A stretch of DNA of 64,000 nt from Saccharopolyspora gloriosae (GTDB taxonomy: Bacteria; Actinomycetota; Actinomycetes; Mycobacteriales; Pseudonocardiaceae), in contig NZ_CP059557.1 in assembly GCF_022828475.1 (NCBI RefSeq), positions 4,635,470 through 4,699,469 on the forward strand, read 5' to 3'. Positions 1-64,000 of this stretch are shown here, one piece after another. The notes beneath the pieces are model-generated. The model was not told the origin of the DNA. It did no database searches and was given only the letters and a program-made list of their open reading frames with translations. The translations under genes and the position numbers were made by a program. Every line of letters begins with the position of its first letter. The stretch's first letter is position 1.

Positions 1-70
1 AAGAAGAGCACCCTCGAACGAGTGACGACCGCCGGAACCGGGTTTGCTGACAGTATCCGCCGCGCCGGTT

Positions 71-104
71 CACCGGTGGCCGCCGGGAACGACGGCCACC
101 GGTG
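71..104 (-). terminator. Hairpin terminator of the aldo/keto reductase gene
   Basis: A perfect 12-bp stem (71-82 pairs with 93-104) with a 10-nt loop lies 5 bases past the stop codon of the minus-strand aldo/keto reductase gene. There is no clear U-tract, which is usual for high-GC actinomycete terminators. Confidence 0.6.
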
Positions 105-108
105 CGGA

Positions 109-1107
109 TCAGCGGCTGAGGCTGCCGCGCAGGTTCGCGGTGTAGCGCTCCCCCGCCGTCGAACCGGGCGGGAACATCTCGGACAGCTCGGCGACCAGCT
201 CCGCGGGCAGCTCCAGCCGCGTCGCTTCCAGGTTCGCGTCCAGGTTGGCCGCCCGCCGAGTGCCGGGGATCGGCACGATGTCCTCGCCCTGAGCCAGCAA
301 CCAGCCCAACGCGAGCGCGGCGGGTGTGGTCCCCAGCTGCTCGGCCCGTTCCCGCAGCCGATCGACGCGGGTCAGGTTCCGCCGCAACGCGTCCTCGGAA
401 AACCGCGGATACCGCGCCTGCCTGCCCTCCAGGTTCTCCACGTCCGAGGCGCTGCGGATCGACCCGCCGAGCACGCCGCGCCCCAGCGGCGAGTACGCCA
501 CCACGCCGACGCCGAGTTCCCTGGCGGCGGGCAGCAGTTCCGCCTCCAGGTCGCGGGTGAACAGCGAGTACTCCTCCTGCGTCACCGCGATCGGATGCAC
601 CGCGTGCGCGCGCCGCAGCGTCTCGGCCGACACCTCGGACAACCCGATGTGCCGCGCCTTGCCCTGCTCCACGATCTCCGCGAGCGCGCCCACGCTGTCC
701 TCGATCGGCGTCGACGGATCCACCCGGTGCAAGTAGTACACGTCGACGTGATCGGTCTTGAGCCGCTTCAAGCTGGAGTTGATCGCCTCGCGAATCCGCT
801 CCGGATGCCCCAGTCCTTCGCCGCCGCCCGCACCGGTCTTGGTGGCCAGCACGACCCGCTCCCGCAGCCCACCGGCGAGCGCCTCGCCGAGCAACGTCTC
901 GTTGTGCCCGTTGCCGTACACGTCGGCGGTGTCGATGAGCTCGACGCCCGCGTCGACGAGGTGCCTGATCAGCTGCCGCGACTCGCCGTCATCGGCCGCG
1001 CCGTACACCCCGGACAGCCCCATCGCGCCGTAACCGAGCGCGCTCACCGCGGGACCATCGGCACCGAGCCGGTGCCGCGGGATGTCGTCTCGCCGAGTCA
1101 AAGCCAT
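109..1107 (-). CDS. Aldo/keto reductase
   Basis: This 332-aa protein has the length and sequence of a cytosolic NADPH-dependent aldo/keto reductase with a TIM-barrel fold. The catalytic tetrad is visible as Asp59 and Tyr64 (in a DTADVYGNG stretch), Lys90 (LATK) and His127 (YYLHR). The C-terminal part has the IPGTRR cofactor-binding motif. The ATG start is preceded by a good AAGGAAGG ribosome binding site about 10 nt upstream. The spacing to the next minus-strand gene is 142 bp and they need not be co-transcribed. The natural substrate cannot be read from sequence. Confidence 0.9.
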   Translation of the reverse strand: MALTRRDDIPRHRLGADGPAVSALGYGAMGLSGVYGAADDGESRQLIRHLVDAGVELIDTADVYGNGHNETLLGEALAGGLRERVVLATKTGAGGGEGLGHPERIREAINSSLKRLKTDHVDVYYLHRVDPSTPIEDSVGALAEIVEQGKARHIGLSEVSAETLRRAHAVHPIAVTQEEYSLFTRDLEAELLPAARELGVGVVAYSPLGRGVLGGSIRSASDVENLEGRQARYPRFSEDALRRNLTRVDRLRERAEQLGTTPAALALGWLLAQGEDIVPIPGTRRAANLDANLEATRLELPAELVAELSEMFPPGSTAGERYTANLRGSLSR

Positions 1108-1249
1108 CAGCTCGTGACCTTCCTTGTCGCTGTTCCCGCACGCGTCACGCGCGGACCCTCACCGGCAACAACGACCGACCGTCCACCGCGCTTCCCGCTC
1201 GCCGGAAGTTCGCGGACTCCGGACGGGCGCGGCACGGGGCGCCGGACGG

Positions 1250-2155
1250 TCAGCTGTGCCAGTTGCGGTAGAGGCGGACGGCGTTGCGCAGGGCCATCGT
1301 CACGGTCATCGGGCCGATGCGCGGCACGAACACCCCGGCGGCGTCCACGATGTCGTCGTCGTAGTTCTTCAGCGTGGAGAAATTGATGCAGGTCGCGCCC
1401 GGCTTGATCTCGGCGGCGCGCACCAGCGGGAACTCCCGCGACGGCACGCCGGTGACGACCACGTCGGCCTCGGCCAGCGCCGTGGCGCGGTCGAGGGACG
1501 TGGGGCGCACCTCGTAGGAACCCTTGCCCTGCGAGGGCACGTAGGCGAGCGGGCCGTCGACGTCGAAGGAGGTGACCTCGGCGCCGTCGTTGGCCATCAT
1601 CGCCGCCAGCGGCTGACCGACGATCTCGCTGCGGTTGAACACGCACGCCTTCAACCCGGCCAGCGGTTCCGCCGCACCGATCTCGCTGACCCCGGCCTGC
1701 TCGATGAGCTTGAGCACCGCCAGCGGCGTGCACGGCAGCACGGCGCGCTTGGTGTGCTCGGTGTCGATGTAGCGGCGGTTCTCGTAGAGGCAGCGGCTCC
1801 AGAACGAGTGCAGGCCCTCGACGTCCTTGCGCGGGTCGACGAGTTCCCGCAGCCAGCGGTCCTGCGCGAGGCCCATGATCGGGTAGTACAGGAAGATCCC
1901 GTGCACGCTCGGGTCGCTGCCCGCTTCGTGCACCGCGCGTTCGACCTCGCCGGCGGGCAGCACTCGCTGGTCGAAGCGGATCCCGACCTTCTCGCACCCG
2001 CGCCGGGTGTATTCGGCGTAGGTCTGGGTGGGGCCGTCGCCTTCGACGCGGAAGCCGGTCAGCGTCAGCGGTTCCGGCAGCGCGGCCACCTCGGCGCGGA
2101 TCTCCGCGCGGAAGTCGTCGGCGAGGGCACTGGGATCGAGCAGTCGAGCGGACAC
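1250..2155 (-). CDS. NAD-type methylene-tetrahydrofolate dehydrogenase (FolD/MTD1-like)
   Basis: The protein (301 aa from a GTG start at 2155) resembles the tetrahydrofolate dehydrogenase/cyclohydrolase family. It has an N-terminal folate-binding half and a C-terminal Rossmann half with NRSEIVGQPLAAMMANDGA and GVPSREFPLV stretches. The NRSEIVG motif and the long insert after DPRKDVEGLH look more like the monofunctional NAD-dependent yeast Mtd1 type than bacterial FolD, which suggests one-carbon oxidation of 5,10-methylene-THF. The open frame continues upstream to 2335, but that extension is Arg-rich and unlike the family, so the GTG before SARLLDP is preferred. The subfamily call is inference. 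Confidence 0.8.
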   Translation of the reverse strand: MSARLLDPSALADDFRAEIRAEVAALPEPLTLTGFRVEGDGPTQTYAEYTRRGCEKVGIRFDQRVLPAGEVERAVHEAGSDPSVHGIFLYYPIMGLAQDRWLRELVDPRKDVEGLHSFWSRCLYENRRYIDTEHTKRAVLPCTPLAVLKLIEQAGVSEIGAAEPLAGLKACVFNRSEIVGQPLAAMMANDGAEVTSFDVDGPLAYVPSQGKGSYEVRPTSLDRATALAEADVVVTGVPSREFPLVRAAEIKPGATCINFSTLKNYDDDIVDAAGVFVPRIGPMTVTMALRNAVRLYRNWHS

Positions 2156-2442
2156 GGGTAGTTCTCTAGCACAGCGACCGACCTCCGGCGACGCCGCCCC
2201 ACACCGCCGCGCAACGCCCTGACCAGGTGATCGGGCGATCCGAGACCACTGAGGACCGCCGCCGTCGAGCACCGGTGTGGCCGATGTCAACCGCCTCGGC
2301 GCCCCTGAACCCCTGATCGTGGAACACCGCTCCACGTCCGCCGCGAGGTCGAGACGGCTCGCACCGCACGGCCGGATGGCCTACTGCTCACGCAGTGGGA
2401 CGGTCTAGCCGGGGTCCGAACCGTTCTGGTGGCCTTGCGGGC

Positions 2443-3497
2443 ATGTCGGCACAACTCCGCTTCGGCGTTTGGGCGCTCGTCTACGGCAATTGGGCGTCGT
2501 TCCACCACCCGGAAGACCCGGTGGACGCGTCCTGGGAACGCAACAAACGGCAGATCCTGGAAGCCGAGCAGCTCGGCTTCGACACGACGCTGATCGCCCA
2601 GCACGTGGTCAACCCGTTCGGCGAGGAGCACGACCAGCTCGACGCGTGGACGGCGGCGGCCGGGCTCGCCGCGCTGACCGAGCGCATCGAGATCATCGCG
2701 GCGATCAAGCCGTACCTGTACCACCCGGTGGTGCTGGCCAAGCAGGCGTTGCAGATCGAGGAGATCAGCGGTGGCCGCTTCGGCATCAACCTGGTCAACG
2801 CCTGGTTCAAGCCGGAGCTGGAACGGGCGGGCATCGGGTTCGCCGAGCACGACGAGCGCTACGCCTACGGCACCGAGTGGCTCACCGTCGTGCGCGGGTT
2901 GCTCTCCGGCGAGCGGACCACGTTCCACGGCAAGTACTTCCACGTTGACGACTACGTGCTCAAACCGGCCAGCAGGACGCGGAGCGGCCCGCGGTGTACC
3001 TCGGCGGCGAGTCCGATCCGGCGCGGGCGCTGGCCGCCGAGCAAGCCGACACCTGGTTCATCAACGGGCAGCCGAAGCAGGACGTGCACGCGTTGATCAA
3101 GGACGTGGCGGGCCGCCCGCGCACGGGTGATCCGGTGCGATTCGCGCTGTCGGCGTTCGTGATCGCCCGCGAAACCGAGGCAGAGGCGCAGGAAGAACTC
3201 GCCTACCAGTGGGAACTGGCCGAGAAGGGCCAAGCCACCTGGGACGGCCTGGTCGCCAACGCGGACCCGAAGGCGGTCATGTTCCAGACCTTCGCGAGGC
3301 ATCCGCACATCGGCACCAACGGCGGCACCGCCGCGGGCCTCGTCGGCAGCTACGACCAAGTGGCGCAACGGATCCTGGAGTTCCACGAACTCGGCGTCGA
3401 CACCCTGATGCTCCAGTTCCAGCCGTTCGAATCCGAACAACGCCGCTTCGCCCACGAGGTCATCCCCCGCTACCGCGAACTCTCCGGGGAGTCGTGA
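2443..3497 (+). pseudogene. LLM-class flavin-dependent monooxygenase, frameshifted
   Basis: Two adjacent frames together encode one luciferase-like (SsuD/SfnG-type) FMNH2-dependent monooxygenase. The first frame starts at ATG 2443 (FGVWALVYGNW, then an EEISGGRFGINLV flavin-site motif) and leaves homology near 2970. The second resumes as AVYLGGESDPARALAAEQAD from about 2975 and ends at 3497 with a normal C-terminus. A single missing base between about 2965 and 2985 explains the shift. Family members oxidise sulfonates, sulfones or related small molecules. As written, the product would be truncated and inactive. The lesion could equally be a sequencing error because both halves look under normal selection. 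Confidence 0.75.
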
Positions 3498-3512
3498 AAG
3501 GCCTCGGCGAAT

Positions 3513-3705
3513 GATCTTCTGGTCTGCGTCTTGCCAGTGGCGGAGCCGCCGCGCGGTGACCAGCTTGAGCACAACGACCACCGGCGGCTTCTCAGCGGCT
3601 TCCTCGCGAGGACAGCAGCCTGGACCCGGATCGCTGTGAACGGCGTACATGAGAAGTGGATCCCGCAGCGAGGAAGCCGCTGAGCGCCCCCTACGCAACA
3701 AGCCC
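3513..3705 (+). repeat. Palindromic MITE-like repeat, copy 1
   Basis: This is an intergenic element of about 190 bp, nearly collinear with the copy at 51300-51510. Its core is a 17-bp inverted repeat: 3591-3607 (CTCAGCGGCTTCCTCGC) pairs with 3668-3684. The left end carries CTGCGTCTTGCCAGTGGCGGAGCC and the right end CTACGC, matching the terminal inverted repeat of the other copies. It separates the convergent flavin monooxygenase and groEL genes. Confidence 0.75.
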
Positions 3706-3709
3706 GGTC

Positions 3710-3753
3710 CCCGTGGGATCCCGTTCGCCGCGACCCGGGCGGGATCCCACGGG
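3710..3753 (-). terminator. Hairpin terminator downstream of groEL
   Basis: A perfect 14-bp stem (3710-3723 with 3740-3753) lies 28 bp beyond the groEL stop codon in a convergent intergenic region. Confidence 0.6.
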
Positions 3754-3781
3754 TCCGCCGCAGTACGGCGGTCCGGGGGGG

Positions 3782-5434
<1,653 letters not shown>

Positions 5435-5469
5435 TCAACTCCTTGTGGACTCGTTTTGCTTTGGTGGTC

Positions 5470-5575
5470 GGGTGGCGGAACCTCAGCTGTCTTCTCGCTG
5501 CGGGATCTTTTTCCCTAGTGGCTCCGCCACGAGGGAAAAAGCTGTCCTCGCGAGAAGACAGCTGAGAACCCGCCG
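5470..5575 (-). repeat. Palindromic MITE-like repeat, copy 2
   Basis: The copy is inverted relative to copy 1. The outer 17-bp arms 5482-5498 (CTCAGCTGTCTTCTCGC) and 5550-5566 enclose a second 9-bp stem, TTTTTCCCT at 5508-5516 with 5532-5540. Relative to copies 1 and 5, both outer arms are changed in a compensating way (CTGTCTT/AAGACAG in place of CGGCTTC/GAAGCCG). It lies between two genes of the same operon. Confidence 0.7.
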
Positions 5576-5707
5576 GTGGTCATCTTGCTTGCGTGGGCTA
5601 TGTGCTTCGCACATACAGGCACGGCCTTCGGCCGCAAGGCAGGCGTGCTTCGCCGCCCTTCGCGGACTTCGCCGCCAAATGCACGGCTACGCCGTGAGGT
5701 GGTCGGG

Positions 5708-6151
5708 TTACACCGCTTGCAGTGATTCGTCCGATGTGGACTGTTCGGTGGGTTCGATCTCGGCGCGGATCAGCACTCGGACGGCGTCCTGCTCCGGTCG
5801 ATCACCGACCTGCCAGCCGCGTGCCCGCCAGTCGGCCAGAGCCCGGTCGGCGCAGTGCTCGTGGCCGGGCTGCACCGCGTCCGCGTCGGAGGTCGAGGCG
5901 TCCAGCCGCACCGCGCGCAGCGCCGGAATCCGCGACATCGCCCGCTGCGCCGCTTGCAGGAAACCGTCGTCTCCCTCGCACCGGACCGACGCGGGCAGCC
6001 GCAGCAGGACCCGCACCCGCCTGCCGTCGGTGGAGACCGCGGTGACGAAGCCCCGCACACCCAGCGCGGGCCTGCCTTCGCGCGGGCAGACCTGTTGCAA
6101 CGACCGCCAGATCTCGGTCAGCACGCGGCTGCGGAATTCAGGATCAGACAT
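5708..6151 (-). CDS. DUF59/MIP18-type Fe-S assembly protein of the monooxygenase operon
   Basis: This 147-aa protein resembles the DUF59 (metal-sulfur cluster assembly, MIP18/PaaD-like) fold: a helical N-terminus (VLTEIWRSLQQV), an LGVRGFVTAVSTDGRRVRVLLRLP beta region and a single Cys in VRCEGDD. It sits between mimD and groEL, where propane monooxygenase loci often carry such a gene. A role in assembling the di-iron or [2Fe-2S] centres is inferred. The ATG at 6151 is chosen over an upstream TTG because GGGGA lies at proper spacing. The C-terminal 50 residues are divergent. Confidence 0.65.
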   Translation of the reverse strand: MSDPEFRSRVLTEIWRSLQQVCPREGRPALGVRGFVTAVSTDGRRVRVLLRLPASVRCEGDDGFLQAAQRAMSRIPALRAVRLDASTSDADAVQPGHEHCADRALADWRARGWQVGDRPEQDAVRVLIRAEIEPTEQSTSDESLQAV

Positions 6152-6174
6152 GGCAATTCCCCGTTCCTTCAACC

Positions 6175-6207
6175 GCGGGCGCGGCGCCGGTCAGCGGCCG
6201 CGCCCGC
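6175..6207 (-). promoter_or_regulatory. Intra-operon hairpin between mimD and the DUF59 gene
   Basis: A perfect 11-bp GC stem (6175-6185 with 6197-6207) fills most of the 66-bp gap between two same-strand genes. It could attenuate transcription or stabilise the upstream mRNA. Confidence 0.4.
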
Positions 6208-6217
6208 CGGCGTTCGG

Positions 6218-6547
6218 TCAGCTGCTCACCGGTTTCAGGTCGAAGTCGATGTACTCGGCGGCATCCTCGGGGTTGGCGAACAGCACCGTGCGGTCGTCGA
6301 GGTGCACCATCCGCCCGTAGTGGGTGGACATGATCTCCTCGAAATCCGACTGGTCGAATTCGAAGCCGATCTCGTCCGCGATCTCCTCGAACTCGAAGAT
6401 CAAGGTGCCGTGCGCGTCGACGCGGATCATCGAAGGCAGGTGATCAACCCGAACGCCTTCCTTGCGGGCCATGATCTCGGCGACGATGTGGCCGTTCTGG
6501 TTGTTCATCAGCGTCACGCCGCACATGTTGGAAGCGGTCACACTCAT
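6218..6547 (-). CDS. mimD: Propane/phenol-type monooxygenase coupling (effector) protein
   Basis: The 109-codon reading frame encodes the small coupling protein of soluble di-iron monooxygenases (MmoB/DmpM/PrmD family), which binds the hydroxylase and gates electron and substrate access. Typical features are the short length, the N-terminal [17 protein letters not shown] strand-helix and the acidic C-terminal half ([28 protein letters not shown]). ATG 6547 is preferred over GTG 6556 because AAGGGG lies 8 nt upstream. It starts 5 bp after the mimC stop, so translation is probably coupled. Confidence 0.88.
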
Positions 6548-6552
6548 GACTT

Positions 6553-7662
6553 TCACCCCTTCTGTTCGGTCAGTCCGAGGTCACCGAGCACCGCGGCGAA
6601 TCCCTCTTCGGTGGCGGCGAAGGAGTCGGCGAACGTGATGACCTTCTCCTGCGGCTGGGACCAGATCGGCTGGAGTTCGTGCGCGGCCGCACGGCACCGC
6701 GGCGCCCAGCGCTGGAGCCAGCCCTGCATGACCTGCCGGTTCGCATCCCCGAATTCGGAGTCCTCGGCCAGCATCCGGAACAGCGCGCTGCTGTAGCCCA
6801 GGTCCCGCTCATGATCGTTCTCGCCGGTGCCGACCAGCGACGGCGTCACGTAATCGCCGTTGCGCGCGGCGATCTGCATTACCAGGTGGCTGCGGAACAG
6901 CACACCCACCAGCGACTCGAACACGACGTTCGACGCGAACAACGCCTCGGCCCAGTCGCCGATCGCGGTGAGGTTCTCGACGACCTCCCGCACCGGCTGC
7001 CACACCGGATCCTCCTGCCAGACCCCGCGATGCGCCGAGCCGTCGAATTCCAAGCCGGATTCGGACACGTCCAGGTTGTAGAGCGCGAGGTCCTGGGCGA
7101 AGCGCAGCTTGTGCGCGGCGTTCACCGCGATCGCATTGTTGATCATGTTGGTGGGGCCGGACCGCTGCGCGGCGGTGAACACGTGCAGGCCCAGCCCGTT
7201 CTCCACGTGCATCCACGCACCGAGGTGCCGCTCCACGAACCGCGTCCAGCCGCGGGGCCAGCCGCTGTAGGCACCGGCCTGCTTGGCGTTGGTGAGGTTC
7301 TGCTGGATCTGCCGGACCACGTTGGCGTTGTTCCGGTAGATCGTCTGTTCCCACTCCTCGTTGGGATCCCGGAACGCGTGCCAGTCGGTCGACTTCAGCG
7401 CCGTCCAGTCCTTCGGGTAGCCGCCGTCGCCGTCACCGAAGCCGTAGATCCAGCCCTGGGTGAGGTGGCGTTCCGGGTCGGGCTGCACGTCGAACGTGAC
7501 GTCCTCGTACATCGTCGCGCGCATCTTGCGGGGACTGAAGTAGTTGTAGGCGCGGGAACCCGAGCTGGGGAACTCCAGCGCGCCCGCCTCTGCGTCGGTG
7601 AACTCCGGTTTGGGGAAGCTGCGGGTCCGATTCTCGGATGCCGGCGTTTCCTGCGTCGTCAT
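6553..7662 (-). CDS. mimC: Propane/phenol-type monooxygenase hydroxylase small (beta) subunit
   Basis: The 369-aa protein is the hydroxylase beta subunit of a PrmABCD/MimABCD-type soluble di-iron monooxygenase. It is a helical ferritin-like protein without the full set of iron ligands that dimerises with the alpha subunit. Recognisable stretches include [19 protein letters not shown] near the N-terminus and [26 protein letters not shown] about residue 250. The ATG is preceded by a strong AAGGAGG site. It lies 58 bp after mimB and 5 bp before mimD, in the canonical order B-C-D. Confidence 0.92.
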
Positions 7663-7720
7663 GGCCGTCCTCCTTGCTGCTCGCGAATGTTGCGGGCCGG
7701 CTCGCGGATGTTCCGCCAGG

Positions 7721-8752
7721 TCAGCCGGCCTCGGCGGAGACGGTGAACTTGTCGTAGAAGATCTGCTCTTGCGGCACCCCGCGCTCCTCCAGCACCGCGA
7801 GCCCCGCGTCGATCATCGGTGGCGGCCCGCAGAGGTAGACGTCGCAATCGGCCAGCGAAGCCTCGCGTTCGGCCGCGACCGCGGTGACCATGCCGCGCGC
7901 ACCGGACCACTCCTCGTCCGAGAGCACGGGCACGAAGCCGAATCCCGGGATTCGCCCGCCCAGCTCGGCGATCTCGTCGAGCATGAACAGATCGCGTTCG
8001 GTGCGCGCGCCGTAGTAGAAGACCACTTCGCGGTCGAAGTCGTCCTTGGCCGCGATCTGGCGCAGCAGCGCCAGAATCGGCGCCATGCCCGCGCCGCCCG
8101 CCAGCAGCACGATCCGGCGGTCCGACGAGGCGCGCAGGGTGAACGTGCCGTACGGACCGTTGATCGACAACGGCACGCCGGGGCGCAACTCGCTCTCCAG
8201 TAGTCCGGAGAACTTTCCGCCCGGGTAGCGCTTGATGATGAACTCCACCTCGCTACCGCTGGTGCGCGGCAGGTTCGCCATCGAGAACGACCGGTGCTCA
8301 TCGCCGCCGGGGATGGTCACGTCCACGTACTGACCGGGGTGGAACTTGAATTCATCGTCGCCGGTGACCGCCAGCCGCAGCAGGCTGATGTCGTGGGTCA
8401 GCTCCTCGACGGCCGAGACCTCCGTTTGCACGGTGACCACCGGCAGCCCGGCGCGGATCATGTCCTCGTCGTAGTTGAGCAGTTCGATGTCCAGGTCGCT
8501 GTAGGCGTGCGACCGGCACAGCAGCACGTAGCCTTCGTCGCTCTCGTAGTCGGCGAGCGCGAACGTCGAATAGCGCCCCATCTGCACATCACCATCGAGC
8601 AGGAACGACTTGCACGCCGAGCACTGGCCCTCCTTGCAGCCGTGCATCAACATGACGCCCTGCCGGAACGCCGCGTCCAGCACCGTTTCGCCCTCGTCGG
8701 CCTCGATCTCGATGTCCACCGGTTCGAACCTGATGCGGTGCGCATCGCCCAT
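7721..8752 (-). CDS. mimB: Propane/phenol-type monooxygenase reductase
   Basis: The 343-aa protein passes electrons from NADH to the hydroxylase. The N-terminal plant-type ferredoxin domain has Cys39, Cys44, Cys47 and Cys79 for a [2Fe-2S] cluster (GCKEGQCSACK and LLCRS). An FAD domain follows (RSFSMAN about residue 185) and then a pyridine-nucleotide domain (LLAGGAGMAPI and CGPPPMID). ATG 8752 is chosen over GTG 8773 because AAGGAGA lies 7 nt upstream. It should follow mimA directly, but an IS3 element now separates them, so its expression may be reduced or driven by another promoter. Confidence 0.93.
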   Translation of the reverse strand: MGDAHRIRFEPVDIEIEADEGETVLDAAFRQGVMLMHGCKEGQCSACKSFLLDGDVQMGRYSTFALADYESDEGYVLLCRSHAYSDLDIELLNYDEDMIRAGLPVVTVQTEVSAVEELTHDISLLRLAVTGDDEFKFHPGQYVDVTIPGGDEHRSFSMANLPRTSGSEVEFIIKRYPGGKFSGLLESELRPGVPLSINGPYGTFTLRASSDRRIVLLAGGAGMAPILALLRQIAAKDDFDREVVFYYGARTERDLFMLDEIAELGGRIPGFGFVPVLSDEEWSGARGMVTAVAAEREASLADCDVYLCGPPPMIDAGLAVLEERGVPQEQIFYDKFTVSAEAG

Positions 8753-8784
8753 GACGCTCTCCTTTTCGCTCACAGGCTTGGTAT

Positions 8785-8826
8785 CGGGCAGTGGCGCCCA
8801 GGCCCCACCTCAAACGCCACTGCCCG
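8785..8826 (-). terminator. Hairpin in the mimA-mimB intergenic region
   Basis: A perfect 12-bp stem (8785-8796 with 8815-8826) lies just upstream of mimB. It could be an internal terminator or processing site of the monooxygenase operon, balancing mimA against the rest. Confidence 0.4.
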
Positions 8827-9021
8827 AGCTGATGAGTCCTCCGGAAGGCCCCGGCCCCACCCCGGCTGACGTGAACGTCCCCTCAGACCGATGGGGCCGG
8901 TCACAGGAGGCCCTCACCTCGTGGAGCCGGTGAAGTGAATGGCCCGTTCGACCGGGGGACCGGTGAACTGGTCCCCGGTGGTTGGACTGGAAAGTCAGTT
9001 CCAGCTACCGGGGAGTGGTTC

Positions 9022-9516
9022 GTGTATCCGCATAGTTCGTTGTCGCGGGAGCAGCGTGAGGCCGCTGTGGTGTTGTTCGGGGCTGGTCATGGGGCGGTGT
9101 CGGCTGCGGCCCGGTTGGGGGTGTCGGCTTCGGCGGTGAGAACGTTGCGGGATCGATGGTTGTTGCGCGGCCCGGGAGCGTTGATCATGAAACCGACCAA
9201 ACGGTCCTACTCGTTCGAGTTCAAACTCGACGTGGTGCTGCGGTTCGTGGCCGGGCAGGCCACGGCGGCCGAGCTGGCCGCCGAGCATGACCTGTCGTCA
9301 CCGAAGCAGGTGAAAAATTGGGCGCGCCAATATCGGCGTGACGGCGAGGATGCGTTGCGCCCCAAGCGGGAAGGCCGCCCACCCCGCGAACCACAACCAC
9401 CACCGGACGGCGAGACGGCCGAACTGGAACGGTTGCGGACGGAGAATCTGCGGTTGTCCGCGGAGAACGCCTACCTAAAAAAACTGCGGGCCTTGAAGGA
9501 ACAGGGGCGAGGGTAA
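9022..9516 (+). CDS. IS3-family transposase OrfA
   Basis: OrfA (164 aa from GTG 9022) is the DNA-binding half of the transposase. It contains a helix-turn-helix (AVSAAARLGVSASAVRTL), a second HTH (ATAAELAAEHDLSSPKQVKNW) and a C-terminal leucine-zipper-like helix (ELERLRTENLRLSAENAYLKK). The frame remains open 29 codons upstream into the inverted repeat, so GTG at the start of YPHSSLSREQR is preferred. Its last codons contain the A7 slippery run used to read into OrfB. Confidence 0.85.
   Translation: MYPHSSLSREQREAAVVLFGAGHGAVSAAARLGVSASAVRTLRDRWLLRGPGALIMKPTKRSYSFEFKLDVVLRFVAGQATAAELAAEHDLSSPKQVKNWARQYRRDGEDALRPKREGRPPREPQPPPDGETAELERLRTENLRLSAENAYLKKLRALKEQGRG
9477..9483 (+). promoter_or_regulatory. 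A7 slippery sequence for -1 ribosomal frameshifting
   Basis: Seven A residues read as A AAA AAA in the OrfA frame, 30 bases before the OrfA stop. A -1 slip here joins OrfA to the open OrfB frame without a stop, as in many IS3-family elements. Confidence 0.65.
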
Positions 9517-10367
9517 AAACCCAGGTCATCGTCACCCTCAAGGCGCACTATCCGCTTGCGGTACTGCTGGAGGTCGCGGGCCTGGCCCGGTCGACGTTCT
9601 TCTATCACCAGGCCCGGCTCGACCGGCCGGACCCGCACGCCCGGCTGAAACAGGCCGTGACCGACGTGTTCCAGCAGGCCCACGGCCGTTACGGGCACCG
9701 CCGCGTCCACGCCATGCTGCACCGCCACGGCCTGAGACCGGCGAAAAAGACCGTCCTGCACATCATGCGCACCCTCGGCCTGGCCTGCACAGTCCGCCGC
9801 CGACGCCGCTACTCATCCTGGAAGGGCGAGGCCGGCACCACCGCCGGCAACGTCCTGGACCGCGACTTCACCGCCCCGGCACCGAACACCAAATGGGTCA
9901 CCGACATCACCGAATTCCGTGTCGGCACAAGCAAAATCTATCTCTCACCGATCATCGACCTGTTCGACCGCTCCGTCGTGTCCTACTCCTGGAGCACCCG
10001 ACCCGACACCCACCTGACCAACTCATCACTGACCAAAGCCATCGCCACCCTCAACACCGGCCACACCCCACTCGTGCACACCGACCAAGGCTTCCACTAC
10101 CGACACACCTCCTGGCGCCAACTGCTACACGAGGCAAACCTGACACCCTCCATGTCCCGGAAAGCGACCTGCCTCGACAACGCCGTCGCCGAAAACTTCT
10201 TCAGCCACCTCAAAGAAGAACTCTTCCACCACCACAACTACAACACCCCCGACGAGTTCACCACCGCCCTCGAGAACTACCTCGACTGGTACAACACCAC
10301 CCGCATCTCCACCACACTGAAGAACCTCACCCCCACCGAATACCGAGCCCAGGCCCTCACCACCTAG
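9483..10367 (+). CDS. IS3-family transposase OrfB (integrase core)
   Basis: OrfB has no convincing own start near its conserved N-terminus (VTLKAHYPLAVLLEVAGLARSTFFYH), so it is most likely made as an OrfAB fusion by frameshifting at 9477-9483. The HTH_21 region is followed by the rve integrase core with the DDE residues in TKWVTDITEF, VHTDQGFHY and DNAVAENFFSHLKEE. The C-terminal LTPTEYR is typical of the family. All catalytic residues are intact. An internal GTG at 9657 could give a shortened OrfB. Confidence 0.85.
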   Translation, partial: TAGLEGTGARVKTQVIVTLKAHYPLAVLLEVAGLARSTFFYHQARLDRPDPHARLKQAVTDVFQQAHGRYGHRRVHAMLHRHGLRPAKKTVLHIMRTLGLACTVRRRRRYSSWKGEAGTTAGNVLDRDFTAPAPNTKWVTDITEFRVGTSKIYLSPIIDLFDRSVVSYSWSTRPDTHLTNSSLTKAIATLNTGHTPLVHTDQGFHYRHTSWRQLLHEANLTPSMSRKATCLDNAVAENFFSHLKEELFHHHNYNTPDEFTTALENYLDWYNTTRISTTLKNLTPTEYRAQALTT

Positions 10368-10456
10368 CCTTCACTCACCCAGTCCAACAAACAGGGACCA
10401 CTTCACCGGCCACCGGAGGCATTGGCTCCAGGTGGTCGGCGAGCCGGGGCCGACGA

Positions 10457-12091
10457 TCAGAAAGACACGTTCGGGTTCGCCCGGTATTCGGCGACGTGGC
10501 GCTCACGTTCGGCGTCGGTCATCTCGTTCAGCGAAATGTTGGGGCTGCCGAACTTGATTCCCCGGATGTCGTCCAACGTCCACAGCTTCTTCGGATCGTC
10601 CAGGTCGAGGTGCGGCTGCGGCACCAAGGTCTTGCCGTCGTCGCGCACGTAGTCCAGGTCGGTGACCACATCCGCCAGGTCCCAGCCGTGGTAGAGCGTC
10701 TCCCACTCGCGCTTCCCGGTCAGCCGCCCCATGTTCGGCGTCTCGCGGCCCTCGTAAGTCGAGCGGAAGGCGACGGCGTCGGTCCAGTGGCAGGGCTCCG
10801 AGCAGTAGGTGCGCCACTGGTCGTCCACCTTGTCGACCACCATGTCCTCGCGCACCAGGCAAGGGACCATGCACGTCCAGCAGCGGTGCGGGTACTCGTA
10901 GCCGACGTCCTCGAACGCGATGGGCTTGTTCCGGCCGGGGTAGCGCAGCCGGTTGTAGTTCTCCCACCACTTCCCGAACTGGTCGTACCAGCCGGGGTAC
11001 TTGTGCTCGAACCACTCGAAGTCGGCGTCGGTCATCGGGTCGATGCGCCAGAAGTTCACCGGCCAGCCGGTCGCGAAGAACTGCGCCACCCGGTGCACGT
11101 AGAAGTCGTCGACGATGCGGCTCCACGACTTCTCCACGAGGTCGTGCGGGATCTCCAGGCCGTACTTCTCCAGCGGCAGCAGGTAACTGCGGTAGTAGTC
11201 GTCGTAGATCCAGCGCCGCCACATCTCCGCGTAGCTGTCCCGGTCCTTGCGGCGATCTTTCGAGCCGTACTCGATGAACGTCCCGATCGCGGCGTCCACC
11301 ACGCAGTGGTTGTTCCACCACGCGTAGCGCAGGTCGCGTTCGAGCAGCTTGCGGTTCTGCTCGTCCGCAAGCGCCATGAGCAGGATCGAATAGCCGTTGC
11401 TGATGTGCCGGGACTCGTCGGACTGCACCGAGTGGAACACCGTCGGCAGCAGGTAGTCGCCGTTGGCGGCGGCTTCCGAGGGCATCGCGACGAACAACGT
11501 GTTGGTGAACGCCGTCTCGGCCACCACGGTCAGGTAGATGTTCGCGGCGGTCACCGCGTCACCGGTGATGAACCCTTCGCCGAACTGCCTGCCGATGGTG
11601 CCCGCGTAGCAGTTGGAGAACGCCTTCTCACTGATGTCGAACCCGGCGGGGTCGATGTAGTGGTTCATGTACAGGCGTTTGAGGTTCATCTGGATCGTCG
11701 AGTGCCGCACCTCGTCGATCATCTGCACGGCGAGCCCGTTGTGGATCTGCGGGTTGGGCACCGCGTCGATCGCCATCGGCATCGCGCGGGCGGCCGAGAT
11801 CTCCGGGAACGGGATGATCGACAGGAACAGCTTCTGCCATTCCATCCAGCGCTCCTGCACCTGCCGGAACATGTTGCCGCGAATCGCGCCGTCCATCGCG
11901 CCGTAGACGCGGTTGTCCTTTTCCTCCTCCATCGGGAAGTAGGACCGGAGGATCTGCTTCAACGGGTCCTTTTTCGGCGATTTGTCGAACCGGTAGTCGG
12001 TACCGAACCGGGTGGCCGGAGTGGCGAACGTCGGCTCCCAGGACAGCTCCGTGATCTTCTTGTGCGCCTTGCTCAGACTTTGTCGGCTCAC
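10457..12091 (-). CDS. mimA: Propane/phenol-type monooxygenase hydroxylase large (alpha) subunit
   Basis: The 544-aa protein is the catalytic alpha subunit of a soluble di-iron monooxygenase of the PrmA/MimA type (propane 2-monooxygenase, also acting on acetone or phenol in some strains). The carboxylate-bridged iron site is visible as two ExxH motifs, [12 protein letters not shown] and [12 protein letters not shown], with further Glu residues in [10 protein letters not shown]. The C-terminal [10 protein letters not shown] and YCSEPCHW Cys motifs are also typical. GTG start with AGGAGG 7 nt upstream. It is transcribed first, divergently from the mimR-like gene, but mimB is now about 1.7 kb downstream because of the IS3 insertion. 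Confidence 0.95.
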
Positions 12092-12179
12092 GTCGCGCCT
12101 CCTGCGTCGTCCTGCTCCCGGAGAGTCGTCGCGGGGCCGGGATGAGTAGCATCACATCGCACCGGTGAGCTCATGTTCA

Positions 12180-12192
12180 TCTCAATATGAGA
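12180..12192. promoter_or_regulatory. Candidate activator operator (TCTCA-ATA-TGAGA)
   Basis: A 5-bp inverted repeat with a 3-bp spacer lies in an AT-richer patch of the 225-bp divergent mimA/mimR intergenic region, about 90 bp upstream of mimA. GAF/Fis-type activators bind short palindromes, so this is a plausible but unproven MimR site. Confidence 0.35.
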
Positions 12193-12316
12193 CAATGCCG
12201 CGGCACTTCCACGAGATACGATGTTGCTCACGCAGCGTCGCGCAGACCTCACCGGCCGGACATGTTCCGGTCGGCCGGGGCGCCGGCGTCGAAACCGCCG
12301 TGCTCTGGGAGGTGCC

Positions 12317-14150
12317 ATGACCGATCGACGTCGAGGCCCGTCGCAATCCGAAGATCCCCACCGAGCGGAACTCGAGCTCGGGCCGGCACGGCAGCGCTTC
12401 CTCGACGAGTCACCGCTGGAACCGGCGGGCGGTCCGCGGACCGATCCTGGCGTCGTGGCGACGATCCAGCGACTACCGCGTCAACAGCGAATCGCTGAAC
12501 GCGCCGTACGAGGACGACCTCGACTTCCAGGGCGTGTTGGTGCACGCCGCCGCGCCCGTGCTGGACCACCTGCGCGACGAACTGCCCGACCAGCCGGTGA
12601 GCGTGGTGCTCACCGATCAGCGCGGCTACGTGCTGGACCGGCGCACCAGCCTCGACGACCTCCGCGACCGCTTGGACCGGGTGTGCCTGGCGCCGGGATT
12701 CGGCTACGCGGAACGATTCGTCGGCACCAACGGCATCGGCACCACCCTCGAAGCGGGCCAGGCGACGCTCGTCTACGAGCAGGAGCACTTCACCGGGCCG
12801 CTGATCGACCTGGCCTGCGCCGGGATGCCGATCCACGACCCGATCACCGGTGAACTCGCCGGCGTCCTCGACGTCACCTGCTTCGCGCGGGACGCAGGCC
12901 CGATGCTCAAGGCCGTAGCCGCGGGCGCCACCCGCGGCATCCAGGAGCGGCTGCTGAACCAGAGCGGCGCCAACGACATCACCCTCATGCAGGAGTACCT
13001 GCGCGCGGCGCACCGGTCCCGCGATCCGATCCTCGCGCTCAACGACGACGTGCTGATGATGAACCGCACGGCCCAGCAGGATCTCAACGCGCAGGACCAG
13101 GTGCGGTTGCTGGAACACCTGCGGGAGTCCCCCAGGCGGCGCCCGATGTCGTGTGAGCTGGACCTGCCCAGCGGCGCCCGGTGCCGCATCTACGCGCGGC
13201 AGGCGCCCGGCCGCGAAGCGGGCGTCATCGCGCGCGTCCACCTGCTGCGCTCGGTTCCCGTCGCGGCGATCATGCTGCCCCCGGCCGGTCCGCTGCCGGG
13301 GATCGCCGGCTCGGAACCGTTGTGGCGGCAGTGCTGTCGCGGCGTGCGGGAGCACCGCGACCGCGGCACCTGGATCTGCGTGGAGGGCGAGCCGGGCACC
13401 GGCAAGTGCGCCGTGGTGCGCGCGGTCTGCCACGCCCACCGCCCGGACCAGCACGTCCGCGTGCTCGATCCTGACGAGATCGGCACCGACCGGGACTGGT
13501 GGGAGCGGATGCGCACCGACCTGCTGGACCGGCGGGGCTCGTTGGTGCTGCGCGGCGTGCACCTGCTGACCGCGTCGAAGCTGACCGAGCTGACCTGCTT
13601 GCTCGACGAGGTGCGCACCGCCAATCCCGAGCTGTGGGTGGCCGCCACGCTCGATCCGGACGTGCCGCCCGGACCCGCGCTGCACGGGCTGCGGGCGCTG
13701 TTCGCGCAGTCCGTGACGGTTCCGCCGCTGCGCCACCGCATCGAGGACCTGGACGTGATCGCCGACCACCTGCTGCGCCGGTTCACCAAGCGCTCCGAGT
13801 CGCGGTTCTCGCCGAAGGCACTGCACCTGCTCAAACGGCGGCACTGGACGGGCAACGTCAGCGAGCTGCGCGAGGTCGTGCACGAGGTGACCGGCCGGAC
13901 CCGCGCGGACACGATCACTCCCGCCGATCTGCCGCCGCAATGCACGAGCCAGAGCAGACGCATCCTCACGCCGATCGAGTCGATGGAGCGCGACGCCATC
14001 GTCACCAGCCTCAGCGAAGCGGGCGGCAACCGCGCGCGGGCCGCCCGCAACCTGGGCATCTCCCGCGCCACCATCTACCGCAAGATCGCGGATTACGACA
14101 TCGGCGACCGCCCGTCGCCGAACGGCGTTGCCCGCAGGCGCAAGTCCTGA
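12317..14150 (+). CDS. mimR: MimR-like GAF-AAA-Fis transcriptional activator (N-terminal frameshift)
   Basis: This is an AcoR/MimR-type activator divergent from the monooxygenase operon. Order: the typical N-terminal PILASWRRS segment, a GAF domain (FVGTNGIGTTLEAGQA, HFTGPLIDLACAGMPIHDP), an AAA-like domain (VEGEPGTGK Walker A) and a C-terminal Fis HTH (RARAARNLGISRATIYRKI). The GAFTGA loop that contacts sigma-54 is missing, as expected in Actinobacteria. The N-terminus is split: ATG 12317 begins MTDRRRGPSQ...ARQRFLDESPLEPAG in one frame, but PILASWRRSSDYRV continues in the +1 frame from about 12430. An extra base around 12425-12437 explains this. Without correction, only a GTG at 12534 could start the main frame. 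Confidence 0.8.
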
Positions 14151-14174
14151 TCTCGTCGTCCGCGAAGATCACAA

Positions 14175-14204
14175 CTCGTTCCGGCTGTGCAACGCCGGAA
14201 CGAG
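14175..14204 (+). terminator. Hairpin terminator after mimR
   Basis: A perfect 10-bp stem (14175-14184 with 14195-14204) lies 25 bp beyond the mimR stop, with an outer AAGATC/GATCTT pairing. Confidence 0.55.
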
Positions 14205-14206
14205 CC

Positions 14207-14509
14207 GGTCGATGATCTTGAGAACCGCCGACCGCGGAGAAGGACACGAGACAGCCACGCGTTTCAGCCTGAATAGTCCACGGTGGACGATGGCGGTGGT
14301 GGTCACCGCGAGCGCCGAAGCGGCCACGCTGATCAACGTACCGGACGTCAAGAGCGTCGACCTCGGGCCGCGGGAGAACGGCATCGCCCGCGACGTCGTG
14401 CGGAACCTCGCGCGCGATCTCACCAGGGACCTGGAACGGGCCTCGGCCGGGAGCGCGAACTGTTCCGCCGGGCGGCCGGCGAGGCCACCGGCCACCCCGG
14501 CCGCGAAAC
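14207..14509. other. Intergenic region without a recognisable gene
   Basis: The stretch of about 300 bases lies between the mimR terminator and the convergent PNPOx-like gene. A plus-strand frame starting with ATG 14288 (AVVVTASAEAATLINVPDV) is open for some 85 codons. I do not recognise it and its end overlaps the neighbouring gene antisense, so I do not call it. Confidence 0.4.
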
Positions 14510-14983
14510 TCAGCCCTGCCCCATCTTGCGGAAGTCCCAGCTGGTGATCTTCGACGGAGTGATGCGCAGCCAACCGTGACGTCCGTCGTGGAACACCTCG
14601 TCGCCGCCCATGTACTTGCGGGCGAACTGCAGCTCGATGGCGGTGAGCGCGTCGTTCGGTTCGCCGGTGCGCGGCAGCTCCCCGACCACCTCGACGGTGC
14701 CGGTCACCTCCACTCCGCGCAGCTCCTGGAACTCGACGCCCGCGTCCACCACGACGCTGACGCGCGGATCCCACATCAGGTCCGCCCAGCGCTTGCTGCG
14801 GGTGATGGAGTAGAGCCAGAACGCCTCGCCGTCCCAGCCGAACCACAGCGGCGTGGCGTGCGGCCCGTCCGGGCCGACCGTCGCCACTCGACAGGTGCGT
14901 TCCTCGGCGAGGAACGCGTCGATCTCCTCACCGGTCATGGCAATCCGGCGACCGCGCTTCTGCGGCTTGAGTTCCTCGGTCAT
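14510..14983 (-). CDS. Pyridoxamine 5'-phosphate oxidase-family (split-barrel flavin) protein
   Basis: The 157-aa protein has the split beta-barrel FMN/F420-binding fold. An N-terminal FLAEERTCRVATVGPDGPHATPLWF segment is followed by YSITRSKRWADLMWDPRVSVVVDAG and a C-terminal helix and WLRITPSKITSWDFRKM. Such small actinobacterial members bind FMN, F420 or heme and act as oxidoreductases of unknown substrate. It is monocistronic and convergent with mimR. Confidence 0.8.
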   Translation of the reverse strand: MTEELKPQKRGRRIAMTGEEIDAFLAEERTCRVATVGPDGPHATPLWFGWDGEAFWLYSITRSKRWADLMWDPRVSVVVDAGVEFQELRGVEVTGTVEVVGELPRTGEPNDALTAIELQFARKYMGGDEVFHDGRHGWLRITPSKITSWDFRKMGQG

Positions 14984-15061
14984 CGCACAACTTCCATCCG
15001 GTGGTCGGTCCCCTCCACAACACGAACGACCGCGCCCGCGTCCGGGTGACGCCGACGCGGG

Positions 15062-15766
15062 TCAGCTGAGGTGTTCGGTGAAGAAGGAGTTCACTCGCCG
15101 CCAGGCGTCTTCCGAGGATTCGTGGTGATAGCCGATGCCCGCCACCCGCAGCAGCGGTTTGAACGGGCCGACCTTCAGGTGGTTCGCGAAGCTGTGGCCC
15201 GCGTCCGGGTATTCCTTGACGTCGTGCGGCACGTTCAGTTCGGTCAGGTGCGACTCCAGCTGCGCGGCGGCGCCCTTGAGCGTGGTGTCCTTCGCGCCGA
15301 AGCTCGCGACCACCGGGCACGCGCCGTCGAGCACCGCCTTGTCGGCGGGCACCTGGCCGTAGTACGGCGCGGCGGCCTGGAACCCGCGCGGCGCGGCGAG
15401 CAGCGCGAAACCGCCGCCCATGCAGAACCCGACGACGCCGACGTTGCCGTTGCAGTCCTCGCGGTCGGCCAGCAGCCGCCGCGCCGCTTCGACGTCCTCG
15501 AAAGCCTGGCCGCTGCCTTTGCTGAGCTGGCCGAAGACCGTGCGGACGCAGCGGGCGAAACCGCCGCGCGTGTAGAGATCCGGGGCCAGTGCGAGGAATC
15601 CGTCGGCGGCGAACCGGTCGGTGATCGCCTTGCTGTCCTCGGTCGCCCCGAAGACGTCGTGCACCACCACCACGCCGGGCCACGGCGGCTCGCCCGAGAT
15701 CGAGGGGTAGGGCACCGCGAGGTGACCGTTGATGTCTCCGTCGGACGAAGGAATTGTCGCAGTCAC
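15062..15766 (-). CDS. Dienelactone hydrolase-family protein
   Basis: The 234-aa alpha/beta-hydrolase has the dienelactone hydrolase triad: Cys in VGFCMGGGFA (about residue 114), Asp in FGAKDTTL and His in DAGHSFANH. The N-terminal VVVVHDVFG segment supplies the oxyanion region. Classical enzymes open dienelactones in chloroaromatic catabolism, but many homologues are general esterases. No catabolic genes flank it, so the substrate is unknown. Confidence 0.85.
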   Translation of the reverse strand: MTATIPSSDGDINGHLAVPYPSISGEPPWPGVVVVHDVFGATEDSKAITDRFAADGFLALAPDLYTRGGFARCVRTVFGQLSKGSGQAFEDVEAARRLLADREDCNGNVGVVGFCMGGGFALLAAPRGFQAAAPYYGQVPADKAVLDGACPVVASFGAKDTTLKGAAAQLESHLTELNVPHDVKEYPDAGHSFANHLKVGPFKPLLRVAGIGYHHESSEDAWRRVNSFFTEHLS

Positions 15767-15862
15767 GATCCCGAACCTAGCCCGCGTTCACCCCGATGTC
15801 ACTCGGACACCGCTGATGAATCCGCCTGCACCGAGCCACCTCGATCATTCAGTCCACACAGG

Positions 15863-15894
15863 ACACCGGGCCGGGGAGTCCCCCGGCCCGGTGT
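15863..15894 (-). terminator. Hairpin terminator after the YhgE/Pip gene
   Basis: A perfect 14-bp GC stem (15863-15876 with 15881-15894) with a 4-nt loop lies 6 bp past the stop of the upstream minus-strand gene. Confidence 0.7.
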
Positions 15895-15899
15895 TCCCG

Positions 15900-17840
15900 T
15901 CAGGCCAGTCCTGGACCGCGCCGGGCGAATCCGGACGTCACCGGCGACAGCTGGGTGGCGCGGACCGTGCGGGTCCGTTCGATCGCCAAATAGCTGAACA
16001 CGACCCCGGCCAGGCCCCAGATCACCAGCAGGGCCACCGCGCCGCCGCCGGGTGCGGAGCCGTCCGCCACCGCGCGCAGCGCGTCCTGGGCCGGACCGGC
16101 GGGAGTGGCCGCCAGGAACCGGCCCAGCACCGCGGGCACCGCGGTGATGAACCCGGTCGCCAGCAACAGCAGTCCGACGAGCATCGCGAGGAACCGCCCG
16201 AAGCCGCCCAGCGCGCCGGCGAGCGCCTGGTTGACGGCCGTGAACGCGACGCCGGTCAGCATCGCCAGTCCCGCGCAGCCGAACCACTGGCCGACCGAGA
16301 GGTCCTGCGAGACGCCGACGACGACGGCCACCAGCAGGCCCTGCGCCAACCCGATCACGGCGGGCAGCCGCAGCTGGTGCAGCGCCAGCGCGAACGACGA
16401 GCGCGTCGATTCCAGCGCCCGGCGCGGCACCGCGCGCAGCACCAGGAACGTGGCGATCGCACCGACCCACAGGGCCAGCACCGCGAACAGCGCCACCCCG
16501 GAGGAACCGAAGCCGAGGCTGGTTCCCCCTGCCGTCGTCACAGGGTTCGCCACGGCCTTCGCGAGCTTGTCCCGGTCGCCGTCCGGGTACTTCGGCAGCT
16601 GCTCCACGGCCTGGTCCAGGCCGCCCGCGAGCTGACCGGAGCCGTCGCCGAGCTGGTGGGCACCGTCGGAGAGCTGACGCACGCCGCCCGCGAGCTGGTC
16701 GGCACCGTCGGCGAGCTGACCCGCACCGCCGCCGGTCTGCGAAATGCCATCGGCCAGCTGCCCGACACCGCCGTCGAGCTGCTTCGAACCGTCCGCGAGC
16801 TGATCGATGCCGCCCGACAGGGCGGGCAGTCCGCCACCGGATTCGGGCGTCTGCCCGGCGAGCGCGGCGAGGCCGCCGGAAACACCGGTGCTCGCCTGCT
16901 GAACCTGTCCGGCACCGTCGCTGAGCGCCTGCGCGGTCGCCGCCTGGATGGCGATCTTCGTGCAGATCGGCAAGGTGCCCGGCGGGCATTCCTTGGTCAT
17001 CTCCTGCAGGCTCGCCGACATTCCTTCCAGGCCACCGGAAAGCTGCTGCACGCCCTGCGCCTCCTTGGCGGAGACGTCGGCGAGCGTCGCGGTCTGCTGC
17101 GGCAGCTGCGCGGTCTTCTCCTGCAGCTGCCCGATTCCGTCGGACAGGCCCGCCATCCCGGTCTTGAGCTGCAGTGCGCCGTCTTCGAGCGCGCCGATGC
17201 CGTCGGCCAGCGCCCGCGAACCGTCGGCGAGCTGGTCGGCACCGCCCGCGAGCTGATCGGTCCCGCCCGCGAGCTCGTGCGCGCCGTCGGCCAGCGAGGT
17301 GGCGCCGTCGGAGGCCTCGCCCAGCTTGTCGCCCAGCGTGTTGAACCCGACGAACACGTTGTCCAGGTAGGTGGTGGTGAGCTGCTGGCCCAGCAGGTTC
17401 GCCGCCGTGGTCGTCACCACCCGGCTGATCGCCTCGTCCGCGAGCTTGCTGCGGTCGCCGGTGCTCACGTCGATCGTCGCCTTCTTCGCCTTGGCGGGAT
17501 CGCCGGAGAAGGAGGTGGCGGCAGCGGAGAAGTTCTCCGGGATCGTCACGACGGCCGCGTAGTCACCGCTTTCCATGCCTTCGGCGGCCGTCTGCGGAGT
17601 GGCGAACTCCCAGCTGTAGTTGCTCTCGATCTCACCGCCGACGAGCTTCGCGGACAGCTGACGCCCCAGCGGGGTGAGCTGGCCGTTGACCTCGATCGGC
17701 TCGTCGTTGTTCACGACCGCGGCCTTGGTGTCCTTCAACCGGTCCTCGGGCTTGCCCATGGACCAGGTGAGCAGGCCGGCGATCACCAGCGGCACCAGCA
17801 ACAGGCCGGCCAGCGGCAATAGCAAGCGGCTCTTCGCCAT
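15900..17840 (-). CDS. YhgE/Pip-domain membrane protein
   Basis: The 646-aa protein has the YhgE/Pip architecture: an N-terminal transmembrane helix (LLLPLAGLLLVPLVIAGLLT), a large extracytoplasmic region with heptad-like repeats of the type QLADGxxQLxxG (about residues 180-420) and a C-terminal block of five or six membrane segments. Relatives include phage-infection protein Pip and ESAT-6-associated EsaA. It begins 19 bp after the MMPL gene, so the two are probably co-transcribed under the divergent TetR regulator and may form one envelope export complex. Confidence 0.85.
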   Translation of the reverse strand: MAKSRLLLPLAGLLLVPLVIAGLLTWSMGKPEDRLKDTKAAVVNNDEPIEVNGQLTPLGRQLSAKLVGGEIESNYSWEFATPQTAAEGMESGDYAAVVTIPENFSAAATSFSGDPAKAKKATIDVSTGDRSKLADEAISRVVTTTAANLLGQQLTTTYLDNVFVGFNTLGDKLGEASDGATSLADGAHELAGGTDQLAGGADQLADGSRALADGIGALEDGALQLKTGMAGLSDGIGQLQEKTAQLPQQTATLADVSAKEAQGVQQLSGGLEGMSASLQEMTKECPPGTLPICTKIAIQAATAQALSDGAGQVQQASTGVSGGLAALAGQTPESGGGLPALSGGIDQLADGSKQLDGGVGQLADGISQTGGGAGQLADGADQLAGGVRQLSDGAHQLGDGSGQLAGGLDQAVEQLPKYPDGDRDKLAKAVANPVTTAGGTSLGFGSSGVALFAVLALWVGAIATFLVLRAVPRRALESTRSSFALALHQLRLPAVIGLAQGLLVAVVVGVSQDLSVGQWFGCAGLAMLTGVAFTAVNQALAGALGGFGRFLAMLVGLLLLATGFITAVPAVLGRFLAATPAGPAQDALRAVADGSAPGGGAVALLVIWGLAGVVFSYLAIERTRTVRATQLSPVTSGFARRGPGLA

Positions 17841-17859
17841 CGTTGATTACCTCTGCTTT

Positions 17860-20589
17860 CTAGCGGATCGCGCCGGAGAGGACACCGGGCATCACGGCGG
17901 AGTCATCGCGCAGTTCGGTGAGGGTGGCGCCGCCGGACGCGGGCAGGACGTCGCGCGCGTCGGACAGGCCGGTGCTGCCGGCGATGATCGTGGGCCTGCT
18001 GCCGGTGAGCAGTTCCCGGATCTCCAGCCGCTGCCCCGGATCGGAGATCCGGTCGGTCCGGTCGAGCACCAGGATCTCCGGGTTCTCCCGCAACGCCCGG
18101 CGCACCGCGTCGGCACCACCGTCTCCCGCGTCGACGTAGGAGACCTTGGCTCGGACGGTCGAGGCCCGCGCGGGCAGCACGTACCCGAGGACCTTCAGCT
18201 TGCCCTGCTCGGGCTGGAGCCTGCCGGACAAGGTCAGCAGCACCGCGGTGATCGCCGACTCGTACCGGCCGCGCACCACGTGCACGCCGCCGCGCGGCAC
18301 CAGGAATCCGACGTCCTGGTAGACCGGCACCCCGGTGGACGGGTCGTCGAGGCGCAGGCTTTCGCAGGCGATCGCGTCGTCGGCGCCGGGCCGCGGCCAG
18401 TCGGCCAGCGCGATCTCCTCGCGGAGGTTCTCACCTTCCACGTCGAAGGCGGGCAGGATCCGGTCCAGCTTGCGCGGCATCCACCACGCCTTGTCCCCGA
18501 GCAGCGCCAGCACCGCCGGGACCAGTGTCATGCGGACGATGAACGCGTCGACGAACACGCCCACGGCGAGGCCCATCGCGATGGGCTTCAGGTTGGCGTC
18601 GCCGTCGGGCACGAACGCGGCGAACACCGCGAACATGATCACCGCGGCAGCCGTGACGACCTTGCCGGAGGACACGAATCCGGTGTGGATCGCGGCCTGG
18701 GCGTCCTTGGTGTGCACGTATTCCTCGCGCATCCGGGACACCAGGAAGACCTCGTAGTCCATGGCGAGGCCGAACAGGATGCCCATCAGCACGATCGGCA
18801 TGAAGCTGATCACCGGGCCGGTGCGCGGCACGTTGAGCAGCTCGGCCATCCACCCGTCCTGGAAGACCAGCGTCACGATGCCGAACGACGCGCCGATGCT
18901 CAGCAGGTAGCCGAGCGTCGCCTTGATCGGCACCGCGATGGAGCGGAACACCATGGTCAGCAGCACCAGCGACAGGCCGACGACGACGATGCCGAACGGC
19001 AGCAGCGCGGCGCCGAGCTGGTCGGAGACGTCGATGCCGATGGCCGTGAAGCCGGTGACGGAGATGTTGATGCCGTAGGTGTCGAGGAAGTGCCCCCGCA
19101 GCGAGCGGATCTCCTCCACCAGTTCCTTGGTCTGCTCGGAGTCCGGAGCCCCTTCGGGGATGACCTGGACGATGCCGGTGTCGGCGGTCGGGTTCGGCGT
19201 TGACATCGGCACATCGGCCACGCCGGGCAGCCGCTCGATCTCCGTCTTGAGATCGTTCATCAGCCCGAGCGGGTCCTCGCTGGTGACGATGCTCCCGGTG
19301 ACGATCAGCGGGCCGTTGAAGCCCTTCGCGAAGTGCTCGGCGGTGAGGTCGTAGGTGACCCGAGCCGGGTCTTCCTTGGCCAGCGCGCCCGCGTCGGGCA
19401 GCGCGAGCCGCAGGCCCGCGGCGGGCACCGTGGCGATGCCGAGCACGCCGACCACCACGAGGACGGTGACGATCGGGAACCTCGTCGCGGCGCGCACCCA
19501 GCCCCCGAAGAATCGGTCGCCGACCGGGGGCTTGCCCGAGGAGGTGCGAGCGCGTTTGCCCTGCTTGGCGGGCGTGGGGGTGAGCCGCTCACCGGCGAAG
19601 CCCAGCAGCGCGGGGATCAGCGTCAGCGAGACCAGCACGGCGATGCCGACGGAGACGGCCCCGGCGACGCCCATGGTGGTGAGGAACGGAATCCCCGCGA
19701 CGCCCAGGCCGCCGAGGGCGATCATCACGGTCAGCCCGGCGAAGATCACCGCCGAGCCCGCGGTGGCGGTGGCCCGCGCGGCCGCTTCGTGCGCGGACAC
19801 GCCGCCCGAAAGTTCCTGCTGGTGGCGGGAGACGATGAACAGCGCGTAGTCGATGCCCACGGCCAGGCCCAGCATCAGCGACAGCAGCGGAGTCGTCGCG
19901 GTCACCGGCCCGAGCACGGTGGCCAGCAGGATCAGGAACGTGGAGACGCCCACTCCCAGCAGCGCGTTCAGCAGCGGCATCCCGGCGGCGAGGAACGAAC
20001 CGAGCGTGATCATCAGGACCACGATCGCGATCACCAGGCCGAGCGCTTCGACGAAGCTGAGGCCGGGGAAGCTCTGCGAGAACAGCGGACCGCCGTGCGA
20101 GGCCTGCGAACCTTCCGGCAACCGCTGCTGGAGGTCGGCGGCGATGCCGGCGATGTGGTCCTTGGTCGGCTCGCCGATCTCCATGGTCTGGCCTTCGAGC
20201 TGCACCATGATCAGACCGGCTTTGCCGTCCTCGCTGATGCTGCCGCCGAGGTCCTCGTTGTACGGCGAGACGATGGACGCGGCCTCGTCCATGCCTTCGA
20301 GCTCGTCGACGGTGCGCTCGACTTCGCGCTGCACCTCCGGGGCGCGCACGTCGTCCGGCGCGACCACGATGATCTGCGCGGAGGCACCGCTGGTCTGCGG
20401 GAAGGTCACCGAGAGGCGGTCGAGCGCGTTCTGCGCTTCGGTGCCGGGAATCGTGACGTTGTTGTCCATTCCCTTGAACAGCAAACCGGCCGCGCCGCCG
20501 GTCACGACCAGCACTAGCAGCCAGACCACGAGGACGGTCTTGCGGGCGGCGTACGCCCTGCGCCCTAGTGAGTAGAGGAACGAGGACAC
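17860..20589 (-). CDS. MMPL-family RND transporter with a C-terminal degenerate ABC-ATPase-like domain
   Basis: The 909-aa protein has the MMPL fold. TM1 is followed by a periplasmic domain, a TM block (about 180-340), a second periplasmic domain and a second TM block (about 530-705). MMPL proteins export lipids or drugs using the proton gradient. Residues from about 740 to 895 add a cytoplasmic module resembling an ABC nucleotide-binding domain (VFLVPRGGVHVVRG..., LLTLSGRLQPEQGKLKVLGYVLP, ENPEILVLDRTDRISDPGQR). The Walker A Gly and Lys residues are absent (VVRGRYESAITAVLL), so it is probably not an ATPase. GTG start with AGGAG 8 nt upstream. Confidence 0.88.
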   Translation of the reverse strand: MSSFLYSLGRRAYAARKTVLVVWLLVLVVTGGAAGLLFKGMDNNVTIPGTEAQNALDRLSVTFPQTSGASAQIIVVAPDDVRAPEVQREVERTVDELEGMDEAASIVSPYNEDLGGSISEDGKAGLIMVQLEGQTMEIGEPTKDHIAGIAADLQQRLPEGSQASHGGPLFSQSFPGLSFVEALGLVIAIVVLMITLGSFLAAGMPLLNALLGVGVSTFLILLATVLGPVTATTPLLSLMLGLAVGIDYALFIVSRHQQELSGGVSAHEAAARATATAGSAVIFAGLTVMIALGGLGVAGIPFLTTMGVAGAVSVGIAVLVSLTLIPALLGFAGERLTPTPAKQGKRARTSSGKPPVGDRFFGGWVRAATRFPIVTVLVVVGVLGIATVPAAGLRLALPDAGALAKEDPARVTYDLTAEHFAKGFNGPLIVTGSIVTSEDPLGLMNDLKTEIERLPGVADVPMSTPNPTADTGIVQVIPEGAPDSEQTKELVEEIRSLRGHFLDTYGINISVTGFTAIGIDVSDQLGAALLPFGIVVVGLSLVLLTMVFRSIAVPIKATLGYLLSIGASFGIVTLVFQDGWMAELLNVPRTGPVISFMPIVLMGILFGLAMDYEVFLVSRMREEYVHTKDAQAAIHTGFVSSGKVVTAAAVIMFAVFAAFVPDGDANLKPIAMGLAVGVFVDAFIVRMTLVPAVLALLGDKAWWMPRKLDRILPAFDVEGENLREEIALADWPRPGADDAIACESLRLDDPSTGVPVYQDVGFLVPRGGVHVVRGRYESAITAVLLTLSGRLQPEQGKLKVLGYVLPARASTVRAKVSYVDAGDGGADAVRRALRENPEILVLDRTDRISDPGQRLEIRELLTGSRPTIIAGSTGLSDARDVLPASGGATLTELRDDSAVMPGVLSGAIR

Positions 20590-20651
20590 GCCACACTCCT
20601 GTCGCCGGGGAGGTTCTCGCCGGACGGCGGGTCACCAGTTAGAGGGAAGTT

Positions 20652-20685
20652 GGATACAACGCTGTATCCGATACATGAGCGTATC
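20652..20685. promoter_or_regulatory. Tandem TetR operator candidates GATAC-N6-GTATC
   Basis: Two consecutive palindromes lie in the divergent region between the MMPL and TetR genes: GGATAC-N6-GTATCC at 20652-20669 and GATAC-N6-GTATC at 20670-20685. A further half-site follows at 20686-20691. Their position over the likely promoters fits autoregulation and repression of the MMPL-YhgE operon. Confidence 0.65.
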
Positions 20686-20763
20686 CGATACCATGGGGCC
20701 GTTCCACGCGGGCCGCATCACAGCGGGAAAGCCGCTGGTATAGGTCCGCAGGAAGGAAGGTTC

Positions 20764-21459
20764 GTGGTGAACGCGAGCAAGTTGGCCCGAAGCGCCGAGC
20801 GCCCGGAAACCGGCGCGCGCGAGACCGCTCGGCGCACCAAGACCCGCGAACGGCTGATGGACGCCGCCTACCGACAGTTCAGCGAGCACGGCATCAACGG
20901 CACCTCCGTCGAGGCGATCACCGACGACGCCGGCTTCACCCGTGGCGCGTTCTACTCCAACTTCAGCAGCAAGGAGGAGTTGTTCTTCGCCCTCACCGAA
21001 CGGGAGAACCGCATTCGGCTGGAGACGCTGCGGGAGAACTTCGCCGGGCTGGTCGCGCCGCTCGGCGACACCGCGGGCAAACCGGCCCCGCACCTGATCG
21101 AGAGCATCATCGCCGACGTGCTGTCGTTCCAGCCGGACAATCGGCAGTGGTGCCTGATGCAGAGCGAGTTCCGCCTGCTGGCGCTGCGCGATCCCGAGGT
21201 GGCGCCGCGCTTCCTCGCCGCTTCCCAGTCCTTCTTGCGCGAACTCGCCGCGATGGTCGACACCGCGGTCCGCTCGGTCGGAGTGCGATTCCTGATCGAC
21301 ACGCTGGACCTGACGCGGATGCTGGTGGACCAGTTCGACTCGGCGATGCAGGAGGCGATCCTGTCCGGCGCCGACGACCCCGAGCTCGTGGTCCGCGAGC
21401 ACGTGATGCGCACCCTCCCGCTGCTGGTGCACAGCCTCACCGACACCATCGAACCCTGA
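20764..21459 (+). CDS. TetR-family transcriptional regulator
   Basis: The protein (231 aa) has a TetR_N helix-turn-helix (RERLMDAAYRQFSEHGINGTSVEAITDDAGFTRGAFYSNFSSKEELF) and a ligand-binding C-terminal helical domain. The open frame extends to 20650, but GGAAGGAAGG at 20751-20760 directly precedes GTG codons at 20764 and 20767, so one of these is the start. Divergence from the MMPL-YhgE operon across a pair of strong palindromes indicates that it represses that export operon. Confidence 0.87.
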   Translation: MVNASKLARSAERPETGARETARRTKTRERLMDAAYRQFSEHGINGTSVEAITDDAGFTRGAFYSNFSSKEELFFALTERENRIRLETLRENFAGLVAPLGDTAGKPAPHLIESIIADVLSFQPDNRQWCLMQSEFRLLALRDPEVAPRFLAASQSFLRELAAMVDTAVRSVGVRFLIDTLDLTRMLVDQFDSAMQEAILSGADDPELVVREHVMRTLPLLVHSLTDTIEP

Positions 21460-21643
21460 GTCCGGACGGGACCGCGCTACGGGTTCGGCGCGGGTCCGGC
21501 GAAGGATCGGTCCACCGGCGGTGTGATTCCGCACGGCGTGATCCAGGAAGCTCTGCGAAGGTCGGAACGTTCTCGGTCCAGGGAGCGCTCAGCGGACGAC
21601 CGCGGGCGCACCGGACGAACAACCCGACGCTAGGAGTTAGGTC

Positions 21644-22078
21644 ATGGCCGACCGCAATGCGACGACGAGCTGGCAGGGCGACCTGGGATCCGGTTCTGGT
21701 CTCGTCACCTTGGATTCCTCGAACGCGGGGCAGTTTCCCGTGTCGTTCGCGACCCGCGCGGAGGACCCGGCCGGGCAGACCAGCCCGGAGGAGCTCATCG
21801 CCGCCGCCCACTCCGCCTGCTACAGCATGCAGCTGTCCGCGCTGCTCGGCGGCGTCGGACACGCGCCGGAAAGGATCGACACCAGTGCCGAGGTCACTCT
21901 CGGCAAGTCCGGCGACGGCTTCGCCATCACGGGAATCGCGCTGACCGTCCGCGCCACCGTTCCCGGCGCGAATGCCGACACCTTCCAGCAGGCGGCGCAG
22001 CAGGCCAAGGAAACCTGCCCGGTCTCGGCCGCCCTGACCGGCACCACGATCACGCTGGACGCCCAGCTTTCCGAGTGA
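21644..22078 (+). CDS. OsmC-family peroxiredoxin
   Basis: The 144-aa protein has the OsmC/Ohr fold with the two redox cysteines, Cys59 (AHSACYSM) and Cys125 (KETCPVS). It also has the AxxWxGDLxxGSG N-terminus and TSPEELIAAAHSAC. OsmC proteins reduce organic hydroperoxides with the reactive N-terminal Cys. GGAG lies about 10 nt upstream of the ATG. It is a single gene with its own upstream region and a palindromic repeat behind it. Confidence 0.9.
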   Translation: MADRNATTSWQGDLGSGSGLVTLDSSNAGQFPVSFATRAEDPAGQTSPEELIAAAHSACYSMQLSALLGGVGHAPERIDTSAEVTLGKSGDGFAITGIALTVRATVPGANADTFQQAAQQAKETCPVSAALTGTTITLDAQLSE

Positions 22079-22087
22079 AACGCGCGG

Positions 22088-22155
22088 TGAAGCGGTAGCG
22101 GAACCTCAGTGGCTTCCTCCCGCGGAAGCCACTGAGAATCCGCCGGTGGCCATCT
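22088..22155 (-). repeat. Palindromic MITE-like repeat, copy 3 (short form)
   Basis: This is a shortened copy with 13-bp arms 22105-22117 (CTCAGTGGCTTCC) and 22124-22136. It is preceded by AGCGGAAC and followed by AATCCGCCGGTGGCC, as in the other copies. Both arms carry a compensating change (TGGCTT/AAGCCA). Confidence 0.65.
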
Positions 22156-22300
22156 CGCCGAGGTGGCCACCGCTCAGCGGCTCCGCCGCCGGCAGGGCAC
22201 GGCTCAAGAACGACCTAGAAGATCACTGGCTTGACGTTCTCCGAACCCCGGATGCCCACTGGCTCCGGGGTTTCGCATTCGCCGGGCAGTGCCGTCGGCC

Positions 22301-23797
22301 TCAGGCTCCGTCGAGTGCCGCCGGTTCCTGGTGTGCCCACGGTGCGGCTTGTTCCAGTTGGGCCGCGAGGCGGAACAGGGTGCCTTCGCCGGTGAGCGGC
22401 GCGACGAACTGGACGCCGAGCGGCAGGCCGTCGGCGGTCCGGTGCAGCGGCACCGACATCGCGGGACGCCCGGTGATGTTGGCCAGCTGCGTGTACGGGA
22501 CGTGGCGCATGTTCGTGCGCGCGACGCGATCCACGATCCCGGTGCGCCGCAGCAGCCCTCCCCCGCGCGCGGCCAGCACGATCCGGCCCAGCACCCGCAA
22601 CGGCGCCGGGGTGGCGAGTTCGCCGATGCGCACCGGCGGACCGGCCAGGCTCGGGGTCAGCAGCAGGTCGTGGTGGCGGTGGAACTCCGCGAGCCGCGCG
22701 GAATGTCCGTGCCAGGCCTCCAGAACGGTCACGTAGTCCGGACCGCTGATGCTGCGCCCGGCCGCCGCCAGCAACCGGGTGTCCAGCTCGAAATTGTTCG
22801 AGCGGGCACCGGTGAGCCGCTCGGCCTCGGACAGCGCGTGGGCCAGCTTCACCGACCAGGCCCGCAGGAACTCCACCGTGAGCGCGGCCAGGTCCACCGG
22901 TGGCGGGACCTCCTCGACCTCGTGGCCCAGCTCCGCCAGCAGGTCCGCGGCGGAGCGCAGGGCTTTCACCGCCGCCGGGTCGGGATCGCCGAGCGCGGAC
23001 GCCGCGCTGAAACCGATGCGCAGCTTGCCCGGTTCGCGCCGGACCTCCTCGGCGAACGGGCGTTCCGGCGCGGCGGCCGCGTACGGGGCCATCGGGTCGA
23101 AACCGACCAGCGCGTCCAACCCGACCGCGCTGTCGCGGACGGACCGCGACACGACACCGTCCACCGCCGCGCCGTGGAAACCTTCCGCGCGCTGCGGCCC
23201 GGCGGGCACCAGCCCACGTCCGGCCTTGAGCCCGAACACCCCGCAGCACGCCGCCGGGATGCGGATCGAACCACCGCCGTCGCTGGCCGCCGCCAACGGC
23301 ACGATCCCGGCGGCCACCGTCGCGGCCGCGCCCCCGGAAGAACCGCCCGGGGTGCGGTCGAGCGCCCAGGGATTGCGGGCGGGACCGAACGCGACCGGCT
23401 CGGTGATCGGCTTGGCGCCGAATTCCGGGGTGTTGGTGCGGCCGAAGACCACCAGCCCGGCGGCCTCCCAGCGCCGCACGACCTCGGCGGTCTCGGCGGC
23501 CGCCACCGTCCGCAGCGATCGCGAGCCACCGCTGGAGGGAAGCCCGCTGATCTCCTGGTTCAGGTCCTTGAGCAGGAACGGCACCCCGCCCAGCGGCCCT
23601 GCCGGAGTGTTTCGCGCGCGCTCGCGGGCGCGGTCGTCGAGCCGCTGCGTGATCGCGTTCAGCCGCGGGTTCACCTGCTCGGCCCGCGCCAGCGCCGCGT
23701 CCAGCACCTCGCTCGCCGACACCTCGCCCGCACCGATCAGCTCGGCCAGCTCCACACCGTCCCGCCGACGGTAGTCCGCGTACTCCATGCCACCCAT
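22301..23797 (-). CDS. Amidase (amidase signature family)
   Basis: The protein (498 aa) belongs to the amidase-signature hydrolases. The Ser-cisSer-Lys triad is visible as Lys in GVPFLLKDLNQ, Ser in TPGGSSGGAAA and the nucleophilic Ser in ASDGGGSIRIPA. The family hydrolyses amides; GatA belongs to it, but no gatB or gatC is nearby, so this is a stand-alone catabolic or detoxifying amidase. ATG 23797 is preferred because GGGAGG lies upstream; ATG 23788 is an alternative. Confidence 0.88.
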   Translation of the reverse strand: MGGMEYADYRRRDGVELAELIGAGEVSASEVLDAALARAEQVNPRLNAITQRLDDRARERARNTPAGPLGGVPFLLKDLNQEISGLPSSGGSRSLRTVAAAETAEVVRRWEAAGLVVFGRTNTPEFGAKPITEPVAFGPARNPWALDRTPGGSSGGAAATVAAGIVPLAAASDGGGSIRIPAACCGVFGLKAGRGLVPAGPQRAEGFHGAAVDGVVSRSVRDSAVGLDALVGFDPMAPYAAAAPERPFAEEVRREPGKLRIGFSAASALGDPDPAAVKALRSAADLLAELGHEVEEVPPPVDLAALTVEFLRAWSVKLAHALSEAERLTGARSNNFELDTRLLAAAGRSISGPDYVTVLEAWHGHSARLAEFHRHHDLLLTPSLAGPPVRIGELATPAPLRVLGRIVLAARGGGLLRRTGIVDRVARTNMRHVPYTQLANITGRPAMSVPLHRTADGLPLGVQFVAPLTGEGTLFRLAAQLEQAAPWAHQEPAALDGA

Positions 23798-23842
23798 CCC
23801 GTTCGTCGCCTCCCGCCGAACCATGCTCCCGCGATTTGATCA

Positions 23843-23891
23843 GGTGAACGGACCGTTCGACCAACCGCATTGGTCGAACGGTCCGTTCACC
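23843..23891 (-). terminator. 22-bp perfect hairpin terminator
   Basis: The 22-bp arms 23843-23864 and 23870-23891 are perfectly complementary with a 5-nt loop. The hairpin lies 4 bp beyond the condensation-protein stop. Its GGTGAACG start is shared with the hairpin at 28745-28792. Confidence 0.8.
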
Positions 23892-23894
23892 GAG

Positions 23895-25349
23895 TCAGGG
23901 GTGTGCGGCGAGGGTCGTCGACTCGGCCGCCGCCGTCAGGGCCGCGGTGAAGTGTTCGTGGAACGTGCGGATCGCCGTTTCCGCCTCGGCTGTGCCGGGG
24001 TGGCGGGTGTGCAGGAAGAGGCCGTCGGCCGTGCGGGACACCCAGAGCTGGACGTCGTCGGCGTCGGCTTCGCCGCTGATGTGCCGCGGCCGGGACTCGG
24101 GGAATTCCAGGGACACCGGCAGCGCGCGATAGTCCACATAGGACATCATGAAGACGTCCTTGCGCGTCGGAGCGTACTCGTCGGAGATCGCGGTGAGGAT
24201 GTTCGGCAGTGGCACGCCGAGGGTGCCCAGCGCTTCCCGGAACGCCACCTTCGCGTGCGTGTGGGTGTCGGCGAACCGGCCGTCCACCACGTTGAACATG
24301 ACCGGGGCGTTCGTCGTGAACCAGCCGACGGCGTGCCGCCAACGCGGTTCGTGCCTGGTGTGCAACGGAATCAGCAGACCGATGGGGTCCCCGGCGCCCA
24401 GTTCGCGCAACGCGAGTCCCGCGGCGGCCAGCACACCGGTGAGCACGCTGCCCAAACCCTCGCGGCAGGCCGCGTCGAAGGCGTCCGCGGCCTCCACGTC
24501 CAGCAACCGCGCCGTCATCGAACGCTGCCGCACCGCACGTCCCGGTTCCACGCCGAGTCCCAGCGGGAAACCCGGTGTCGTCGCGCCGTTGTTGCGCAGG
24601 AAATCCCGCCAGTACGTCACCGCCGGATGCTCACCGCTCTCCGGAGGTGGGGCGGACAGGCCGGGCGCGTCCCACTCCGGAACGCTCGGCCGTCCGGCTA
24701 GGGCTTCGGCGGTCATCGCCTGGTGTTCCTGCGCGCAGTAGTCGACGAAACCGCCCACGTCCGCCAGGTCGGCCCGCGTGCCCCTGGCTGCGGCGTAGTA
24801 CAGCACCTGAAGTTCGTGCGCCGCCACTGCCAGCGAGTAGGCGTCCATGCAGGAGTGGTCGAACGCGGCGAACACCGTGCCGCCCCGTTCGTGCCGGATC
24901 GCGCCCAGCAGGAACGGCGGCCACCGGAGCGGCACGCACTGCTCGTCGAACCGCCGCGACAGGTGCTCGCGGACCGCCGAGGAGCCGGTGAACGTGCCCG
25001 CCTCCCGTCGCCGCAACACCACCCCGTCTGGGCGCAGCAGTGCGCGGCGGACCTCGCCGTCCTGCTCGGTGAACCGGCTCAGCAGCCCGCTGTGCCGACG
25101 GATCCACTGCCCGGCGGCCGCCTCCAGCGCGTCCTCGTCCAGCACTCCCGGCAGCTCGAAGGTGCAGGCCAGCCACGGCGGCGGCGCCCCATCGGCTCCG
25201 GTGGCGCCCAGGTGCAAGGACTGGTTCAGCGACGGCGGCACGTCGCTGGGCTCGAACTCGTGCCCTGGCGCGGGTTCCGCCGTCCACTCCACGATGGCGC
25301 CGGGCGGCGGGTCGAACGCGCTGATCGTCATGACTCGCATCGCCATCAC
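23895..25349 (-). CDS. Condensation-domain acyltransferase-like protein (PapA/NRPS C-domain superfamily)
   Basis: The 484-aa protein has the two-lobed chloramphenicol-acetyltransferase-like fold of condensation domains and PapA-type acyltransferases. The active-site HxxxD is HSCMD in FAAFDHSCMDAYS (about residue 165). A VGWFTTNAPVMFNV segment matches the latch region before the second lobe. The usual second His of HHxxxDG is replaced by Asp (DHSCMD). It stands alone with no adenylation or carrier domains, so it may esterify or amidate a small molecule or lipid. The GTG start overlaps the stop of the preceding 86-aa gene by GTGA; ATG codons at 25346 and 25340 are alternatives. Confidence 0.75.
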   Translation of the reverse strand: MMAMRVMTISAFDPPPGAIVEWTAEPAPGHEFEPSDVPPSLNQSLHLGATGADGAPPPWLACTFELPGVLDEDALEAAAGQWIRRHSGLLSRFTEQDGEVRRALLRPDGVVLRRREAGTFTGSSAVREHLSRRFDEQCVPLRWPPFLLGAIRHERGGTVFAAFDHSCMDAYSLAVAAHELQVLYYAAARGTRADLADVGGFVDYCAQEHQAMTAEALAGRPSVPEWDAPGLSAPPPESGEHPAVTYWRDFLRNNGATTPGFPLGLGVEPGRAVRQRSMTARLLDVEAADAFDAACREGLGSVLTGVLAAAGLALRELGAGDPIGLLIPLHTRHEPRWRHAVGWFTTNAPVMFNVVDGRFADTHTHAKVAFREALGTLGVPLPNILTAISDEYAPTRKDVFMMSYVDYRALPVSLEFPESRPRHISGEADADDVQLWVSRTADGLFLHTRHPGTAEAETAIRTFHEHFTAALTAAAESTTLAAHP

Positions 25350-25606
25350 TCCACGTCGGCCGCAAGCCGGGACTCGTGATCATCGGCGGTCCGGTGCAGC
25401 ACGGCCTTCGCGCGGTCCGGATGGCGGGCGACGTTGCCCGCCGCATCGTTGGCGACCGTCCGGGGAACGCGGCTCTCCTGGAAGGACGCGTGCGGGGCGG
25501 GATACTCTCGCACGTCCTCGCCCGGGTCCAATGTGGACACCACAGAAGGCCGTCCGGACGGCCTGCCGGGAGCGGGCTCGTACTCGCGGAGTGCGTTCAT
25601 CCTCAT
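25346..25606 (-). CDS. Small 86-aa protein translationally coupled to the condensation protein
   Basis: I do not recognise this protein. It is hydrophilic and has no membrane segment or Cys. It contains a LREYEPAPGRPSGRP segment followed by DPGEDVREYPAPH. AAGGGA lies 8 nt before ATG 25606 and its stop overlaps the next start (GTGA), which argues that it is translated and functionally paired with the acyltransferase. It could be a precursor peptide or a partner protein; nothing in the sequence decides this. Confidence 0.55.
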   Translation of the reverse strand: MRMNALREYEPAPGRPSGRPSVVSTLDPGEDVREYPAPHASFQESRVPRTVANDAAGNVARHPDRAKAVLHRTADDHESRLAADVE

Positions 25607-25784
25607 GAGCGGAATCCCTTCACCACGGGGCGGACTCAGGCCCGGTACCCACGCCGATCGGAGCTCGAAAGCCGGACCTTACATGATCATGAAATGATCG
25701 CTCCGCCCACGACCGCGCGACGGCGGATACGTGGTGGCCGCACAAGCACCCGCAGGTGAAACCCCGCTCCCACGACGGAAAAGA

Positions 25785-25815
25785 ACGTGGCGGCGCCGAC
25801 ATCGGCACCGCCACG
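25785..25815 (-). terminator. Hairpin terminator after the Lrp-type regulator
   Basis: A 14-bp stem with one mismatch and a 3-nt loop or less lies 17 bp beyond the stop of the minus-strand Lrp gene. Confidence 0.6.
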
Positions 25816-25831
25816 CCCGCCTCTTCCGCGA

Positions 25832-26296
25832 CTAGATCTGCGGCGGCCGATGCTCGTACGGGGTGGACAGCACCACCGTCGTCCTGGTCGAGACCTTCGC
25901 CGCCTCCCGAATCTGGCGCAGCAACTCCTCCAGCCCCAGCGGGGAAGCGACCCGGACCTGCAGGATGTAGGACTCGTCGCCCGCCACCGAGTAGCAGGAC
26001 TCGATCTCCGGCAAGTGCTCCAGCCGCTGCGGATAGTCGTCCGGAGCGGCCGGATCGATCGGCGTCAGCGAGATGAACGCCGTCAGCGGCAACCCGATCT
26101 GGTCACCGTCCACTTTGGCCACATAACCCTGCAGCGCGCCGCGCTGCTCCAGCCGCCGGACCCGCTGGTGCACCGCCGAGACGCTCAGCCCGACCCGCTC
26201 GGCCAGGTCGGTGAAGCTGCACCGGCCGTCGTGCGCCAGCTCGCGCAGGATCGCGCGATCCGTCGCTTCCAGCTCTCCCGTGTTCCGGTCGTTCAC
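25832..26296 (-). CDS. Lrp/AsnC-family transcriptional regulator
   Basis: The 154-aa protein has an N-terminal AsnC winged helix (DRAILRELAHDGRCSFTDLAERVGLSVSAVHQRVRRLEQRG) and a C-terminal RAM ligand domain (VAGDESYILQVRV). Family members sense amino acids. It overlaps the 3' end of the pepQ-like gene by 4 bp (ATGA), so regulator and peptidase are co-translated. This fits a role in proline or amino acid utilisation. Confidence 0.9.
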   Translation of the reverse strand: MNDRNTGELEATDRAILRELAHDGRCSFTDLAERVGLSVSAVHQRVRRLEQRGALQGYVAKVDGDQIGLPLTAFISLTPIDPAAPDDYPQRLEHLPEIESCYSVAGDESYILQVRVASPLGLEELLRQIREAAKVSTRTTVVLSTPYEHRPPQI

Positions 26297-27447
26297 GCCG
26301 GCAGCACCACCAGCTCGTGCGGCTGCGAGTTCACGTTCAGCGCACCGTCCTCGATGACGATCACGATGTCCTCGATCCGGGCGCCCCAGCGGCCGGACTG
26401 GTAAATGCCGGGCTCGATGCTGAACGCCATGCCCGCCTCCAATTCCAAGGTGTTGCCCCCGACGATGTACGGCTCCTCGTGCACGTCGAGGCCGATGCCG
26501 TGCCCGGTGCGGTGGATGAACTGCTCGCCGAAACCGGCCGCCGCGATGGGTTCCCGCGCGGCGGCGTCGATCGACTCGGCCGTCGCGCCGGGGCGGACCG
26601 CGCGCACCGCCGCGTCCTGCGCCGCCTGCAGCACCGCGTAGGTCTCCGCCACGTCGGGCTGCGACGGCTCCCCCACCGCATAGGTGCGGGTGCAGTCGGA
26701 GTTGTACCCGGACGGGATCGGCCCGCCGATGTCCACGACCACCACGTCCCCGGGCTCGATCACCCGGTCCGACAACGCGTGGTGCGGGCTGGCGCCGTTC
26801 GCGGCCGAGCCGACGATGACGAACTCGGCCTCGGTGTGCCCCTCCTCGACGATGGCGGCGGCGATGTCCGCGCCGACCTGCGCCTCGGTGCGCCCGGCGG
26901 TGAGGAACTCCGACATCCGGGCGTGCACCCGGTCGATCGCCGCACCGGCCGTGCGCAGCGCCTCGATCTCGGCGGCGTCCTTGCGCATCCGCAGCTCGCG
27001 CAGCACCGAACCGGCCAGCACCTGCTCCGCGCCCGTCGCCGCACGCAGCGGCAAGGTGTGCATCGCGGGCATCACGTCGGCGACGCCCAGCCGGGACGGC
27101 GCACCGCCGCGGCGCAGCAGGTCCGCGACCAGCGCGTGCGGGTCCTCACCGTCGACCCAGGTCACGACCTCGATACCGAGTTCCTCGGCGGGAACGTCCG
27201 CGTAACCGGGCGCCTCCAGCTTCGGCAGCACCAGCACCGGAGCGGCACCGTTTCCCGTCGCGGGCAGCACCAGGGTGCTCAACCGCTCGAACGACTCGCC
27301 GCGGGCACCGAGCAGGTACCGCAGATCCGAACCAGGGGTGATCAGCAGGGCGTCCAGGTCCGCGGTCGCCGCCGTCGCCGCGGCGCGGCTCAGTCGACCG
27401 GAGAACACCGCGGGATCCTGCTTGAGCGAAACAGTGGCCATGGCCAC
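26293..27447 (-). CDS. pepQ: M24-family Xaa-Pro peptidase (PepQ/PepE-like)
   Basis: The 384-aa protein has a creatinase-like N-terminal domain and a pita-bread M24 catalytic domain. The metal ligands are present: the two Asp of VVVDIGGPIPSGYNSDCTRTY, His of HRTGHGIGLDVHEEP, Glu of SIEPGIY and Glu of ARIEDIV. Such enzymes cleave Xaa-Pro dipeptides in the cytoplasm. The order exonuclease-pepQ is conserved in Actinobacteria (compare Mycobacterium Rv2090-pepE), although here several genes lie on the other side of the exonuclease. Confidence 0.9.
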   Translation of the reverse strand: MAMATVSLKQDPAVFSGRLSRAAATAATADLDALLITPGSDLRYLLGARGESFERLSTLVLPATGNGAAPVLVLPKLEAPGYADVPAEELGIEVVTWVDGEDPHALVADLLRRGGAPSRLGVADVMPAMHTLPLRAATGAEQVLAGSVLRELRMRKDAAEIEALRTAGAAIDRVHARMSEFLTAGRTEAQVGADIAAAIVEEGHTEAEFVIVGSAANGASPHHALSDRVIEPGDVVVVDIGGPIPSGYNSDCTRTYAVGEPSQPDVAETYAVLQAAQDAAVRAVRPGATAESIDAAAREPIAAAGFGEQFIHRTGHGIGLDVHEEPYIVGGNTLELEAGMAFSIEPGIYQSGRWGARIEDIVIVIEDGALNVNSQPHELVVLPA

Positions 27448-27813
27448 CTAGCCTAACCGTCGCTCTCGTAGACATCGTCCGGCGTGGCGGCGCATGCGAA
27501 CGGAGAAGGACCGGGCAGGACCATTCCCTGCCCGGCCCCTCTCACCTCCGGCCCGGCAGTGGCGTCCGGGGAGGACCGATGCGCCCGGCCGGAGCGGACC
27601 GCCGCCTGTCGGGGGAGCGACGGCGGCCCGTTCCCGTCCCGGCCTCGCGGACCGGGAAATCCCTGTGCCGCACCTCGATCTCGCCGGTGTCGCGCACTGG
27701 TCCGACTGTATGAGGCGACTCGGGTGGCGTAGTGACAGTGATCTGACAGCTCGTCCGGCGACGGGCGCCCGGCCTGCGATGCGATGTCCGCGGGGCGTGA
27801 CAGAGTGGACTCC
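27448..27813. other. Divergent pepQ/exonuclease intergenic region
   Basis: This 366-bp stretch holds promoters for both divergent genes, but I cannot identify clear -10/-35 boxes. It contains one 9-bp GC hairpin (27511-27519 with 27527-27535). I see no gene. Confidence 0.5.
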
Positions 27814-28740
27814 GTGACGGGTTCTGTGATGTTGATCGACTCCGCCGGGTTGTGGTTCCGCTCGTACTACGCGCTGCCCGACTCGTTGACGGCCCCGGAC
27901 GGGACGCCGGTGAACTCGGTGCGCGGGTTCTGCGACATGGTGGCGAAGCTCATCGACGAACGGCGGCCGACGCGGCTGGTGGCGTGCTTGGACAACGACT
28001 GGCGCCCGCAGTTCCGCGTCGACGCGCTGCCCTCCTACAAGGCGCACCGGGTGGCCGAGGAGGACCCGGACGCCGAGGAGGTGCCGGACACGCTGAGCCC
28101 GCAGATCCCGATCATCCTGGACGTGCTGGACGCGCTGGGCGTGGCCACCGGCGAAGCCGAGGGCTACGAGGCGGACGACGTCATCGGCGTGCTCGCCGAC
28201 CGGGAGCGCGACGATCCCGTGGAGGTCGTCACCGGCGACCGCGACCTGTTCCAGCTGGTGCGCACCGAGCCGACTCCGGTGCGGGTGCGCTACGTCGGAG
28301 CCGGGCTGGCGAAGGCGCAGGACTTCGGTCCTGCCGAGCTGGCCGAGCGCTACGCGCTGGACGCGGCCCGCGCCGGCGACGCCTACGCCGAGATGGCGAT
28401 CCTGCGCGGCGATCCGTCCGACGGGCTGCCGGGAGTGGCCGGGATCGGGGAGAAGACCGCCGCGAAGCTGATCACCGAGTTCGGTTCGCTGGACGCGCTG
28501 CTGGCGGCGTCCGAACAAGGCGACCGGCGGCTCACGCCCCGCGTGCGCGGGAAGCTCGCCGAGGCGGCGGACTACCTGGCCGCCGCGCCCGCGGTGGTCA
28601 ACGTCGTGCGGGACGCGCCGGTCGTGGTAGACCGCCCCGACCGGACCCCCACCGAGCCCGCCGACCCGGAACGGCTCGCGGAACTCGGCACCGAATGGGG
28701 CCTCGGCGGCTCCCTGGACCGCCTCATCGCCGCCCTCTGA
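27814..28740 (+). CDS. 5'-3' exonuclease (polymerase I N-terminal domain family)
   Basis: The 308-aa protein is a stand-alone FEN-like 5' nuclease. It has the acidic metal ligands in VMLIDSAGLWFRSYYALP, GYEADDVIGVLA and VTGDRDLFQL. A helix-hairpin-helix DNA-binding motif follows (LPGVAGIGEKTAAKLITEFGSLDALL). It probably removes RNA primers or flaps. GTG 27814 is preferred; ATG 27829 is possible. In mycobacteria the orthologous gene (Rv2090) sits beside the DUF4333 gene and helY; here a block of accessory genes lies between them. Confidence 0.88.
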   Translation: MTGSVMLIDSAGLWFRSYYALPDSLTAPDGTPVNSVRGFCDMVAKLIDERRPTRLVACLDNDWRPQFRVDALPSYKAHRVAEEDPDAEEVPDTLSPQIPIILDVLDALGVATGEAEGYEADDVIGVLADRERDDPVEVVTGDRDLFQLVRTEPTPVRVRYVGAGLAKAQDFGPAELAERYALDAARAGDAYAEMAILRGDPSDGLPGVAGIGEKTAAKLITEFGSLDALLAASEQGDRRLTPRVRGKLAEAADYLAAAPAVVNVVRDAPVVVDRPDRTPTEPADPERLAELGTEWGLGGSLDRLIAAL

Positions 28741-28744
28741 AACT

Positions 28745-28792
28745 CAGGTGAACGTCCCCTTCGCCCAATGCGACCAAGGGGACGTTCACCTG
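28745..28792. terminator. 17-bp perfect bidirectional hairpin terminator
   Basis: The 17-bp arms 28745-28761 and 28776-28792 are perfectly complementary. The hairpin lies 4 bp after the exonuclease stop and before the convergent dioxygenase stop. It begins CAGGTGAACG like the hairpin at 23843. Confidence 0.8.
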
Positions 28793-28871
28793 GTGCCGCT
28801 CGTGAGGTCAACGGCCCATCGCTCGGAGACGAGCCGGCACTCCTGCGGCGGACGCAGCAGGAGTGCGGCGA

Positions 28872-29744
28872 TCAGTTCGTTCCCGGCGGCGGCATGGGCG
28901 GCATCGGGTCCGGGGGCGGAGTGGCGTCCGGCTGGATGCCGAGCACGATCGTGCCGGTGATACCGCGGCCGAACGGTCCCGGCTTGACGTCCAGTTCCGA
29001 GACGGCCCCCTCACCGCCACCGGTGTAGAGCACGTCCTCGTCGTTGGTGACCCGCTCGATCCGGTTCTCGCGGTAAGGCGCCAGCGAGCCGAGCTCGGCG
29101 TTGAACCTCTCGGGGAAGTAGAGCTGACCGGTGTGGGAGACGTGTCCGCCCTCCACGGTTGCGCCTTCGGCTTCCGCGCCGGTCACCGTCTTCACGTGGA
29201 TGTGGACGGCCCGGCCCGTGTACCACCCCGGCACGATGCTGCGGAACGACGCCACACCCGCGGCGTCGGTGAGCTGGACTCCGCGCAACCAGGTCGTTTC
29301 GTCGGTCGGTGCGGCGTGCCCGTTCTCGTCCACCGGCGGGAGGATGCCGTTGCCGTAACCGGTGTATGAGGAGTACACGCCCAGCGCGTCGCAGTGCCAG
29401 ATGTCGACGGCGACGTCCGGCAGCGGCAGGCAGCTGTCGGCGTCCACCACGACGATCTTGAGCAGGAGGTCGAGGCCTTCTCTGTCCTCGGTGATGTCTT
29501 CGCGGCGGATCCCGTAGTCGAGGTAGTACGGCCCCTCCATCTGCTCTGGCGCCAGCACGCAGGAAGGCGTCCAGCGCTGTCCGGAGCTCGCGGGGGTGCT
29601 GTGCGCGCTCGCGGCGGACACGTTCAGGCCGATGGCCGCCGCTCCCAGACCGCCGAACGCGGCGAGCGCCGTCCGGCGGCTCGTGCCTGTGCCGTGTGGT
29701 GCGTTTTCAGGTGATCCGGGCTGCGCTGACTGGTGTTCGGGCAT
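28872..29744 (-). CDS. Tat-exported intradiol ring-cleavage dioxygenase-like protein
   Basis: The 290-aa protein has a twin-arginine signal (TSRRTALAAFGGLGAAAIGL, about residues 21-40). It then has the beta-sandwich of protocatechuate/catechol 1,2-dioxygenases: QMEGPYYLDYGIRREDIT, VAVDIWHCDALGVYSSYTGYG and VPGWYTGRAVHIHVK supply the Tyr and His iron ligands. Exported members occur widely in actinomycetes and may act on catechol-like extracellular aromatics. The first-listed frame starts at 29873, but ATG 29744 places the Tat motif correctly near the N-terminus. Confidence 0.85.
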   Translation of the reverse strand: MPEHQSAQPGSPENAPHGTGTSRRTALAAFGGLGAAAIGLNVSAASAHSTPASSGQRWTPSCVLAPEQMEGPYYLDYGIRREDITEDREGLDLLLKIVVVDADSCLPLPDVAVDIWHCDALGVYSSYTGYGNGILPPVDENGHAAPTDETTWLRGVQLTDAAGVASFRSIVPGWYTGRAVHIHVKTVTGAEAEGATVEGGHVSHTGQLYFPERFNAELGSLAPYRENRIERVTNDEDVLYTGGGEGAVSELDVKPGPFGRGITGTIVLGIQPDATPPPDPMPPMPPPGTN

Positions 29745-29824
29745 GCCCGAGACGGTATTGAGCGGGCGCCCGCGCTCGCGCGGAAGCGGACCAGAAATCC
29801 GCATCCCGCACGGGAGGCCGAGAG

Positions 29825-30775
29825 TCACGGCTCGAACCAGGTGAACGGTGTGCGCGGCACCTCCATGCTCCACGGGTGCAGCGCGCGGGAGAGCGCGGAC
29901 AGCGGTGTCTCACCGGGAACCGCGCGCTGGGCGAGCAGCGGCTCGAAGTAGTGCTCGACGAGTCGCAGCCAGAACTCCTTGTCGGGAGCGAAGTGCAGGT
30001 GCAGCGAGGGGTGGTTCTCCTGCCACCGGCGGATCGCCTCGATCTTGCGCGTGCCGTGCCCGTGGCACACCAGGTGGATCTGCTGGCCGGGCAGGATCCG
30101 GGTCCCCAGGTTGCGCAGGAAGGTGAGGAGACCACCCGCCGCATCGGCCTGATCGCGCTGGGACAACATGGCGGCGAGTTCCTTGCGCAACACCGCGTCG
30201 TAGTTCCCCGATGACGGGCGAGGCGGCCGGACGGCGGGTTCCACCGCGTCGTCGTTGTTCACGGCCAACGCCATGATCGTTTCCGGGGGCGCCAGGTGCA
30301 GCGCGCTCCACGGTTCCTCGCGTTCGGCCCCCGCGCTCCCGCCGCGGGCTTCCGGCGTGACGCCGAGACGCCGCCAGATGCGCAGCACGGAGGAAGCCGA
30401 GGTCCCGGCGCGGGCGGCCATGTCGCGCTTGGTCCAGTGCGAACCGTTCGGTGGCGGCTCGGTGACCGTGGCCTCCAGCACGATCTTCACCTGCTCGTCG
30501 GTGATGGACCGCGGTTTGCCGGAGCGGGGCCGGTCGCGCAGCGCCGCCAGCCGCCCTTCCCGGAAGCGTTCCCGCCACTTGCCCACGACCGGCGGCGATA
30601 CGCCGAACTCGCGGGCCACGGAACTGTTGGTCCGGCCGCCTTCCGCGCAGGCGAGGATGATCCGGCAGCGCACCGCCACTGCCTGCGGGGTCGACGGCAA
30701 CCGGATCCACCGGGACAACGCCGCCCGTTCCGGCTCTGTGAGCAGCAGCGGGAGTTTCGAACTGGACGTACCCAT
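29825..30775 (-). CDS. IS630-type transposase-like DNA-binding protein, catalytically degenerate
   Basis: The 316-aa protein begins like an IS630-family transposase: a homeodomain-like HTH (VAVRCRIILACAEGGRTNSSVAREFGVSPPVVGKWRERFREGRLAALRDRPRSGKPR), then a winged helix (HWTKRDMAARAGTSASSVLRIWRRLGV). The C-terminal part keeps the outline of the DDE core (IHLVCHGHGTRKIEAIRRW and LVEHYFEPL). The Asp expected in the usual LVxDNxxxH position is replaced by CHG, and the first Asp is not evident. No inverted repeats flank it. It is therefore probably domesticated, perhaps as a regulator. ATG 30775 is preferred to the longer frame from 30859. Confidence 0.7.
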   Translation of the reverse strand: MGTSSSKLPLLLTEPERAALSRWIRLPSTPQAVAVRCRIILACAEGGRTNSSVAREFGVSPPVVGKWRERFREGRLAALRDRPRSGKPRSITDEQVKIVLEATVTEPPPNGSHWTKRDMAARAGTSASSVLRIWRRLGVTPEARGGSAGAEREEPWSALHLAPPETIMALAVNNDDAVEPAVRPPRPSSGNYDAVLRKELAAMLSQRDQADAAGGLLTFLRNLGTRILPGQQIHLVCHGHGTRKIEAIRRWQENHPSLHLHFAPDKEFWLRLVEHYFEPLLAQRAVPGETPLSALSRALHPWSMEVPRTPFTWFEP

Positions 30776-30804
30776 ACCGGGATCGATCTTAAACGAATTT
30801 CGGA

Positions 30805-30844
30805 CCACCGGGCGCCGGATTCGCGTGCGAACGGCGCCCGGTGG
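30805..30844 (-). terminator. Hairpin terminator after the MetE-like gene
   Basis: A perfect 13-bp stem (30805-30817 with 30832-30844) lies 18 bp beyond the stop of the MetE-like gene. Confidence 0.65.
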
Positions 30845-30862
30845 CGACGGAACGGTCACTGA

Positions 30863-32071
30863 TCATGACCAGAGCCGCTTGGTCGCGAGCTCAGCGCCTT
30901 CCGCGAGGGACTCCAGCTTCGCCCAGGCCAGCTGCGGGTGAACTCGCCCGCCCAAGCCGCAGTCGGTCGAGGCGATCACGTTCTCGCGGCCCACGCACTC
31001 GGCGAAGCGGACGATGCGATCGGCCACCAGTTCCGGGTGTTCCACGACGTTGGTGGCGTGGCTGACCACACCGGGCAGGATCAGCTTGCCCGCCGGCAGG
31101 CTGACGTCCTGCCACACCTTCCACTCGTGCTCGTGGCGCACGTTGCCCGCCTCGAACGAGTAGGCCTGCACGTCGATGGACAGCAGCAGGTCGATCAGGT
31201 CGCGCATGGGCAGGTCCGTGGTGTGGGGGCCGTGCCAGCTGCCCCAGCACAGGTGGAACCGGATCCGGTCCTTCGGCAGATCGCGGATCGCGTAGTTCAG
31301 CGCTTCCACCCGGCGTCTCGTGAAGCGCTGGTAGTCCTCGACGGACGGCTCCGGGTTGATCTGGTCCCAGTTCTCGGCGATGGCGGGGTCGTCGAGCTGC
31401 AGGATCAGTCCGGCGTCGATGATCGCCTTGTACTCCTCGCGCATGGCATCGGCGCAGGCGTAGAGGAATTCCTCGTCGTCGGCGTAGTGCTCGTTGCCGA
31501 TCCGCGAGCAGCTCGCCGGTGCGATCGAGGTCATGAAGCCTTCCTCGAGACCGGCGGTGGCCAATCCGTGCTTGAAGCTGCGGATGTCGGCGGCGATCGC
31601 CTCGTGACCCGTGTAAGTCAGCGGGCCACGACACACCGGGAAGCGGATCGAGCCTCCGCCTGCCGCGACGCCCGAGGTCGGATCCGCGTAGGCCTCGGCG
31701 AAGCGGACCCGGTCGCGGCGGTTGCCGAAACTGGTCAGCGCGATCTCGCCGGGCTTGGCTTCGTGCGTGATTTCGTTCATGGGGGCGTCGTTGAGTTCGA
31801 GGCCGCCCAACCGCTGGAACGAATACGACCACCAAGCGCCGTAGTCGACCTTCTGGTTGACGGACTTGCCGAACTCACCGTCGCCGACCATGTCGATGCC
31901 GGTGCCGACCTGGCGGGAGACGAGGTCGGAGACCGCGGTGTCCAGTTCCGCGCGATGCTGCTGCTCGTCGATCTCGCCTTCGGCGCGAGCCGCGTTGAGT
32001 TCGATCAACCTCTCCGGACGCGGCAGGCTGCCCGCCTGGGTGGTCAGGATGCGGCTGGTGCTCGAACGCAT
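30863..32071 (-). CDS. Cobalamin-independent methionine synthase (MetE C-terminal) family protein
   Basis: The 402-aa protein matches the MetE C-terminal/CoM-transferase-like barrel. It starts with SRILTTQAGSLPRPERLIELN, carries zinc ligands in RFHLCWGSWHG (HxC) and ASTDCGLGG (Cys), and has GFMTSIAPASC. It is half the length of MetE and lacks the N-terminal folate domain, so it is unlikely to be the housekeeping methionine synthase. Relatives transfer alkyl groups to thiols, e.g. epoxyalkane:coenzyme M transferase. ATG 32071 is chosen because the 25 upstream residues are unlike the family. Confidence 0.82.
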   Translation of the reverse strand: MRSSTSRILTTQAGSLPRPERLIELNAARAEGEIDEQQHRAELDTAVSDLVSRQVGTGIDMVGDGEFGKSVNQKVDYGAWWSYSFQRLGGLELNDAPMNEITHEAKPGEIALTSFGNRRDRVRFAEAYADPTSGVAAGGGSIRFPVCRGPLTYTGHEAIAADIRSFKHGLATAGLEEGFMTSIAPASCSRIGNEHYADDEEFLYACADAMREEYKAIIDAGLILQLDDPAIAENWDQINPEPSVEDYQRFTRRRVEALNYAIRDLPKDRIRFHLCWGSWHGPHTTDLPMRDLIDLLLSIDVQAYSFEAGNVRHEHEWKVWQDVSLPAGKLILPGVVSHATNVVEHPELVADRIVRFAECVGRENVIASTDCGLGGRVHPQLAWAKLESLAEGAELATKRLWS

Positions 32072-32378
32072 GGATGTCTCCCTTGTCAGACGGCCGGTTC
32101 CGCCATAGTCGTTCGCGGGCGAAAGAAGGACAAACATCCAGCGCACAGCATCGTTCGGTGCTGTTCGACGGCCGCGATCGGCGGTATTCGGCGGGTGACT
32201 TCCGGACCGGGCCAGAAATCGCGCGGCGAAATCCGAACCACCGGTCCGGGAATCGACCGGTGTCCGCGCAACGCCGCAGGAGTGTCGTCACGGCAACGGT
32301 CGTGCCCGACCGCCGCAGGACGGTCGGGCACGCGCCGATCGAGTATTCACGAACGAAGAGGTCTCGCCGCGAGCCGTC
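32072..32378. other. Intergenic region between the MetE-like and Eis-like genes
   Basis: The 307-bp stretch carries the promoter side of the MetE-like gene and the terminator hairpin of the Eis-like gene at 32301-32332. I see no further gene. Confidence 0.5.
32301..32332 (-). terminator. Hairpin terminator after the Eis-like gene
   Basis: A perfect 12-bp stem (32301-32312 with 32321-32332) with an 8-nt loop lies 47 bp past the Eis-like stop. Confidence 0.65.
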
Positions 32379-33599
32379 TCAGAAACCGGTGCCGCACCAA
32401 GGCGGGCGTTCGGTGGCGAACAGGCGGTCCGCTCGGGAGGCAGCGGCGGGGTCGTGCACGTTGATGCGGTTCGCCTCGGCCAGCGTCGTCACCGTGACAT
32501 CGCCCAGGTACAGCGAGGCCAGCACGTCCACGTCGAGGCTCAGGTGCGGCGGGTCGTCGCTGGGTTCGGCGCCGCCCGCGCCGATCCGGTAGCTGCCCGC
32601 GTTCTCCGGCAGCACCGCGTCCCGCACCTCGATCACCACGGGGTCCTCGGCTCCGTAGGAACGGGCGGCCAGCGCGGCGGGCACGTCGACGAGCCGTACC
32701 CACAGGTCGTCGTCGAGCCGGTCCACGGAATAGCCGCGCCGGTCGGCGAGCCACCACGGCAGCGCCTCGTCCACGGGCCGGTCGATCGCGGCGATCGTGG
32801 TGACCAGGTCCAGGCTCAGCAGGAAGCGCCAGAGCGACGCGGTGGCGACGGCGTCCGCCGCGTGCAGCTCGGCCACCTGCATCGTGATCGAGCCGTCGTC
32901 GAAGTGATGATCGGACTTCGCCGGTTCGAACAGCACGAACCCGTCATCGGTGCCGGACTCGTCGGAGTGCACGGCGATCCGCTGGGCGCCGCCGTTCTCC
33001 AGAGTTCCGAACAGCCGAGTGCTCCACCAGCCTTCGCTGCGGCCGATCAGGCCTGGTCTGCCGGTGGCGATCCGCGAGTACAACTCCGGGAGCAGCTTCT
33101 CCGCCGTCGGCCCGTCCACCAGCCGCACCTGCCCGCCGGCAGGAGCGTCGGCCCGCAGCTCGGCGCGGAACCGGGACACCGAGACGCGGTGCGTGCGAGT
33201 CGCCAGGCCGTAGCCGAAGCGCGGGTAGATGCGGGTCTCGGAGGCGTGCAGCATCGCCACCGGCTCGCCGCGCCCCCGGGTGTCGGCGAGCTGCGCGTGC
33301 ATCAGTTCCCGCAGCAGGCCGCGCCGGGTGCGGTCGGCTCGCACGCCGACCCCGGTCACCGCGGCCGCGGGCAGCACCGCCCCGCCGGGCACCTCCAGCG
33401 AGGACGACAACGACATCGCGGTGCCGCTGAGCTCGCCGTCGAGGTACGCGCCGAACGCCCGCCCCGGCTCGTACCGGGTCACCGACCGGCGCCAGCGCTC
33501 CTCGCTGCTGCGCTCCGGCACGTTCAAGGAGGCGAGGAACAGGTCGTTCGCCTGGCGGTATTCGGATTCGGCCAGCGGCCGCACGTCGACTTCGCTCAC
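32379..33599 (-). CDS. eis: Eis-like GNAT acetyltransferase
   Basis: The 406-aa protein has the Eis architecture: an N-terminal GNAT domain with the acetyl-CoA motif VTGVGVRADRTRRGLLRELMHAQL (about residue 90), a central GNAT-like domain and a C-terminal sterol-carrier-like domain ending in a free carboxylate (TERPPWCGTGF). Eis enzymes acetylate amines, including aminoglycosides, at several positions. GTG 33599 is the start that fits the family; the frame is open far upstream but that part overlaps the DUF4333 gene. Confidence 0.85.
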   Translation of the reverse strand: MSEVDVRPLAESEYRQANDLFLASLNVPERSSEERWRRSVTRYEPGRAFGAYLDGELSGTAMSLSSSLEVPGGAVLPAAAVTGVGVRADRTRRGLLRELMHAQLADTRGRGEPVAMLHASETRIYPRFGYGLATRTHRVSVSRFRAELRADAPAGGQVRLVDGPTAEKLLPELYSRIATGRPGLIGRSEGWWSTRLFGTLENGGAQRIAVHSDESGTDDGFVLFEPAKSDHHFDDGSITMQVAELHAADAVATASLWRFLLSLDLVTTIAAIDRPVDEALPWWLADRRGYSVDRLDDDLWVRLVDVPAALAARSYGAEDPVVIEVRDAVLPENAGSYRIGAGGAEPSDDPPHLSLDVDVLASLYLGDVTVTTLAEANRINVHDPAAASRADRLFATERPPWCGTGF

Positions 33600-33646
33600 A
33601 CCCGCATCCTGCCGAGGCGGACGCCGCGCGTCGAGCGAATTCCGGG

Positions 33647-34237
33647 CTACCTGGGGTAGCCGACCTCGTAGGTCCCGGATTCGTCCTGCACCGTCACCGA
33701 CACCCGCTTGTTCCCACCCTCGAGGGTCACCTGGCAGTCGAAGCCGCGTCCGGCGACGACGAGCTGCCCCTTCGGGCAGGTGACCGATTCGACGGTGCCG
33801 AGGTGGTAGGAGTCCTCCAGGGTCTGCTCCACACCGTGCTGCACGCTGTCCGCGTCGAGCTGATCGCGCACCAGCACGCCGGGGTGCACAAAACCCACCA
33901 CCGCCAGTGAACCGGCGACGAGCACCAGGACCGCGCCACCGAACACCCACGGCGCCTTCGACTTCCGGCGCGGCGGCGCGGGCGGCGGCTGCGAACCGCG
34001 GCCGGGCGGGCCGACGGTGATCGGCGGCAGGTTCGGGTGGGTCGGCTCCGCTCCGGGTCGCGCCTGTTGCGGTGCCCCGCCGGGCCGCGTCGGCCGTCCC
34101 GACTGCCCTGGGGCGGAGCCACGACCGACCGGCTGACCTGCGGCGGATCCTCGACGAACCTGCATTCCCGGCTGCGTGCCGGGGTGCCCGGGTGCCGGCC
34201 GGCTTCGCTGCGGGGACGGGCCGTGGGGGCCGGTCAT
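33647..34237 (-). CDS. DUF4333 membrane protein
   Basis: The 196-aa protein has a Pro/Gly/Arg-rich cytoplasmic N-terminus (about 1-90), one transmembrane helix (WVFGGAVLVLVAGSLAVVGFV) and an extracytoplasmic DUF4333 domain. That domain has two Cys (SVTCPKG, GFDCQVTL) that probably form a disulfide, and it ends with GTYEVGYPR. GGAGG lies 5-6 nt before ATG 34237. The equivalent neighbour of helY in mycobacteria (Rv2091c) is the same type of protein, so the pairing is ancestral. Function unknown. Confidence 0.85.
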   Translation of the reverse strand: MTGPHGPSPQRSRPAPGHPGTQPGMQVRRGSAAGQPVGRGSAPGQSGRPTRPGGAPQQARPGAEPTHPNLPPITVGPPGRGSQPPPAPPRRKSKAPWVFGGAVLVLVAGSLAVVGFVHPGVLVRDQLDADSVQHGVEQTLEDSYHLGTVESVTCPKGQLVVAGRGFDCQVTLEGGNKRVSVTVQDESGTYEVGYPR

Positions 34238-34387
34238 CTGGTACCTCCGGGAAAGCTGAACGTTCCGGCGCGGCGCGCGTCCCCCTGCGCACCCCGCCGA
34301 CGAATCCAATCACAGCCGGCCACCAAGACCTCACACCGCCGGGTGAGCTTCCGGTTCGTCTCAGTCCGCAACGATGCGCGACCCGGC

Positions 34388-34417
34388 GGTGGGACGGCCG
34401 GTGCCGGCCGCCCCACC
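34388..34417 (-). terminator. Hairpin terminator after helY
   Basis: A 14-bp stem with one mismatch (34388-34401 with 34404-34417) lies 8 bp past the helY stop. Confidence 0.6.
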
Positions 34418-34424
34418 CGGGCGA

Positions 34425-37391
34425 TCACATGGCGCCCGCGGCGACGACCCCTCGGCGGATCGCGGTGACGGCCTTCGCCGCCGCGGAACCCACCGGGTCG
34501 GACTTGCCGGTGACGTCTCGGATCTGGTCGAGCAGGTCCACCACCTGGCGGCACCAGCGCACGAAGTCACCGGCGGAGAGCTCGTGCCCGGTGGACTCGG
34601 CGGCGGTGAGCACCCGCTCCAGCGACTCGCCGCGCACCCACCGGTAGACCGGCCAGGCGAACCCGGCGTCCGGTTCGCGGGTGCGATCCAGCTTGTGCCT
34701 GCGCTCGTCCTCCTCCAACTCGCCCCACACCTGCCAGGTCGCGCCCAGCACGTCGGCGACCGCTCCGGAGGGCACCGGCGGCGACACCGCGGTCTCCCGG
34801 CGGGATTCGTAGACCAGCGACGACACCACGGCCGCCAGCTCGGCGGGCTGCAACGACTCCCAGATGCCCGCGCGCAGGCATTCCGCGGCCAGCAGGTCCG
34901 ACTCGCTGTAGAGCCGGGACAACCGCCTGCCGTGCTCGGTCACCGGTTGCTCCGGGTCGTCGACGGCCACGTAGTTGCGTTCGGCGAGCAACGCGATGAT
35001 CCGGTCGAACGCGCGCGCCAGCGAGTGCGTGGTGGTGGCCACCTTGCGCCGCAGGTGCTCGGTCTCCGAACGCAGCCGCTCGTGCCGTTCGGCCCAGCGG
35101 GCGTGCTTCTCGCGCTCGTCGCAGCCGTGGCACGGGTGCGCTTTCAGCGCGCGGCGCAGGCTGGCGAGTTCGGCGTCGTCACCGGAGTCCGACCGGTTCC
35201 GGCCGCGCCCGCCCGGCAGGGAGATCCCGGTCTCGCGCAGCCCGGACGCCAGGTCGCGGCGGGACTTCGGGGAGCGGGTGTCGACCTGCTTGGGCAGCCG
35301 CATCCGGCCCAGCGCCGCCACGGGCGAGGTGAAGTCGGCGACCGACAAACGTCCGGACCAGCGGTCCTCGGTGACCACCAGCGGACGCGGTTCCCCCATC
35401 GGCTCCAGGCCGGGGTCGATCACCACGGCCAGCCCGGAGCGCCGCCCGGCCGGGACCTGGATCACGTCGCCCTTGCGCAGCTTCTCCAGCGACTTCGCCG
35501 CCTCCGCCCGCTTGGACGCCCGGTTCTGCTTGGCCAGCACCTTCTCCCGCTCGGAGATGCGGCGGCGCAGCGCGAAGTACTCGCTGAAATCGCCCAGGTG
35601 GCAGGTCATCGACTCGGTGTAGCCCTCGAGGGCGTCGGCGTTGCGGTCCACCCGCCGCGACATGCCGACCACCGACCGGTCGGCCTGGAACTGCGCGAAC
35701 GACTGCTCCAGCAGGTCCCGCGCGGCGTCCCGGCCCACTCGGTGCACCAGGTTCACGGCCATGTTGTAACCGGGCCGGAACGACGAGCGCAGCGGATACG
35801 TCCGGGTGGAGGCGAGTCCGGCGACCTGCTTGGGGTCCATGCCCGGTTGCCACACCACCACGGCGTGGCCTTCGACGTCGATGCCCCGGCGGCCCGCGCG
35901 ACCGGTGAGCTGGGTGTACTCACCGGGCGTGAGGTCGACGTGCGATTCGCCGTTGTACTTGACCAGCCGCTCCAGCACCACGGTGCGGGCGGGCATGTTG
36001 ATGCCCAGCGCCAAGGTCTCGGTGGCGAACACGGCCTTGACCAGGCCGCGGACGAACAGCTCCTCCACGGTCTCCTTGAACGCGGGCAGCAGTCCCGCGT
36101 GGTGCGCGGCGACACCGCGTTCCAGCGCGTCGCGCCACTCCCAGTAACCGAGCACCGTCAGGTCCGCCTCGGGCAGCGAGCTGGTGTGCTCGTCGATCAC
36201 CTCGCGGATCTCGTCGACGTCGTTTTCGCTGGTCAGACGCAGTCCGGCGCGCATGCACTGGTTCACCGCGGCGTCGCAGCCCGCGCGGCTGAAGATGAAC
36301 ACGATCGCGGGCAGCAGTCCGGCCGAGTTCAGGCTGTCGAGGATCTCCACCCGCGACGGCGCGAAGAACCGCGGCGGTCGCGGCCCCTTCCGCCTGCCGC
36401 CGGGGGGACCGCCACGGCCCCGCCCGTACGGGGCGTGCACCCTGGCCAGCTCCTGGGTGTGGCGCAGCAGGTGCGGGTTGAGCTTGAGTTCGCGGTCGGA
36501 GGTCTCCCCGCCGAACAGGTCGAACATGCGCGAGCCGACCTGCATGTGCTGCCACAGCGGCACCGGGCGGTGCTCGTCCACGACGACGGTGGTGTCGCCG
36601 CGCACCTCCACCAGCCACTCGCCGAACTCCTCGGCGTTGCTGACGGTCGCCGACAGGCTGGCCAGCTGCACGTGATCCGGCAGGTGCAGGATCACCTCTT
36701 CCCACACGGCGCCGCGGAACCGGTCGGCGAGGTAGTGCACCTCGTCCATCACGACGTAGCCGAGCTGGTCGATGCCGCGGGAGCTCGCGTAGAGCATGTT
36801 GCGCAGCACCTCGGTGGTCATCACGACCACCTGCGCGTCCCCGTTGATGGAGGTGTCGCCGGTGAGCAGGCCGACCGCGTCCTCGCCGTAGCGTTCGCAG
36901 AGGTCGGCGAACTTCTGGTTGGACAGCGCCTTGATCGGCGTGGTGTAGAAGCAGCGGCGGCCCTCGGACAGCGCCAAGTGCACGGCGAACTCGCCGACGA
37001 CGGTCTTGCCCGCGCCGGTCGGCGCGCACACCAGCACTCCGTGTCCGGATTCGAGCGCCTGGCAGGAGGTGCGCTGGAACGCGTCGAGCTCGAAGGACAG
37101 CTCGGAGGCGAACTCGGCGAACTTCGGGTGGGCGCTGCGGCGGCGGTGCGCCGCGTAGGAGTCGGCCGGGGAGGACGCCGGTTCGGCCGCCGGGGCCTTG
37201 GCCGCCGGCCCGGTGGGGCGGCCCGCTCTTGTGCGGGTGCGGCGCGGTGGTTCCACCTTCTCCCCCTGGCCGGCGGGTTCGCCGGGGCCGGAGGCCACGG
37301 AATCCGAGGAGCCCGGCGATGCGGGGCTCCCCCCATCCGAGCCCGGCCGATCCGGATGCGACATGTCAGAGTGCGAACGGCTTACAGCCAC
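34425..37391 (-). CDS. helY: Ski2-like DEAD/DEAH-box RNA helicase HelY
   Basis: The 988-aa protein has a low-complexity N-terminus (about 1-75). Two RecA domains follow, with Walker A CAPTGAGKT (about residue 120), the DEVH box VVMDEVHYL (about 213), SLSATVSN and QLTGRAGRRGID. The C-terminal region contains KOW-like (KGDVIQVPAGRRSGLAVVI) and DSHCT-type domains like those of Mtr4/Ski2. HelY is thought to act on RNA in Actinobacteria. Its place near tatC and the DUF4333 gene is conserved. Confidence 0.92.
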   Translation of the reverse strand: MAVSRSHSDMSHPDRPGSDGGSPASPGSSDSVASGPGEPAGQGEKVEPPRRTRTRAGRPTGPAAKAPAAEPASSPADSYAAHRRRSAHPKFAEFASELSFELDAFQRTSCQALESGHGVLVCAPTGAGKTVVGEFAVHLALSEGRRCFYTTPIKALSNQKFADLCERYGEDAVGLLTGDTSINGDAQVVVMTTEVLRNMLYASSRGIDQLGYVVMDEVHYLADRFRGAVWEEVILHLPDHVQLASLSATVSNAEEFGEWLVEVRGDTTVVVDEHRPVPLWQHMQVGSRMFDLFGGETSDRELKLNPHLLRHTQELARVHAPYGRGRGGPPGGRRKGPRPPRFFAPSRVEILDSLNSAGLLPAIVFIFSRAGCDAAVNQCMRAGLRLTSENDVDEIREVIDEHTSSLPEADLTVLGYWEWRDALERGVAAHHAGLLPAFKETVEELFVRGLVKAVFATETLALGINMPARTVVLERLVKYNGESHVDLTPGEYTQLTGRAGRRGIDVEGHAVVVWQPGMDPKQVAGLASTRTYPLRSSFRPGYNMAVNLVHRVGRDAARDLLEQSFAQFQADRSVVGMSRRVDRNADALEGYTESMTCHLGDFSEYFALRRRISEREKVLAKQNRASKRAEAAKSLEKLRKGDVIQVPAGRRSGLAVVIDPGLEPMGEPRPLVVTEDRWSGRLSVADFTSPVAALGRMRLPKQVDTRSPKSRRDLASGLRETGISLPGGRGRNRSDSGDDAELASLRRALKAHPCHGCDEREKHARWAERHERLRSETEHLRRKVATTTHSLARAFDRIIALLAERNYVAVDDPEQPVTEHGRRLSRLYSESDLLAAECLRAGIWESLQPAELAAVVSSLVYESRRETAVSPPVPSGAVADVLGATWQVWGELEEDERRHKLDRTREPDAGFAWPVYRWVRGESLERVLTAAESTGHELSAGDFVRWCRQVVDLLDQIRDVTGKSDPVGSAAAKAVTAIRRGVVAAGAM

Positions 37392-37438
37392 CCCACTAGG
37401 TTTTCACATCGCACCGGCGGTCGTCGCACGCGTGCGAC

Positions 37439-38350
37439 TCAGGCCGCTTCGCCATCCCGCTTGGCCTTGGCCGGCGCGAGCACCTGCAACGCTCCCGGCT
37501 GGCAGCGCAGGCTCACCGGGAGGCGGGCCTGGGGTTCGCCGTCGGCGAACGCGGTCCAGCCGTTGCCCCCGCCGAGGCGCACCGAGCGGGCGCGCAGCGT
37601 GCGCACCGCGGGGTGCTCGACGTGCCTGCCGGTGCGCATCGTCGGCAGCACCCGCAGCAGGTCGCCCCGGCTGATCTCGCCGACGACGGTGACGTCGAAC
37701 ATCCCGTCGGTCGGATCAGCGTCGGGGCAGATCGGCACGCCACCGCCGTAGTAGGGCGTGTTGCCGACCGCCACGCAGGTCGCGGCCACGTCGAGCACGA
37801 CGTTGTCGGCTTCGACCCGCAACGGCATGGCGCGCAGCTCCGCGAGCTGGCGCAGCACCGCCACGTCGTAGCGGGCGCGTCCGATGGGCAGCCGAGAACG
37901 GTTCACCCGGCTGTTGACCTGGGCGTCGAACCCGGCGCAGAGCACCGTCGCGAACCGCTCCCCGCCGACGACGCGGCCGAGGTCGATGGCTCGCCGGTGC
38001 CCGCCCTGCAGCGCGTCGGTGGCGGCGCGGGCGGCGTCCAGCGGGTCGGCGGGCAGCCCGAGAGCGCGGGCCAGGTCGTTCCCGGTGCCGACGGGGATGA
38101 TCGCCAGCGCGGTCCGCGCGCCCGCGCAGGCCTGCACAGCGACGTTCGCGGCACCGTCGCCGCCGAGCACGGCCAGCACGTCCACGTCGTCGGCGACGGC
38201 GGCGCGGGCCGCGCCCGCGAACTCGGCGGCGTCCTCGGCGACCACGACGCGGACCGCCGAGACCACGCGGAACCGCCGCACGGCTTTCGCCGCGATGGCC
38301 GCGGCACGGCCTCGGCCGGAACTAGGATTGATCAACACCACGGTGCGCAT
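37439..38350 (-). CDS. Diacylglycerol kinase-family lipid kinase
   Basis: The 303-aa protein has the DAGK/sphingosine-kinase catalytic fold: VLINPSSGRGRA at the N-terminus, the nucleotide loop VLGGDGAANVAV and IPVGTGNDLARALGLP. The C-terminal beta-sandwich carries YYGGGVPICPDADPTDGMFDVTVV. It would phosphorylate diacylglycerol or a related lipid at the membrane. It is the last housekeeping gene before the CIS cluster. Confidence 0.9.
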   Translation of the reverse strand: MRTVVLINPSSGRGRAAAIAAKAVRRFRVVSAVRVVVAEDAAEFAGAARAAVADDVDVLAVLGGDGAANVAVQACAGARTALAIIPVGTGNDLARALGLPADPLDAARAATDALQGGHRRAIDLGRVVGGERFATVLCAGFDAQVNSRVNRSRLPIGRARYDVAVLRQLAELRAMPLRVEADNVVLDVAATCVAVGNTPYYGGGVPICPDADPTDGMFDVTVVGEISRGDLLRVLPTMRTGRHVEHPAVRTLRARSVRLGGGNGWTAFADGEPQARLPVSLRCQPGALQVLAPAKAKRDGEAA

Positions 38351-38461
38351 GGGGCAACATCGTGGCCCACGCTCCCGCCGGCTGACCAGCGACCGCCCGA
38401 AACGGTCGATTCCGGCCTCGGCCGATGCCGCGGAGCGGCTTCCTGACCTGCATCGACCCGC

Positions 38462-39892
38462 TCAGAGATCCGGCGCGGGCTCGCCGTCCGGCACGAGCCG
38501 GAGCTCGGTCGCGCTGCGCGTTCTCGGTACCGGCGGCTCGGCGCCCCGGCACTGCCAACGCACGACGGAGGGTGCCGGGTGCGGGACCGTGGACGGCCGC
38601 AGGCGGATGCCGCAGGCGGGCTCCGGTTCCTCCGCGCGGAGTCGTTCACCGGCGAACAGCCGCAGCAGTTCGCGCAGCACGTAGCGGCCGCTGCCCGCGG
38701 CGCACTCCAGCAGGCCCACGTCGACCAGTTCCTCCAGTCCCCGCCCGGCGGAGTCCACGTCGACCTCGGCCAGCACGGCCGCCCGGCGCACCGTGATCTC
38801 CGGTCGCTCGGCCAGCGCCAGCCGCCGGAACACGGCCCTGGCGAGCTCCCCGCACTCCCGGTAGGACGCCTCGAACGCCGACCGCACCCGCAGGTCGCCC
38901 GCGGTGAGTTCGGTGAGCCGCCGCCCGCCGCCGAGCAGCCGCAGCAGATCGCCGACGCGCCAGCGCGGGCGCCCGGCGAGCCGGTTGCCCGCGATGCGCA
39001 GCGCCAGCGGCAGGTGCCCGCAGAGGTCGGCGAGCGCCAGGCTCGCCGACGGCTCACGCCGCACCCGTTCCGTGCCGACGATCGCGGCGAGCAGCCGCAC
39101 CGAGCGGGCGGGCGTGAGCACGTCCAGCGGGATTCGGGCGACGGATTCCAGTCCGGTCAGCCCGCGACCGCCGGCGAGCAGCACCAGGCAGTCCGGGTTG
39201 CTCGGCAGCAGCGGCCGCACTTGGGCCTCGTCGGTGACGTCGTCGAGCAGCAGCAACACCTTCCGGTCCCGCAGCAACGACCGGTACAGGCTGGAGCGCG
39301 CGTCCACGCCGGGCGGCAGCCGGTCCTCGACGATGCCGAGTGCGCGCAGCACGGTGCCGAGCGCGTGCTCCGGAGTCCGCCGCCCGTCGCCACTCATCGA
39401 CAGGAAGAAGCAGCCGTCGGGAAAGCGTTCCGCGAGCCGATGCCCGGAGTGCACCAGGAACGTCGATTTGCCCACTCCCGGAGTTCCCGTCACGGCGACG
39501 GCGGGGGCGCTGTGCGATCGTCGGTGATCGTCGAGAACGGCCAGCAGCGTCGCGGTTTCCTGTTCTCGCCCGGTGAAGTCGGCGATCCCCGGGGGCGGCG
39601 CGCACAGCAGCCCGCCCCAGCCGGTCTCGGGCAGGCCGGGTGCGATTCCATTGCGCGGCAACAGGTTCCGCAGCTCCTGCTCGTCGGTGGCGAGCGCGGT
39701 GGCGAGCGCGCGCAACGTCCGGGTCTGCGGGCGGGTCACCCGGCCTCGTTCCATGTCGCCGATGGCGCGGGCGCTGATGCCGGTGCGGCGGGCGAGTTCC
39801 TCCTGGGTCAGTCCGGCCGCCGTCCGGCGCCGTCTGAGCACGGTTCCGAAGCCGGGGTGCGCGGGCGCATCGTCGGGGCCGAACCGCGCCAT
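38462..39892 (-). CDS. XRE HTH - NB-ARC (STAND) regulator
   Basis: The 476-aa protein has an N-terminal XRE helix-turn-helix (GFGTVLRRRRTAAGLTQEELARRTGISARAIGDMERG) and an NB-ARC-type STAND ATPase with Walker A VTGTPGVGKSTFL (about residue 130) and Walker B KVLLLLDDV. A winged-helix region follows. It has no TPR or WD repeats at the C-terminus, so the sensor part is short or lost. ATG 39892 is chosen because the upstream extension is unlike the family. It lies at the edge of the CIS cluster and may regulate it, but that is inference from position. Confidence 0.82.
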   Translation of the reverse strand: MARFGPDDAPAHPGFGTVLRRRRTAAGLTQEELARRTGISARAIGDMERGRVTRPQTRTLRALATALATDEQELRNLLPRNGIAPGLPETGWGGLLCAPPPGIADFTGREQETATLLAVLDDHRRSHSAPAVAVTGTPGVGKSTFLVHSGHRLAERFPDGCFFLSMSGDGRRTPEHALGTVLRALGIVEDRLPPGVDARSSLYRSLLRDRKVLLLLDDVTDEAQVRPLLPSNPDCLVLLAGGRGLTGLESVARIPLDVLTPARSVRLLAAIVGTERVRREPSASLALADLCGHLPLALRIAGNRLAGRPRWRVGDLLRLLGGGRRLTELTAGDLRVRSAFEASYRECGELARAVFRRLALAERPEITVRRAAVLAEVDVDSAGRGLEELVDVGLLECAAGSGRYVLRELLRLFAGERLRAEEPEPACGIRLRPSTVPHPAPSVVRWQCRGAEPPVPRTRSATELRLVPDGEPAPDL

Positions 39893-40387
39893 GTGCTCAC
39901 CACTTTCCCGCAACGGTGGAGCCGTCAACTTCCACCGATGTGCCGCGCCGGAATTTCGGCCGCCGCGTTGCGGTACCGATGTTCCCCCTGATCCCCGGCA
40001 ATGTCCGGGGCCATTATCCGGAGCTGCGGGACCCGGCACAATGGCGGTTTCCACACGCTGCCCGAACGCGCTCGATCATCGCCGCAGGCAGTGTTCGAAT
40101 CACCATTCCGATGGCGGAAATGGATGCACCCGAATGGCAGCGCAACGACACTCGTTCAGCCTATTCGCAGTGACCGAACCGGAAGAAAAGACTGCCCCTT
40201 CCTCCCCTGAATCTTCCTGGCCGGGTTCGCATTTCCATGCTTCGCTGACGAAGGGGCGCCGAGCGGGCGGCGTTCGGATGAGGCGGGGAGAGTACGCATG
40301 ACCGAGCACCGGCGCGTGGGCGGAATCAGAGAATCTTCACCCGGCTCGCGGTACCCCGATCCTCCCCCACCGCACCGAAGAGCCGGA
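39893..40387. other. 495-bp intergenic stretch, lower GC
   Basis: The region between the XRE/NB-ARC gene and the membrane Ig-like gene is less GC-rich in its middle (about 40030-40200). Several short open frames overlap here, but none resembles a known protein or has a good ribosome site, so I call none. It presumably holds the promoter of the XRE gene and the 3' end of the neighbouring transcript. Confidence 0.45.
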
Positions 40388-41713
40388 TCAACGTGGCTGG
40401 TCGCGCAGCACGCCGCTGACGTTGAGCACCTCCACGCAGCGAGCCGCCTGCTGCCCCGAAGGCGGAGTGCCGGGCGCCGTGCAGTTCACCGCACCGCTCA
40501 CCCTCGCCTCCGCTGGGACCTGGATGGGAGTGACCCAGTGGTAGTCCTGGTTGCGGAAGGTTTCCAACGCGACCGTGGTCAACTGACGATCTCCGAAGTA
40601 AATGGTGAGGACGCCTTCATCACCTTGGAAGTTCGCCAGCACCAAGTCCGTGATGAACAACATCTTGCCTTCCGGAACCCGGTACACATCGGACGCACTG
40701 CCTCCCGGATCCGTGACCACTCGAATGGTTTCGGAGAACTGTCCACCATTCGGAGTCGTGTTCAGCCCCGGGGTGACTTCTTGGCCGGGTTGCTGCCCCG
40801 GCGGCTGTTCGCCGGGCGGTTCCGCCGGCGGAGGTTCGGGTTGCGCTTCCGGAGGCGGAGCCAGTTCACCGGCCGCCGCCATTTCCTGCGCCCGATTCGC
40901 CGCCGCTTCCTTGGCGGCGGTCTCCACCGTGGGCAACAACAACAGGTACCACGCCAGCAGCAATGCCAGCAGCAGCGCCAGCAGGGCGAGCAGCCAGCGC
41001 GGCAGCAGCGGCAGTTGGAGCAGCTCGCCGTCGAGCTGCTCGGGGCGTTCGTCGATCTCCGTCGTCGCTTCGGCGGCGAACCCCGCGTGCACCGGTTCCG
41101 CGACGAGCGCGCTCACCGGGGAAGCGGTGACCAGGAACGGTTTTCCGGTGGGTCTGCCGAACCAGATCAGCTTCGACACCCGCGCCCGCAGCCGGATCTC
41201 CACCTGATCGTCCGGTTCGATCGTGGGGCGGTCCGTTTCCAGCCGGAACCGCAGTTCTTCAGCGGGGTCGGTCGCGTCCAGCGGAACGGCGATCGGCGCG
41301 TTTCCCTGGTTGTGCAACACGATCAGGAAGCGACCCGAGTGCCAGGCGCGGCGACGCTGCGGCGCGAGCCAAGCCCGCAGCTGCTGGAACGGCTCGATGC
41401 GCACCGTCATCTCGGGCACCGCGACCAGATCGGGCTGCTCCACCGGCCGGACCCGCACCGCCAGCGGCGTCTCCCCGGCGTGCACGCTCGCGGAGCGCGG
41501 CGGGCGCAGCACCAGCGTCACCGTGCCCTGCGTGCCCGGATACAGCGAGAGCCGCGCGGGTTCGACGGCCGTCCACGCCGCGCATTCACCCACGACCTCG
41601 AACTCGTAGGCCTCCACGATGTCGGTGCCGTTGCGCACGGTCAGGGTCGTGGTGGCCTCCCCGCCCGGGGTGACCACGATCGTCGTGTTCTCCAACTCCG
41701 CTGAAGTGCTCAC
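40388..41713 (-). CDS. Membrane-anchored Ig-like protein of the CIS cluster (COG1470-type)
   Basis: The 441-aa protein has tandem beta-sandwich (Ig/fibronectin-like) domains at about 1-230 (TTTLTVRNGTDIVEAYEFEVVGECAAW...), one strong transmembrane helix about 236-260, a Pro/Gln linker about 283-313 and a C-terminal domain of about 125 residues with two Cys. Similar proteins, often named hydrolytic protein without evidence, occur in Streptomyces CIS clusters. The GTG start at 41713 is inferred from where homology-like sequence begins; its ribosome site is weak. It may form part of the membrane or stress interface of the system. Confidence 0.7.
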   Translation of the reverse strand: MSTSAELENTTIVVTPGGEATTTLTVRNGTDIVEAYEFEVVGECAAWTAVEPARLSLYPGTQGTVTLVLRPPRSASVHAGETPLAVRVRPVEQPDLVAVPEMTVRIEPFQQLRAWLAPQRRRAWHSGRFLIVLHNQGNAPIAVPLDATDPAEELRFRLETDRPTIEPDDQVEIRLRARVSKLIWFGRPTGKPFLVTASPVSALVAEPVHAGFAAEATTEIDERPEQLDGELLQLPLLPRWLLALLALLLALLLAWYLLLLPTVETAAKEAAANRAQEMAAAGELAPPPEAQPEPPPAEPPGEQPPGQQPGQEVTPGLNTTPNGGQFSETIRVVTDPGGSASDVYRVPEGKMLFITDLVLANFQGDEGVLTIYFGDRQLTTVALETFRNQDYHWVTPIQVPAEARVSGAVNCTAPGTPPSGQQAARCVEVLNVSGVLRDQPR

Positions 41714-41827
41714 CGAACGAAAGCTAAGCGCCCCGCACGTCACGCGGCAGGGACGCGCGGGCAGCGGAGGGGCAAGCCGACTGCCCCCGCCGACGCAGAA
41801 CCGCTTCCCCGAACCTCCGGCCGGAAG

Positions 41828-41935
41828 GAGTTCTTCAGAGTGATCTGCGTAGTGCGTCGGGTAGCGGAACCTCGGCGGCTCCGCCGCTGACAGGACGCAG
41901 ATCAAAAGATCGTTCTTCACGGACTCCCTTAATCC
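41828..41935 (-). repeat. Palindromic MITE-like repeat, copy 4 (internally deleted)
   Basis: The terminal inverted repeat GATCTGCGT (41842-41850 with 41895-41903) is intact. It encloses GTAGCGGAACCTCGGCGGCTCCGCCGCTGACAGG, a fused remnant of both ends of the longer copies. It shares the flank GAGTTCTTCAGAG with copy 5. Confidence 0.6.
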
Positions 41936-41968
41936 ACACAGACGTCTTCCGAGGTGAGGAGTGCTGAG

Positions 41969-42595
41969 ATGACGAGGAGAGTGCCCGTCGCGGTGCATGC
42001 GGGCGATCCGCTGCTGCAGGCCGGGGTGACCGCGCAGTTGCGCCCCCGTCCGGAAGTCGAGGTGCTCCGGCCGGACGAAGAGGAGCGGGCGGAGGTGTCG
42101 CTGGTCGTCGTGGATCGGGTGGACGAGTCGGCGGTGCTGTTGCTGCGCCGGTTGCAGCGGGCGTCGACGACCCGCACCGGCCTCATCGTCGGTGAGTTCG
42201 GGCAGAACGCGCTGCGCGTCACCATCGAGTGCGGGGTGGCGGCGGTGCTGCGACGCGCGGAGGCCGATCAGGATCGGCTGCTCGAGCTCATCACCGCGTT
42301 GGTGCGCGGGGAGGGCATGTTGCCGGGCGACATGCTCAGCAGGCTGCTGGATCACGTGGGGCGGTTGCAGCGCAATTCCGCCGACACGCAGGGATTCAAC
42401 CTCTCCACGCTGACCGCGCGGGAGGTGGAGGTGCTGCGGTTGATCTCGGAGGGTTTCGACACCGGGGAGATCGCGGTGAAGATGTCCTACTCGGAGCGCA
42501 CGGTGAAGAACATCCTGCACGAGGTCACCACCCGCTTGCAGCTGCGCAATCGCGCGCACGCCGTGGGGCACGTGATGCGCCAAGGGCTGATCTGA
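41969..42595 (+). CDS. LuxR-family regulator with a pseudo-receiver domain
   Basis: The 208-aa protein has a short receiver-like N-terminal domain (about 1-110) that lacks the acidic pocket and a clear phospho-acceptor context. A LuxR/GerE DNA-binding domain follows (LTAREVEVLRLISEGFDTGEIAVKMSYSERTVKNILHEV). Similar response-regulator-like genes border Streptomyces CIS clusters. It starts the plus-strand gene run and is divergent from the Ig-like membrane gene, so it is the best candidate for a cluster regulator. ATG 41969 is chosen; GTG 41954 is an alternative. Confidence 0.85.
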   Translation: MTRRVPVAVHAGDPLLQAGVTAQLRPRPEVEVLRPDEEERAEVSLVVVDRVDESAVLLLRRLQRASTTRTGLIVGEFGQNALRVTIECGVAAVLRRAEADQDRLLELITALVRGEGMLPGDMLSRLLDHVGRLQRNSADTQGFNLSTLTAREVEVLRLISEGFDTGEIAVKMSYSERTVKNILHEVTTRLQLRNRAHAVGHVMRQGLI

Positions 42596-42710
42596 CCGGG
42601 CGGTTGCCCGAAAGTCCCCGCGCCGCTTCCCGCAGGCGTGCCTGCCGAGCCCTCGGCGCGACCGGGCGCACTCGCGAGGATCGGGCCGGGAGCGAACGGG
42701 GAGGTCGTGG

Positions 42711-45700
42711 ATGAGCGTGGTCCGGTCGGGACGGTCCGGTGTCGCGTTGGCCGGGGTGCTCGTGGTGCTGTGCGGGCTGATCTGGGTCCCGACGGCGACC
42801 GCGCAGCAGGTACCGGGGCCGCCGGCCGACGATGGGCGGATCGCGTTCTCCGGCACGGGAGGCCAGAGCTTGAGCGTCGCCCCGGGCGACGGCCGAAGTC
42901 CGTCCGAGCCGTACCTCGACGAGCCTTACGCTCAGGACCCGGACGCGCGCGGCGGGTTGGTGGTGTTCACCAGCCTCCGCGACGAGGCCACCGCGCAGGT
43001 GTACGTGCGGGACCGCACCGGAGCGGTGCACAAGCTCACCCACGGCCGCGATGCCGCGCATCCGAAGCTGTCACCGGACCTGCAGTGGGTCGTGTTCGAC
43101 TCCGCCGAGCACGGGAAGAAGGGGCCGCAGCGGGAACTGTGGATGGTGCGGGTCGACGGCAAGAAGATGTTCCGGCTCACCTTCTCCCCGGTCGACGAGA
43201 CCTGGCCGACGTTCTCCCCGCACGGCAAGAAGCTCGCGTTCGCGAGCAACGCCACCGGGAGCTGGCAGATCTACAGCCGATTCGTGTTCGGGAAGTTCGC
43301 GCATCTGCGCACCAAGGAGCCGACCGGGGGCGCGGTGCAGCCCGCCTGGAACCCGGTCGACGAGGACCGCATCGCCTACACCTGGGACGCGGACGGGAAT
43401 CCCGAGGGCACCGACGATCAGCAGGTGCGGGTGCTGTCCGGCTACCACCCGAAGACGGGCGTTCCGCTGCTGAGCGGGCAACAGTCGGGGTGGACCAACA
43501 GCTGGCCGGTGTGGCTGCCGGGTGGGGATTCGCTGCTGTTCCTGAGCCATTACAAGATCGGCGTGGGCCGGTCCGAGAGCACCTACGTCTACTGGGTCGA
43601 GGCTCCGACGGCACCAACGACGAGCACGCCGGTGCTGCTGCTCGACGAGGGCGGGGAGGTCTCCTCGCCGACGCAGCTACCGGACGGGAAGCTGCTGGTG
43701 TCACGTCCGACGGCGGCCGCGAACGTGGCGGTGCTGCAGGACATCCGGCCCGACGGCAGCGAGTCGCGCAGTCTCGGCGTGGACGTGCTGCACGAGGATC
43801 CGGGGGCGGTCGGCGACTCCGACAAGCTGTTCGAGCCCGGCGAGGATTACGACCCGTGGACGCAGCGGCAGTCCTACTCGCCGGACGGCGCGACGATCGC
43901 GGTGAGCGTGTTCAGCGGGCCTGCGGGCGATCGGGAGCAGCGGATCCAGCTGGTGAACTCGGACGGGACGAACCGGCGCGAACTGCGCATCGCCGATCGG
44001 CAACCGGGCGATTGGGAGACCGACGCCGCCTGGTCCGCGGACGGCACGCAGCTCGCCGTGGCGCGGCGTTCACCCGGCGGCCTGCCCACCGACCAGAGCC
44101 GCGGTAAGAGCCGCATCGTCGTCGTGGACGTCGAAACCGGCGAGGTCACCGACCGGGTGACGCCCGACGATCCCGCGGTGGACGACACCCAGCCCGTGTT
44201 CTCCCCGGACGGCGACACCCTCGCGTTCAGCCGGGGTGAGCTGATCAAGCAGCCCGGCGAGCGCTACAACCACATCTGGTTCGCCGAAACCGATGACCTG
44301 CGCCGGCAGCGCAACGTCACCGAAGAACTCTGCCAATGCCCGGAGATGGTGGTCGACGACAGCGCCGCGTTCTCCCCGGACGGGCGGAGCATGGCGTTCA
44401 ACCGGGAACCGCACGGCCTCTACCGCTTCGAACTCGACGATTCGAGCTGCGAGGTGATCCTGCCCAGCGACGAGGACGCGTGCACCGACACCCCGGGCCA
44501 GGTCGAGGAGGGCCAGGAACCGCCCGAGCACTTCCAGCCGCGCGACCTCAGCTGGTCACCGGACGGCAGACGCGCGGTGTTCTCCGAGCGGGCGGGCCAG
44601 GACGCCCCCGAACATCTGTCCATCGTGGACATGGAATCGGGTGAGATCACTCCGCTGACGCAGGGATTCCCGGGGCGCCAGAAGGAAGCCACGTGGCAGG
44701 CGACGGTCGACATGAGCGTGACGGCGCCCGCGCGCACCGATGAGATCGACGTGGGCGACTCGGTCCAGGTGACCGCGCAGGTCACCAACAACGGCCCCGC
44801 CGCCGCCCCCGGAGCGGAGGCGGACCTGACCGTCCCGGACGGGGCGCGGCTGACCGAGATCGATTCCAGCACCGGGCAATGCCGCATCGCCGATGGGCAC
44901 TGCTCGCTCGGGACGCTGCAACCGGATCAGACCGTGCGCGTCACCGCCACCGTCGTCGGCGTGGAAGGCGGCGACCGGCCGCTGCGCTGGGAGGCGGGCG
45001 GCCGGATGCGCGACAGCAGGCCCGCCGACAACACCGCCACCACCGTCGTCCCGGTACGAGCCCCGGAACCACCGCCGCCACCACCACCGCCTCCGCCTCC
45101 TGCCGGGCCGGGCGTGACGGTGCGCGCCGACCCGAACCCGTCTTACGTGGGCGGTCGCACCGACGTGGCGTTCACCGTGCGCAACACGGGCCGCTCCACG
45201 GCGACGGGCCTCAGCTTGGACATCGCGCTACCGCCGGGAATTCCGGTGACGGCGCTACCGCCGGGCTGCACCGCGACCCGGTGCCCGCTGCCGGACCTCC
45301 CGCCCGGCGCGGAACGGCCGGTGGTCCTGGTGCTGGCTCCGAACGCCGCACTGGAGGCCGAGATCAGCGGCACCTTGCGCACCACCGGAACGGACACCAC
45401 ACCGGCCGACAACGTGGCGCGCACCCCGTACCGGGTGTTGCAGCCGAGGATCATCGCGGTGCCGGAGGTCGGTGAGCCGGGTTTCGTGACGTCGGTGCGC
45501 GGCATCGATTTCCCGCCGGGCGTGCCGGTGCGGTTGAACTGGACGCCGGGCATCACCGCGGCCGCCGCACCGACGTTCCCGCGCACCGATGGCCGGTTCG
45601 CCGCGCAGCTGCTGGTCCTGCCGAAAGACCAGACCGGCCCGCGCACCATCACCGCCACCGGCCCGGGTTTCCGGGCGTTGCCCACGGATTTCCTGGTCAT

Positions 45701-45740
45701 CGCCCCGACAGTGCCGCCTCCGCTGCTGGGGCGCCGATGA
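42711..45740 (+). CDS. Secreted TolB-like beta-propeller protein with DUF11/CARDB-type domains
   Basis: The 1009-aa protein has a Sec signal peptide (about 1-31) and PD40/TolB-like beta-propeller repeats to about residue 655 (TFSPHGKKLAFASN, VFSPDGDTLAFSR, SWSPDGRRAVFSE). A DUF11-type Ig domain follows (about 663-780), then an uninterrupted proline stretch at about 785-797, a CARDB/DUF11-like domain (about 800-910) and a C-terminal IPT-like domain. It is presumably exported. Its place between the LuxR regulator and DUF4255 in the CIS cluster suggests a surface or envelope function linked to the system, but none is established. Confidence 0.8.
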   Translation: MSVVRSGRSGVALAGVLVVLCGLIWVPTATAQQVPGPPADDGRIAFSGTGGQSLSVAPGDGRSPSEPYLDEPYAQDPDARGGLVVFTSLRDEATAQVYVRDRTGAVHKLTHGRDAAHPKLSPDLQWVVFDSAEHGKKGPQRELWMVRVDGKKMFRLTFSPVDETWPTFSPHGKKLAFASNATGSWQIYSRFVFGKFAHLRTKEPTGGAVQPAWNPVDEDRIAYTWDADGNPEGTDDQQVRVLSGYHPKTGVPLLSGQQSGWTNSWPVWLPGGDSLLFLSHYKIGVGRSESTYVYWVEAPTAPTTSTPVLLLDEGGEVSSPTQLPDGKLLVSRPTAAANVAVLQDIRPDGSESRSLGVDVLHEDPGAVGDSDKLFEPGEDYDPWTQRQSYSPDGATIAVSVFSGPAGDREQRIQLVNSDGTNRRELRIADRQPGDWETDAAWSADGTQLAVARRSPGGLPTDQSRGKSRIVVVDVETGEVTDRVTPDDPAVDDTQPVFSPDGDTLAFSRGELIKQPGERYNHIWFAETDDLRRQRNVTEELCQCPEMVVDDSAAFSPDGRSMAFNREPHGLYRFELDDSSCEVILPSDEDACTDTPGQVEEGQEPPEHFQPRDLSWSPDGRRAVFSERAGQDAPEHLSIVDMESGEITPLTQGFPGRQKEATWQATVDMSVTAPARTDEIDVGDSVQVTAQVTNNGPAAAPGAEADLTVPDGARLTEIDSSTGQCRIADGHCSLGTLQPDQTVRVTATVVGVEGGDRPLRWEAGGRMRDSRPADNTATTVVPVRAPEPPPPPPPPPPPAGPGVTVRADPNPSYVGGRTDVAFTVRNTGRSTATGLSLDIALPPGIPVTALPPGCTATRCPLPDLPPGAERPVVLVLAPNAALEAEISGTLRTTGTDTTPADNVARTPYRVLQPRIIAVPEVGEPGFVTSVRGIDFPPGVPVRLNWTPGITAAAAPTFPRTDGRFAAQLLVLPKDQTGPRTITATGPGFRALPTDFLVIAPTVPPPLLGRR

Positions 45741-45756
45741 TCGGGAGGTGCGTGGA

Positions 45757-46449
45757 GTGATCCACGAAGTGGACGAGGGCCTGCGCCTGCTGCTGACCGA
45801 GGAGGGCGTGCCCGGTTCCGGGGTGGAGCTGGCTTTCGACCCGCCCACCACGGATTGGGCGGCGAAGCGCAACGCTCCCACGGTCAACGTGTTCCTTTAC
45901 GACATCCGGGAGTACGCGGCACTGCGCCAGCGCGGTTCGATCGAGAAGTTCGACGACGAGGGAAACGTCATCGGCCGGTTCGACCCGCCGCGCTGGTTCC
46001 AGCTGTCGTACCTGGTCACGGCGTGGACGAACCGCCCGCAGGACGAGCATCGACTGCTGGCCCAGGTGTTGCGCGGGCTGGTCCGGCACGAGGCGCTGGA
46101 CCCGCAGTGGCGCACCGGAACCCTCGAGGAGCTGGCCTTGGCGGTGTCGTTGGAGACCGGCGGTGAGCTCGCCGAGGGCCGCTCGCCCACCGACGTGTGG
46201 TCGGCGTTGGGCGGGGAGCTCAAGCCCTCGATCACGCTGCGGGTGACGGCGCCGCTGGCCGGGAACCTGCGGCCCGTCGGCCCGCCGGTGACCGAAGGCG
46301 TGGCCCTCGGCGCGCGGGCCGCCGTGGCCGACGGCGAGGTCGACGAGCAGCGGCACCTGCGCTACGAGGACACCGGCGCCGAAGGCGAGGCCTTCTCCTC
46401 GTCCCGGCCCCGGCCGGGCGGACGGCGGCGCATCCGGGGACCGTTGTGA
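45757..46449 (+). CDS. DUF4255 CIS cap protein (Pvc16-like)
   Basis: The 230-aa protein has the DUF4255/Pvc16 N-terminal domain: VIHEVDEGLRLLLTEEG, then APTVNVFLYDIREYAALR and WFQLSYLVTAWTNRPQDEHRLLAQVLRGL. In extracellular contractile injection systems this protein caps the sheath-tube end. GTG 45757 lies 8 nt after GGGAGG. Its stop overlaps the ATPase start (GTGA), so the two are translated together. Confidence 0.88.
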   Translation: MIHEVDEGLRLLLTEEGVPGSGVELAFDPPTTDWAAKRNAPTVNVFLYDIREYAALRQRGSIEKFDDEGNVIGRFDPPRWFQLSYLVTAWTNRPQDEHRLLAQVLRGLVRHEALDPQWRTGTLEELALAVSLETGGELAEGRSPTDVWSALGGELKPSITLRVTAPLAGNLRPVGPPVTEGVALGARAAVADGEVDEQRHLRYEDTGAEGEAFSSSRPRPGGRRRIRGPL

Positions 46450-48422
46450 GCGCCGAGTTGTGGGACCGGCTGCGGGCCGTGGAACAGCGGGTCCGGGAGG
46501 CGCTGGACGCGCGCGCCGACCCGGGCCGCGACGACCCGTACCGCGGCCTGTACCTGACCGAGGAACTGGTCCGGGAGGTCCTGGACACCCCGTCGTCCGC
46601 CTGGTCCGCCGAGCCCGGCCCGGTCGCCGAACCGGGCGCACGATTGTCCTGCCTCGCAACGGATTTCGGCCTGGACGCGTGGGACGTGGAGTTCCTGCTG
46701 ATCGCGCTGGCACCGGAACTCGACGCCCGCTTCGAACGCCTCTACGGCTACCTCAACGACGACGTGACGCGGCGCCGCGCGACGGCCGGGATGGTGTTGG
46801 AGCTGTGCGGAATGCCGACCGCGGGCGCGGGCCGGTTCCGCTTCACACCCACGTCCCCGCTGGTCGCGGGCGGCCTGCTGGAGGTGCAGGAGCCGGAGCG
46901 GCCGCTGTTGACCCGGACGTTGCGGGTACCGGACCGGGTCGTGGCGCACCTGCTGGGCGAGGACACGTCGGACCCGCAGGTGGGCGACCTGGCGCGGCTG
47001 GTGGACGAACCGGTCACCGACCCCGCGGAACTGGTGAAGCGCCTGGCGACCGGCCTCGACGCGGGAATCGGCGCGGTGCACTTGCGCGGCACGACGGGCG
47101 CCGCGCAGTGGGCGGTGGACGCCCTCGCGGTGAGCGGCCGTGCGGCACTCGTGCTGGACACGGCCGCCTTGGCCGCCGAGGCGGACCCGCCGATCGCGGA
47201 ACTCGTGCGCGAGGCGCGGCTGCACCGGGCGGGCCTGGTACTCGGCCCGGTGGAGAAGATCTCCCGTGCGGAAACCACGTTGCGGCGACTGCTCGACGCG
47301 GCCGAGCGGATTCCGCTGCTGCTGCACGGTTCCGGTGGCTGGGACCCGACGTGGGCGCGGCGATCCCCGCTCACGATCACGCTGCCGGAACCGGATCGGG
47401 CCTCACGAGCCGCCCAGTGGCACCGCGCGCTCACCGAGTCCGGAGCCGGCGCGGAGGTCGATCCCGAGGCGGTCAGCGCCTACCGCCTCAGCACCGAGCA
47501 GGTGCACCGCGCGGCATCGGTGGCGACCCGGCTGGCCCGTTTCGAGCAACGTTCCCTCACGGCGGCGGACCTGCGCACCGGAGTACGAGCGCAGAACGGG
47601 GCCGGTCTGGAACGTCTCGCCCGCCGCATCACCCCGAGCGTGACCTGGGACGACTTGGTCCTGCCCGAGCAGACCGCGCGGGCGTTGACGGAACTGTCGG
47701 TGCGCGCCCGCCACCGCGACCAGGTGCTCGGCGAGTGGCGGATGCGCCCCGGCGGCGGACGTGGCCGCGGCGTCCTCGCCCTGTTCGCGGGAGAGTCGGG
47801 CACCGGCAAGACGATGTCGGCGGAGGTCGTCGCCGCCGACCTGGGCATGGACCTCTACGTGGTCGATCTGTCCACAGTGGTCGACAAGTACATCGGTGAG
47901 ACGGAGAAGAACCTCGAACGCATCTTCACGGAAGCGGTGGAGGTCAACGGAGTCCTGCTGTTCGACGAGGCCGACGCCATCTTCGGCAAGCGCTCCCAGG
48001 TCAAGGACGCCCAAGACCGCTACGCCAACGTCGAATCGGCGTACCTGTTGCAGCGCATGGAATCCTTCGACGGCATCGCGGTGCTCACCACGAACCTCCG
48101 CGCCAACCTCGACGAGGCCTTCACCAGGCGCCTCGACGTGATCGCGGACTTCCCGATGCCCGAAGCGGCCCAACGCCGGGCGTTGTGGGACCGAACGCTC
48201 GGCACCGCTCTCCCCCGCGCCGACGACCTCGACCTGGACTTCTGCGCCGACCGCTTCGAACTCGCCGGAGGCTCCATCCGAGCCTGCGCGGTCACCGCCG
48301 CCTACCTCGCCGCCGAAGCCGCGAGACCGGTCACCATGACAGACCTCCTCACCGCCCTCCGCCAGGAATACGCCAAACTCGGCCGACTGGCCTTGGACTC
48401 GGAGTTCGGCGGAGCACCGTAG
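46446..48422 (+). CDS. CIS-associated AAA+ ATPase (Pvc15-like)
   Basis: The 658-aa protein carries an inactive N-terminal ATPase-like region and a C-terminal AAA+ domain with Walker A LFAGESGTGKTMS (about 448), Walker B GVLLFDEADAIFGKR (about 501), sensor AVLTTNLRANLDEAFTRRLD and a Ser/Gly lid. Afp15/Pvc15 ATPases are proposed to unfold or load cargo into the injection particle. The 3' 182 bp of this gene are duplicated at 48551-48732. Confidence 0.9.
   Translation: MSAELWDRLRAVEQRVREALDARADPGRDDPYRGLYLTEELVREVLDTPSSAWSAEPGPVAEPGARLSCLATDFGLDAWDVEFLLIALAPELDARFERLYGYLNDDVTRRRATAGMVLELCGMPTAGAGRFRFTPTSPLVAGGLLEVQEPERPLLTRTLRVPDRVVAHLLGEDTSDPQVGDLARLVDEPVTDPAELVKRLATGLDAGIGAVHLRGTTGAAQWAVDALAVSGRAALVLDTAALAAEADPPIAELVREARLHRAGLVLGPVEKISRAETTLRRLLDAAERIPLLLHGSGGWDPTWARRSPLTITLPEPDRASRAAQWHRALTESGAGAEVDPEAVSAYRLSTEQVHRAASVATRLARFEQRSLTAADLRTGVRAQNGAGLERLARRITPSVTWDDLVLPEQTARALTELSVRARHRDQVLGEWRMRPGGGRGRGVLALFAGESGTGKTMSAEVVAADLGMDLYVVDLSTVVDKYIGETEKNLERIFTEAVEVNGVLLFDEADAIFGKRSQVKDAQDRYANVESAYLLQRMESFDGIAVLTTNLRANLDEAFTRRLDVIADFPMPEAAQRRALWDRTLGTALPRADDLDLDFCADRFELAGGSIRACAVTAAYLAAEAARPVTMTDLLTALRQEYAKLGRLALDSEFGGAP
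48176..48357 (+). repeat. Parent copy of a 182-bp direct repeat (3' end of the ATPase gene)
   Basis: The segment recurs at 48551-48732 with 5 differences in 182 bases by direct comparison. It encodes the AAA+ lid region RALWDRTLGTALPRADDLD and following residues. Confidence 0.9.
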
Positions 48423-48953
48423 CCCCGAGACGACCCGCCCCAGGGGCTCGAGATGAATGCCTCCTTCACCCACTCCCTTCCCGTCCGGCCAAAGGGGTTG
48501 GAGAGGCGCCCCACACTGGCCGCATTGTCCGGTGACGTTACGAACTCGGGCCGGGCGTTGTGGGACCGAACGCTCGGCACCGCTCTCCCCCGCGCCGACG
48601 GTCTCGACCTGGACTTCTGCGCCGACCGCTTCGAACTCGCCGGAGGCTCCATCCGAGCCTGCGCGGTCACCGCCGCCTACCTCGCCGCCGAAGCCGCGAG
48701 GCCGGTGACCAAGACAGACCTCCTCACCGCCCCGGGACGCTGCGCGCCATCGATCAGCTCTGCCTCGGGGCGGTTGAGGACGCGATGACAGGGCGCGTTG
48801 GCCGAAGTCCTGCAGTGGCAAGAGCACTTCGAAGTGCACGCCTATGGCCCCACGGGTGACGCGAGATCGCGCAGTACGAGAACGCCTACCGGCTCTGCCA
48901 CGTCCGCGGACCCGCGGGGATCATCGTGGCGCTGGCCGAGCCGCTGGGCTGGC
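48423..48953. other. 531-bp region of gene debris between ATPase and DUF4157 genes
   Basis: No intact gene is present. The region holds the duplicated ATPase tail (48551-48732) and, at its right end, a fragment resembling the C-terminus of a glyoxalase/VOC protein. It looks like a recombination scar inside the CIS cluster. Confidence 0.6.
48551..48732 (+). pseudogene. Duplicated 3' fragment of the CIS ATPase gene
   Basis: This copy of 48176-48357 has no upstream catalytic domains and departs from the parent after the LLTA codons. It has no ribosome site of its own. It is 97 percent identical to the parent by my count, which indicates a recent duplication or conversion. Confidence 0.85.
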
Positions 48954-48956
48954 TCA
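48863..48956 (+). pseudogene. Remnant of a glyoxalase/VOC-family gene (C-terminal fragment)
   Basis: The frame from 48863 reads EIAQYENAYRLCHVRGPAGI followed by IVALAEPLGW. This matches in style the C-terminus of VOC-superfamily proteins (xxYxxSYRLCYVRGPEGIIxxLAEQL). No N-terminal half is found in frame upstream. The identification rests on motif memory only. Confidence 0.4.
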
Positions 48957-49520
48957 GCAGTCGTCGTGGTCTTCCACCGGTTCGCGCATCACTCGGCGGG
49001 CGTTGTCCTCCGCCGCGCGCTCGAAGCGGTCCGAGGGGTCGGAGATCTTGAGCCCGTTGCCGTTGTCCGTTCCCGCTACGGGGCCGGAGCGCTGCTGGAT
49101 GACGTGGGTGAGCTCGTGGGCGAGGGTGTGCTTGTCGGAAGCGCCGGAGCCGAGCACGACGTTGTTTCCGGAGGTGTACGCGCGGGCGCCGATTTCGCCT
49201 GCGGAGCGCTGCGCCGTGGTGCCGGTGTGCAGCCGCACGTCCGAGAAATCGGCACCCAGGCGGGATTCCATCTCCTGGCGCACCGGCGGGGCGATCGGAT
49301 TCCCGGATGATTTCAGCACGTCGTCGCCGGACCAGACGGGCTCGGGAGCCGCCTCCGGTGGCGCCATCCGTCGCTGGATCAGCTGAGCGACGGCGGCGTT
49401 GCCGAGCGTTCGCTGCAGGTGCAGCAACTGCTCGGCGGTGCCGGAGTGCTCCGGTGCTCGGGTCGTGCGCTCGGGTTTCGCCGCGGACTTCGCCGGCTCG
49501 TGCTGGTCGCGCTCCCGCAT
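48954..49520 (-). CDS. DUF4157 putative metallopeptidase, CIS-associated
   Basis: The 188-aa protein has a charged N-terminus with LLHLQRTLGNAAVAQLIQRR. A DUF4157 domain follows: RQEMESRLGADFSDVRLHTGTTAQRSAGEIGARAYTSGNNVVLG, then HTLAHELTHVIQQRSG with an HExxH zinc motif at about residues 135-139. DUF4157 proteins are frequently encoded in eCIS loci and are considered effectors or toxin-associated peptidases. It is transcribed away from the sheath operon, with GGAGGG before ATG 49520. It is the only recognisable effector-like gene in the cluster. Confidence 0.85.
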   Translation of the reverse strand: MRERDQHEPAKSAAKPERTTRAPEHSGTAEQLLHLQRTLGNAAVAQLIQRRMAPPEAAPEPVWSGDDVLKSSGNPIAPPVRQEMESRLGADFSDVRLHTGTTAQRSAGEIGARAYTSGNNVVLGSGASDKHTLAHELTHVIQQRSGPVAGTDNGNGLKISDPSDRFERAAEDNARRVMREPVEDHDDC

Positions 49521-49754
49521 GGTCCCTCCTTCTGACCCGGCAACGGCACCACTCCTACCGGACCCGCCTGCGCACCGGGAATGCCCGGAAGGGCAGAGGG
49601 CGGGGCAATGCGCCGTCACCTGCCTGCCGAGGCAAAGCGGGATTGCCCCGGAAGGCACTGGTGTTGCCCTCGGCGCAGGTCGAGCGGACATGGTCGCGCG
49701 GGCGTGCGGTGGCGAGGCTCTGAGTGCACGAACGCCGCAGACGAAGGAGCGAAC

Positions 49755-51275
49755 ATGCCGTCGTACCTGTCCCCTGGCGTGTACGTGGAGGAAGTCCAGA
49801 GCGGGGCCAGGCCGATCGAAGGGGTCGGGACCGCGGTGGCCGCCTTCGTCGGCTTCGCACCGCAGGGGCCGTTCCACGAGCCGACGCTGGTGACCAACTG
49901 GAACCAGTACGTGCAGAACTTCGGCGGCTTCGACGACGGCTACCTGGCGCACGCCGTCTACGGCTACTTCGCCAACGGCGGTGGTTCCGCCTACGTGGTG
50001 CGCATCGGCGGCCCGTCCGAGGCCGCCGCCCCCGCGCGTCCCGCGGCCGGCCCGGTGGAGCTGGGTGGGCTGCAGATTTCGGCGCTGGGCGCGGCCACTG
50101 CTGACGTGACCGTGGAGGTCGCCGACGCGGAAGGGGAGAACCCCCCGGAGGACCGCTTCCGGCTGCTGGTGCACCAAGGCGGCAAGGTCGTCGAGACCTT
50201 CGACGTGTCCACCCGCAAGAACGTCAAGACCTTCGTGGTGACGCAGGTCCGGGAGCGTTCCAAGCTGATCGAGGTCACCGAGCAGTCCGGCGGCACCCTC
50301 GCTCGGCCGGACAACCAGACCGTCACCGTTCCCGCCACTCCACCGAGCGCGACGACGCCGGCCAAGGTCGACGCCCGGGAGTACGTCGGCGATCTGGCCG
50401 CCCGCACCGGATTCGGTGGACTGGAGACCGTCGACGAGATCACCATGGTCGCCGTCCCGGACCTGATGAGCGCCCACCAGCGCGGCCTCATCGACGCCGA
50501 GGGCGTGAAAACGGTGCAGCTGGCGGCTATTTCGCACTGCGAGCAGCTCGGCGACCGGGTGGCGCTGCTGGACGCGCCGCCTGGGCTGAACGCGCAGCAG
50601 GTGCGGACCTGGCGGATGGACGAGGCGGGCTACGACTCGAACTACGCGACGCTCTACTACCCGTGGATCAAGGTGTTCGACCCGGCTTCGGGGCGCAACA
50701 AGATGGTGCCGCCGAGCGGGCACGTCGCGGGCGTGTGGGCGCGCAGCGACACCGAACGCGGCGTGCACAAGGCGCCCGCGAACGAGGTGATCCGGGGCGC
50801 GGTCGACTTGGAGACGACGCTGAGCAAGGGCGAGCAGGACCTGCTCAACCCGATCGGCGTGAACTGCGTGCGCGCCTTCGCGGGGCGCGGCATCCGGATC
50901 TGGGGTGCGCGCACGCTGTCCTCGGACCCGGCGTGGCGGTACCTGAACGTGCGGCGGCTGTTCAACTACCTGGAGGAGTCGATCCTGCTCGGCACCCAGT
51001 GGGTCGTGTTCGAGCCGAACGACGACCGGTTGTGGTCCAGCATCCGCCGCAACATCGGCGCGTTCCTCACCCAGACCTGGCGCGACGGCGCACTGTTCGG
51101 CCGCACCCCCGCCGAAGCGTTCTACGTGAAGTGCGACCGGGACAACAACCCGCAGGAATCCATCGACCTCGGCCAGGTCGTCTGCGAAATCGGGGTGGCG
51201 CCGGTGAAGCCCGCCGAGTTCGTCATCTTCCGGTTGTCCCAGTACTCCGACAGTTCCAGCCTGCTCAGCGAATGA
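49755..51275 (+). CDS. Contractile tail sheath protein
   Basis: The 506-aa protein begins PSYLSPGVYVEEVQSGARPIEGVGTAVAAFVG, the hallmark of phage and CIS sheath subunits. The conserved C-terminal module includes GVNCVRAFAGRGIRIWGARTLS, WRYLNVRRLFNYLEESI and FYVKCDRDNNPQESIDLGQVVCEIGVAPVKPAEFVIFRLSQ. A variable insertion domain lies at about 95-230. The sheath contracts to drive the inner tube. AAGGAG precedes ATG 49755. It is the first gene of the long assembly operon. Only one sheath gene is present. Confidence 0.95.
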   Translation: MPSYLSPGVYVEEVQSGARPIEGVGTAVAAFVGFAPQGPFHEPTLVTNWNQYVQNFGGFDDGYLAHAVYGYFANGGGSAYVVRIGGPSEAAAPARPAAGPVELGGLQISALGAATADVTVEVADAEGENPPEDRFRLLVHQGGKVVETFDVSTRKNVKTFVVTQVRERSKLIEVTEQSGGTLARPDNQTVTVPATPPSATTPAKVDAREYVGDLAARTGFGGLETVDEITMVAVPDLMSAHQRGLIDAEGVKTVQLAAISHCEQLGDRVALLDAPPGLNAQQVRTWRMDEAGYDSNYATLYYPWIKVFDPASGRNKMVPPSGHVAGVWARSDTERGVHKAPANEVIRGAVDLETTLSKGEQDLLNPIGVNCVRAFAGRGIRIWGARTLSSDPAWRYLNVRRLFNYLEESILLGTQWVVFEPNDDRLWSSIRRNIGAFLTQTWRDGALFGRTPAEAFYVKCDRDNNPQESIDLGQVVCEIGVAPVKPAEFVIFRLSQYSDSSSLLSE

Positions 51276-51299
51276 TCGGCGCGCATCGGAAGGCGTTGA

Positions 51300-51510
51300 G
51301 GAGTTCTTTCAGAGGGTTCTTGTCTGTGTCTTGTCAGCGGCGGAGCCGATGAGCAGTGACCAGCTTGAGCAAGCCGACCACCGGCGGGTTCTCAGCGGCT
51401 TCCTCGCGAGGACGGCGACCTCGCCGCGTTCGGCATACGTCAGAAATCCATCCCGCAGCGAGGAAGCCGCTGAGGTTCCGCTGAGTGACCCACTACGCAG
51501 ATCATTCCGA
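51300..51510 (+). repeat. Palindromic MITE-like repeat, copy 5 (full length)
   Basis: Collinear with copy 1 over about 190 bp. The 17-bp core arms 51391-51407 and 51458-51474 are perfectly complementary, and the right end CACTACGCAGATCAT matches the terminal repeat of copy 4 in inverse. It lies between the sheath and tube genes, inside the presumed CIS operon, and may affect the sheath:tube ratio. Confidence 0.75.
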
Positions 51511-51525
51511 AAGGACTCATGACTC

Positions 51526-51966
51526 ATGGCAGAAGGCGACAGTCTTTCGGTTCACCGGTTCGGTGTGCAGCTGGGCGGTGTGACGGTCGAGTCCATCAAG
51601 GAGATCAGCGGGCTCGTCGTCGAGCAGGACGTGGTCGAGACCCAGCAGGTCACCGACACCGGCAAGATGATGAACAAGAAGCAGCCCGGCGGCCACAAGG
51701 GCGGCGAGGTGACGATCACCCGCGGCATGGACAAGAGCTCCGAGTTCACCGAGTGGATCAAGAAGACGCTCAACGACGGTGAAGTCGAGGACGCGCGGGA
51801 GAACCTCACCATCGAGGTGATGGAACCGAACGGTTCCACGGTTCGCCGCATCCAGCTCTACGACGCGTGGATCAGCAAGTGGGAAGGCCCGGACCTCAAC
51901 GCGGGGGAATCCAACGCCGCCACCGAGAAGGCCACCGTCACCTTCGAGCGGATCGAGGTCGAATGA
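51526..51966 (+). CDS. CIS/phage tail tube protein (gp19-like), first copy
   Basis: The 146-aa protein matches the T4 gp19-like tube family: SLSVHRFGVQLGGVTVESIKEISGLVVEQDVVETQQ, HKGGEVTITRGMDKSSEFTEWIKKTL and a C-terminal WEGPDLNAGESNAATEKATVTFERIEVE. It is probably the main inner tube subunit because it follows the sheath. Its stop overlaps the next ATG (ATGA). Confidence 0.93.
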   Translation: MAEGDSLSVHRFGVQLGGVTVESIKEISGLVVEQDVVETQQVTDTGKMMNKKQPGGHKGGEVTITRGMDKSSEFTEWIKKTLNDGEVEDARENLTIEVMEPNGSTVRRIQLYDAWISKWEGPDLNAGESNAATEKATVTFERIEVE

Positions 51967-52430
51967 GACGGCGCATCAACTCGCTCGGCGACCTCGACCA
52001 GCTCGGCGGCAAGAACGCGGGCGCGGCGACGGACACCGCCGAGCGACCGGCGCCGCAGGCTCCGCACAACGAGTTCGAGTTCGAGCTGCCGCGCGGCTAC
52101 CTGCACACCGACGGCACGGTGCACCGGCACGGGCGGATGCGGCTGGCCACGGCGCGCGACGAGCTGCGGCCGCAGATCGACCTGCGCGTCAAGGAGAACC
52201 CGGCGTACCTGAGCGTGGTGCTGCTGAGCCAGGTCATCACCCGGCTCGGCGACATCACCGAGGTGCACTCGGGGCTGGTGGAGAACATGTACGCCACCGA
52301 CATCGCCTTCCTGCAGGACTTCTACCGGCGCATCAACAGCGAAGGCCACACCAGGGCCGGAGTCACCTGCCCGTCCTGCCAGACGGCCTTCGAGATCGAC
52401 TTGGCGGGTGACGGCCTGGGGGAATCGTGA
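51963..52430 (+). CDS. Tail assembly (gp41-like) protein with Cys-pair
   Basis: The 155-aa protein occupies the place of the phage gp41/tail assembly chaperone. It has an FEFELPRGYLHTDGTVHRHGRMRLATARDEL segment, RVKENPAYLSVVLLSQVITRLGDI and a C-terminal CPSC pair followed by FEIDL. Such proteins are thought to assist tube or tape-measure assembly. It overlaps both neighbours by 4 bp. Confidence 0.8.
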   Translation: MRRRINSLGDLDQLGGKNAGAATDTAERPAPQAPHNEFEFELPRGYLHTDGTVHRHGRMRLATARDELRPQIDLRVKENPAYLSVVLLSQVITRLGDITEVHSGLVENMYATDIAFLQDFYRRINSEGHTRAGVTCPSCQTAFEIDLAGDGLGES

Positions 52431-52585
52431 CGTACGCGGCCGACCGGCTGCACGAAGAGGTCGCGTACATCGCATACCACTTCCACTGGGCACGCGACGA
52501 GATCCTCGATCTCGACCACTTGGAACGCAGGCGCTGGGTGCGGGAGATCGCGCACATCAACACGCGGGTGAACGAGAGCAGGTGA
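52427..52585 (+). CDS. DUF6760-type small CIS protein
   Basis: The 52-aa protein (GTG 52427) reads as a single helical unit: TYAADRLHEEVAYIAYHFHW followed by ARDEILDLDHLERRRWVREIAHIN. Small proteins of this type follow the gp41-like gene in actinobacterial phage-tail-like loci. It overlaps the upstream stop by GTGA and ends 4 bp before the next GTG. Its function is unknown. Confidence 0.8.
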   Translation: MTYAADRLHEEVAYIAYHFHWARDEILDLDHLERRRWVREIAHINTRVNESR

Positions 52586-52589
52586 GCAG

Positions 52590-55334
52590 GTGAGCCGCTG
52601 GAACCCGTTCCGCCGCCTCGGCCGACGCGGCGGGCGGCGGCAAGGCGTGCCCGAGGACCGTTCGGCCGCTCCGACCATGCCCGCGTGGGACGGCGGGTGG
52701 CGGCGCAGCGCTCCGCAGGACGGGGTGCTGGGGCGCGGTGGGCTCGGCATCATCCAGCCTGCGCGATTCCGCTCGTCGGTGGCCTCGTTCCGGGATCACG
52801 GGGTGCTCGGCGGCGGGCTCGGGCACCGGCTGGCCGCCGACGCGCCGGCGGGGACCATGCACGGGCTGGTCCGTTCACCCGGCGCCACGGTGCAGCGTGC
52901 CGCCGGGCCGGGCCATGCCGTGGTGACTCCGGCGCCGCTGACCCCGAACGCTGATTCCATTGTGGACTTACCGCTCGCGGCGGCCGATCCGGCGACGGCA
53001 TCCTCGTCCGGTGAAGCCGTCGTGACACCGGTGTGGCGTTCGGCGGTGCGGACTCGACGGCTCGCGCCACCGCTGACCCGAGCCCGGCCGGTCACGGGTT
53101 TCACCCCGCGCCGGCTGCCCGCCGCCGAACCCGCCGGAACCGCCGCGCCGCCGCTCGTGCAGCGAACTCCGAGTGGTGCCGCGCCGCGACCCGCCGTCGC
53201 TGCCGATGAGCCGCCCGGTGCGGCCGATCCGGACCTCGCGGTCGAGCGCCCGGTCGCGCCGGGTGGGACTCGACCGACGCCGGAGGCCGGCGGGGCGGAT
53301 TCGCAGCGTCCCGCGCTGGGCGATCCGATCCAACGCCTCCCCTCCGGTGCCGTTCCGCTGCACCGGGACTCCGCGACCGGCGAGCCGCCGTCGGAGCCGA
53401 TGCCGCAGGCCACCGCGCCGGAGCCGCCGCCACCACAGGCCACCGCTGCCGAGCCGGCGGCCACCGACGTGCCGCAACGTCGCCCGTCGCGGCGGCGACC
53501 GACGGTGGGCATCCAGCGGGCCACGTCGGACTCCACCGGCAGCGCGCAGGCAATCGGCGCACCGCTGGCGGAGCTTCCGAAGTCGGCCACACCGCTCGGC
53601 AGGCACGCGAGCACGAGGCCGCAGCCGGCAGCAGCCGGTTCGGCGAGTCACGATGTCCCGGCGGTTCGGGACAGCGAGACCGCGAAACCGGCCACCGGCT
53701 CTGCGGAACCGGCTTCCGGAAGCACGTCGGACTCCGCGCCGCTGCTCGGCACCACTGCTCAGGTGCAACGCCTGCTGCGGGAGGCCGGCACCTCCGCCGC
53801 GCGGCAGGCCGAGCAGGATCCACCCGCCGTCGTCAAGCCCGGCACCGGCGGCCCGGACGCCTCATCGCCCGGCGCGACACCGCCCGTCCAGCGGGTACGA
53901 CGATCTCCACGCACTCCCGAGGACCTCGCACGTCCGCGGCCGACGGCCGCCCCCACCGGCAGCGCCGCCGAAGCGGGAGTGCAGCGGAGCACGCCGGAAT
54001 CCACCGATTCCGTTGCGGCACAACGGCTCTCCGGTCCCAGAACCGATGCCGATTCCGCTGCCGTGCAGCGGAGTTCCACTCCTACCGCCGATCCGGTACC
54101 GACCGAGCCCCCACCGACCGGTCCGGTGCGGCCGATCGACCCGCCGACGTCTGGCGAACAGGATACCGAGGCGGCGGTGGTGCAGCGACTTCCCGCCGCC
54201 GAGTCCCCCGCCGGCACGGGTTCGACGAACACCCCTGCGAGCCCGACCACTGGCGGGGCCGCTCAACACCACCCGTCGAGTTCCGGGGACAGCCCTTCGC
54301 ATTCAACGGCGAGCGACCGCCCGGAGACGACCGCACCACTGGTGGGCGACTCCCCCGTCGTGCAGCGCGTCACCGGCCCGGAGCGGAATCCGGACCCGCC
54401 CGCGCCGACCTCGGGGGCGGAGCCGACGACCCTCGCCACCTCCGGGTCGTCGCACGTTCCGGGAAGACCCGGCGGCACGGGTGGATCGACCCCGGCGACC
54501 GGAGCCGAGGCGAGCCCGATTCAACGCACGGCCCTCGACCCGAACGCCGTCTCGCCGAGTGATCTCGTCGTCCCGCAAGCGGATCGTCCCGAAAACTCGG
54601 ACCAGAGCGCCGTGCCTCCCGACGCTCCGGCCACTCGACACGACCTTCCGCTCCCCACCGCCACGGAAACCGCGCACTCCGCCCGACCGGTCCAACGCAT
54701 GCGGCCCTTGATCGCCACGCGACCGCTGCCCGTCCGGACGCACCCCGTGCAGGCCGGGCCACCCACCCCGCCGGCCCGCACCGCCGACGCACCGGCGGTG
54801 GCACCGCTGCGGTGGACTCGCCCGGACGAGCAAGCACCGGCCCCGCCGACCCCGCCCAGAATCGCGAATCCCCCGCCGGTGCAGCGCTCCTCCGCGCCGG
54901 CACCGGTAAAGCCGATCAGCGCCGACCTCGCGGAACCCGTCGCCCCGCAATCCGCAACACCCAAATTTCAATCCACAGTGGACGACTCCCGCGAAGCGCC
55001 ACGCTCCGCGTCGACTCCACCGCCGCTCGCCGTACAACGCCACCCCACGCCCCCGGCACAACCTCAACAAGCCCCACCCGCCCAACCGCCCACCACGAGC
55101 TCCACCGAAGCGAAACCGCAGGTCCCCGGTGTCCCGCCCGGAGTTCCCGTCACCGTCGTACCGAAGGAGCACGAACCCGCGGACAACGACACCCCGGCAG
55201 AGTCGGACGGCACCGGCGGCCAGGACATCGACGAACTCGCCCGTCGCCTGATCGAACCGGTCGGCAGGCTGCTGCGCACCGAACTCCGCCACGGCCGGGA
55301 GCGGTTCGGCCGCACCTACGACCGCAGGCGCTGA
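52590..55334 (+). CDS. 914-aa proline-rich disordered CIS protein with repeated V/I-Q-R motifs
   Basis: I do not recognise a catalytic domain. The N-terminus (about 1-110) is basic and Gly-rich (SRWNPFRRLGRRGGRR..., GVLGGGLGHRLAADAPAGTMHGLV). Residues about 110-850 are a disordered Pro/Ala/Thr/Ser chain in which the tripeptide VQR, IQR or AQR recurs about 15 times, usually preceded by a hydrophobic residue. A conserved-looking C-terminus of about 50 residues (DIDELARRLIEPVGRLLRTELRHGRERFGRTYDRRR) is helical and basic. It fills the slot where a large structural or tape-measure gene would be expected. Alternatives are a scaffold or cargo carrier. Confidence 0.7.
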   Translation: MSRWNPFRRLGRRGGRRQGVPEDRSAAPTMPAWDGGWRRSAPQDGVLGRGGLGIIQPARFRSSVASFRDHGVLGGGLGHRLAADAPAGTMHGLVRSPGATVQRAAGPGHAVVTPAPLTPNADSIVDLPLAAADPATASSSGEAVVTPVWRSAVRTRRLAPPLTRARPVTGFTPRRLPAAEPAGTAAPPLVQRTPSGAAPRPAVAADEPPGAADPDLAVERPVAPGGTRPTPEAGGADSQRPALGDPIQRLPSGAVPLHRDSATGEPPSEPMPQATAPEPPPPQATAAEPAATDVPQRRPSRRRPTVGIQRATSDSTGSAQAIGAPLAELPKSATPLGRHASTRPQPAAAGSASHDVPAVRDSETAKPATGSAEPASGSTSDSAPLLGTTAQVQRLLREAGTSAARQAEQDPPAVVKPGTGGPDASSPGATPPVQRVRRSPRTPEDLARPRPTAAPTGSAAEAGVQRSTPESTDSVAAQRLSGPRTDADSAAVQRSSTPTADPVPTEPPPTGPVRPIDPPTSGEQDTEAAVVQRLPAAESPAGTGSTNTPASPTTGGAAQHHPSSSGDSPSHSTASDRPETTAPLVGDSPVVQRVTGPERNPDPPAPTSGAEPTTLATSGSSHVPGRPGGTGGSTPATGAEASPIQRTALDPNAVSPSDLVVPQADRPENSDQSAVPPDAPATRHDLPLPTATETAHSARPVQRMRPLIATRPLPVRTHPVQAGPPTPPARTADAPAVAPLRWTRPDEQAPAPPTPPRIANPPPVQRSSAPAPVKPISADLAEPVAPQSATPKFQSTVDDSREAPRSASTPPPLAVQRHPTPPAQPQQAPPAQPPTTSSTEAKPQVPGVPPGVPVTVVPKEHEPADNDTPAESDGTGGQDIDELARRLIEPVGRLLRTELRHGRERFGRTYDRRR

Positions 55335-55349
55335 CAAGGAGACCCAGGG

Positions 55350-55775
55350 ATGCCCAACGAGATCTTCGCCAGCAGCGTGTTCTTCCGGCTGGCCATCGGC
55401 GGCAACGACCTCGGCCGCTTCCACACCTGCTCCGGGCTCGGCGCGCAGGTCGAGGTCGAGCAGTTCGCCGAAGGCGGCAACAACTCCTTCTCCTGGCAGC
55501 TGCCCACCCGCATCACCTGGACCAACATCACGCTGACCCGCCCGGTCACCAAGGACACCACGAAGATCTCCAAGTGGCTGTCGGACACGATGCGTCGCGC
55601 CGAACGCAAGAACGGCGAAATCGTCGCGCTGAAGCCGAATCTGACGCCCATCGCGCGCTGGCAGGTGATCGGGATCGTGCCCGTCAGCTGGCAAGGACCG
55701 TCGTTCGACCCGTCCAGCTCCGAAGCCGCGGTGGAAACCCTCGAAATCGCCCACGAAGGCCTGCAACCATCCTGA
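55350..55775 (+). CDS. CIS/phage tail tube protein (gp19-like), second copy
   Basis: The 141-aa protein is a second tube-family member: FFRLAIGGNDLGRFHTCSGLGAQVEVEQFAEGG, ITLTRPVTKDTTKISKWLSDT and AVETLEIAHEGLQPS. eCIS loci usually have two or three tube paralogues, the later ones forming the tube-baseplate junction. GGAG lies upstream of ATG 55350. It is followed at 13 bp by the LysM tube protein gene. Confidence 0.92.
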   Translation: MPNEIFASSVFFRLAIGGNDLGRFHTCSGLGAQVEVEQFAEGGNNSFSWQLPTRITWTNITLTRPVTKDTTKISKWLSDTMRRAERKNGEIVALKPNLTPIARWQVIGIVPVSWQGPSFDPSSSEAAVETLEIAHEGLQPS

Positions 55776-55788
55776 GAGGAGGGGCCGG

Positions 55789-56508
55789 ATGGCCACCGCA
55801 TCGGGCAAGAACCTCACCCGCGCCGAAATTCTGATCATGGAACCGCCCGCGAAAGTCGGGGCGAAACCCGGCGCGACCATCAAACGCGTCAAGTTCCAGT
55901 TCAACCCGAACAAGCTCGCGCTGACCAAGAGCACCGAGTGGCGGCGCAAACCGGCCCGGATGGCCAGCGAATCGGCACTTCCCGAGTTCGTCGGCAGCGG
56001 ACCGCGCTCGCTGCAACTGGAAGTGTTCCTGGACGCCACCGCCAAGCACGACGACTCGGTGGAGAAGAAGGTCGAAGACCTCATGACCGCCTGCGTGCCC
56101 ACCCCGAAGAGCATCGCCGCCAAAACGCCCGCCAGCCCGTGGATCCGGTTCGAATGGGGCACCTCGCGGACCACCTCGTTCGACGGAGTGCTCTCCAGCT
56201 TCTCGGTGGACTACTCGCTGTTCGACGTGGACGGCAAACCGCTGCGCGCCACCTGCTCGCTGGGCATCGAGGAAGCCAGCGTCGACACGCCCGGCCAGAA
56301 CCCCACCTCCGGTGCGGAGAACTCCCGCCGCACCCACCGAGTCGTCGCCGGTGACAGCCTGCCGCAGCTCGCCTGGCGGGAATACGGCGACGCCACCGCA
56401 TGGCGGATCGTGGCGGCCGCCAACGAGATCGACGACCCGATGATCCTGGTGCCCGGCAGCGAACTGCTCGTACCGGCACTCGACGAGCTCGAACAGGACG
56501 GTGCGTGA
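55789..56508 (+). CDS. CIS tube/baseplate LysM-type protein (Pvc7-like)
   Basis: The 239-aa protein has the CIS tube-protein N-terminus (VKFQFNPNKLALTKSTEW, FVGSGPRSLQLEVFLDAT) and a C-terminal LysM-like domain (HRVVAGDSLPQLAWREYGDATAWRIVAAANEIDDPMILVPGSELLVPAL). In Afp/PVC particles this protein links the tube to the spike. AGGAGG precedes the ATG. Its stop overlaps the following ATG by one base. Confidence 0.92.
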   Translation: MATASGKNLTRAEILIMEPPAKVGAKPGATIKRVKFQFNPNKLALTKSTEWRRKPARMASESALPEFVGSGPRSLQLEVFLDATAKHDDSVEKKVEDLMTACVPTPKSIAAKTPASPWIRFEWGTSRTTSFDGVLSSFSVDYSLFDVDGKPLRATCSLGIEEASVDTPGQNPTSGAENSRRTHRVVAGDSLPQLAWREYGDATAWRIVAAANEIDDPMILVPGSELLVPALDELEQDGA

Positions 56509-58328
56509 TGGGCGCAGCGAAAGAACAGGACGGCCGGTCGTTCGCCGCCGACCCGATCGTCAAGATCCCCGGACCGCTGCCGCCCCCCTGGCAGGACCAG
56601 CTCACCTCGTGCGTCGTCGACGAGAACGTGGGGCTGCCCGACACGGCGACGGTGACGTTCCGCGACCCGAACCACGAACTGCTCACCGCCACCGGCATCA
56701 GCATCGGCTCACCGCTGACGGTGTCGATCACGACCGCCGGCGGCAAAACCCCGGAGAAGCTGTTCGCCGGTGAGGTCACGGCGCTGGAACTCGACTCCGA
56801 CAGCACCGGCTCGTTCACCGTGGTGCGCGCCATGAGCAAGGCGCACCGGCTGCTGCGCGGCCGCAAGGTCGTCGCGTTCAAGAACATGAACGCCGATGCC
56901 ATCGTGCGCAAAGTCGCCAAGGGCGCCGGGCTCAAGCCCGGCAAGATCCAGGCCAAGAAGATCACCTACACGCAGCTGGCCCAGCCCAACATCTCGGACT
57001 GGGAATTCCTGCAGAACCTGGCCGAGGAGCACGGCGTCACCGTGCGGGTCGACGAGCTCGGCAAGCTCGACTTCGCCCCGCTCACCCCTGCCACCTCCGC
57101 TCCCGCACCCACGACCTCGGCGACCAAGAGCCCGTTCGTGCTGGAGTACGGCCGCAACCTGATGGCGCTGCGGGCGGTGCTCACCTCCACCGACCAGGTC
57201 AGCAAGGTCGAAGTGCGCGGCTGGGACTTGAAGACCAAAAAGCCCGTGGTCGCCACCAAACCCGTCACCCCCAGCAAGACCATCATCCCCGGGCTCACCC
57301 CGGCGCAGGCGACCGCCAAGTTCGGCAAGAAGAACACCCTGGTCGTCACCGACACGCCCTACGGCACGCAAGCCGAGGCCAGAGCGGTGGCGGATTCGCT
57401 GGCCACGTCGATGAGCGCCGGACTCGGCGAGGTCGAAGCCGTCGCCGAAGGCGACCCCAAGCTGCGCGCCGGAACACCGGTGGCGCTGGGCAACGCGGGC
57501 AGCAAGTTCTCCGGCAAATACACCGCCACCGCCGTGCACCACGTGATCGAACCGGGCCAGGGCTACCGCACCACCGTGTTGGTGAGCACCACTCCGGACC
57601 GGTCGCTGGCCGGGCTCACCACCGGCGCCAACGCGCCCGACCGCGGACCGCGCATCCCCGGCGTTGCCAACGCGATCGTCTCCGACATCAAGGAACCCGC
57701 CAACGGCCAACGGGGCTGGGTGAAACTCACATTCCCCTGGCTGGACGCCAAATACGTCTCCGATTGGGCGCGGACCGTGCAGCTCGGCGGGCAAGGCGGC
57801 GGCGTGATCAGCCCGGACGTCGGCGACGAAGTGCTCGTCGGCTTCGAACAAGGCCTGCTGGACCGGCCGTACGTGCTCGGCGGGCTCTACAACGGCAAGG
57901 ACAAACCGTCCAAGCACAAGACAAAGCTGCTCGAAGGAAAGAAGGTCGGCCGCCGGTCCCTGGTCTCCCGCACCGGACACCGGCTCGAACTGCTCGACGC
58001 CAAAAAAGGACCGCCCGGCGTGTCCATCGCCAGCGGCAACGAGCGGCTCGAAATCCGGCTCGACCAGACGAAGAACTCGATCGAGGTCGCCGTCAAAGCC
58101 CCCGGCGGCCGCCGAGCGCTCAGTTCGATGACGCTGGACCCGCGCGGCATCACCCTCGACGCGACCACCGGCGACATCACCCTCAAAGGCAAGAACATCT
58201 CCGTTGACGCCACCCTCAACGCCAAGATCAACGCCAATACCACCGCCTCGCTCTCCGGCAAGGTCGGCGCCAACGTCGACGGCGGTGCCAACGCCAGCCT
58301 CCGCGCCCCGATCGTCCGGATCAACTGA
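56508..58328 (+). CDS. VgrG/Pvc8-like spike protein (gpV-type baseplate assembly protein)
   Basis: The 606-aa protein joins a gpD-like domain (VTFRDPNHELLTATGISIGSPLTV, SDWEFLQNLAEEHGVTVRVDE) to a gp5/gpV OB-fold (VKLTFPWLDAKYVSDWARTVQLGGQGGGVISPDVGDEVLVGFEQGLLDRPYVLGGLYNG). A C-terminal repetitive beta-helix follows. It forms the trimeric spike hub that is tipped by PAAR. No extra effector domain is fused at the C-terminus. ATG 56508 overlaps the previous stop (TGATG). Confidence 0.95.
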   Translation: MGAAKEQDGRSFAADPIVKIPGPLPPPWQDQLTSCVVDENVGLPDTATVTFRDPNHELLTATGISIGSPLTVSITTAGGKTPEKLFAGEVTALELDSDSTGSFTVVRAMSKAHRLLRGRKVVAFKNMNADAIVRKVAKGAGLKPGKIQAKKITYTQLAQPNISDWEFLQNLAEEHGVTVRVDELGKLDFAPLTPATSAPAPTTSATKSPFVLEYGRNLMALRAVLTSTDQVSKVEVRGWDLKTKKPVVATKPVTPSKTIIPGLTPAQATAKFGKKNTLVVTDTPYGTQAEARAVADSLATSMSAGLGEVEAVAEGDPKLRAGTPVALGNAGSKFSGKYTATAVHHVIEPGQGYRTTVLVSTTPDRSLAGLTTGANAPDRGPRIPGVANAIVSDIKEPANGQRGWVKLTFPWLDAKYVSDWARTVQLGGQGGGVISPDVGDEVLVGFEQGLLDRPYVLGGLYNGKDKPSKHKTKLLEGKKVGRRSLVSRTGHRLELLDAKKGPPGVSIASGNERLEIRLDQTKNSIEVAVKAPGGRRALSSMTLDPRGITLDATTGDITLKGKNISVDATLNAKINANTTASLSGKVGANVDGGANASLRAPIVRIN

Positions 58329-58360
58329 CCTGTTGTTCCCGCAGCACAAGGAGTTCCGCG

Positions 58361-58674
58361 ATGCCCCCAGCCGCCCGGCTCGGCGACCCCACCAGTCACG
58401 GGGGCACCGTCGGCCCACCTCCGCCGCCCGCGGCGGCCCGGATCGCCACCGTGCTCATCGGCGGGAAACCCGCCGCGGTCACCGGCAGCCAGGTCATCTG
58501 CCCCATGCCACCACACGCCGTGCTCGGGCCTGCCAACGTGCTGATCCCCAGCCCGCCGCGCGGGGCGTCGTGCTCATCGGCAACCTGCCCGCGGCGAAGA
58601 TGCTGGACAAGAGCAGCTGCGGCGCCCAAGTCGTGATCGGCGCCCCCAACGTGCTGATCGGAGGCCCGATGTGA
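58361..58674 (+). pseudogene. PAAR-domain spike tip protein, frameshifted
   Basis: The first frame from ATG 58361 encodes PPAARLGDPTSHGGTVGPPP, IATVLIGGKPAAVTGSQVIC and HAVLGPANVLIPSPPRG. The PAAR repeats then continue in the -1 frame (VVLIGNLPAAKMLDKSSCGAQVVIGAPNVLIGGPM) to TGA 58672-58674. Loss of one G from the G-run at about 58560-58565 restores a 104-aa PAAR protein. PAAR proteins sharpen the spike and can carry effectors. The restored stop overlaps the next GTG in the usual operon fashion, which supports this end point. Sequencing error in the homopolymer is a serious alternative. Confidence 0.8.
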
Positions 58675-59093
58675 GCGAACGATTCATCGGCCGCGGCTGG
58701 GGATTCCCGCTGCGCGTCAGCGCCACCGGCGGCATCGGCCTCGTCGAACGCGAGCAGGAGATCGAAGAGGCCATCCGGCTCGTCCTCGGCACCGCGCCCG
58801 GCGAACGCCCCATGCGCCCCGAATTCGGCTGCGGCGTGCACGACTACGTGTTCGCGCCCGCCGACGGCGCCACCGCGGGCCGGATCGCCTACGAAGTGCG
58901 CAGCGCACTGCATCGCTGGGAACCGCGGATCGAAGTCACCGATGTGGTGATCGCGGTCGACGACGACGAGGAAGGCGTGCTCTACATCGACGTGCACTAC
59001 ACGCTGCGTTCCACCAACGACCGCCGAAACCTCGTGTTCCCCTTCTACACCATCCCCGACGGCGGCGAACCCTCGACGGGAGGTGCGATCTGA
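58671..59093 (+). CDS. Baseplate wedge protein gp25/GPW
   Basis: The 140-aa protein has the gp25/GPW fold: GRGWGFPLRVSATGGIGLVEREQEIEEAIRLVLGTAPGERPMRPEFGCGVHDYVFAPAD. The EEAIRLVLxTxxGERxMxPxFG core is diagnostic. It is a wedge subunit that initiates sheath attachment at the baseplate. GTG 58671 overlaps the PAAR stop. Confidence 0.95.
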   Translation: MSERFIGRGWGFPLRVSATGGIGLVEREQEIEEAIRLVLGTAPGERPMRPEFGCGVHDYVFAPADGATAGRIAYEVRSALHRWEPRIEVTDVVIAVDDDEEGVLYIDVHYTLRSTNDRRNLVFPFYTIPDGGEPSTGGAI

Positions 59094-61057
59094 TGGCGAT
59101 TCCCTCGCCCAACCTCGACGATCGCCGGTTCCAGGAACTCGTCGACGAAGCCAAGCGCTACGTGCAGCAACGCGCCCCGGAATGGACCGACCACAACGTC
59201 TCCGACCCCGGCGTCACGCTCATCGAGACCTTCGCGCACATGGTGGATCAGCTGATCTACCGGCTGAACCGGGTACCGGAGAAGAACTACCTCGCGTTCC
59301 TCGACCTGATGGGCGTGCGGCTGTTCCCGCCCGCCGCCGCTCGCGGCGACGTCACGTTCTGGCTTTCCGCCGCACAGCAGGAAACCGTGCTGCTCGATCG
59401 CGGCACCGAAGTCGCCACCGCGCACTCGGAACTCGAACAGGACGTCGTGTTCGCCACCGCGGACGACCTGCCGATCGTGCCGTGCGAACTGCGCACCCTG
59501 GTGACGATCTCCGCCACTGGCACCATCGAGGACCGCACCGCCGACCTCGGCGCGGAACGGGACGTGCCCTGCTTCCAAGCCGAACCCGCCCCCGGCGACG
59601 CCATGCTGTTCGGGCTCAGCAACGCCGTGCCCCGCTGCGTGATCTCCGTGGAACTCGACAGCCAAGTCGAAGGCATCGGCGTCGACCCGCGCCAGCCGCC
59701 GCTGACCTGGGAAGCCTGGGACGGCACCGGCTGGGCCGAGTGCGAAGCCTTCGACGACACCACCGGCGGGCTCAACCGGCCCGGCGAAGTCGTCCTCCAG
59801 ATCGGCCCCGACCACGTGCTGTCCGCCGTGGCCGGAGTGCGCGCGGGCTGGCTGCGCTGCCGCGTCGTAGCACCCGAGACGGGCCAGCCGTTCTACTCCG
59901 AATCCCCCACCGTCCGCGTCGCCGAGGTCTCCACCGTCGGCGGCACCACCACCGTCGAACACGCCGAAACCCACACCGAGGTGATGCTGGGCGAATCCGC
60001 CGGAGTACCGGGCCAGCGGTTCACCCTCGAAGAGGCTCCCGTGCTCACCGACGGCGACCCGATCGTGGTGCAGGTGTCCGACGGTGACGGCTGGGAGGAC
60101 TGGACCGTCGTGGACCACTTCGGCCGCTCCGGGCACGCCGACCGGCACGTCACGCTCGACGCGACGACCGGGCAGTTCAGCTTCCCGCCCGCCGTGCGCG
60201 TTCCCGACGGCAGCGTGCGCAACTGGGGCGCGGTGCCCGCCAAAGGCGCGCAGATCCGCGTCGCGCGCTACCGCACCGGCGGCGGGCGAGCGGGCAACGT
60301 GGCGCGCGGCGCGATCTCCGTGCTGCGCAGCTCGGTTCCCTACATCTCCGACGTGGAGAACCGGGAGGCCGCCATCGGCGGCATCGACGGCGAAACGGTG
60401 TCCGAGGCGAAAGTGCGCGCGCCGCAACAACTCCAGCTCCAAGAACGCGCAGTGACCGCGGCCGACCACGAGCAGATCGCCCGCCAGGCGGCACCCGCGG
60501 CGGCCCGCATCCGCTGCCTGCCCGCGGGCAGCGACCACGAACCCGGTGCCGCCCGGGTGCTCGTCGTACCCGACGCGGTACCGGACAGCGGTGACCGCAT
60601 CCGCTTCGAGCAGCTCATCCCCTCCGAACAACTGCTGTCCACCGTCGCCACCCGGCTCAACGAACGTCGGCTGCTGGGCGCCCGGCTCATCGTGGAACCG
60701 CCGTTCTACCAAGGGATCACCGTCGTGGCCCGGATGCGCGGCACCAGCGACGACGTGAACCGGATCAACAACGACGCGCTGAACGCGCTCTACCGCTACA
60801 TCAACCCGTTGCACGGTGGTGTCGAGGAAACCGGCTGGCCGTTCGGACATCCCGTGCAGGCCGGGGAGATCTTCGCCGTGCTCCAGCGCGTCGGAGGCGT
60901 CGGCATCGTCGACGAGGTGCGCCTGTTCCCGGCCGACCCGATCACCGGCAGGCGCGGCGCCCCGGCGGACCGCATCGACCTCGCGCGGCACGCGCTGGTC
61001 TTCTCGCACCAGCACCAAGTGGTGGTCAACCCGCCGGACGGTGCGGAGCCGAGATGA
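59093..61057 (+). CDS. Baseplate assembly protein J (gp6/Pvc11-like)
   Basis: The 654-aa protein contains the gpJ/gp6 baseplate fold. The N-terminal RFQELVDEAKRYVQQRAPEWTDHNVSDPGVTLIETFAHMVDQLIYRLNRVPEKNYLAFLDLMGVRL is characteristic of Afp11/Pvc11 proteins. The C-terminal half contains RVLVVPDAVPDSG and ARLIVEPPFYQGITVVARMRG. It forms the baseplate wedge ring with gpI. It overlaps gp25 by one base and gpI by four. Confidence 0.93.
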   Translation: MAIPSPNLDDRRFQELVDEAKRYVQQRAPEWTDHNVSDPGVTLIETFAHMVDQLIYRLNRVPEKNYLAFLDLMGVRLFPPAAARGDVTFWLSAAQQETVLLDRGTEVATAHSELEQDVVFATADDLPIVPCELRTLVTISATGTIEDRTADLGAERDVPCFQAEPAPGDAMLFGLSNAVPRCVISVELDSQVEGIGVDPRQPPLTWEAWDGTGWAECEAFDDTTGGLNRPGEVVLQIGPDHVLSAVAGVRAGWLRCRVVAPETGQPFYSESPTVRVAEVSTVGGTTTVEHAETHTEVMLGESAGVPGQRFTLEEAPVLTDGDPIVVQVSDGDGWEDWTVVDHFGRSGHADRHVTLDATTGQFSFPPAVRVPDGSVRNWGAVPAKGAQIRVARYRTGGGRAGNVARGAISVLRSSVPYISDVENREAAIGGIDGETVSEAKVRAPQQLQLQERAVTAADHEQIARQAAPAAARIRCLPAGSDHEPGAARVLVVPDAVPDSGDRIRFEQLIPSEQLLSTVATRLNERRLLGARLIVEPPFYQGITVVARMRGTSDDVNRINNDALNALYRYINPLHGGVEETGWPFGHPVQAGEIFAVLQRVGGVGIVDEVRLFPADPITGRRGAPADRIDLARHALVFSHQHQVVVNPPDGAEPR

Positions 61058-61620
61058 CCAGACAGGCAGTGCCCGGTCTGCCCAGCCGCTACCCGCTCGG
61101 GGAGCTGCTGCCCGGACTGTACGCGGGCGACGACCTCGCCCAGCGGTTCACCGCCGGGCTGGACACCGTGCTCGCCCCCATTTTGTCCACATTGGACAAC
61201 TTGGCGTACTACTTCGACCCGAGGGTGGCACCGGAGGACTTCGTCGCCTGGCTCGCCGGCTGGGTGGCGATGGAGCTGGAACCGGACTGGCCGCCGGAAC
61301 TGCGGCGTGCCGTCGTGATCCGCGCCGTCGAACTGCACCGCTGGCGCGGCACCGCGCGCGGACTCGTCGACCGGCTCTGGCTCTGCCTCGGCGTGCACGC
61401 GCGCGTGTTCGATGGACCCGGCGCCGCCTGGTCCACCAGCCCCGCCACCGCGCTGCCCGGCGCTCCCACCACTGAAGCGCGCGTGCAGGTGTGGCCCGGC
61501 CGCGCGGCGGTGAACCGCGAGCAGGTCGTCGCACTGGTCGACGCGCACTGCCCAGTGCACCTGACCTGCACCGTCGAGGTCATGTCCGGGCCACCTCAGC
61601 AAGAACGGAGGCGAACATGA
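61054..61620 (+). CDS. Phage tail protein I (gpI/Pvc12-like)
   Basis: The 188-aa protein has the short gpI-type baseplate domain: PLGELLPGLYAGDDLAQRFTAGLDTVLAPILSTLDNLAYYFDPRVAPEDFVAWLAGWVAMEL and ELRRAVVIRAVELHRWRGTARGLVDRLWL. It is shorter than Pvc12 and carries no receptor-binding extension. The absence of any tail-fibre gene nearby fits a cytoplasmic rather than secreted CIS. It overlaps its neighbours by 4 bp on both sides. Confidence 0.92.
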   Translation: MTRQAVPGLPSRYPLGELLPGLYAGDDLAQRFTAGLDTVLAPILSTLDNLAYYFDPRVAPEDFVAWLAGWVAMELEPDWPPELRRAVVIRAVELHRWRGTARGLVDRLWLCLGVHARVFDGPGAAWSTSPATALPGAPTTEARVQVWPGRAAVNREQVVALVDAHCPVHLTCTVEVMSGPPQQERRRT

Positions 61621-62657
61621 TGCGCCCCTGCCCGACCTGCGGCGCGAACACCGCCGAAACCGACGACTTCTGCGGCAACTGCGGCTCCTACCTCGGCTGG
61701 GACGCCACCGTGAAGAAGCCGGTGCCACCACCGCCACAGCAGCCGCCGCAGCCTCCTCCCGGGCAGCCCCCCGCTCCGCCCGCACCTCCCGGCCCGTATT
61801 CCGCGCCCGGACCACCGCCCGGCGGACGACCAGGCCCGGCACCAGGGCGCCACGCCCTTCCCGATCCCGAACCCGCCCAACCCGAGCCGGAAGACGACCA
61901 ACCCGCCGCCGTGCAACCGGCGAAACCCGTCGCACCCCGCCCCGAGTCGCAGACCGTCGTGCCCACCACTCCCCAGGACGGCCCGCCGTGCCGCTCCTGC
62001 GGCACCCCCAACCCACCGGATCGGCGCTTCTGCGTGCGCTGCGCGACGCAGCTGATCGGACCGGAGCCGGAGCCGACGCGCTGGCTTTCCCGGAAACGGC
62101 GCAACAACAACGGTCTCGGCTGGCTGTGGCGGCGACTGACGATCCTCAGCGTGATCCTCGCGCTCGTGATCGGCGGCTACCTGCTGTTCCCGTTCGGCCA
62201 GTGGGCCGTGCAGGACATCCTCGACAAGACCATGGATGCCTCGAACGTCGAACCGGCGAAGATCACCGCGAGCAGCGAGATGTCCGGCCACCCCGCTACC
62301 GCCGCGGTCGACGAAATCACCAACCAAGGGTGGGGGACCACGGACGTCGGCGAGTGGATCGAGTTCGAGTTCGACCCGCCGTTCCGGCTGCTGAACGTGC
62401 TGGTCACCACCGGGCCGACAGGGAAGTCCTTCGAAGCCCAAGCCCGCCCTACCCGAATGGAGGCCGTCATCACCGACGCGAACGGAGTCACCCAGAGCCA
62501 CCTCCTCCAGCTCGCCGCCGCCCACGAAGCGAAGCCGTTCAGCATCCGGGTCAGCGACGTGCGACGAATCCGGCTCGTGGTCCACGAGACCACCGGCGTC
62601 ACCAGCGGCAAGCACATCGAACTGGGCGAGGTCGAGTTCCAGAAACGAGGAAACTGA
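61617..62657 (+). CDS. Zinc-ribbon / transmembrane / discoidin-like protein of the CIS operon (CisA-like candidate)
   Basis: The 346-aa protein has two zinc ribbons (CPTCG...CGNCG at about 5-23; CRSCG...FCVRC at about 125-142) separated by a proline-rich linker. A transmembrane helix follows at about 174-195, then a C-terminal beta-sandwich that resembles a discoidin/carbohydrate-binding domain (ITASSEMSGHPATAAVDEITNQGWGTTDVGEWIEFEFDPPFRLLNVLVTTG). The N-terminus would face the cytoplasm and the sandwich the outside. Position and architecture recall the membrane adaptor reported for Streptomyces CIS (CisA), which brings particles to the membrane. That equivalence is inference. Confidence 0.75.
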   Translation: MMRPCPTCGANTAETDDFCGNCGSYLGWDATVKKPVPPPPQQPPQPPPGQPPAPPAPPGPYSAPGPPPGGRPGPAPGRHALPDPEPAQPEPEDDQPAAVQPAKPVAPRPESQTVVPTTPQDGPPCRSCGTPNPPDRRFCVRCATQLIGPEPEPTRWLSRKRRNNNGLGWLWRRLTILSVILALVIGGYLLFPFGQWAVQDILDKTMDASNVEPAKITASSEMSGHPATAAVDEITNQGWGTTDVGEWIEFEFDPPFRLLNVLVTTGPTGKSFEAQARPTRMEAVITDANGVTQSHLLQLAAAHEAKPFSIRVSDVRRIRLVVHETTGVTSGKHIELGEVEFQKRGN

Positions 62658-62700
62658 CCGCCGCTCACGTGCGCGACCGAGGAAAGCGGCCACGAACGCA

Positions 62701-62734
62701 CTCGTCCCCCGTCACCGAAGCGACGGGGGACGAG
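62701..62734. terminator. Bidirectional terminator between the CIS operon and tatC
   Basis: A perfect 13-bp stem (62701-62713 with 62722-62734) with an 8-nt loop sits between the convergent stops at 62657 and 62761. Confidence 0.75.
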
Positions 62735-62760
62735 TTGCGCACTCAGTGCGAACTACGTGA

Positions 62761-63726
62761 TCAGGTGGCGTCTTCCTTGCCGCCTACCCGTGACTCCGAA
62801 GCGGAGGTATCGAGCGACGATGCCCGGTAATCGACCTTCGAAGCCTCGTCGAGGTCCACATCGTCCATGCTCAAGCCCTGCGCGGCCAGCTTCCGCGCCT
62901 TGGAACGGTCGTGCGCCCGGCAGATGACCATCGCGATCACAAAAAGGACCACCAGGCACGCGGCCAGCGCCATCATCGAGAACGGGTCCTGCCCCGGAGT
63001 CGCGACGGCCGCCAGCACGAACAGGCCGAACACGATGCCGCGCCACCAGCTCTTCAGCTTCGCGTAACTCACCACACCGGCCCGGTTCAGCATCACCAGC
63101 ACCAGCGGCATCTCGAAGCTGATGCCGAACATCAGCAGCATCAGGAGAACGAAGTTGATGTACTCGCCACCGGTCAACGCGGTGAAGAACGCGCCGCCAC
63201 CGAAGCTGGTCATGAAGCCCAGACCCTCGGGAACGACGAAGTAGGCCAACACCGCGCCGAAGACGAACAGCATGCTCGCGATCGTCACGAAGGTGCGGGC
63301 GAACTTGCGCTCATTCGCATGCAGACCCGGCGTGATGAACGCCCACAACTGGTACAGCCACAGCGGGCTGAACAGCAGAGAGCCGACCGCGATGCCGACC
63401 TTCAGTTGCAACATGAAGACTTCGAAAGCCTTCGTCTGCAGCAACTGGCACTCGCCGTTGGGGCTGAACCGCACCTGCGGGGGCAACTGGCAATACGGGC
63501 GGATCAGAATGTCACTGAGCGTCGGCAGCCCGAAGACATGATTCGAGAACCAGATGAAACCGAAGATCGCGCCGACAAGAATGCCGAACGCCGCCCAGCC
63601 CAGCCGATACCTCAGCTCGTAGAGATGATCGACCAGGGTCATGGTGCCGTCGGGGTTGTGCCGACGACCCCAACGGCGGCGGTCACCGCGCCACGGGTTC
63701 AAACGGCGGAACGGGTTTGAACTCAC
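62761..63726 (-). CDS. tatC: Sec-independent protein translocase TatC
   Basis: The 321-aa protein has six hydrophobic segments and the conserved TatC stretches: MTLVDHLYELRYRLGWAAFGI, FMLQLKVGIAVGSLLFSPLWLYQLWAFITPGLHANERKFA, GISFEMPLVLVMLNRAGVVSYAKLKSWWRGIVFGLFVLAAVATPGQDPFSM. It recognises twin-arginine signals in the membrane. The C-terminal extension of about 45 residues is acidic and actinomycete-typical. GTG 63726 is the start. It would export the Tat substrate encoded at 28872-29744 among others. Confidence 0.97.
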   Translation of the reverse strand: MSSNPFRRLNPWRGDRRRWGRRHNPDGTMTLVDHLYELRYRLGWAAFGILVGAIFGFIWFSNHVFGLPTLSDILIRPYCQLPPQVRFSPNGECQLLQTKAFEVFMLQLKVGIAVGSLLFSPLWLYQLWAFITPGLHANERKFARTFVTIASMLFVFGAVLAYFVVPEGLGFMTSFGGGAFFTALTGGEYINFVLLMLLMFGISFEMPLVLVMLNRAGVVSYAKLKSWWRGIVFGLFVLAAVATPGQDPFSMMALAACLVVLFVIAMVICRAHDRSKARKLAAQGLSMDDVDLDEASKVDYRASSLDTSASESRVGGKEDAT

Positions 63727-63744
63727 CGTGCGTTCCGTCCCCGA

Positions 63745-64000
63745 TCAGTTCTTGGTTTCTTTGCGCTGCGTCTCTTCCGCGTTGGACGCGGTCACCGGCG
63801 CGCTGGGCTCGCCGGTCGTGAGCTGCTGCGGCTCGGACGTCGATTCCTGGTCGCGCTTCGCGGCGGCTTCGTCTTCCTTCATCCCACGAGCCTCGGCCTT
63901 GAACACTCGTGCGGACTGGCCGAGCGAACGCGCCATCTGCGGCAGCTTGGTGGCACCGAACAGCAACACCAGCACACCCACGATGAGAACGAGCTCCCAC
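63745..64000 (-). CDS. tatA: Sec-independent protein translocase TatA (N-terminus beyond the window)
   Basis: The frame is open to the window edge and encodes the TatA transmembrane and amphipathic helix: WELVLIVGVLVLLFGATKLPQMARSLGQSARVFKAEARGM. A charged, disordered C-terminal tail ends ETQRKETKN. The first few residues lie outside the window. It lies 18 bp upstream of tatC, as a tatAC operon. Confidence 0.95.
   Translation of the reverse strand, partial: WELVLIVGVLVLLFGATKLPQMARSLGQSARVFKAEARGMKEDEAAAKRDQESTSEPQQLTTGEPSAPVTASNAEETQRKETKN

Follow-up and report, generated by a model that had tools for sequence, protein, structure and literature searches.

A predicted type IId contractile injection system at the junction of tatC and a lipid kinase gene in Saccharopolyspora, with a candidate tape measure

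Introduction

The closest described relatives of the locus considered here are the type IId contractile injection systems (CIS) of Streptomyces coelicolor and Streptomyces lividans, CIS-Sc/SLP (SCO4242-4260), and two papers have reported that the S. coelicolor system lacks a tape measure. In the window, by which we mean the whole stretch of 64,000 nucleotides of Saccharopolyspora gloriosae (contig NZ_CP059557.1) that was analysed, lies a cluster that shares with CIS-Sc/SLP nine structural proteins and their gene order, a LuxR-type regulator, a Sco4256-type effector, a terminal CisA and, upstream of the sheath gene, a small eCIS_core gene in antisense. Judged by the identity and order of its parts, the region is a type IId CIS lying between tatC and a lipid kinase gene. 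Our reading of the whole, which we hold to be probable as a joint claim, is that this CIS was inserted in the ancestor of the genus, assembles in the cytoplasm, is recruited for firing by a CisA-like protein and uses a 914-aa protein as tape measure and luminal spine.

Gene content of the cluster

All the CIS parts listed in a first-pass annotation of this DNA are present according to Pfam, NCBIfam, PHROGs (for ten structural proteins) and solved structures. Behind a LuxR-type regulator (41954..42595; Pfam GerE 5.9e-13), and like it on the plus strand, follow the Pvc16/DUF4255 tail terminator, or cap (45757..46449; Pfam 2.1e-37; 9gts E 1.6e-55), a Pvc15-like AAA+ ATPase (46446..48422; Pfam AAA 1.2e-23, WHD 1.6e-25), the sheath (49755..51275; Pfam 1.2e-25 and 3.7e-21; 8bky E 4.7e-226) and tube 1 (51526..51966; Pfam gp19 3.1e-29; 8bl4 E 3.5e-26). 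Further along are tube 2, the tube initiator (55350..55775; Pfam gp19 1.1e-34; 9gtp E 1.2e-45), a CIS_tube and LysM hub protein (55789..56508; Pfam 1.5e-25; 9gtp E 1.4e-71), a VgrG-like spike (56508..58328; NCBIfam VgrG_rel 765.8 bits; 9gtr E 6.3e-130) and the baseplate wedge proteins gp25 (58671..59093; Pfam 1.7e-28; 9gtp E 7.9e-55), gpJ (59093..61057; Pfam 1.2e-13; 9gtp E 1.1e-264) and gpI (61054..61620; Pfam 4.5e-12; 9gtp E 2.3e-36). Some details of the earlier list needed correction: the DUF4157 gene runs on the minus strand and encodes the core alone, the Ig gene on the minus strand covers 40388-41713 and does not extend to 42856, and the 914-aa gene at 52590-55334 had gone unmentioned.

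For all nine structural proteins searched, the best solved match fell within one set of entries, 8bky/8bl4/9gtp/9gtr/9gts, which we take to be those of the S. coelicolor particle. The reconstruction of that particle holds nine proteins according to sections of PMC12237407, in agreement with the entry set. Domain scans found two tube paralogues and no fibre gene, the pattern of type IId. The sheath and tube also share phage families (PHROGs), as those of a prophage remnant or R-type tailocin would, but genes for a cap, an AAA+ protein, eCIS_core and CIS_tube are hallmarks of CIS, the sheath shares 25.9% identity with its top-ranked phage match, and lysis genes were not found in the cluster scans; we consider a prophage or tailocin origin extremely improbable.

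Insertion site

The cluster is bordered on the left by a YegS/DAGK lipid kinase gene (37439..38350, minus strand; Pfam YegS_C 3.9e-50), flanked in turn by helY, encoding a DEAD/DSHCT helicase (34425..37391, minus strand; Pfam DSHCT 1.8e-40), and on the right by tatC (62761..63726, minus strand; Pfam 9e-63), so that the insert spans 38351-62760. Within it, next to the kinase gene, is a gene for an HTH and NB-ARC (STAND) protein, a probable regulator (38462..40054, minus strand; Pfam), which by gene order is part of the insertion in all six genomes of the genus.

Both tatC and the lipid kinase gene could be located in 116 genomes of the family. They lie less than 1 kb apart in 98 of these and 24.4-32.6 kb apart in six, which are exactly the six genomes of the genus, our own included; the remaining cases are four at 1-10 kb, six on different contigs and two at more than 50 kb. 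Because only the six genus genomes show a gap of 24-33 kb, the insertion is, as far as gene order tells, genus-wide. That the CIS interrupts an older synteny, as had been proposed, stands insofar as the empty site is the usual state in other genera; the break is shared by six of six genus genomes and is not special to this one. The cluster probably entered this site in a forebear of the genus. The insertion ends bear no mobile-island signature, since the two 500-base ends have no direct word of more than 9 bases in common, against a mean of 9.3 and a maximum of 13 in 40 shuffles, and no integrase family was found among the genes scanned. The cluster would be a genus-wide addition to the cytoplasmic CIS group outside Streptomyces.

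Mode of action

Directly past gpI, in the position of the S. coelicolor membrane adaptor CisA, is the gene of a CisA homologue (61617..62657, plus strand) with two zinc-ribbon CxxC pairs, one transmembrane segment (about residue 167) and a discoidin-like C-terminal domain (NADase_discoid, 36.4 bits, just below the 38-bit cut-off). It matches a protein encoded 1-3 kb past the CIS locus in five of five Streptomyces genomes searched, with 29-34% identity over the main piece. Pfam, NCBIfam and PHROGs scans of the cluster proteins gave no holin or fibre family, and the endolysin PHROG match of the LysM protein (3.5e-8) is limited to residues 163-232, its LysM end. With a CisA homologue encoded behind the baseplate genes and neither fibre nor lysis families among the scan results, the cytoplasmic, membrane-recruited mode suggested earlier is supported, here at the level of genes, as it is by the Streptomyces-like gene set and order; this mode is already known for such systems.

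By analogy with experiments in S. coelicolor, the particle most likely assembles free in the cytoplasm. The baseplate would form first (gp25, gpJ, gpI, VgrG, the LysM hub and the tube initiator), followed by tube and sheath, which the Pvc16 cap would close off. On a signal, the CisA-like membrane protein would recruit the particle, which would fire into the producer's own membrane and release the Sco4256-type membrane effector. The published picture of CisA counts against this scheme to some extent, in that sections of PMC10020575 report CisA in purified particles, whereas according to sections of PMC12237407 it was not detected there.

The same annotation had listed holin, lysin, tail fibre and secreted receptor-binding genes as absent. 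Holin, fibre and lysin are indeed missing from the scans, but the cluster encodes a secreted-looking protein of 1009 aa with a PD40 beta-propeller and DUF11 (42711..45740, plus strand; Pfam), a CIS-linked accessory. Its apparent signal peptide, recognised by eye, makes the claim of no secreted gene wrong. The gene occupies the same place in six of six genus genomes and, across the 15 loci L130-L144, in all but one, which is cut by a contig end. This protein, together with core parts that are the same, is what an extracellular CIS released by lysis in the manner of PVC or Afp has in its favour. Such a system is nevertheless very unlikely here, given that fibre, holin and lysin genes are absent among the proteins scanned, that the fibre position is taken by the CisA homologue, and that the nearest solved relatives are of the cytoplasmic type.

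Zinc-ribbon and Ig-like membrane proteins had also been noted, and both are present, the former being the CisA homologue. The Ig-like protein (441 aa; 40388..41713, minus strand, with a start codon of our choosing) has two Ig/pilus-chaperone-like domains, one transmembrane segment (about residue 231) and a variable C-terminal part; over residues ~1-200 the fold is similar to that of SPD-2/ASH domains and of pilus chaperones, and pLDDT is mostly below 50 beyond residue 284. Its domain plan agrees with that of the Sco4256-type effector as set out in parts of PMC10020575. Homologues were found in 63 of 82 loci searched, and all 60 of the matches listed, from a total of 87, are on the minus strand. 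We considered this protein as a membrane recruiter and rejected the idea; being homologous to effectors of the Sco4256-4258 type, it is better read as cargo, a role that we carry over from experiments in S. coelicolor.

Integrity of the cluster

The PAAR spike tip gene (58361..58674, plus strand; Pfam PAAR 4e-11 for the first frame) is broken in frame near 58555, whereas in six relatives that we read it is one open frame of 96-104 aa. The cluster had been called complete, and all parts are present, but not all of them are open, so completeness is doubtful unless the frame change is a sequencing error.

The interval between the AAA+ and DUF4157 genes also differs from that of relatives, at 0.53 kb here versus 6.2-8.1 kb in three close ones, and holds a duplicated fragment of the ATPase 3' end (48550..48732, plus strand; 97% identical to 48175-48357) and what looks by eye like the terminal part of a glyoxalase-like gene. 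Beyond it lies the eCIS_core (DUF4157) gene (48954..49520, minus strand; Pfam eCIS_core 1.4e-26), whose product of 188 aa is Sle2-like in place and size and consists of the core only; the missing toxin part, like the broken PAAR frame, counts against our preferred reading. In two relatives a longer eCIS_core protein extends into the interval. The intervals of three relatives hold genes that by eye resemble TetR regulators, oxidoreductases and a glyoxalase. A Sle1-like effector was looked for in the relatives' intervals by reading of their ORFs, and none was seen.

The missing toxin part, the reduced interval with its gene remnants and a PAAR frame that is broken in none of the other six genomes read could together mean that the CIS was inherited and is decaying, unarmed, in this strain. 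Apart from PAAR, however, the structural genes are open, and so are those of CisA and the Sco4256-type effector, with proteins 57-99% identical to their counterparts in the three closest relatives; the lowest value (57%) is that of CisA in relative G101, and the long VQR protein diverges more. Three relatives combine a core-only eCIS_core protein with an intact PAAR gene, the working cluster of S. coelicolor has no PAAR gene according to parts of PMC10066040, and a lone frame break may be a sequencing error. We therefore judge decay improbable.

The VQR-repeat protein as a candidate tape measure

Between the two tube genes, the 914-aa gene (52590..55334, plus strand) follows those of a tail assembly chaperone homologue whose end resembles a zinc ribbon (51963..52430, plus strand; PHROG 508, E 2.4e-6) and of DUF6760 (52427..52585, plus strand; Pfam 5.4e-17), which overlap by 4 bases. 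Its proline-rich product contains 11 VQR motifs against 0.26 expected, has no transmembrane segment and belongs to a core family of proline-rich VQR-array proteins, of which we collected 80, with a recognisable C-terminal helix profile; we refer to these as slot proteins. The position is that expected of a tape measure, after the chaperone and before the hub, with DUF6760 between. The chaperone family PHROG is matched by 45 of 49 members scanned, and of the 50 Streptomyces loci in which both flanks can be seen, 46 carry the slot gene as a single open frame, as do 27 of 27 family loci of lineage A. The lineage-A C-terminal profile finds all 13 lineage-B slot proteins and, among 4354 ORFs, none outside the slot; it missed the lineage-C slot proteins and found one of five from Deinococcus.

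The 914-aa gene is thus a good candidate for the tape measure thought missing from type IId CIS, and its product may act as both tape measure and luminal spine, with chain length setting particle length. On Deinococcus plasmids, four of five slot proteins reach 1506-1973 aa, and the particle published for D. aquatilis exceeds that of S. coelicolor in length, a comparison through proxy species only; the locus whose sheath is identical to that of S. coelicolor (L050) breaks off within the slot gene. Taking the 1354-aa slot protein of S. coelicoflavus as a proxy for S. coelicolor, particle lengths of 233 or 268 nm correspond to 0.172-0.198 nm per residue. If length scales with the protein, particles of ~157-181 nm would be expected in the window's organism, and the particles of Roseiflexus castenholzii, Calidithermus chliarophilus and D. 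aquatilis, which measure 217, 238 and 365 nm, would call for slot proteins of about 1100-1260, 1200-1380 and 1840-2120 aa; how length is set in such CIS becomes directly testable.

Several observations count against a ruler, among them the lack of a transmembrane segment and the poor reach of the C-terminal profile into lineage C and Deinococcus. In these two groups the slot-type gene is found beyond the second tube gene instead of ahead of it, and parts of PMC13277306 describe tape-measure-like coiled coils in S. lividans Sle1, which is encoded elsewhere. No tape-measure PHROG matched the slot protein of the window or of S. coelicoflavus, and of six slot proteins scanned only one, from lineage C, gave such a match (E 0.0017); we therefore do not file the slot protein as a member of a tape-measure family. 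Searches of the open-licence PMC literature found nothing on tape measures with proline-rich or disordered proteins, nor anything on lengths.

A cargo, linker or loading scaffold, and not a length ruler, is accordingly a possibility we take seriously while doubting it. In effectors, VQR motifs flank the eCIS core domain on either side, and the 914-aa protein has them too; slot length ranges from 1280 to 1433 aa among Streptomyces loci with a sheath 94-99% identical to the query, and the lineage-B slot protein itself bears a core domain. A single such gene per cluster, placed after the chaperone gene, and conserved ends around a variable middle count against this reading.

The sharing of VQR between slot protein and effectors bears on cargo choice, for which, as a published survey remarks, detection of a conserved N-terminal loading sequence had not succeeded; our search of the open-licence PMC literature found nothing relevant on the VQR motif. 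A strict tie between VQR and the AAA+ loader was rejected because lineage C has the motif without the ATPase (VQR downstream of the core in 5/6, ATPase in 0/6 loci) and lineage E the ATPase (10/10) without the upstream motif (0/9). Elsewhere in this genome, a conjugative-type element carries an effector between ATPase-3' and sheath-5' arms, the only one of 19 unlinked eCIS_core loci with such arms. Sheath starts were also sought in 390 genomes, among the best matches only, so that fragments may be missed. A second sheath-5' copy in genome G264 lies within a lineage-B cluster, and the stretch separating the two copies yielded no eCIS core motif.

We can speculate further that the VQR protein is the length ruler and cargo spine of type IId CIS, that VQR is a lineage-specific code, present in 4 to about 30 copies in the ruler and also bordering the effector eCIS core, which one and the same component (tube, hub or loader) would read in both, and that effector cassettes enter the AAA-sheath slot from conjugative elements with AAA-3'/sheath-5' arms. 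As a whole this proposal is rather unlikely to be correct; a short motif common to slot protein and effectors nonetheless makes cargo choice in such CIS directly testable.

Comparison with known systems

Set against CIS-Sc/SLP, the window has one effector copy where S. coelicolor has three, adds a PD40/DUF11 protein and a (broken) PAAR gene, and has a core-only eCIS_core protein without a Sle1-like neighbour. Its slot protein, at 914 aa, is shorter than those of three Streptomyces loci with a 97-99% identical sheath (1300-1356 aa).

The plasmid-borne CIS of Streptomyces sp. NBC_01324 (NZ_CP108387.1) has the same order: a hydrolytic (Ig) protein, LuxR, a 1065-aa hypothetical protein at the PD40 position, DUF4255, AAA, sheath, tube, zinc ribbon, DUF6760, a 1020-aa hypothetical protein, tube, LysM, VgrG, PAAR, gp25, gpJ, gpI and a zinc-ribbon protein. 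Unlike the window's cluster, it lies on a linear plasmid, with no DUF4157 annotated between AAA and sheath and no NB-ARC gene listed.

The Tme-type CIS of Streptomyces davawensis has, according to parts of PMC11126660, a large eCIS core-domain protein near the baseplate genes that is called tape-measure-related. It is resembled not by the window's CIS but by the second CIS of this genome, with its 2242-aa protein with an N-terminal core and four hydrophobic segments; an initial equation of lineage B with the Tme type was dropped, as lineage E fits better. PVC and Afp, finally, share the core tail parts, the AAA+ protein and the cap, but are released and carry genes for a fibre (Afp13) and a tape measure (Afp14), families not found in the window, whose cluster in gene set and order stands with the type IId systems of Streptomyces.

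A contractile injection system placed between tatC and a lipid kinase

In Pfam, PHROG, NCBIfam and structure searches, the contractile injection system (CIS) cluster is flanked by tatC (62761-63726) and a YegS/DAGK lipid kinase gene (37439-38350), both on the minus strand. Its genes, with start codons that we picked, run in the order HTH/NB-ARC gene (minus), Ig membrane protein (minus), LuxR, PD40/DUF11 protein, Pvc16 cap, AAA+ ATPase, eCIS_core (DUF4157) gene (minus), sheath, tube 1, tail assembly chaperone, DUF6760, a 914-aa protein, tube 2, CIS_tube+LysM, VgrG, PAAR, gp25, gpJ, gpI and a CisA homologue. Domain and structure searches, together with the flanking genes, bear out the kind and place of system proposed in the first-pass annotation, but several of its gene readings need correction. 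The DUF4157 gene is on the minus strand and encodes the core domain only (188 aa), the Ig gene is 441 aa long, and the system called complete includes a PAAR gene (58361-58674) whose frame changes near 58555. Because PAAR is one open frame of 96-104 aa in all six relatives read, this break is either recent or a sequencing error. The 914-aa gene was omitted from its parts list, and its statement that no secreted receptor-binding gene is present overlooked a secreted-looking protein of 1009 aa (42711-45740) that carries PD40 and DUF11 domains and, by eye, appears to have a signal peptide. The genus conserves this protein in its CIS, as do 14 of the 15 loci L130-L144; across 80 Streptomyces loci, many cut before that place, it had no match. 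The HTH and NB-ARC protein (38462-40054), a possible CIS regulator, adjoins the CIS in all six genomes of the genus and also at L134 and L139, two family loci.

For nine structural proteins (cap, sheath, both tubes, hub, spike, gp25, gpJ and gpI) the best-scoring solved structure is in every case one of 8bky, 8bl4, 9gtp, 9gtr and 9gts (E 3.5e-26 to 1.1e-264), entries that we take to be the Streptomyces coelicolor particle. This number agrees with the nine proteins that PMC12237407 places in its reconstruction. A Streptomyces plasmid (NZ_CP108387.1, sp. NBC_01324) has the gene order of the window's cluster, with a hypothetical gene in the PD40 place and neither an annotated DUF4157 nor an NB-ARC gene. 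The CisA homologue (61617-62657), with four CxxC motifs, one transmembrane segment and a discoidin-like end, had no clear match among solved structures; in all five Streptomyces genomes searched, a counterpart at 29-34% identity is encoded 1-3 kb beyond the CIS locus. Contraction requires CisA in S. coelicolor, according to the accessible part of PMC12237407.

A sheath is present in 68 of 150 sampled family genomes, including 6/6 of the genus (own genome counted). TatC is matched in 150/150 (142 among the matches listed), and the lipid kinase was located in 116 at E 1e-50, on which the spacing counts rest. The two genes are less than 1 kb apart in 98/116 (median 72 bases). The six genomes in which they are separated by 24.4-32.6 kb are precisely those of the genus. 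Of the rest, four have them 1-10 kb apart, two more than 50 kb apart, and six have them on different contigs. In two genomes of another genus (G063 and G091; sheaths 87% and 85% identical), the CIS is on another contig, and tatC and the kinase are adjacent. The earlier proposal that the cluster interrupts an older adjacency is supported, the wide spacing being limited to the genus and the order not being shared by all relatives. The spacing counts and the arrangement in G063 and G091 place the insertion most likely in an ancestor of the genus; no repeat marking its ends was found.

Effector genes and an unlinked cassette

Homologues of the Ig protein occur in 63 of 82 loci searched (80 collected CIS loci and two plasmids, many cut by contig ends), with two or three copies in 25. 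Residues ~1-200 form Ig-like domains resembling SPD-2/ASH domains and pilus chaperones in an AlphaFold model made with 35 sequences, and the C-terminal part is modelled poorly. The homologues share the domain plan of Sco4256-4258, which the available portion of PMC10066040 describes as effectors and that of PMC10020575 as a putative toxin.

The eCIS_core domain was found in 67/150 family genomes; 64 of these, counted by eye, belong to the 68 that have a sheath. In two genomes (G079, G046) the protein extends for ~400 more residues. In three close relatives the AAA and DUF4157 genes are separated by 6.2-8.1 kb, whose genes resemble, by eye, TetR regulators, oxidoreductases and a glyoxalase. The window's interval is 0.53 kb and contains an ATPase fragment (48550-48732) that repeats 183 bases of the ATPase 3' end at 97% identity, as well as what looks by eye like the terminal part of a glyoxalase gene.

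Two further eCIS_core genes are present in the genome. One (G000:C1, 3119165-3120349) encodes 394 aa in which Pfam finds only the core, the C-terminal part being presumably deaminase-like, judged by eye from HAE and PC motifs. It lies far from the CIS, with 315 bases of an ATPase 3' end (75% DNA identity) on one side and a 278-base sheath 5' stretch (79%) on the other, in the order and orientation of the CIS (arms and gene, L202 8757-10728 = G000:C1:3118756-3120727). Such arms are absent from 18/18 other unlinked eCIS_core loci. Its neighbours are the gene of a TraG/VirD4-type coupling protein and one of helicase type, which we take to resemble conjugative relaxase-helicases. G120 (95%) and G079 (81%) share the coupling protein; in G079, genes on both sides align with the own genome and the interval contains other DNA, while the G120 comparison covers one side. 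The simplest reading is an effector cassette with homology arms, carried by a conjugative element; the rival reading is the leftover of a decayed CIS.

The same genome carries a second CIS of another lineage (G000:C1 ~4454500-4468700; L003, L221; sheath 44% identical), whose 2242-aa protein has an eCIS core at its N-terminus as well as four hydrophobic segments and resembles the S. davawensis Tme effector. In a lineage-B cluster (G264; L222 7860-8170, 12931-13243), 315 bases of the sheath 5' end recur as an inverted 81% copy, ~5 kb away from the sheath gene.

A candidate tape measure and its repeated motif

In phages, the tape measure gene comes after the chaperones. The 914-aa protein (52590-55334) occupies a slot between DUF6760 and tube 2. 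Two genes before it, ahead of DUF6760, is a gene whose PHROG match is "tail assembly chaperone" (2.4e-6). Chaperone homologues were present in 58/58 loci looked at (59 with the window), and 45 of 49 scanned matched that PHROG, ten of the 59 having been excluded for an ORF running far upstream. Both slot flanks are visible in 50/80 Streptomyces loci; 46 have one ORF of 1013-1486 aa. Of the other four, one has a short ORF of 547 aa, one a frame break, and two contain assembly gaps (N). The gene is also in 27/27 lineage-A family loci (L153 included) and seven genus or near-genus genomes, and the family collected comprises 80 proteins of 769-1486 aa. Counting against a tape-measure position, lineage C and the Deinococcus plasmids have a comparable gene after tube 2. 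A tape measure gene is stated to be absent from the S. coelicolor system in the available texts of PMC12237407 and PMC10066040. What we infer about the slot protein, its VQR motif and the cassette goes beyond the first-pass annotation.

Pro, Ala, Ser and Thr are abundant in the slot proteins, which have 4 to about 30 [VIL]QR motifs each; the window's has 11 VQR against 0.26 expected from composition. Among 1668 ORFs (at least 250 aa, 61 family loci), five or more motifs together with more than 5x expectation occur in 26, and 26/26 are in the slot; the L153 protein, with four, falls below this threshold. A profile built from the final 50 residues of 80 lineage-A slot proteins finds 13/13 lineage-B slot proteins (E 2.1e-9 to 0.0099; sheath 58-63% identical to the window's) and 1/5 from Deinococcus (E 0.0011), and does not reach those of lineage C; with E allowed up to 10, its hits among 4354 ORFs include none outside the slot. 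The lineage-B proteins contain an eCIS core domain (12/13 by profile) and almost no VQR.

The motif recurs around the core of eCIS_core proteins in lineage-A-type sets (family slot, unlinked, genus and near genus, Streptomyces). [VILM]QR lies at most 60 residues before the core in 79/90 (5.6 expected from shuffles), and 10-90 residues after it in 60/62 with a long C-terminal part (3.5 expected). Counts before and after the core are 2/12 and 1/12 in lineage B, 1/6 and 5/6 in C, 1/1 and 0/1 in D, 0/9 and 4/9 in E (one gene counted twice), and 2/5 and 0/5 in Deinococcus. A literature search for the VQR motif with contractile injection found no CIS paper.

Comparison with particles of known length

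Five Deinococcus plasmids (L195-L199) carry type-IId-like (Streptomyces-kind) clusters with very long slot-type proteins containing an eCIS core domain, of 1973, 1838 (1831 as annotated), 1817, 1506 and 1259 aa; the 1259-aa gene, of D. grandis, is directly behind the sheath, and separate tube genes are not annotated there. Slot proteins are 1300-1356 aa in three Streptomyces loci with sheaths 97-99% identical. The published extended length of the S. coelicolor particle is 268 nm in the model against 233 nm in situ; those of R. castenholzii, C. chliarophilus and D. aquatilis are 217, 238 and 365 nm. The direction agrees with a longer slot protein accompanying a longer particle, and since the species compared differ, we take this as a lead rather than a test.
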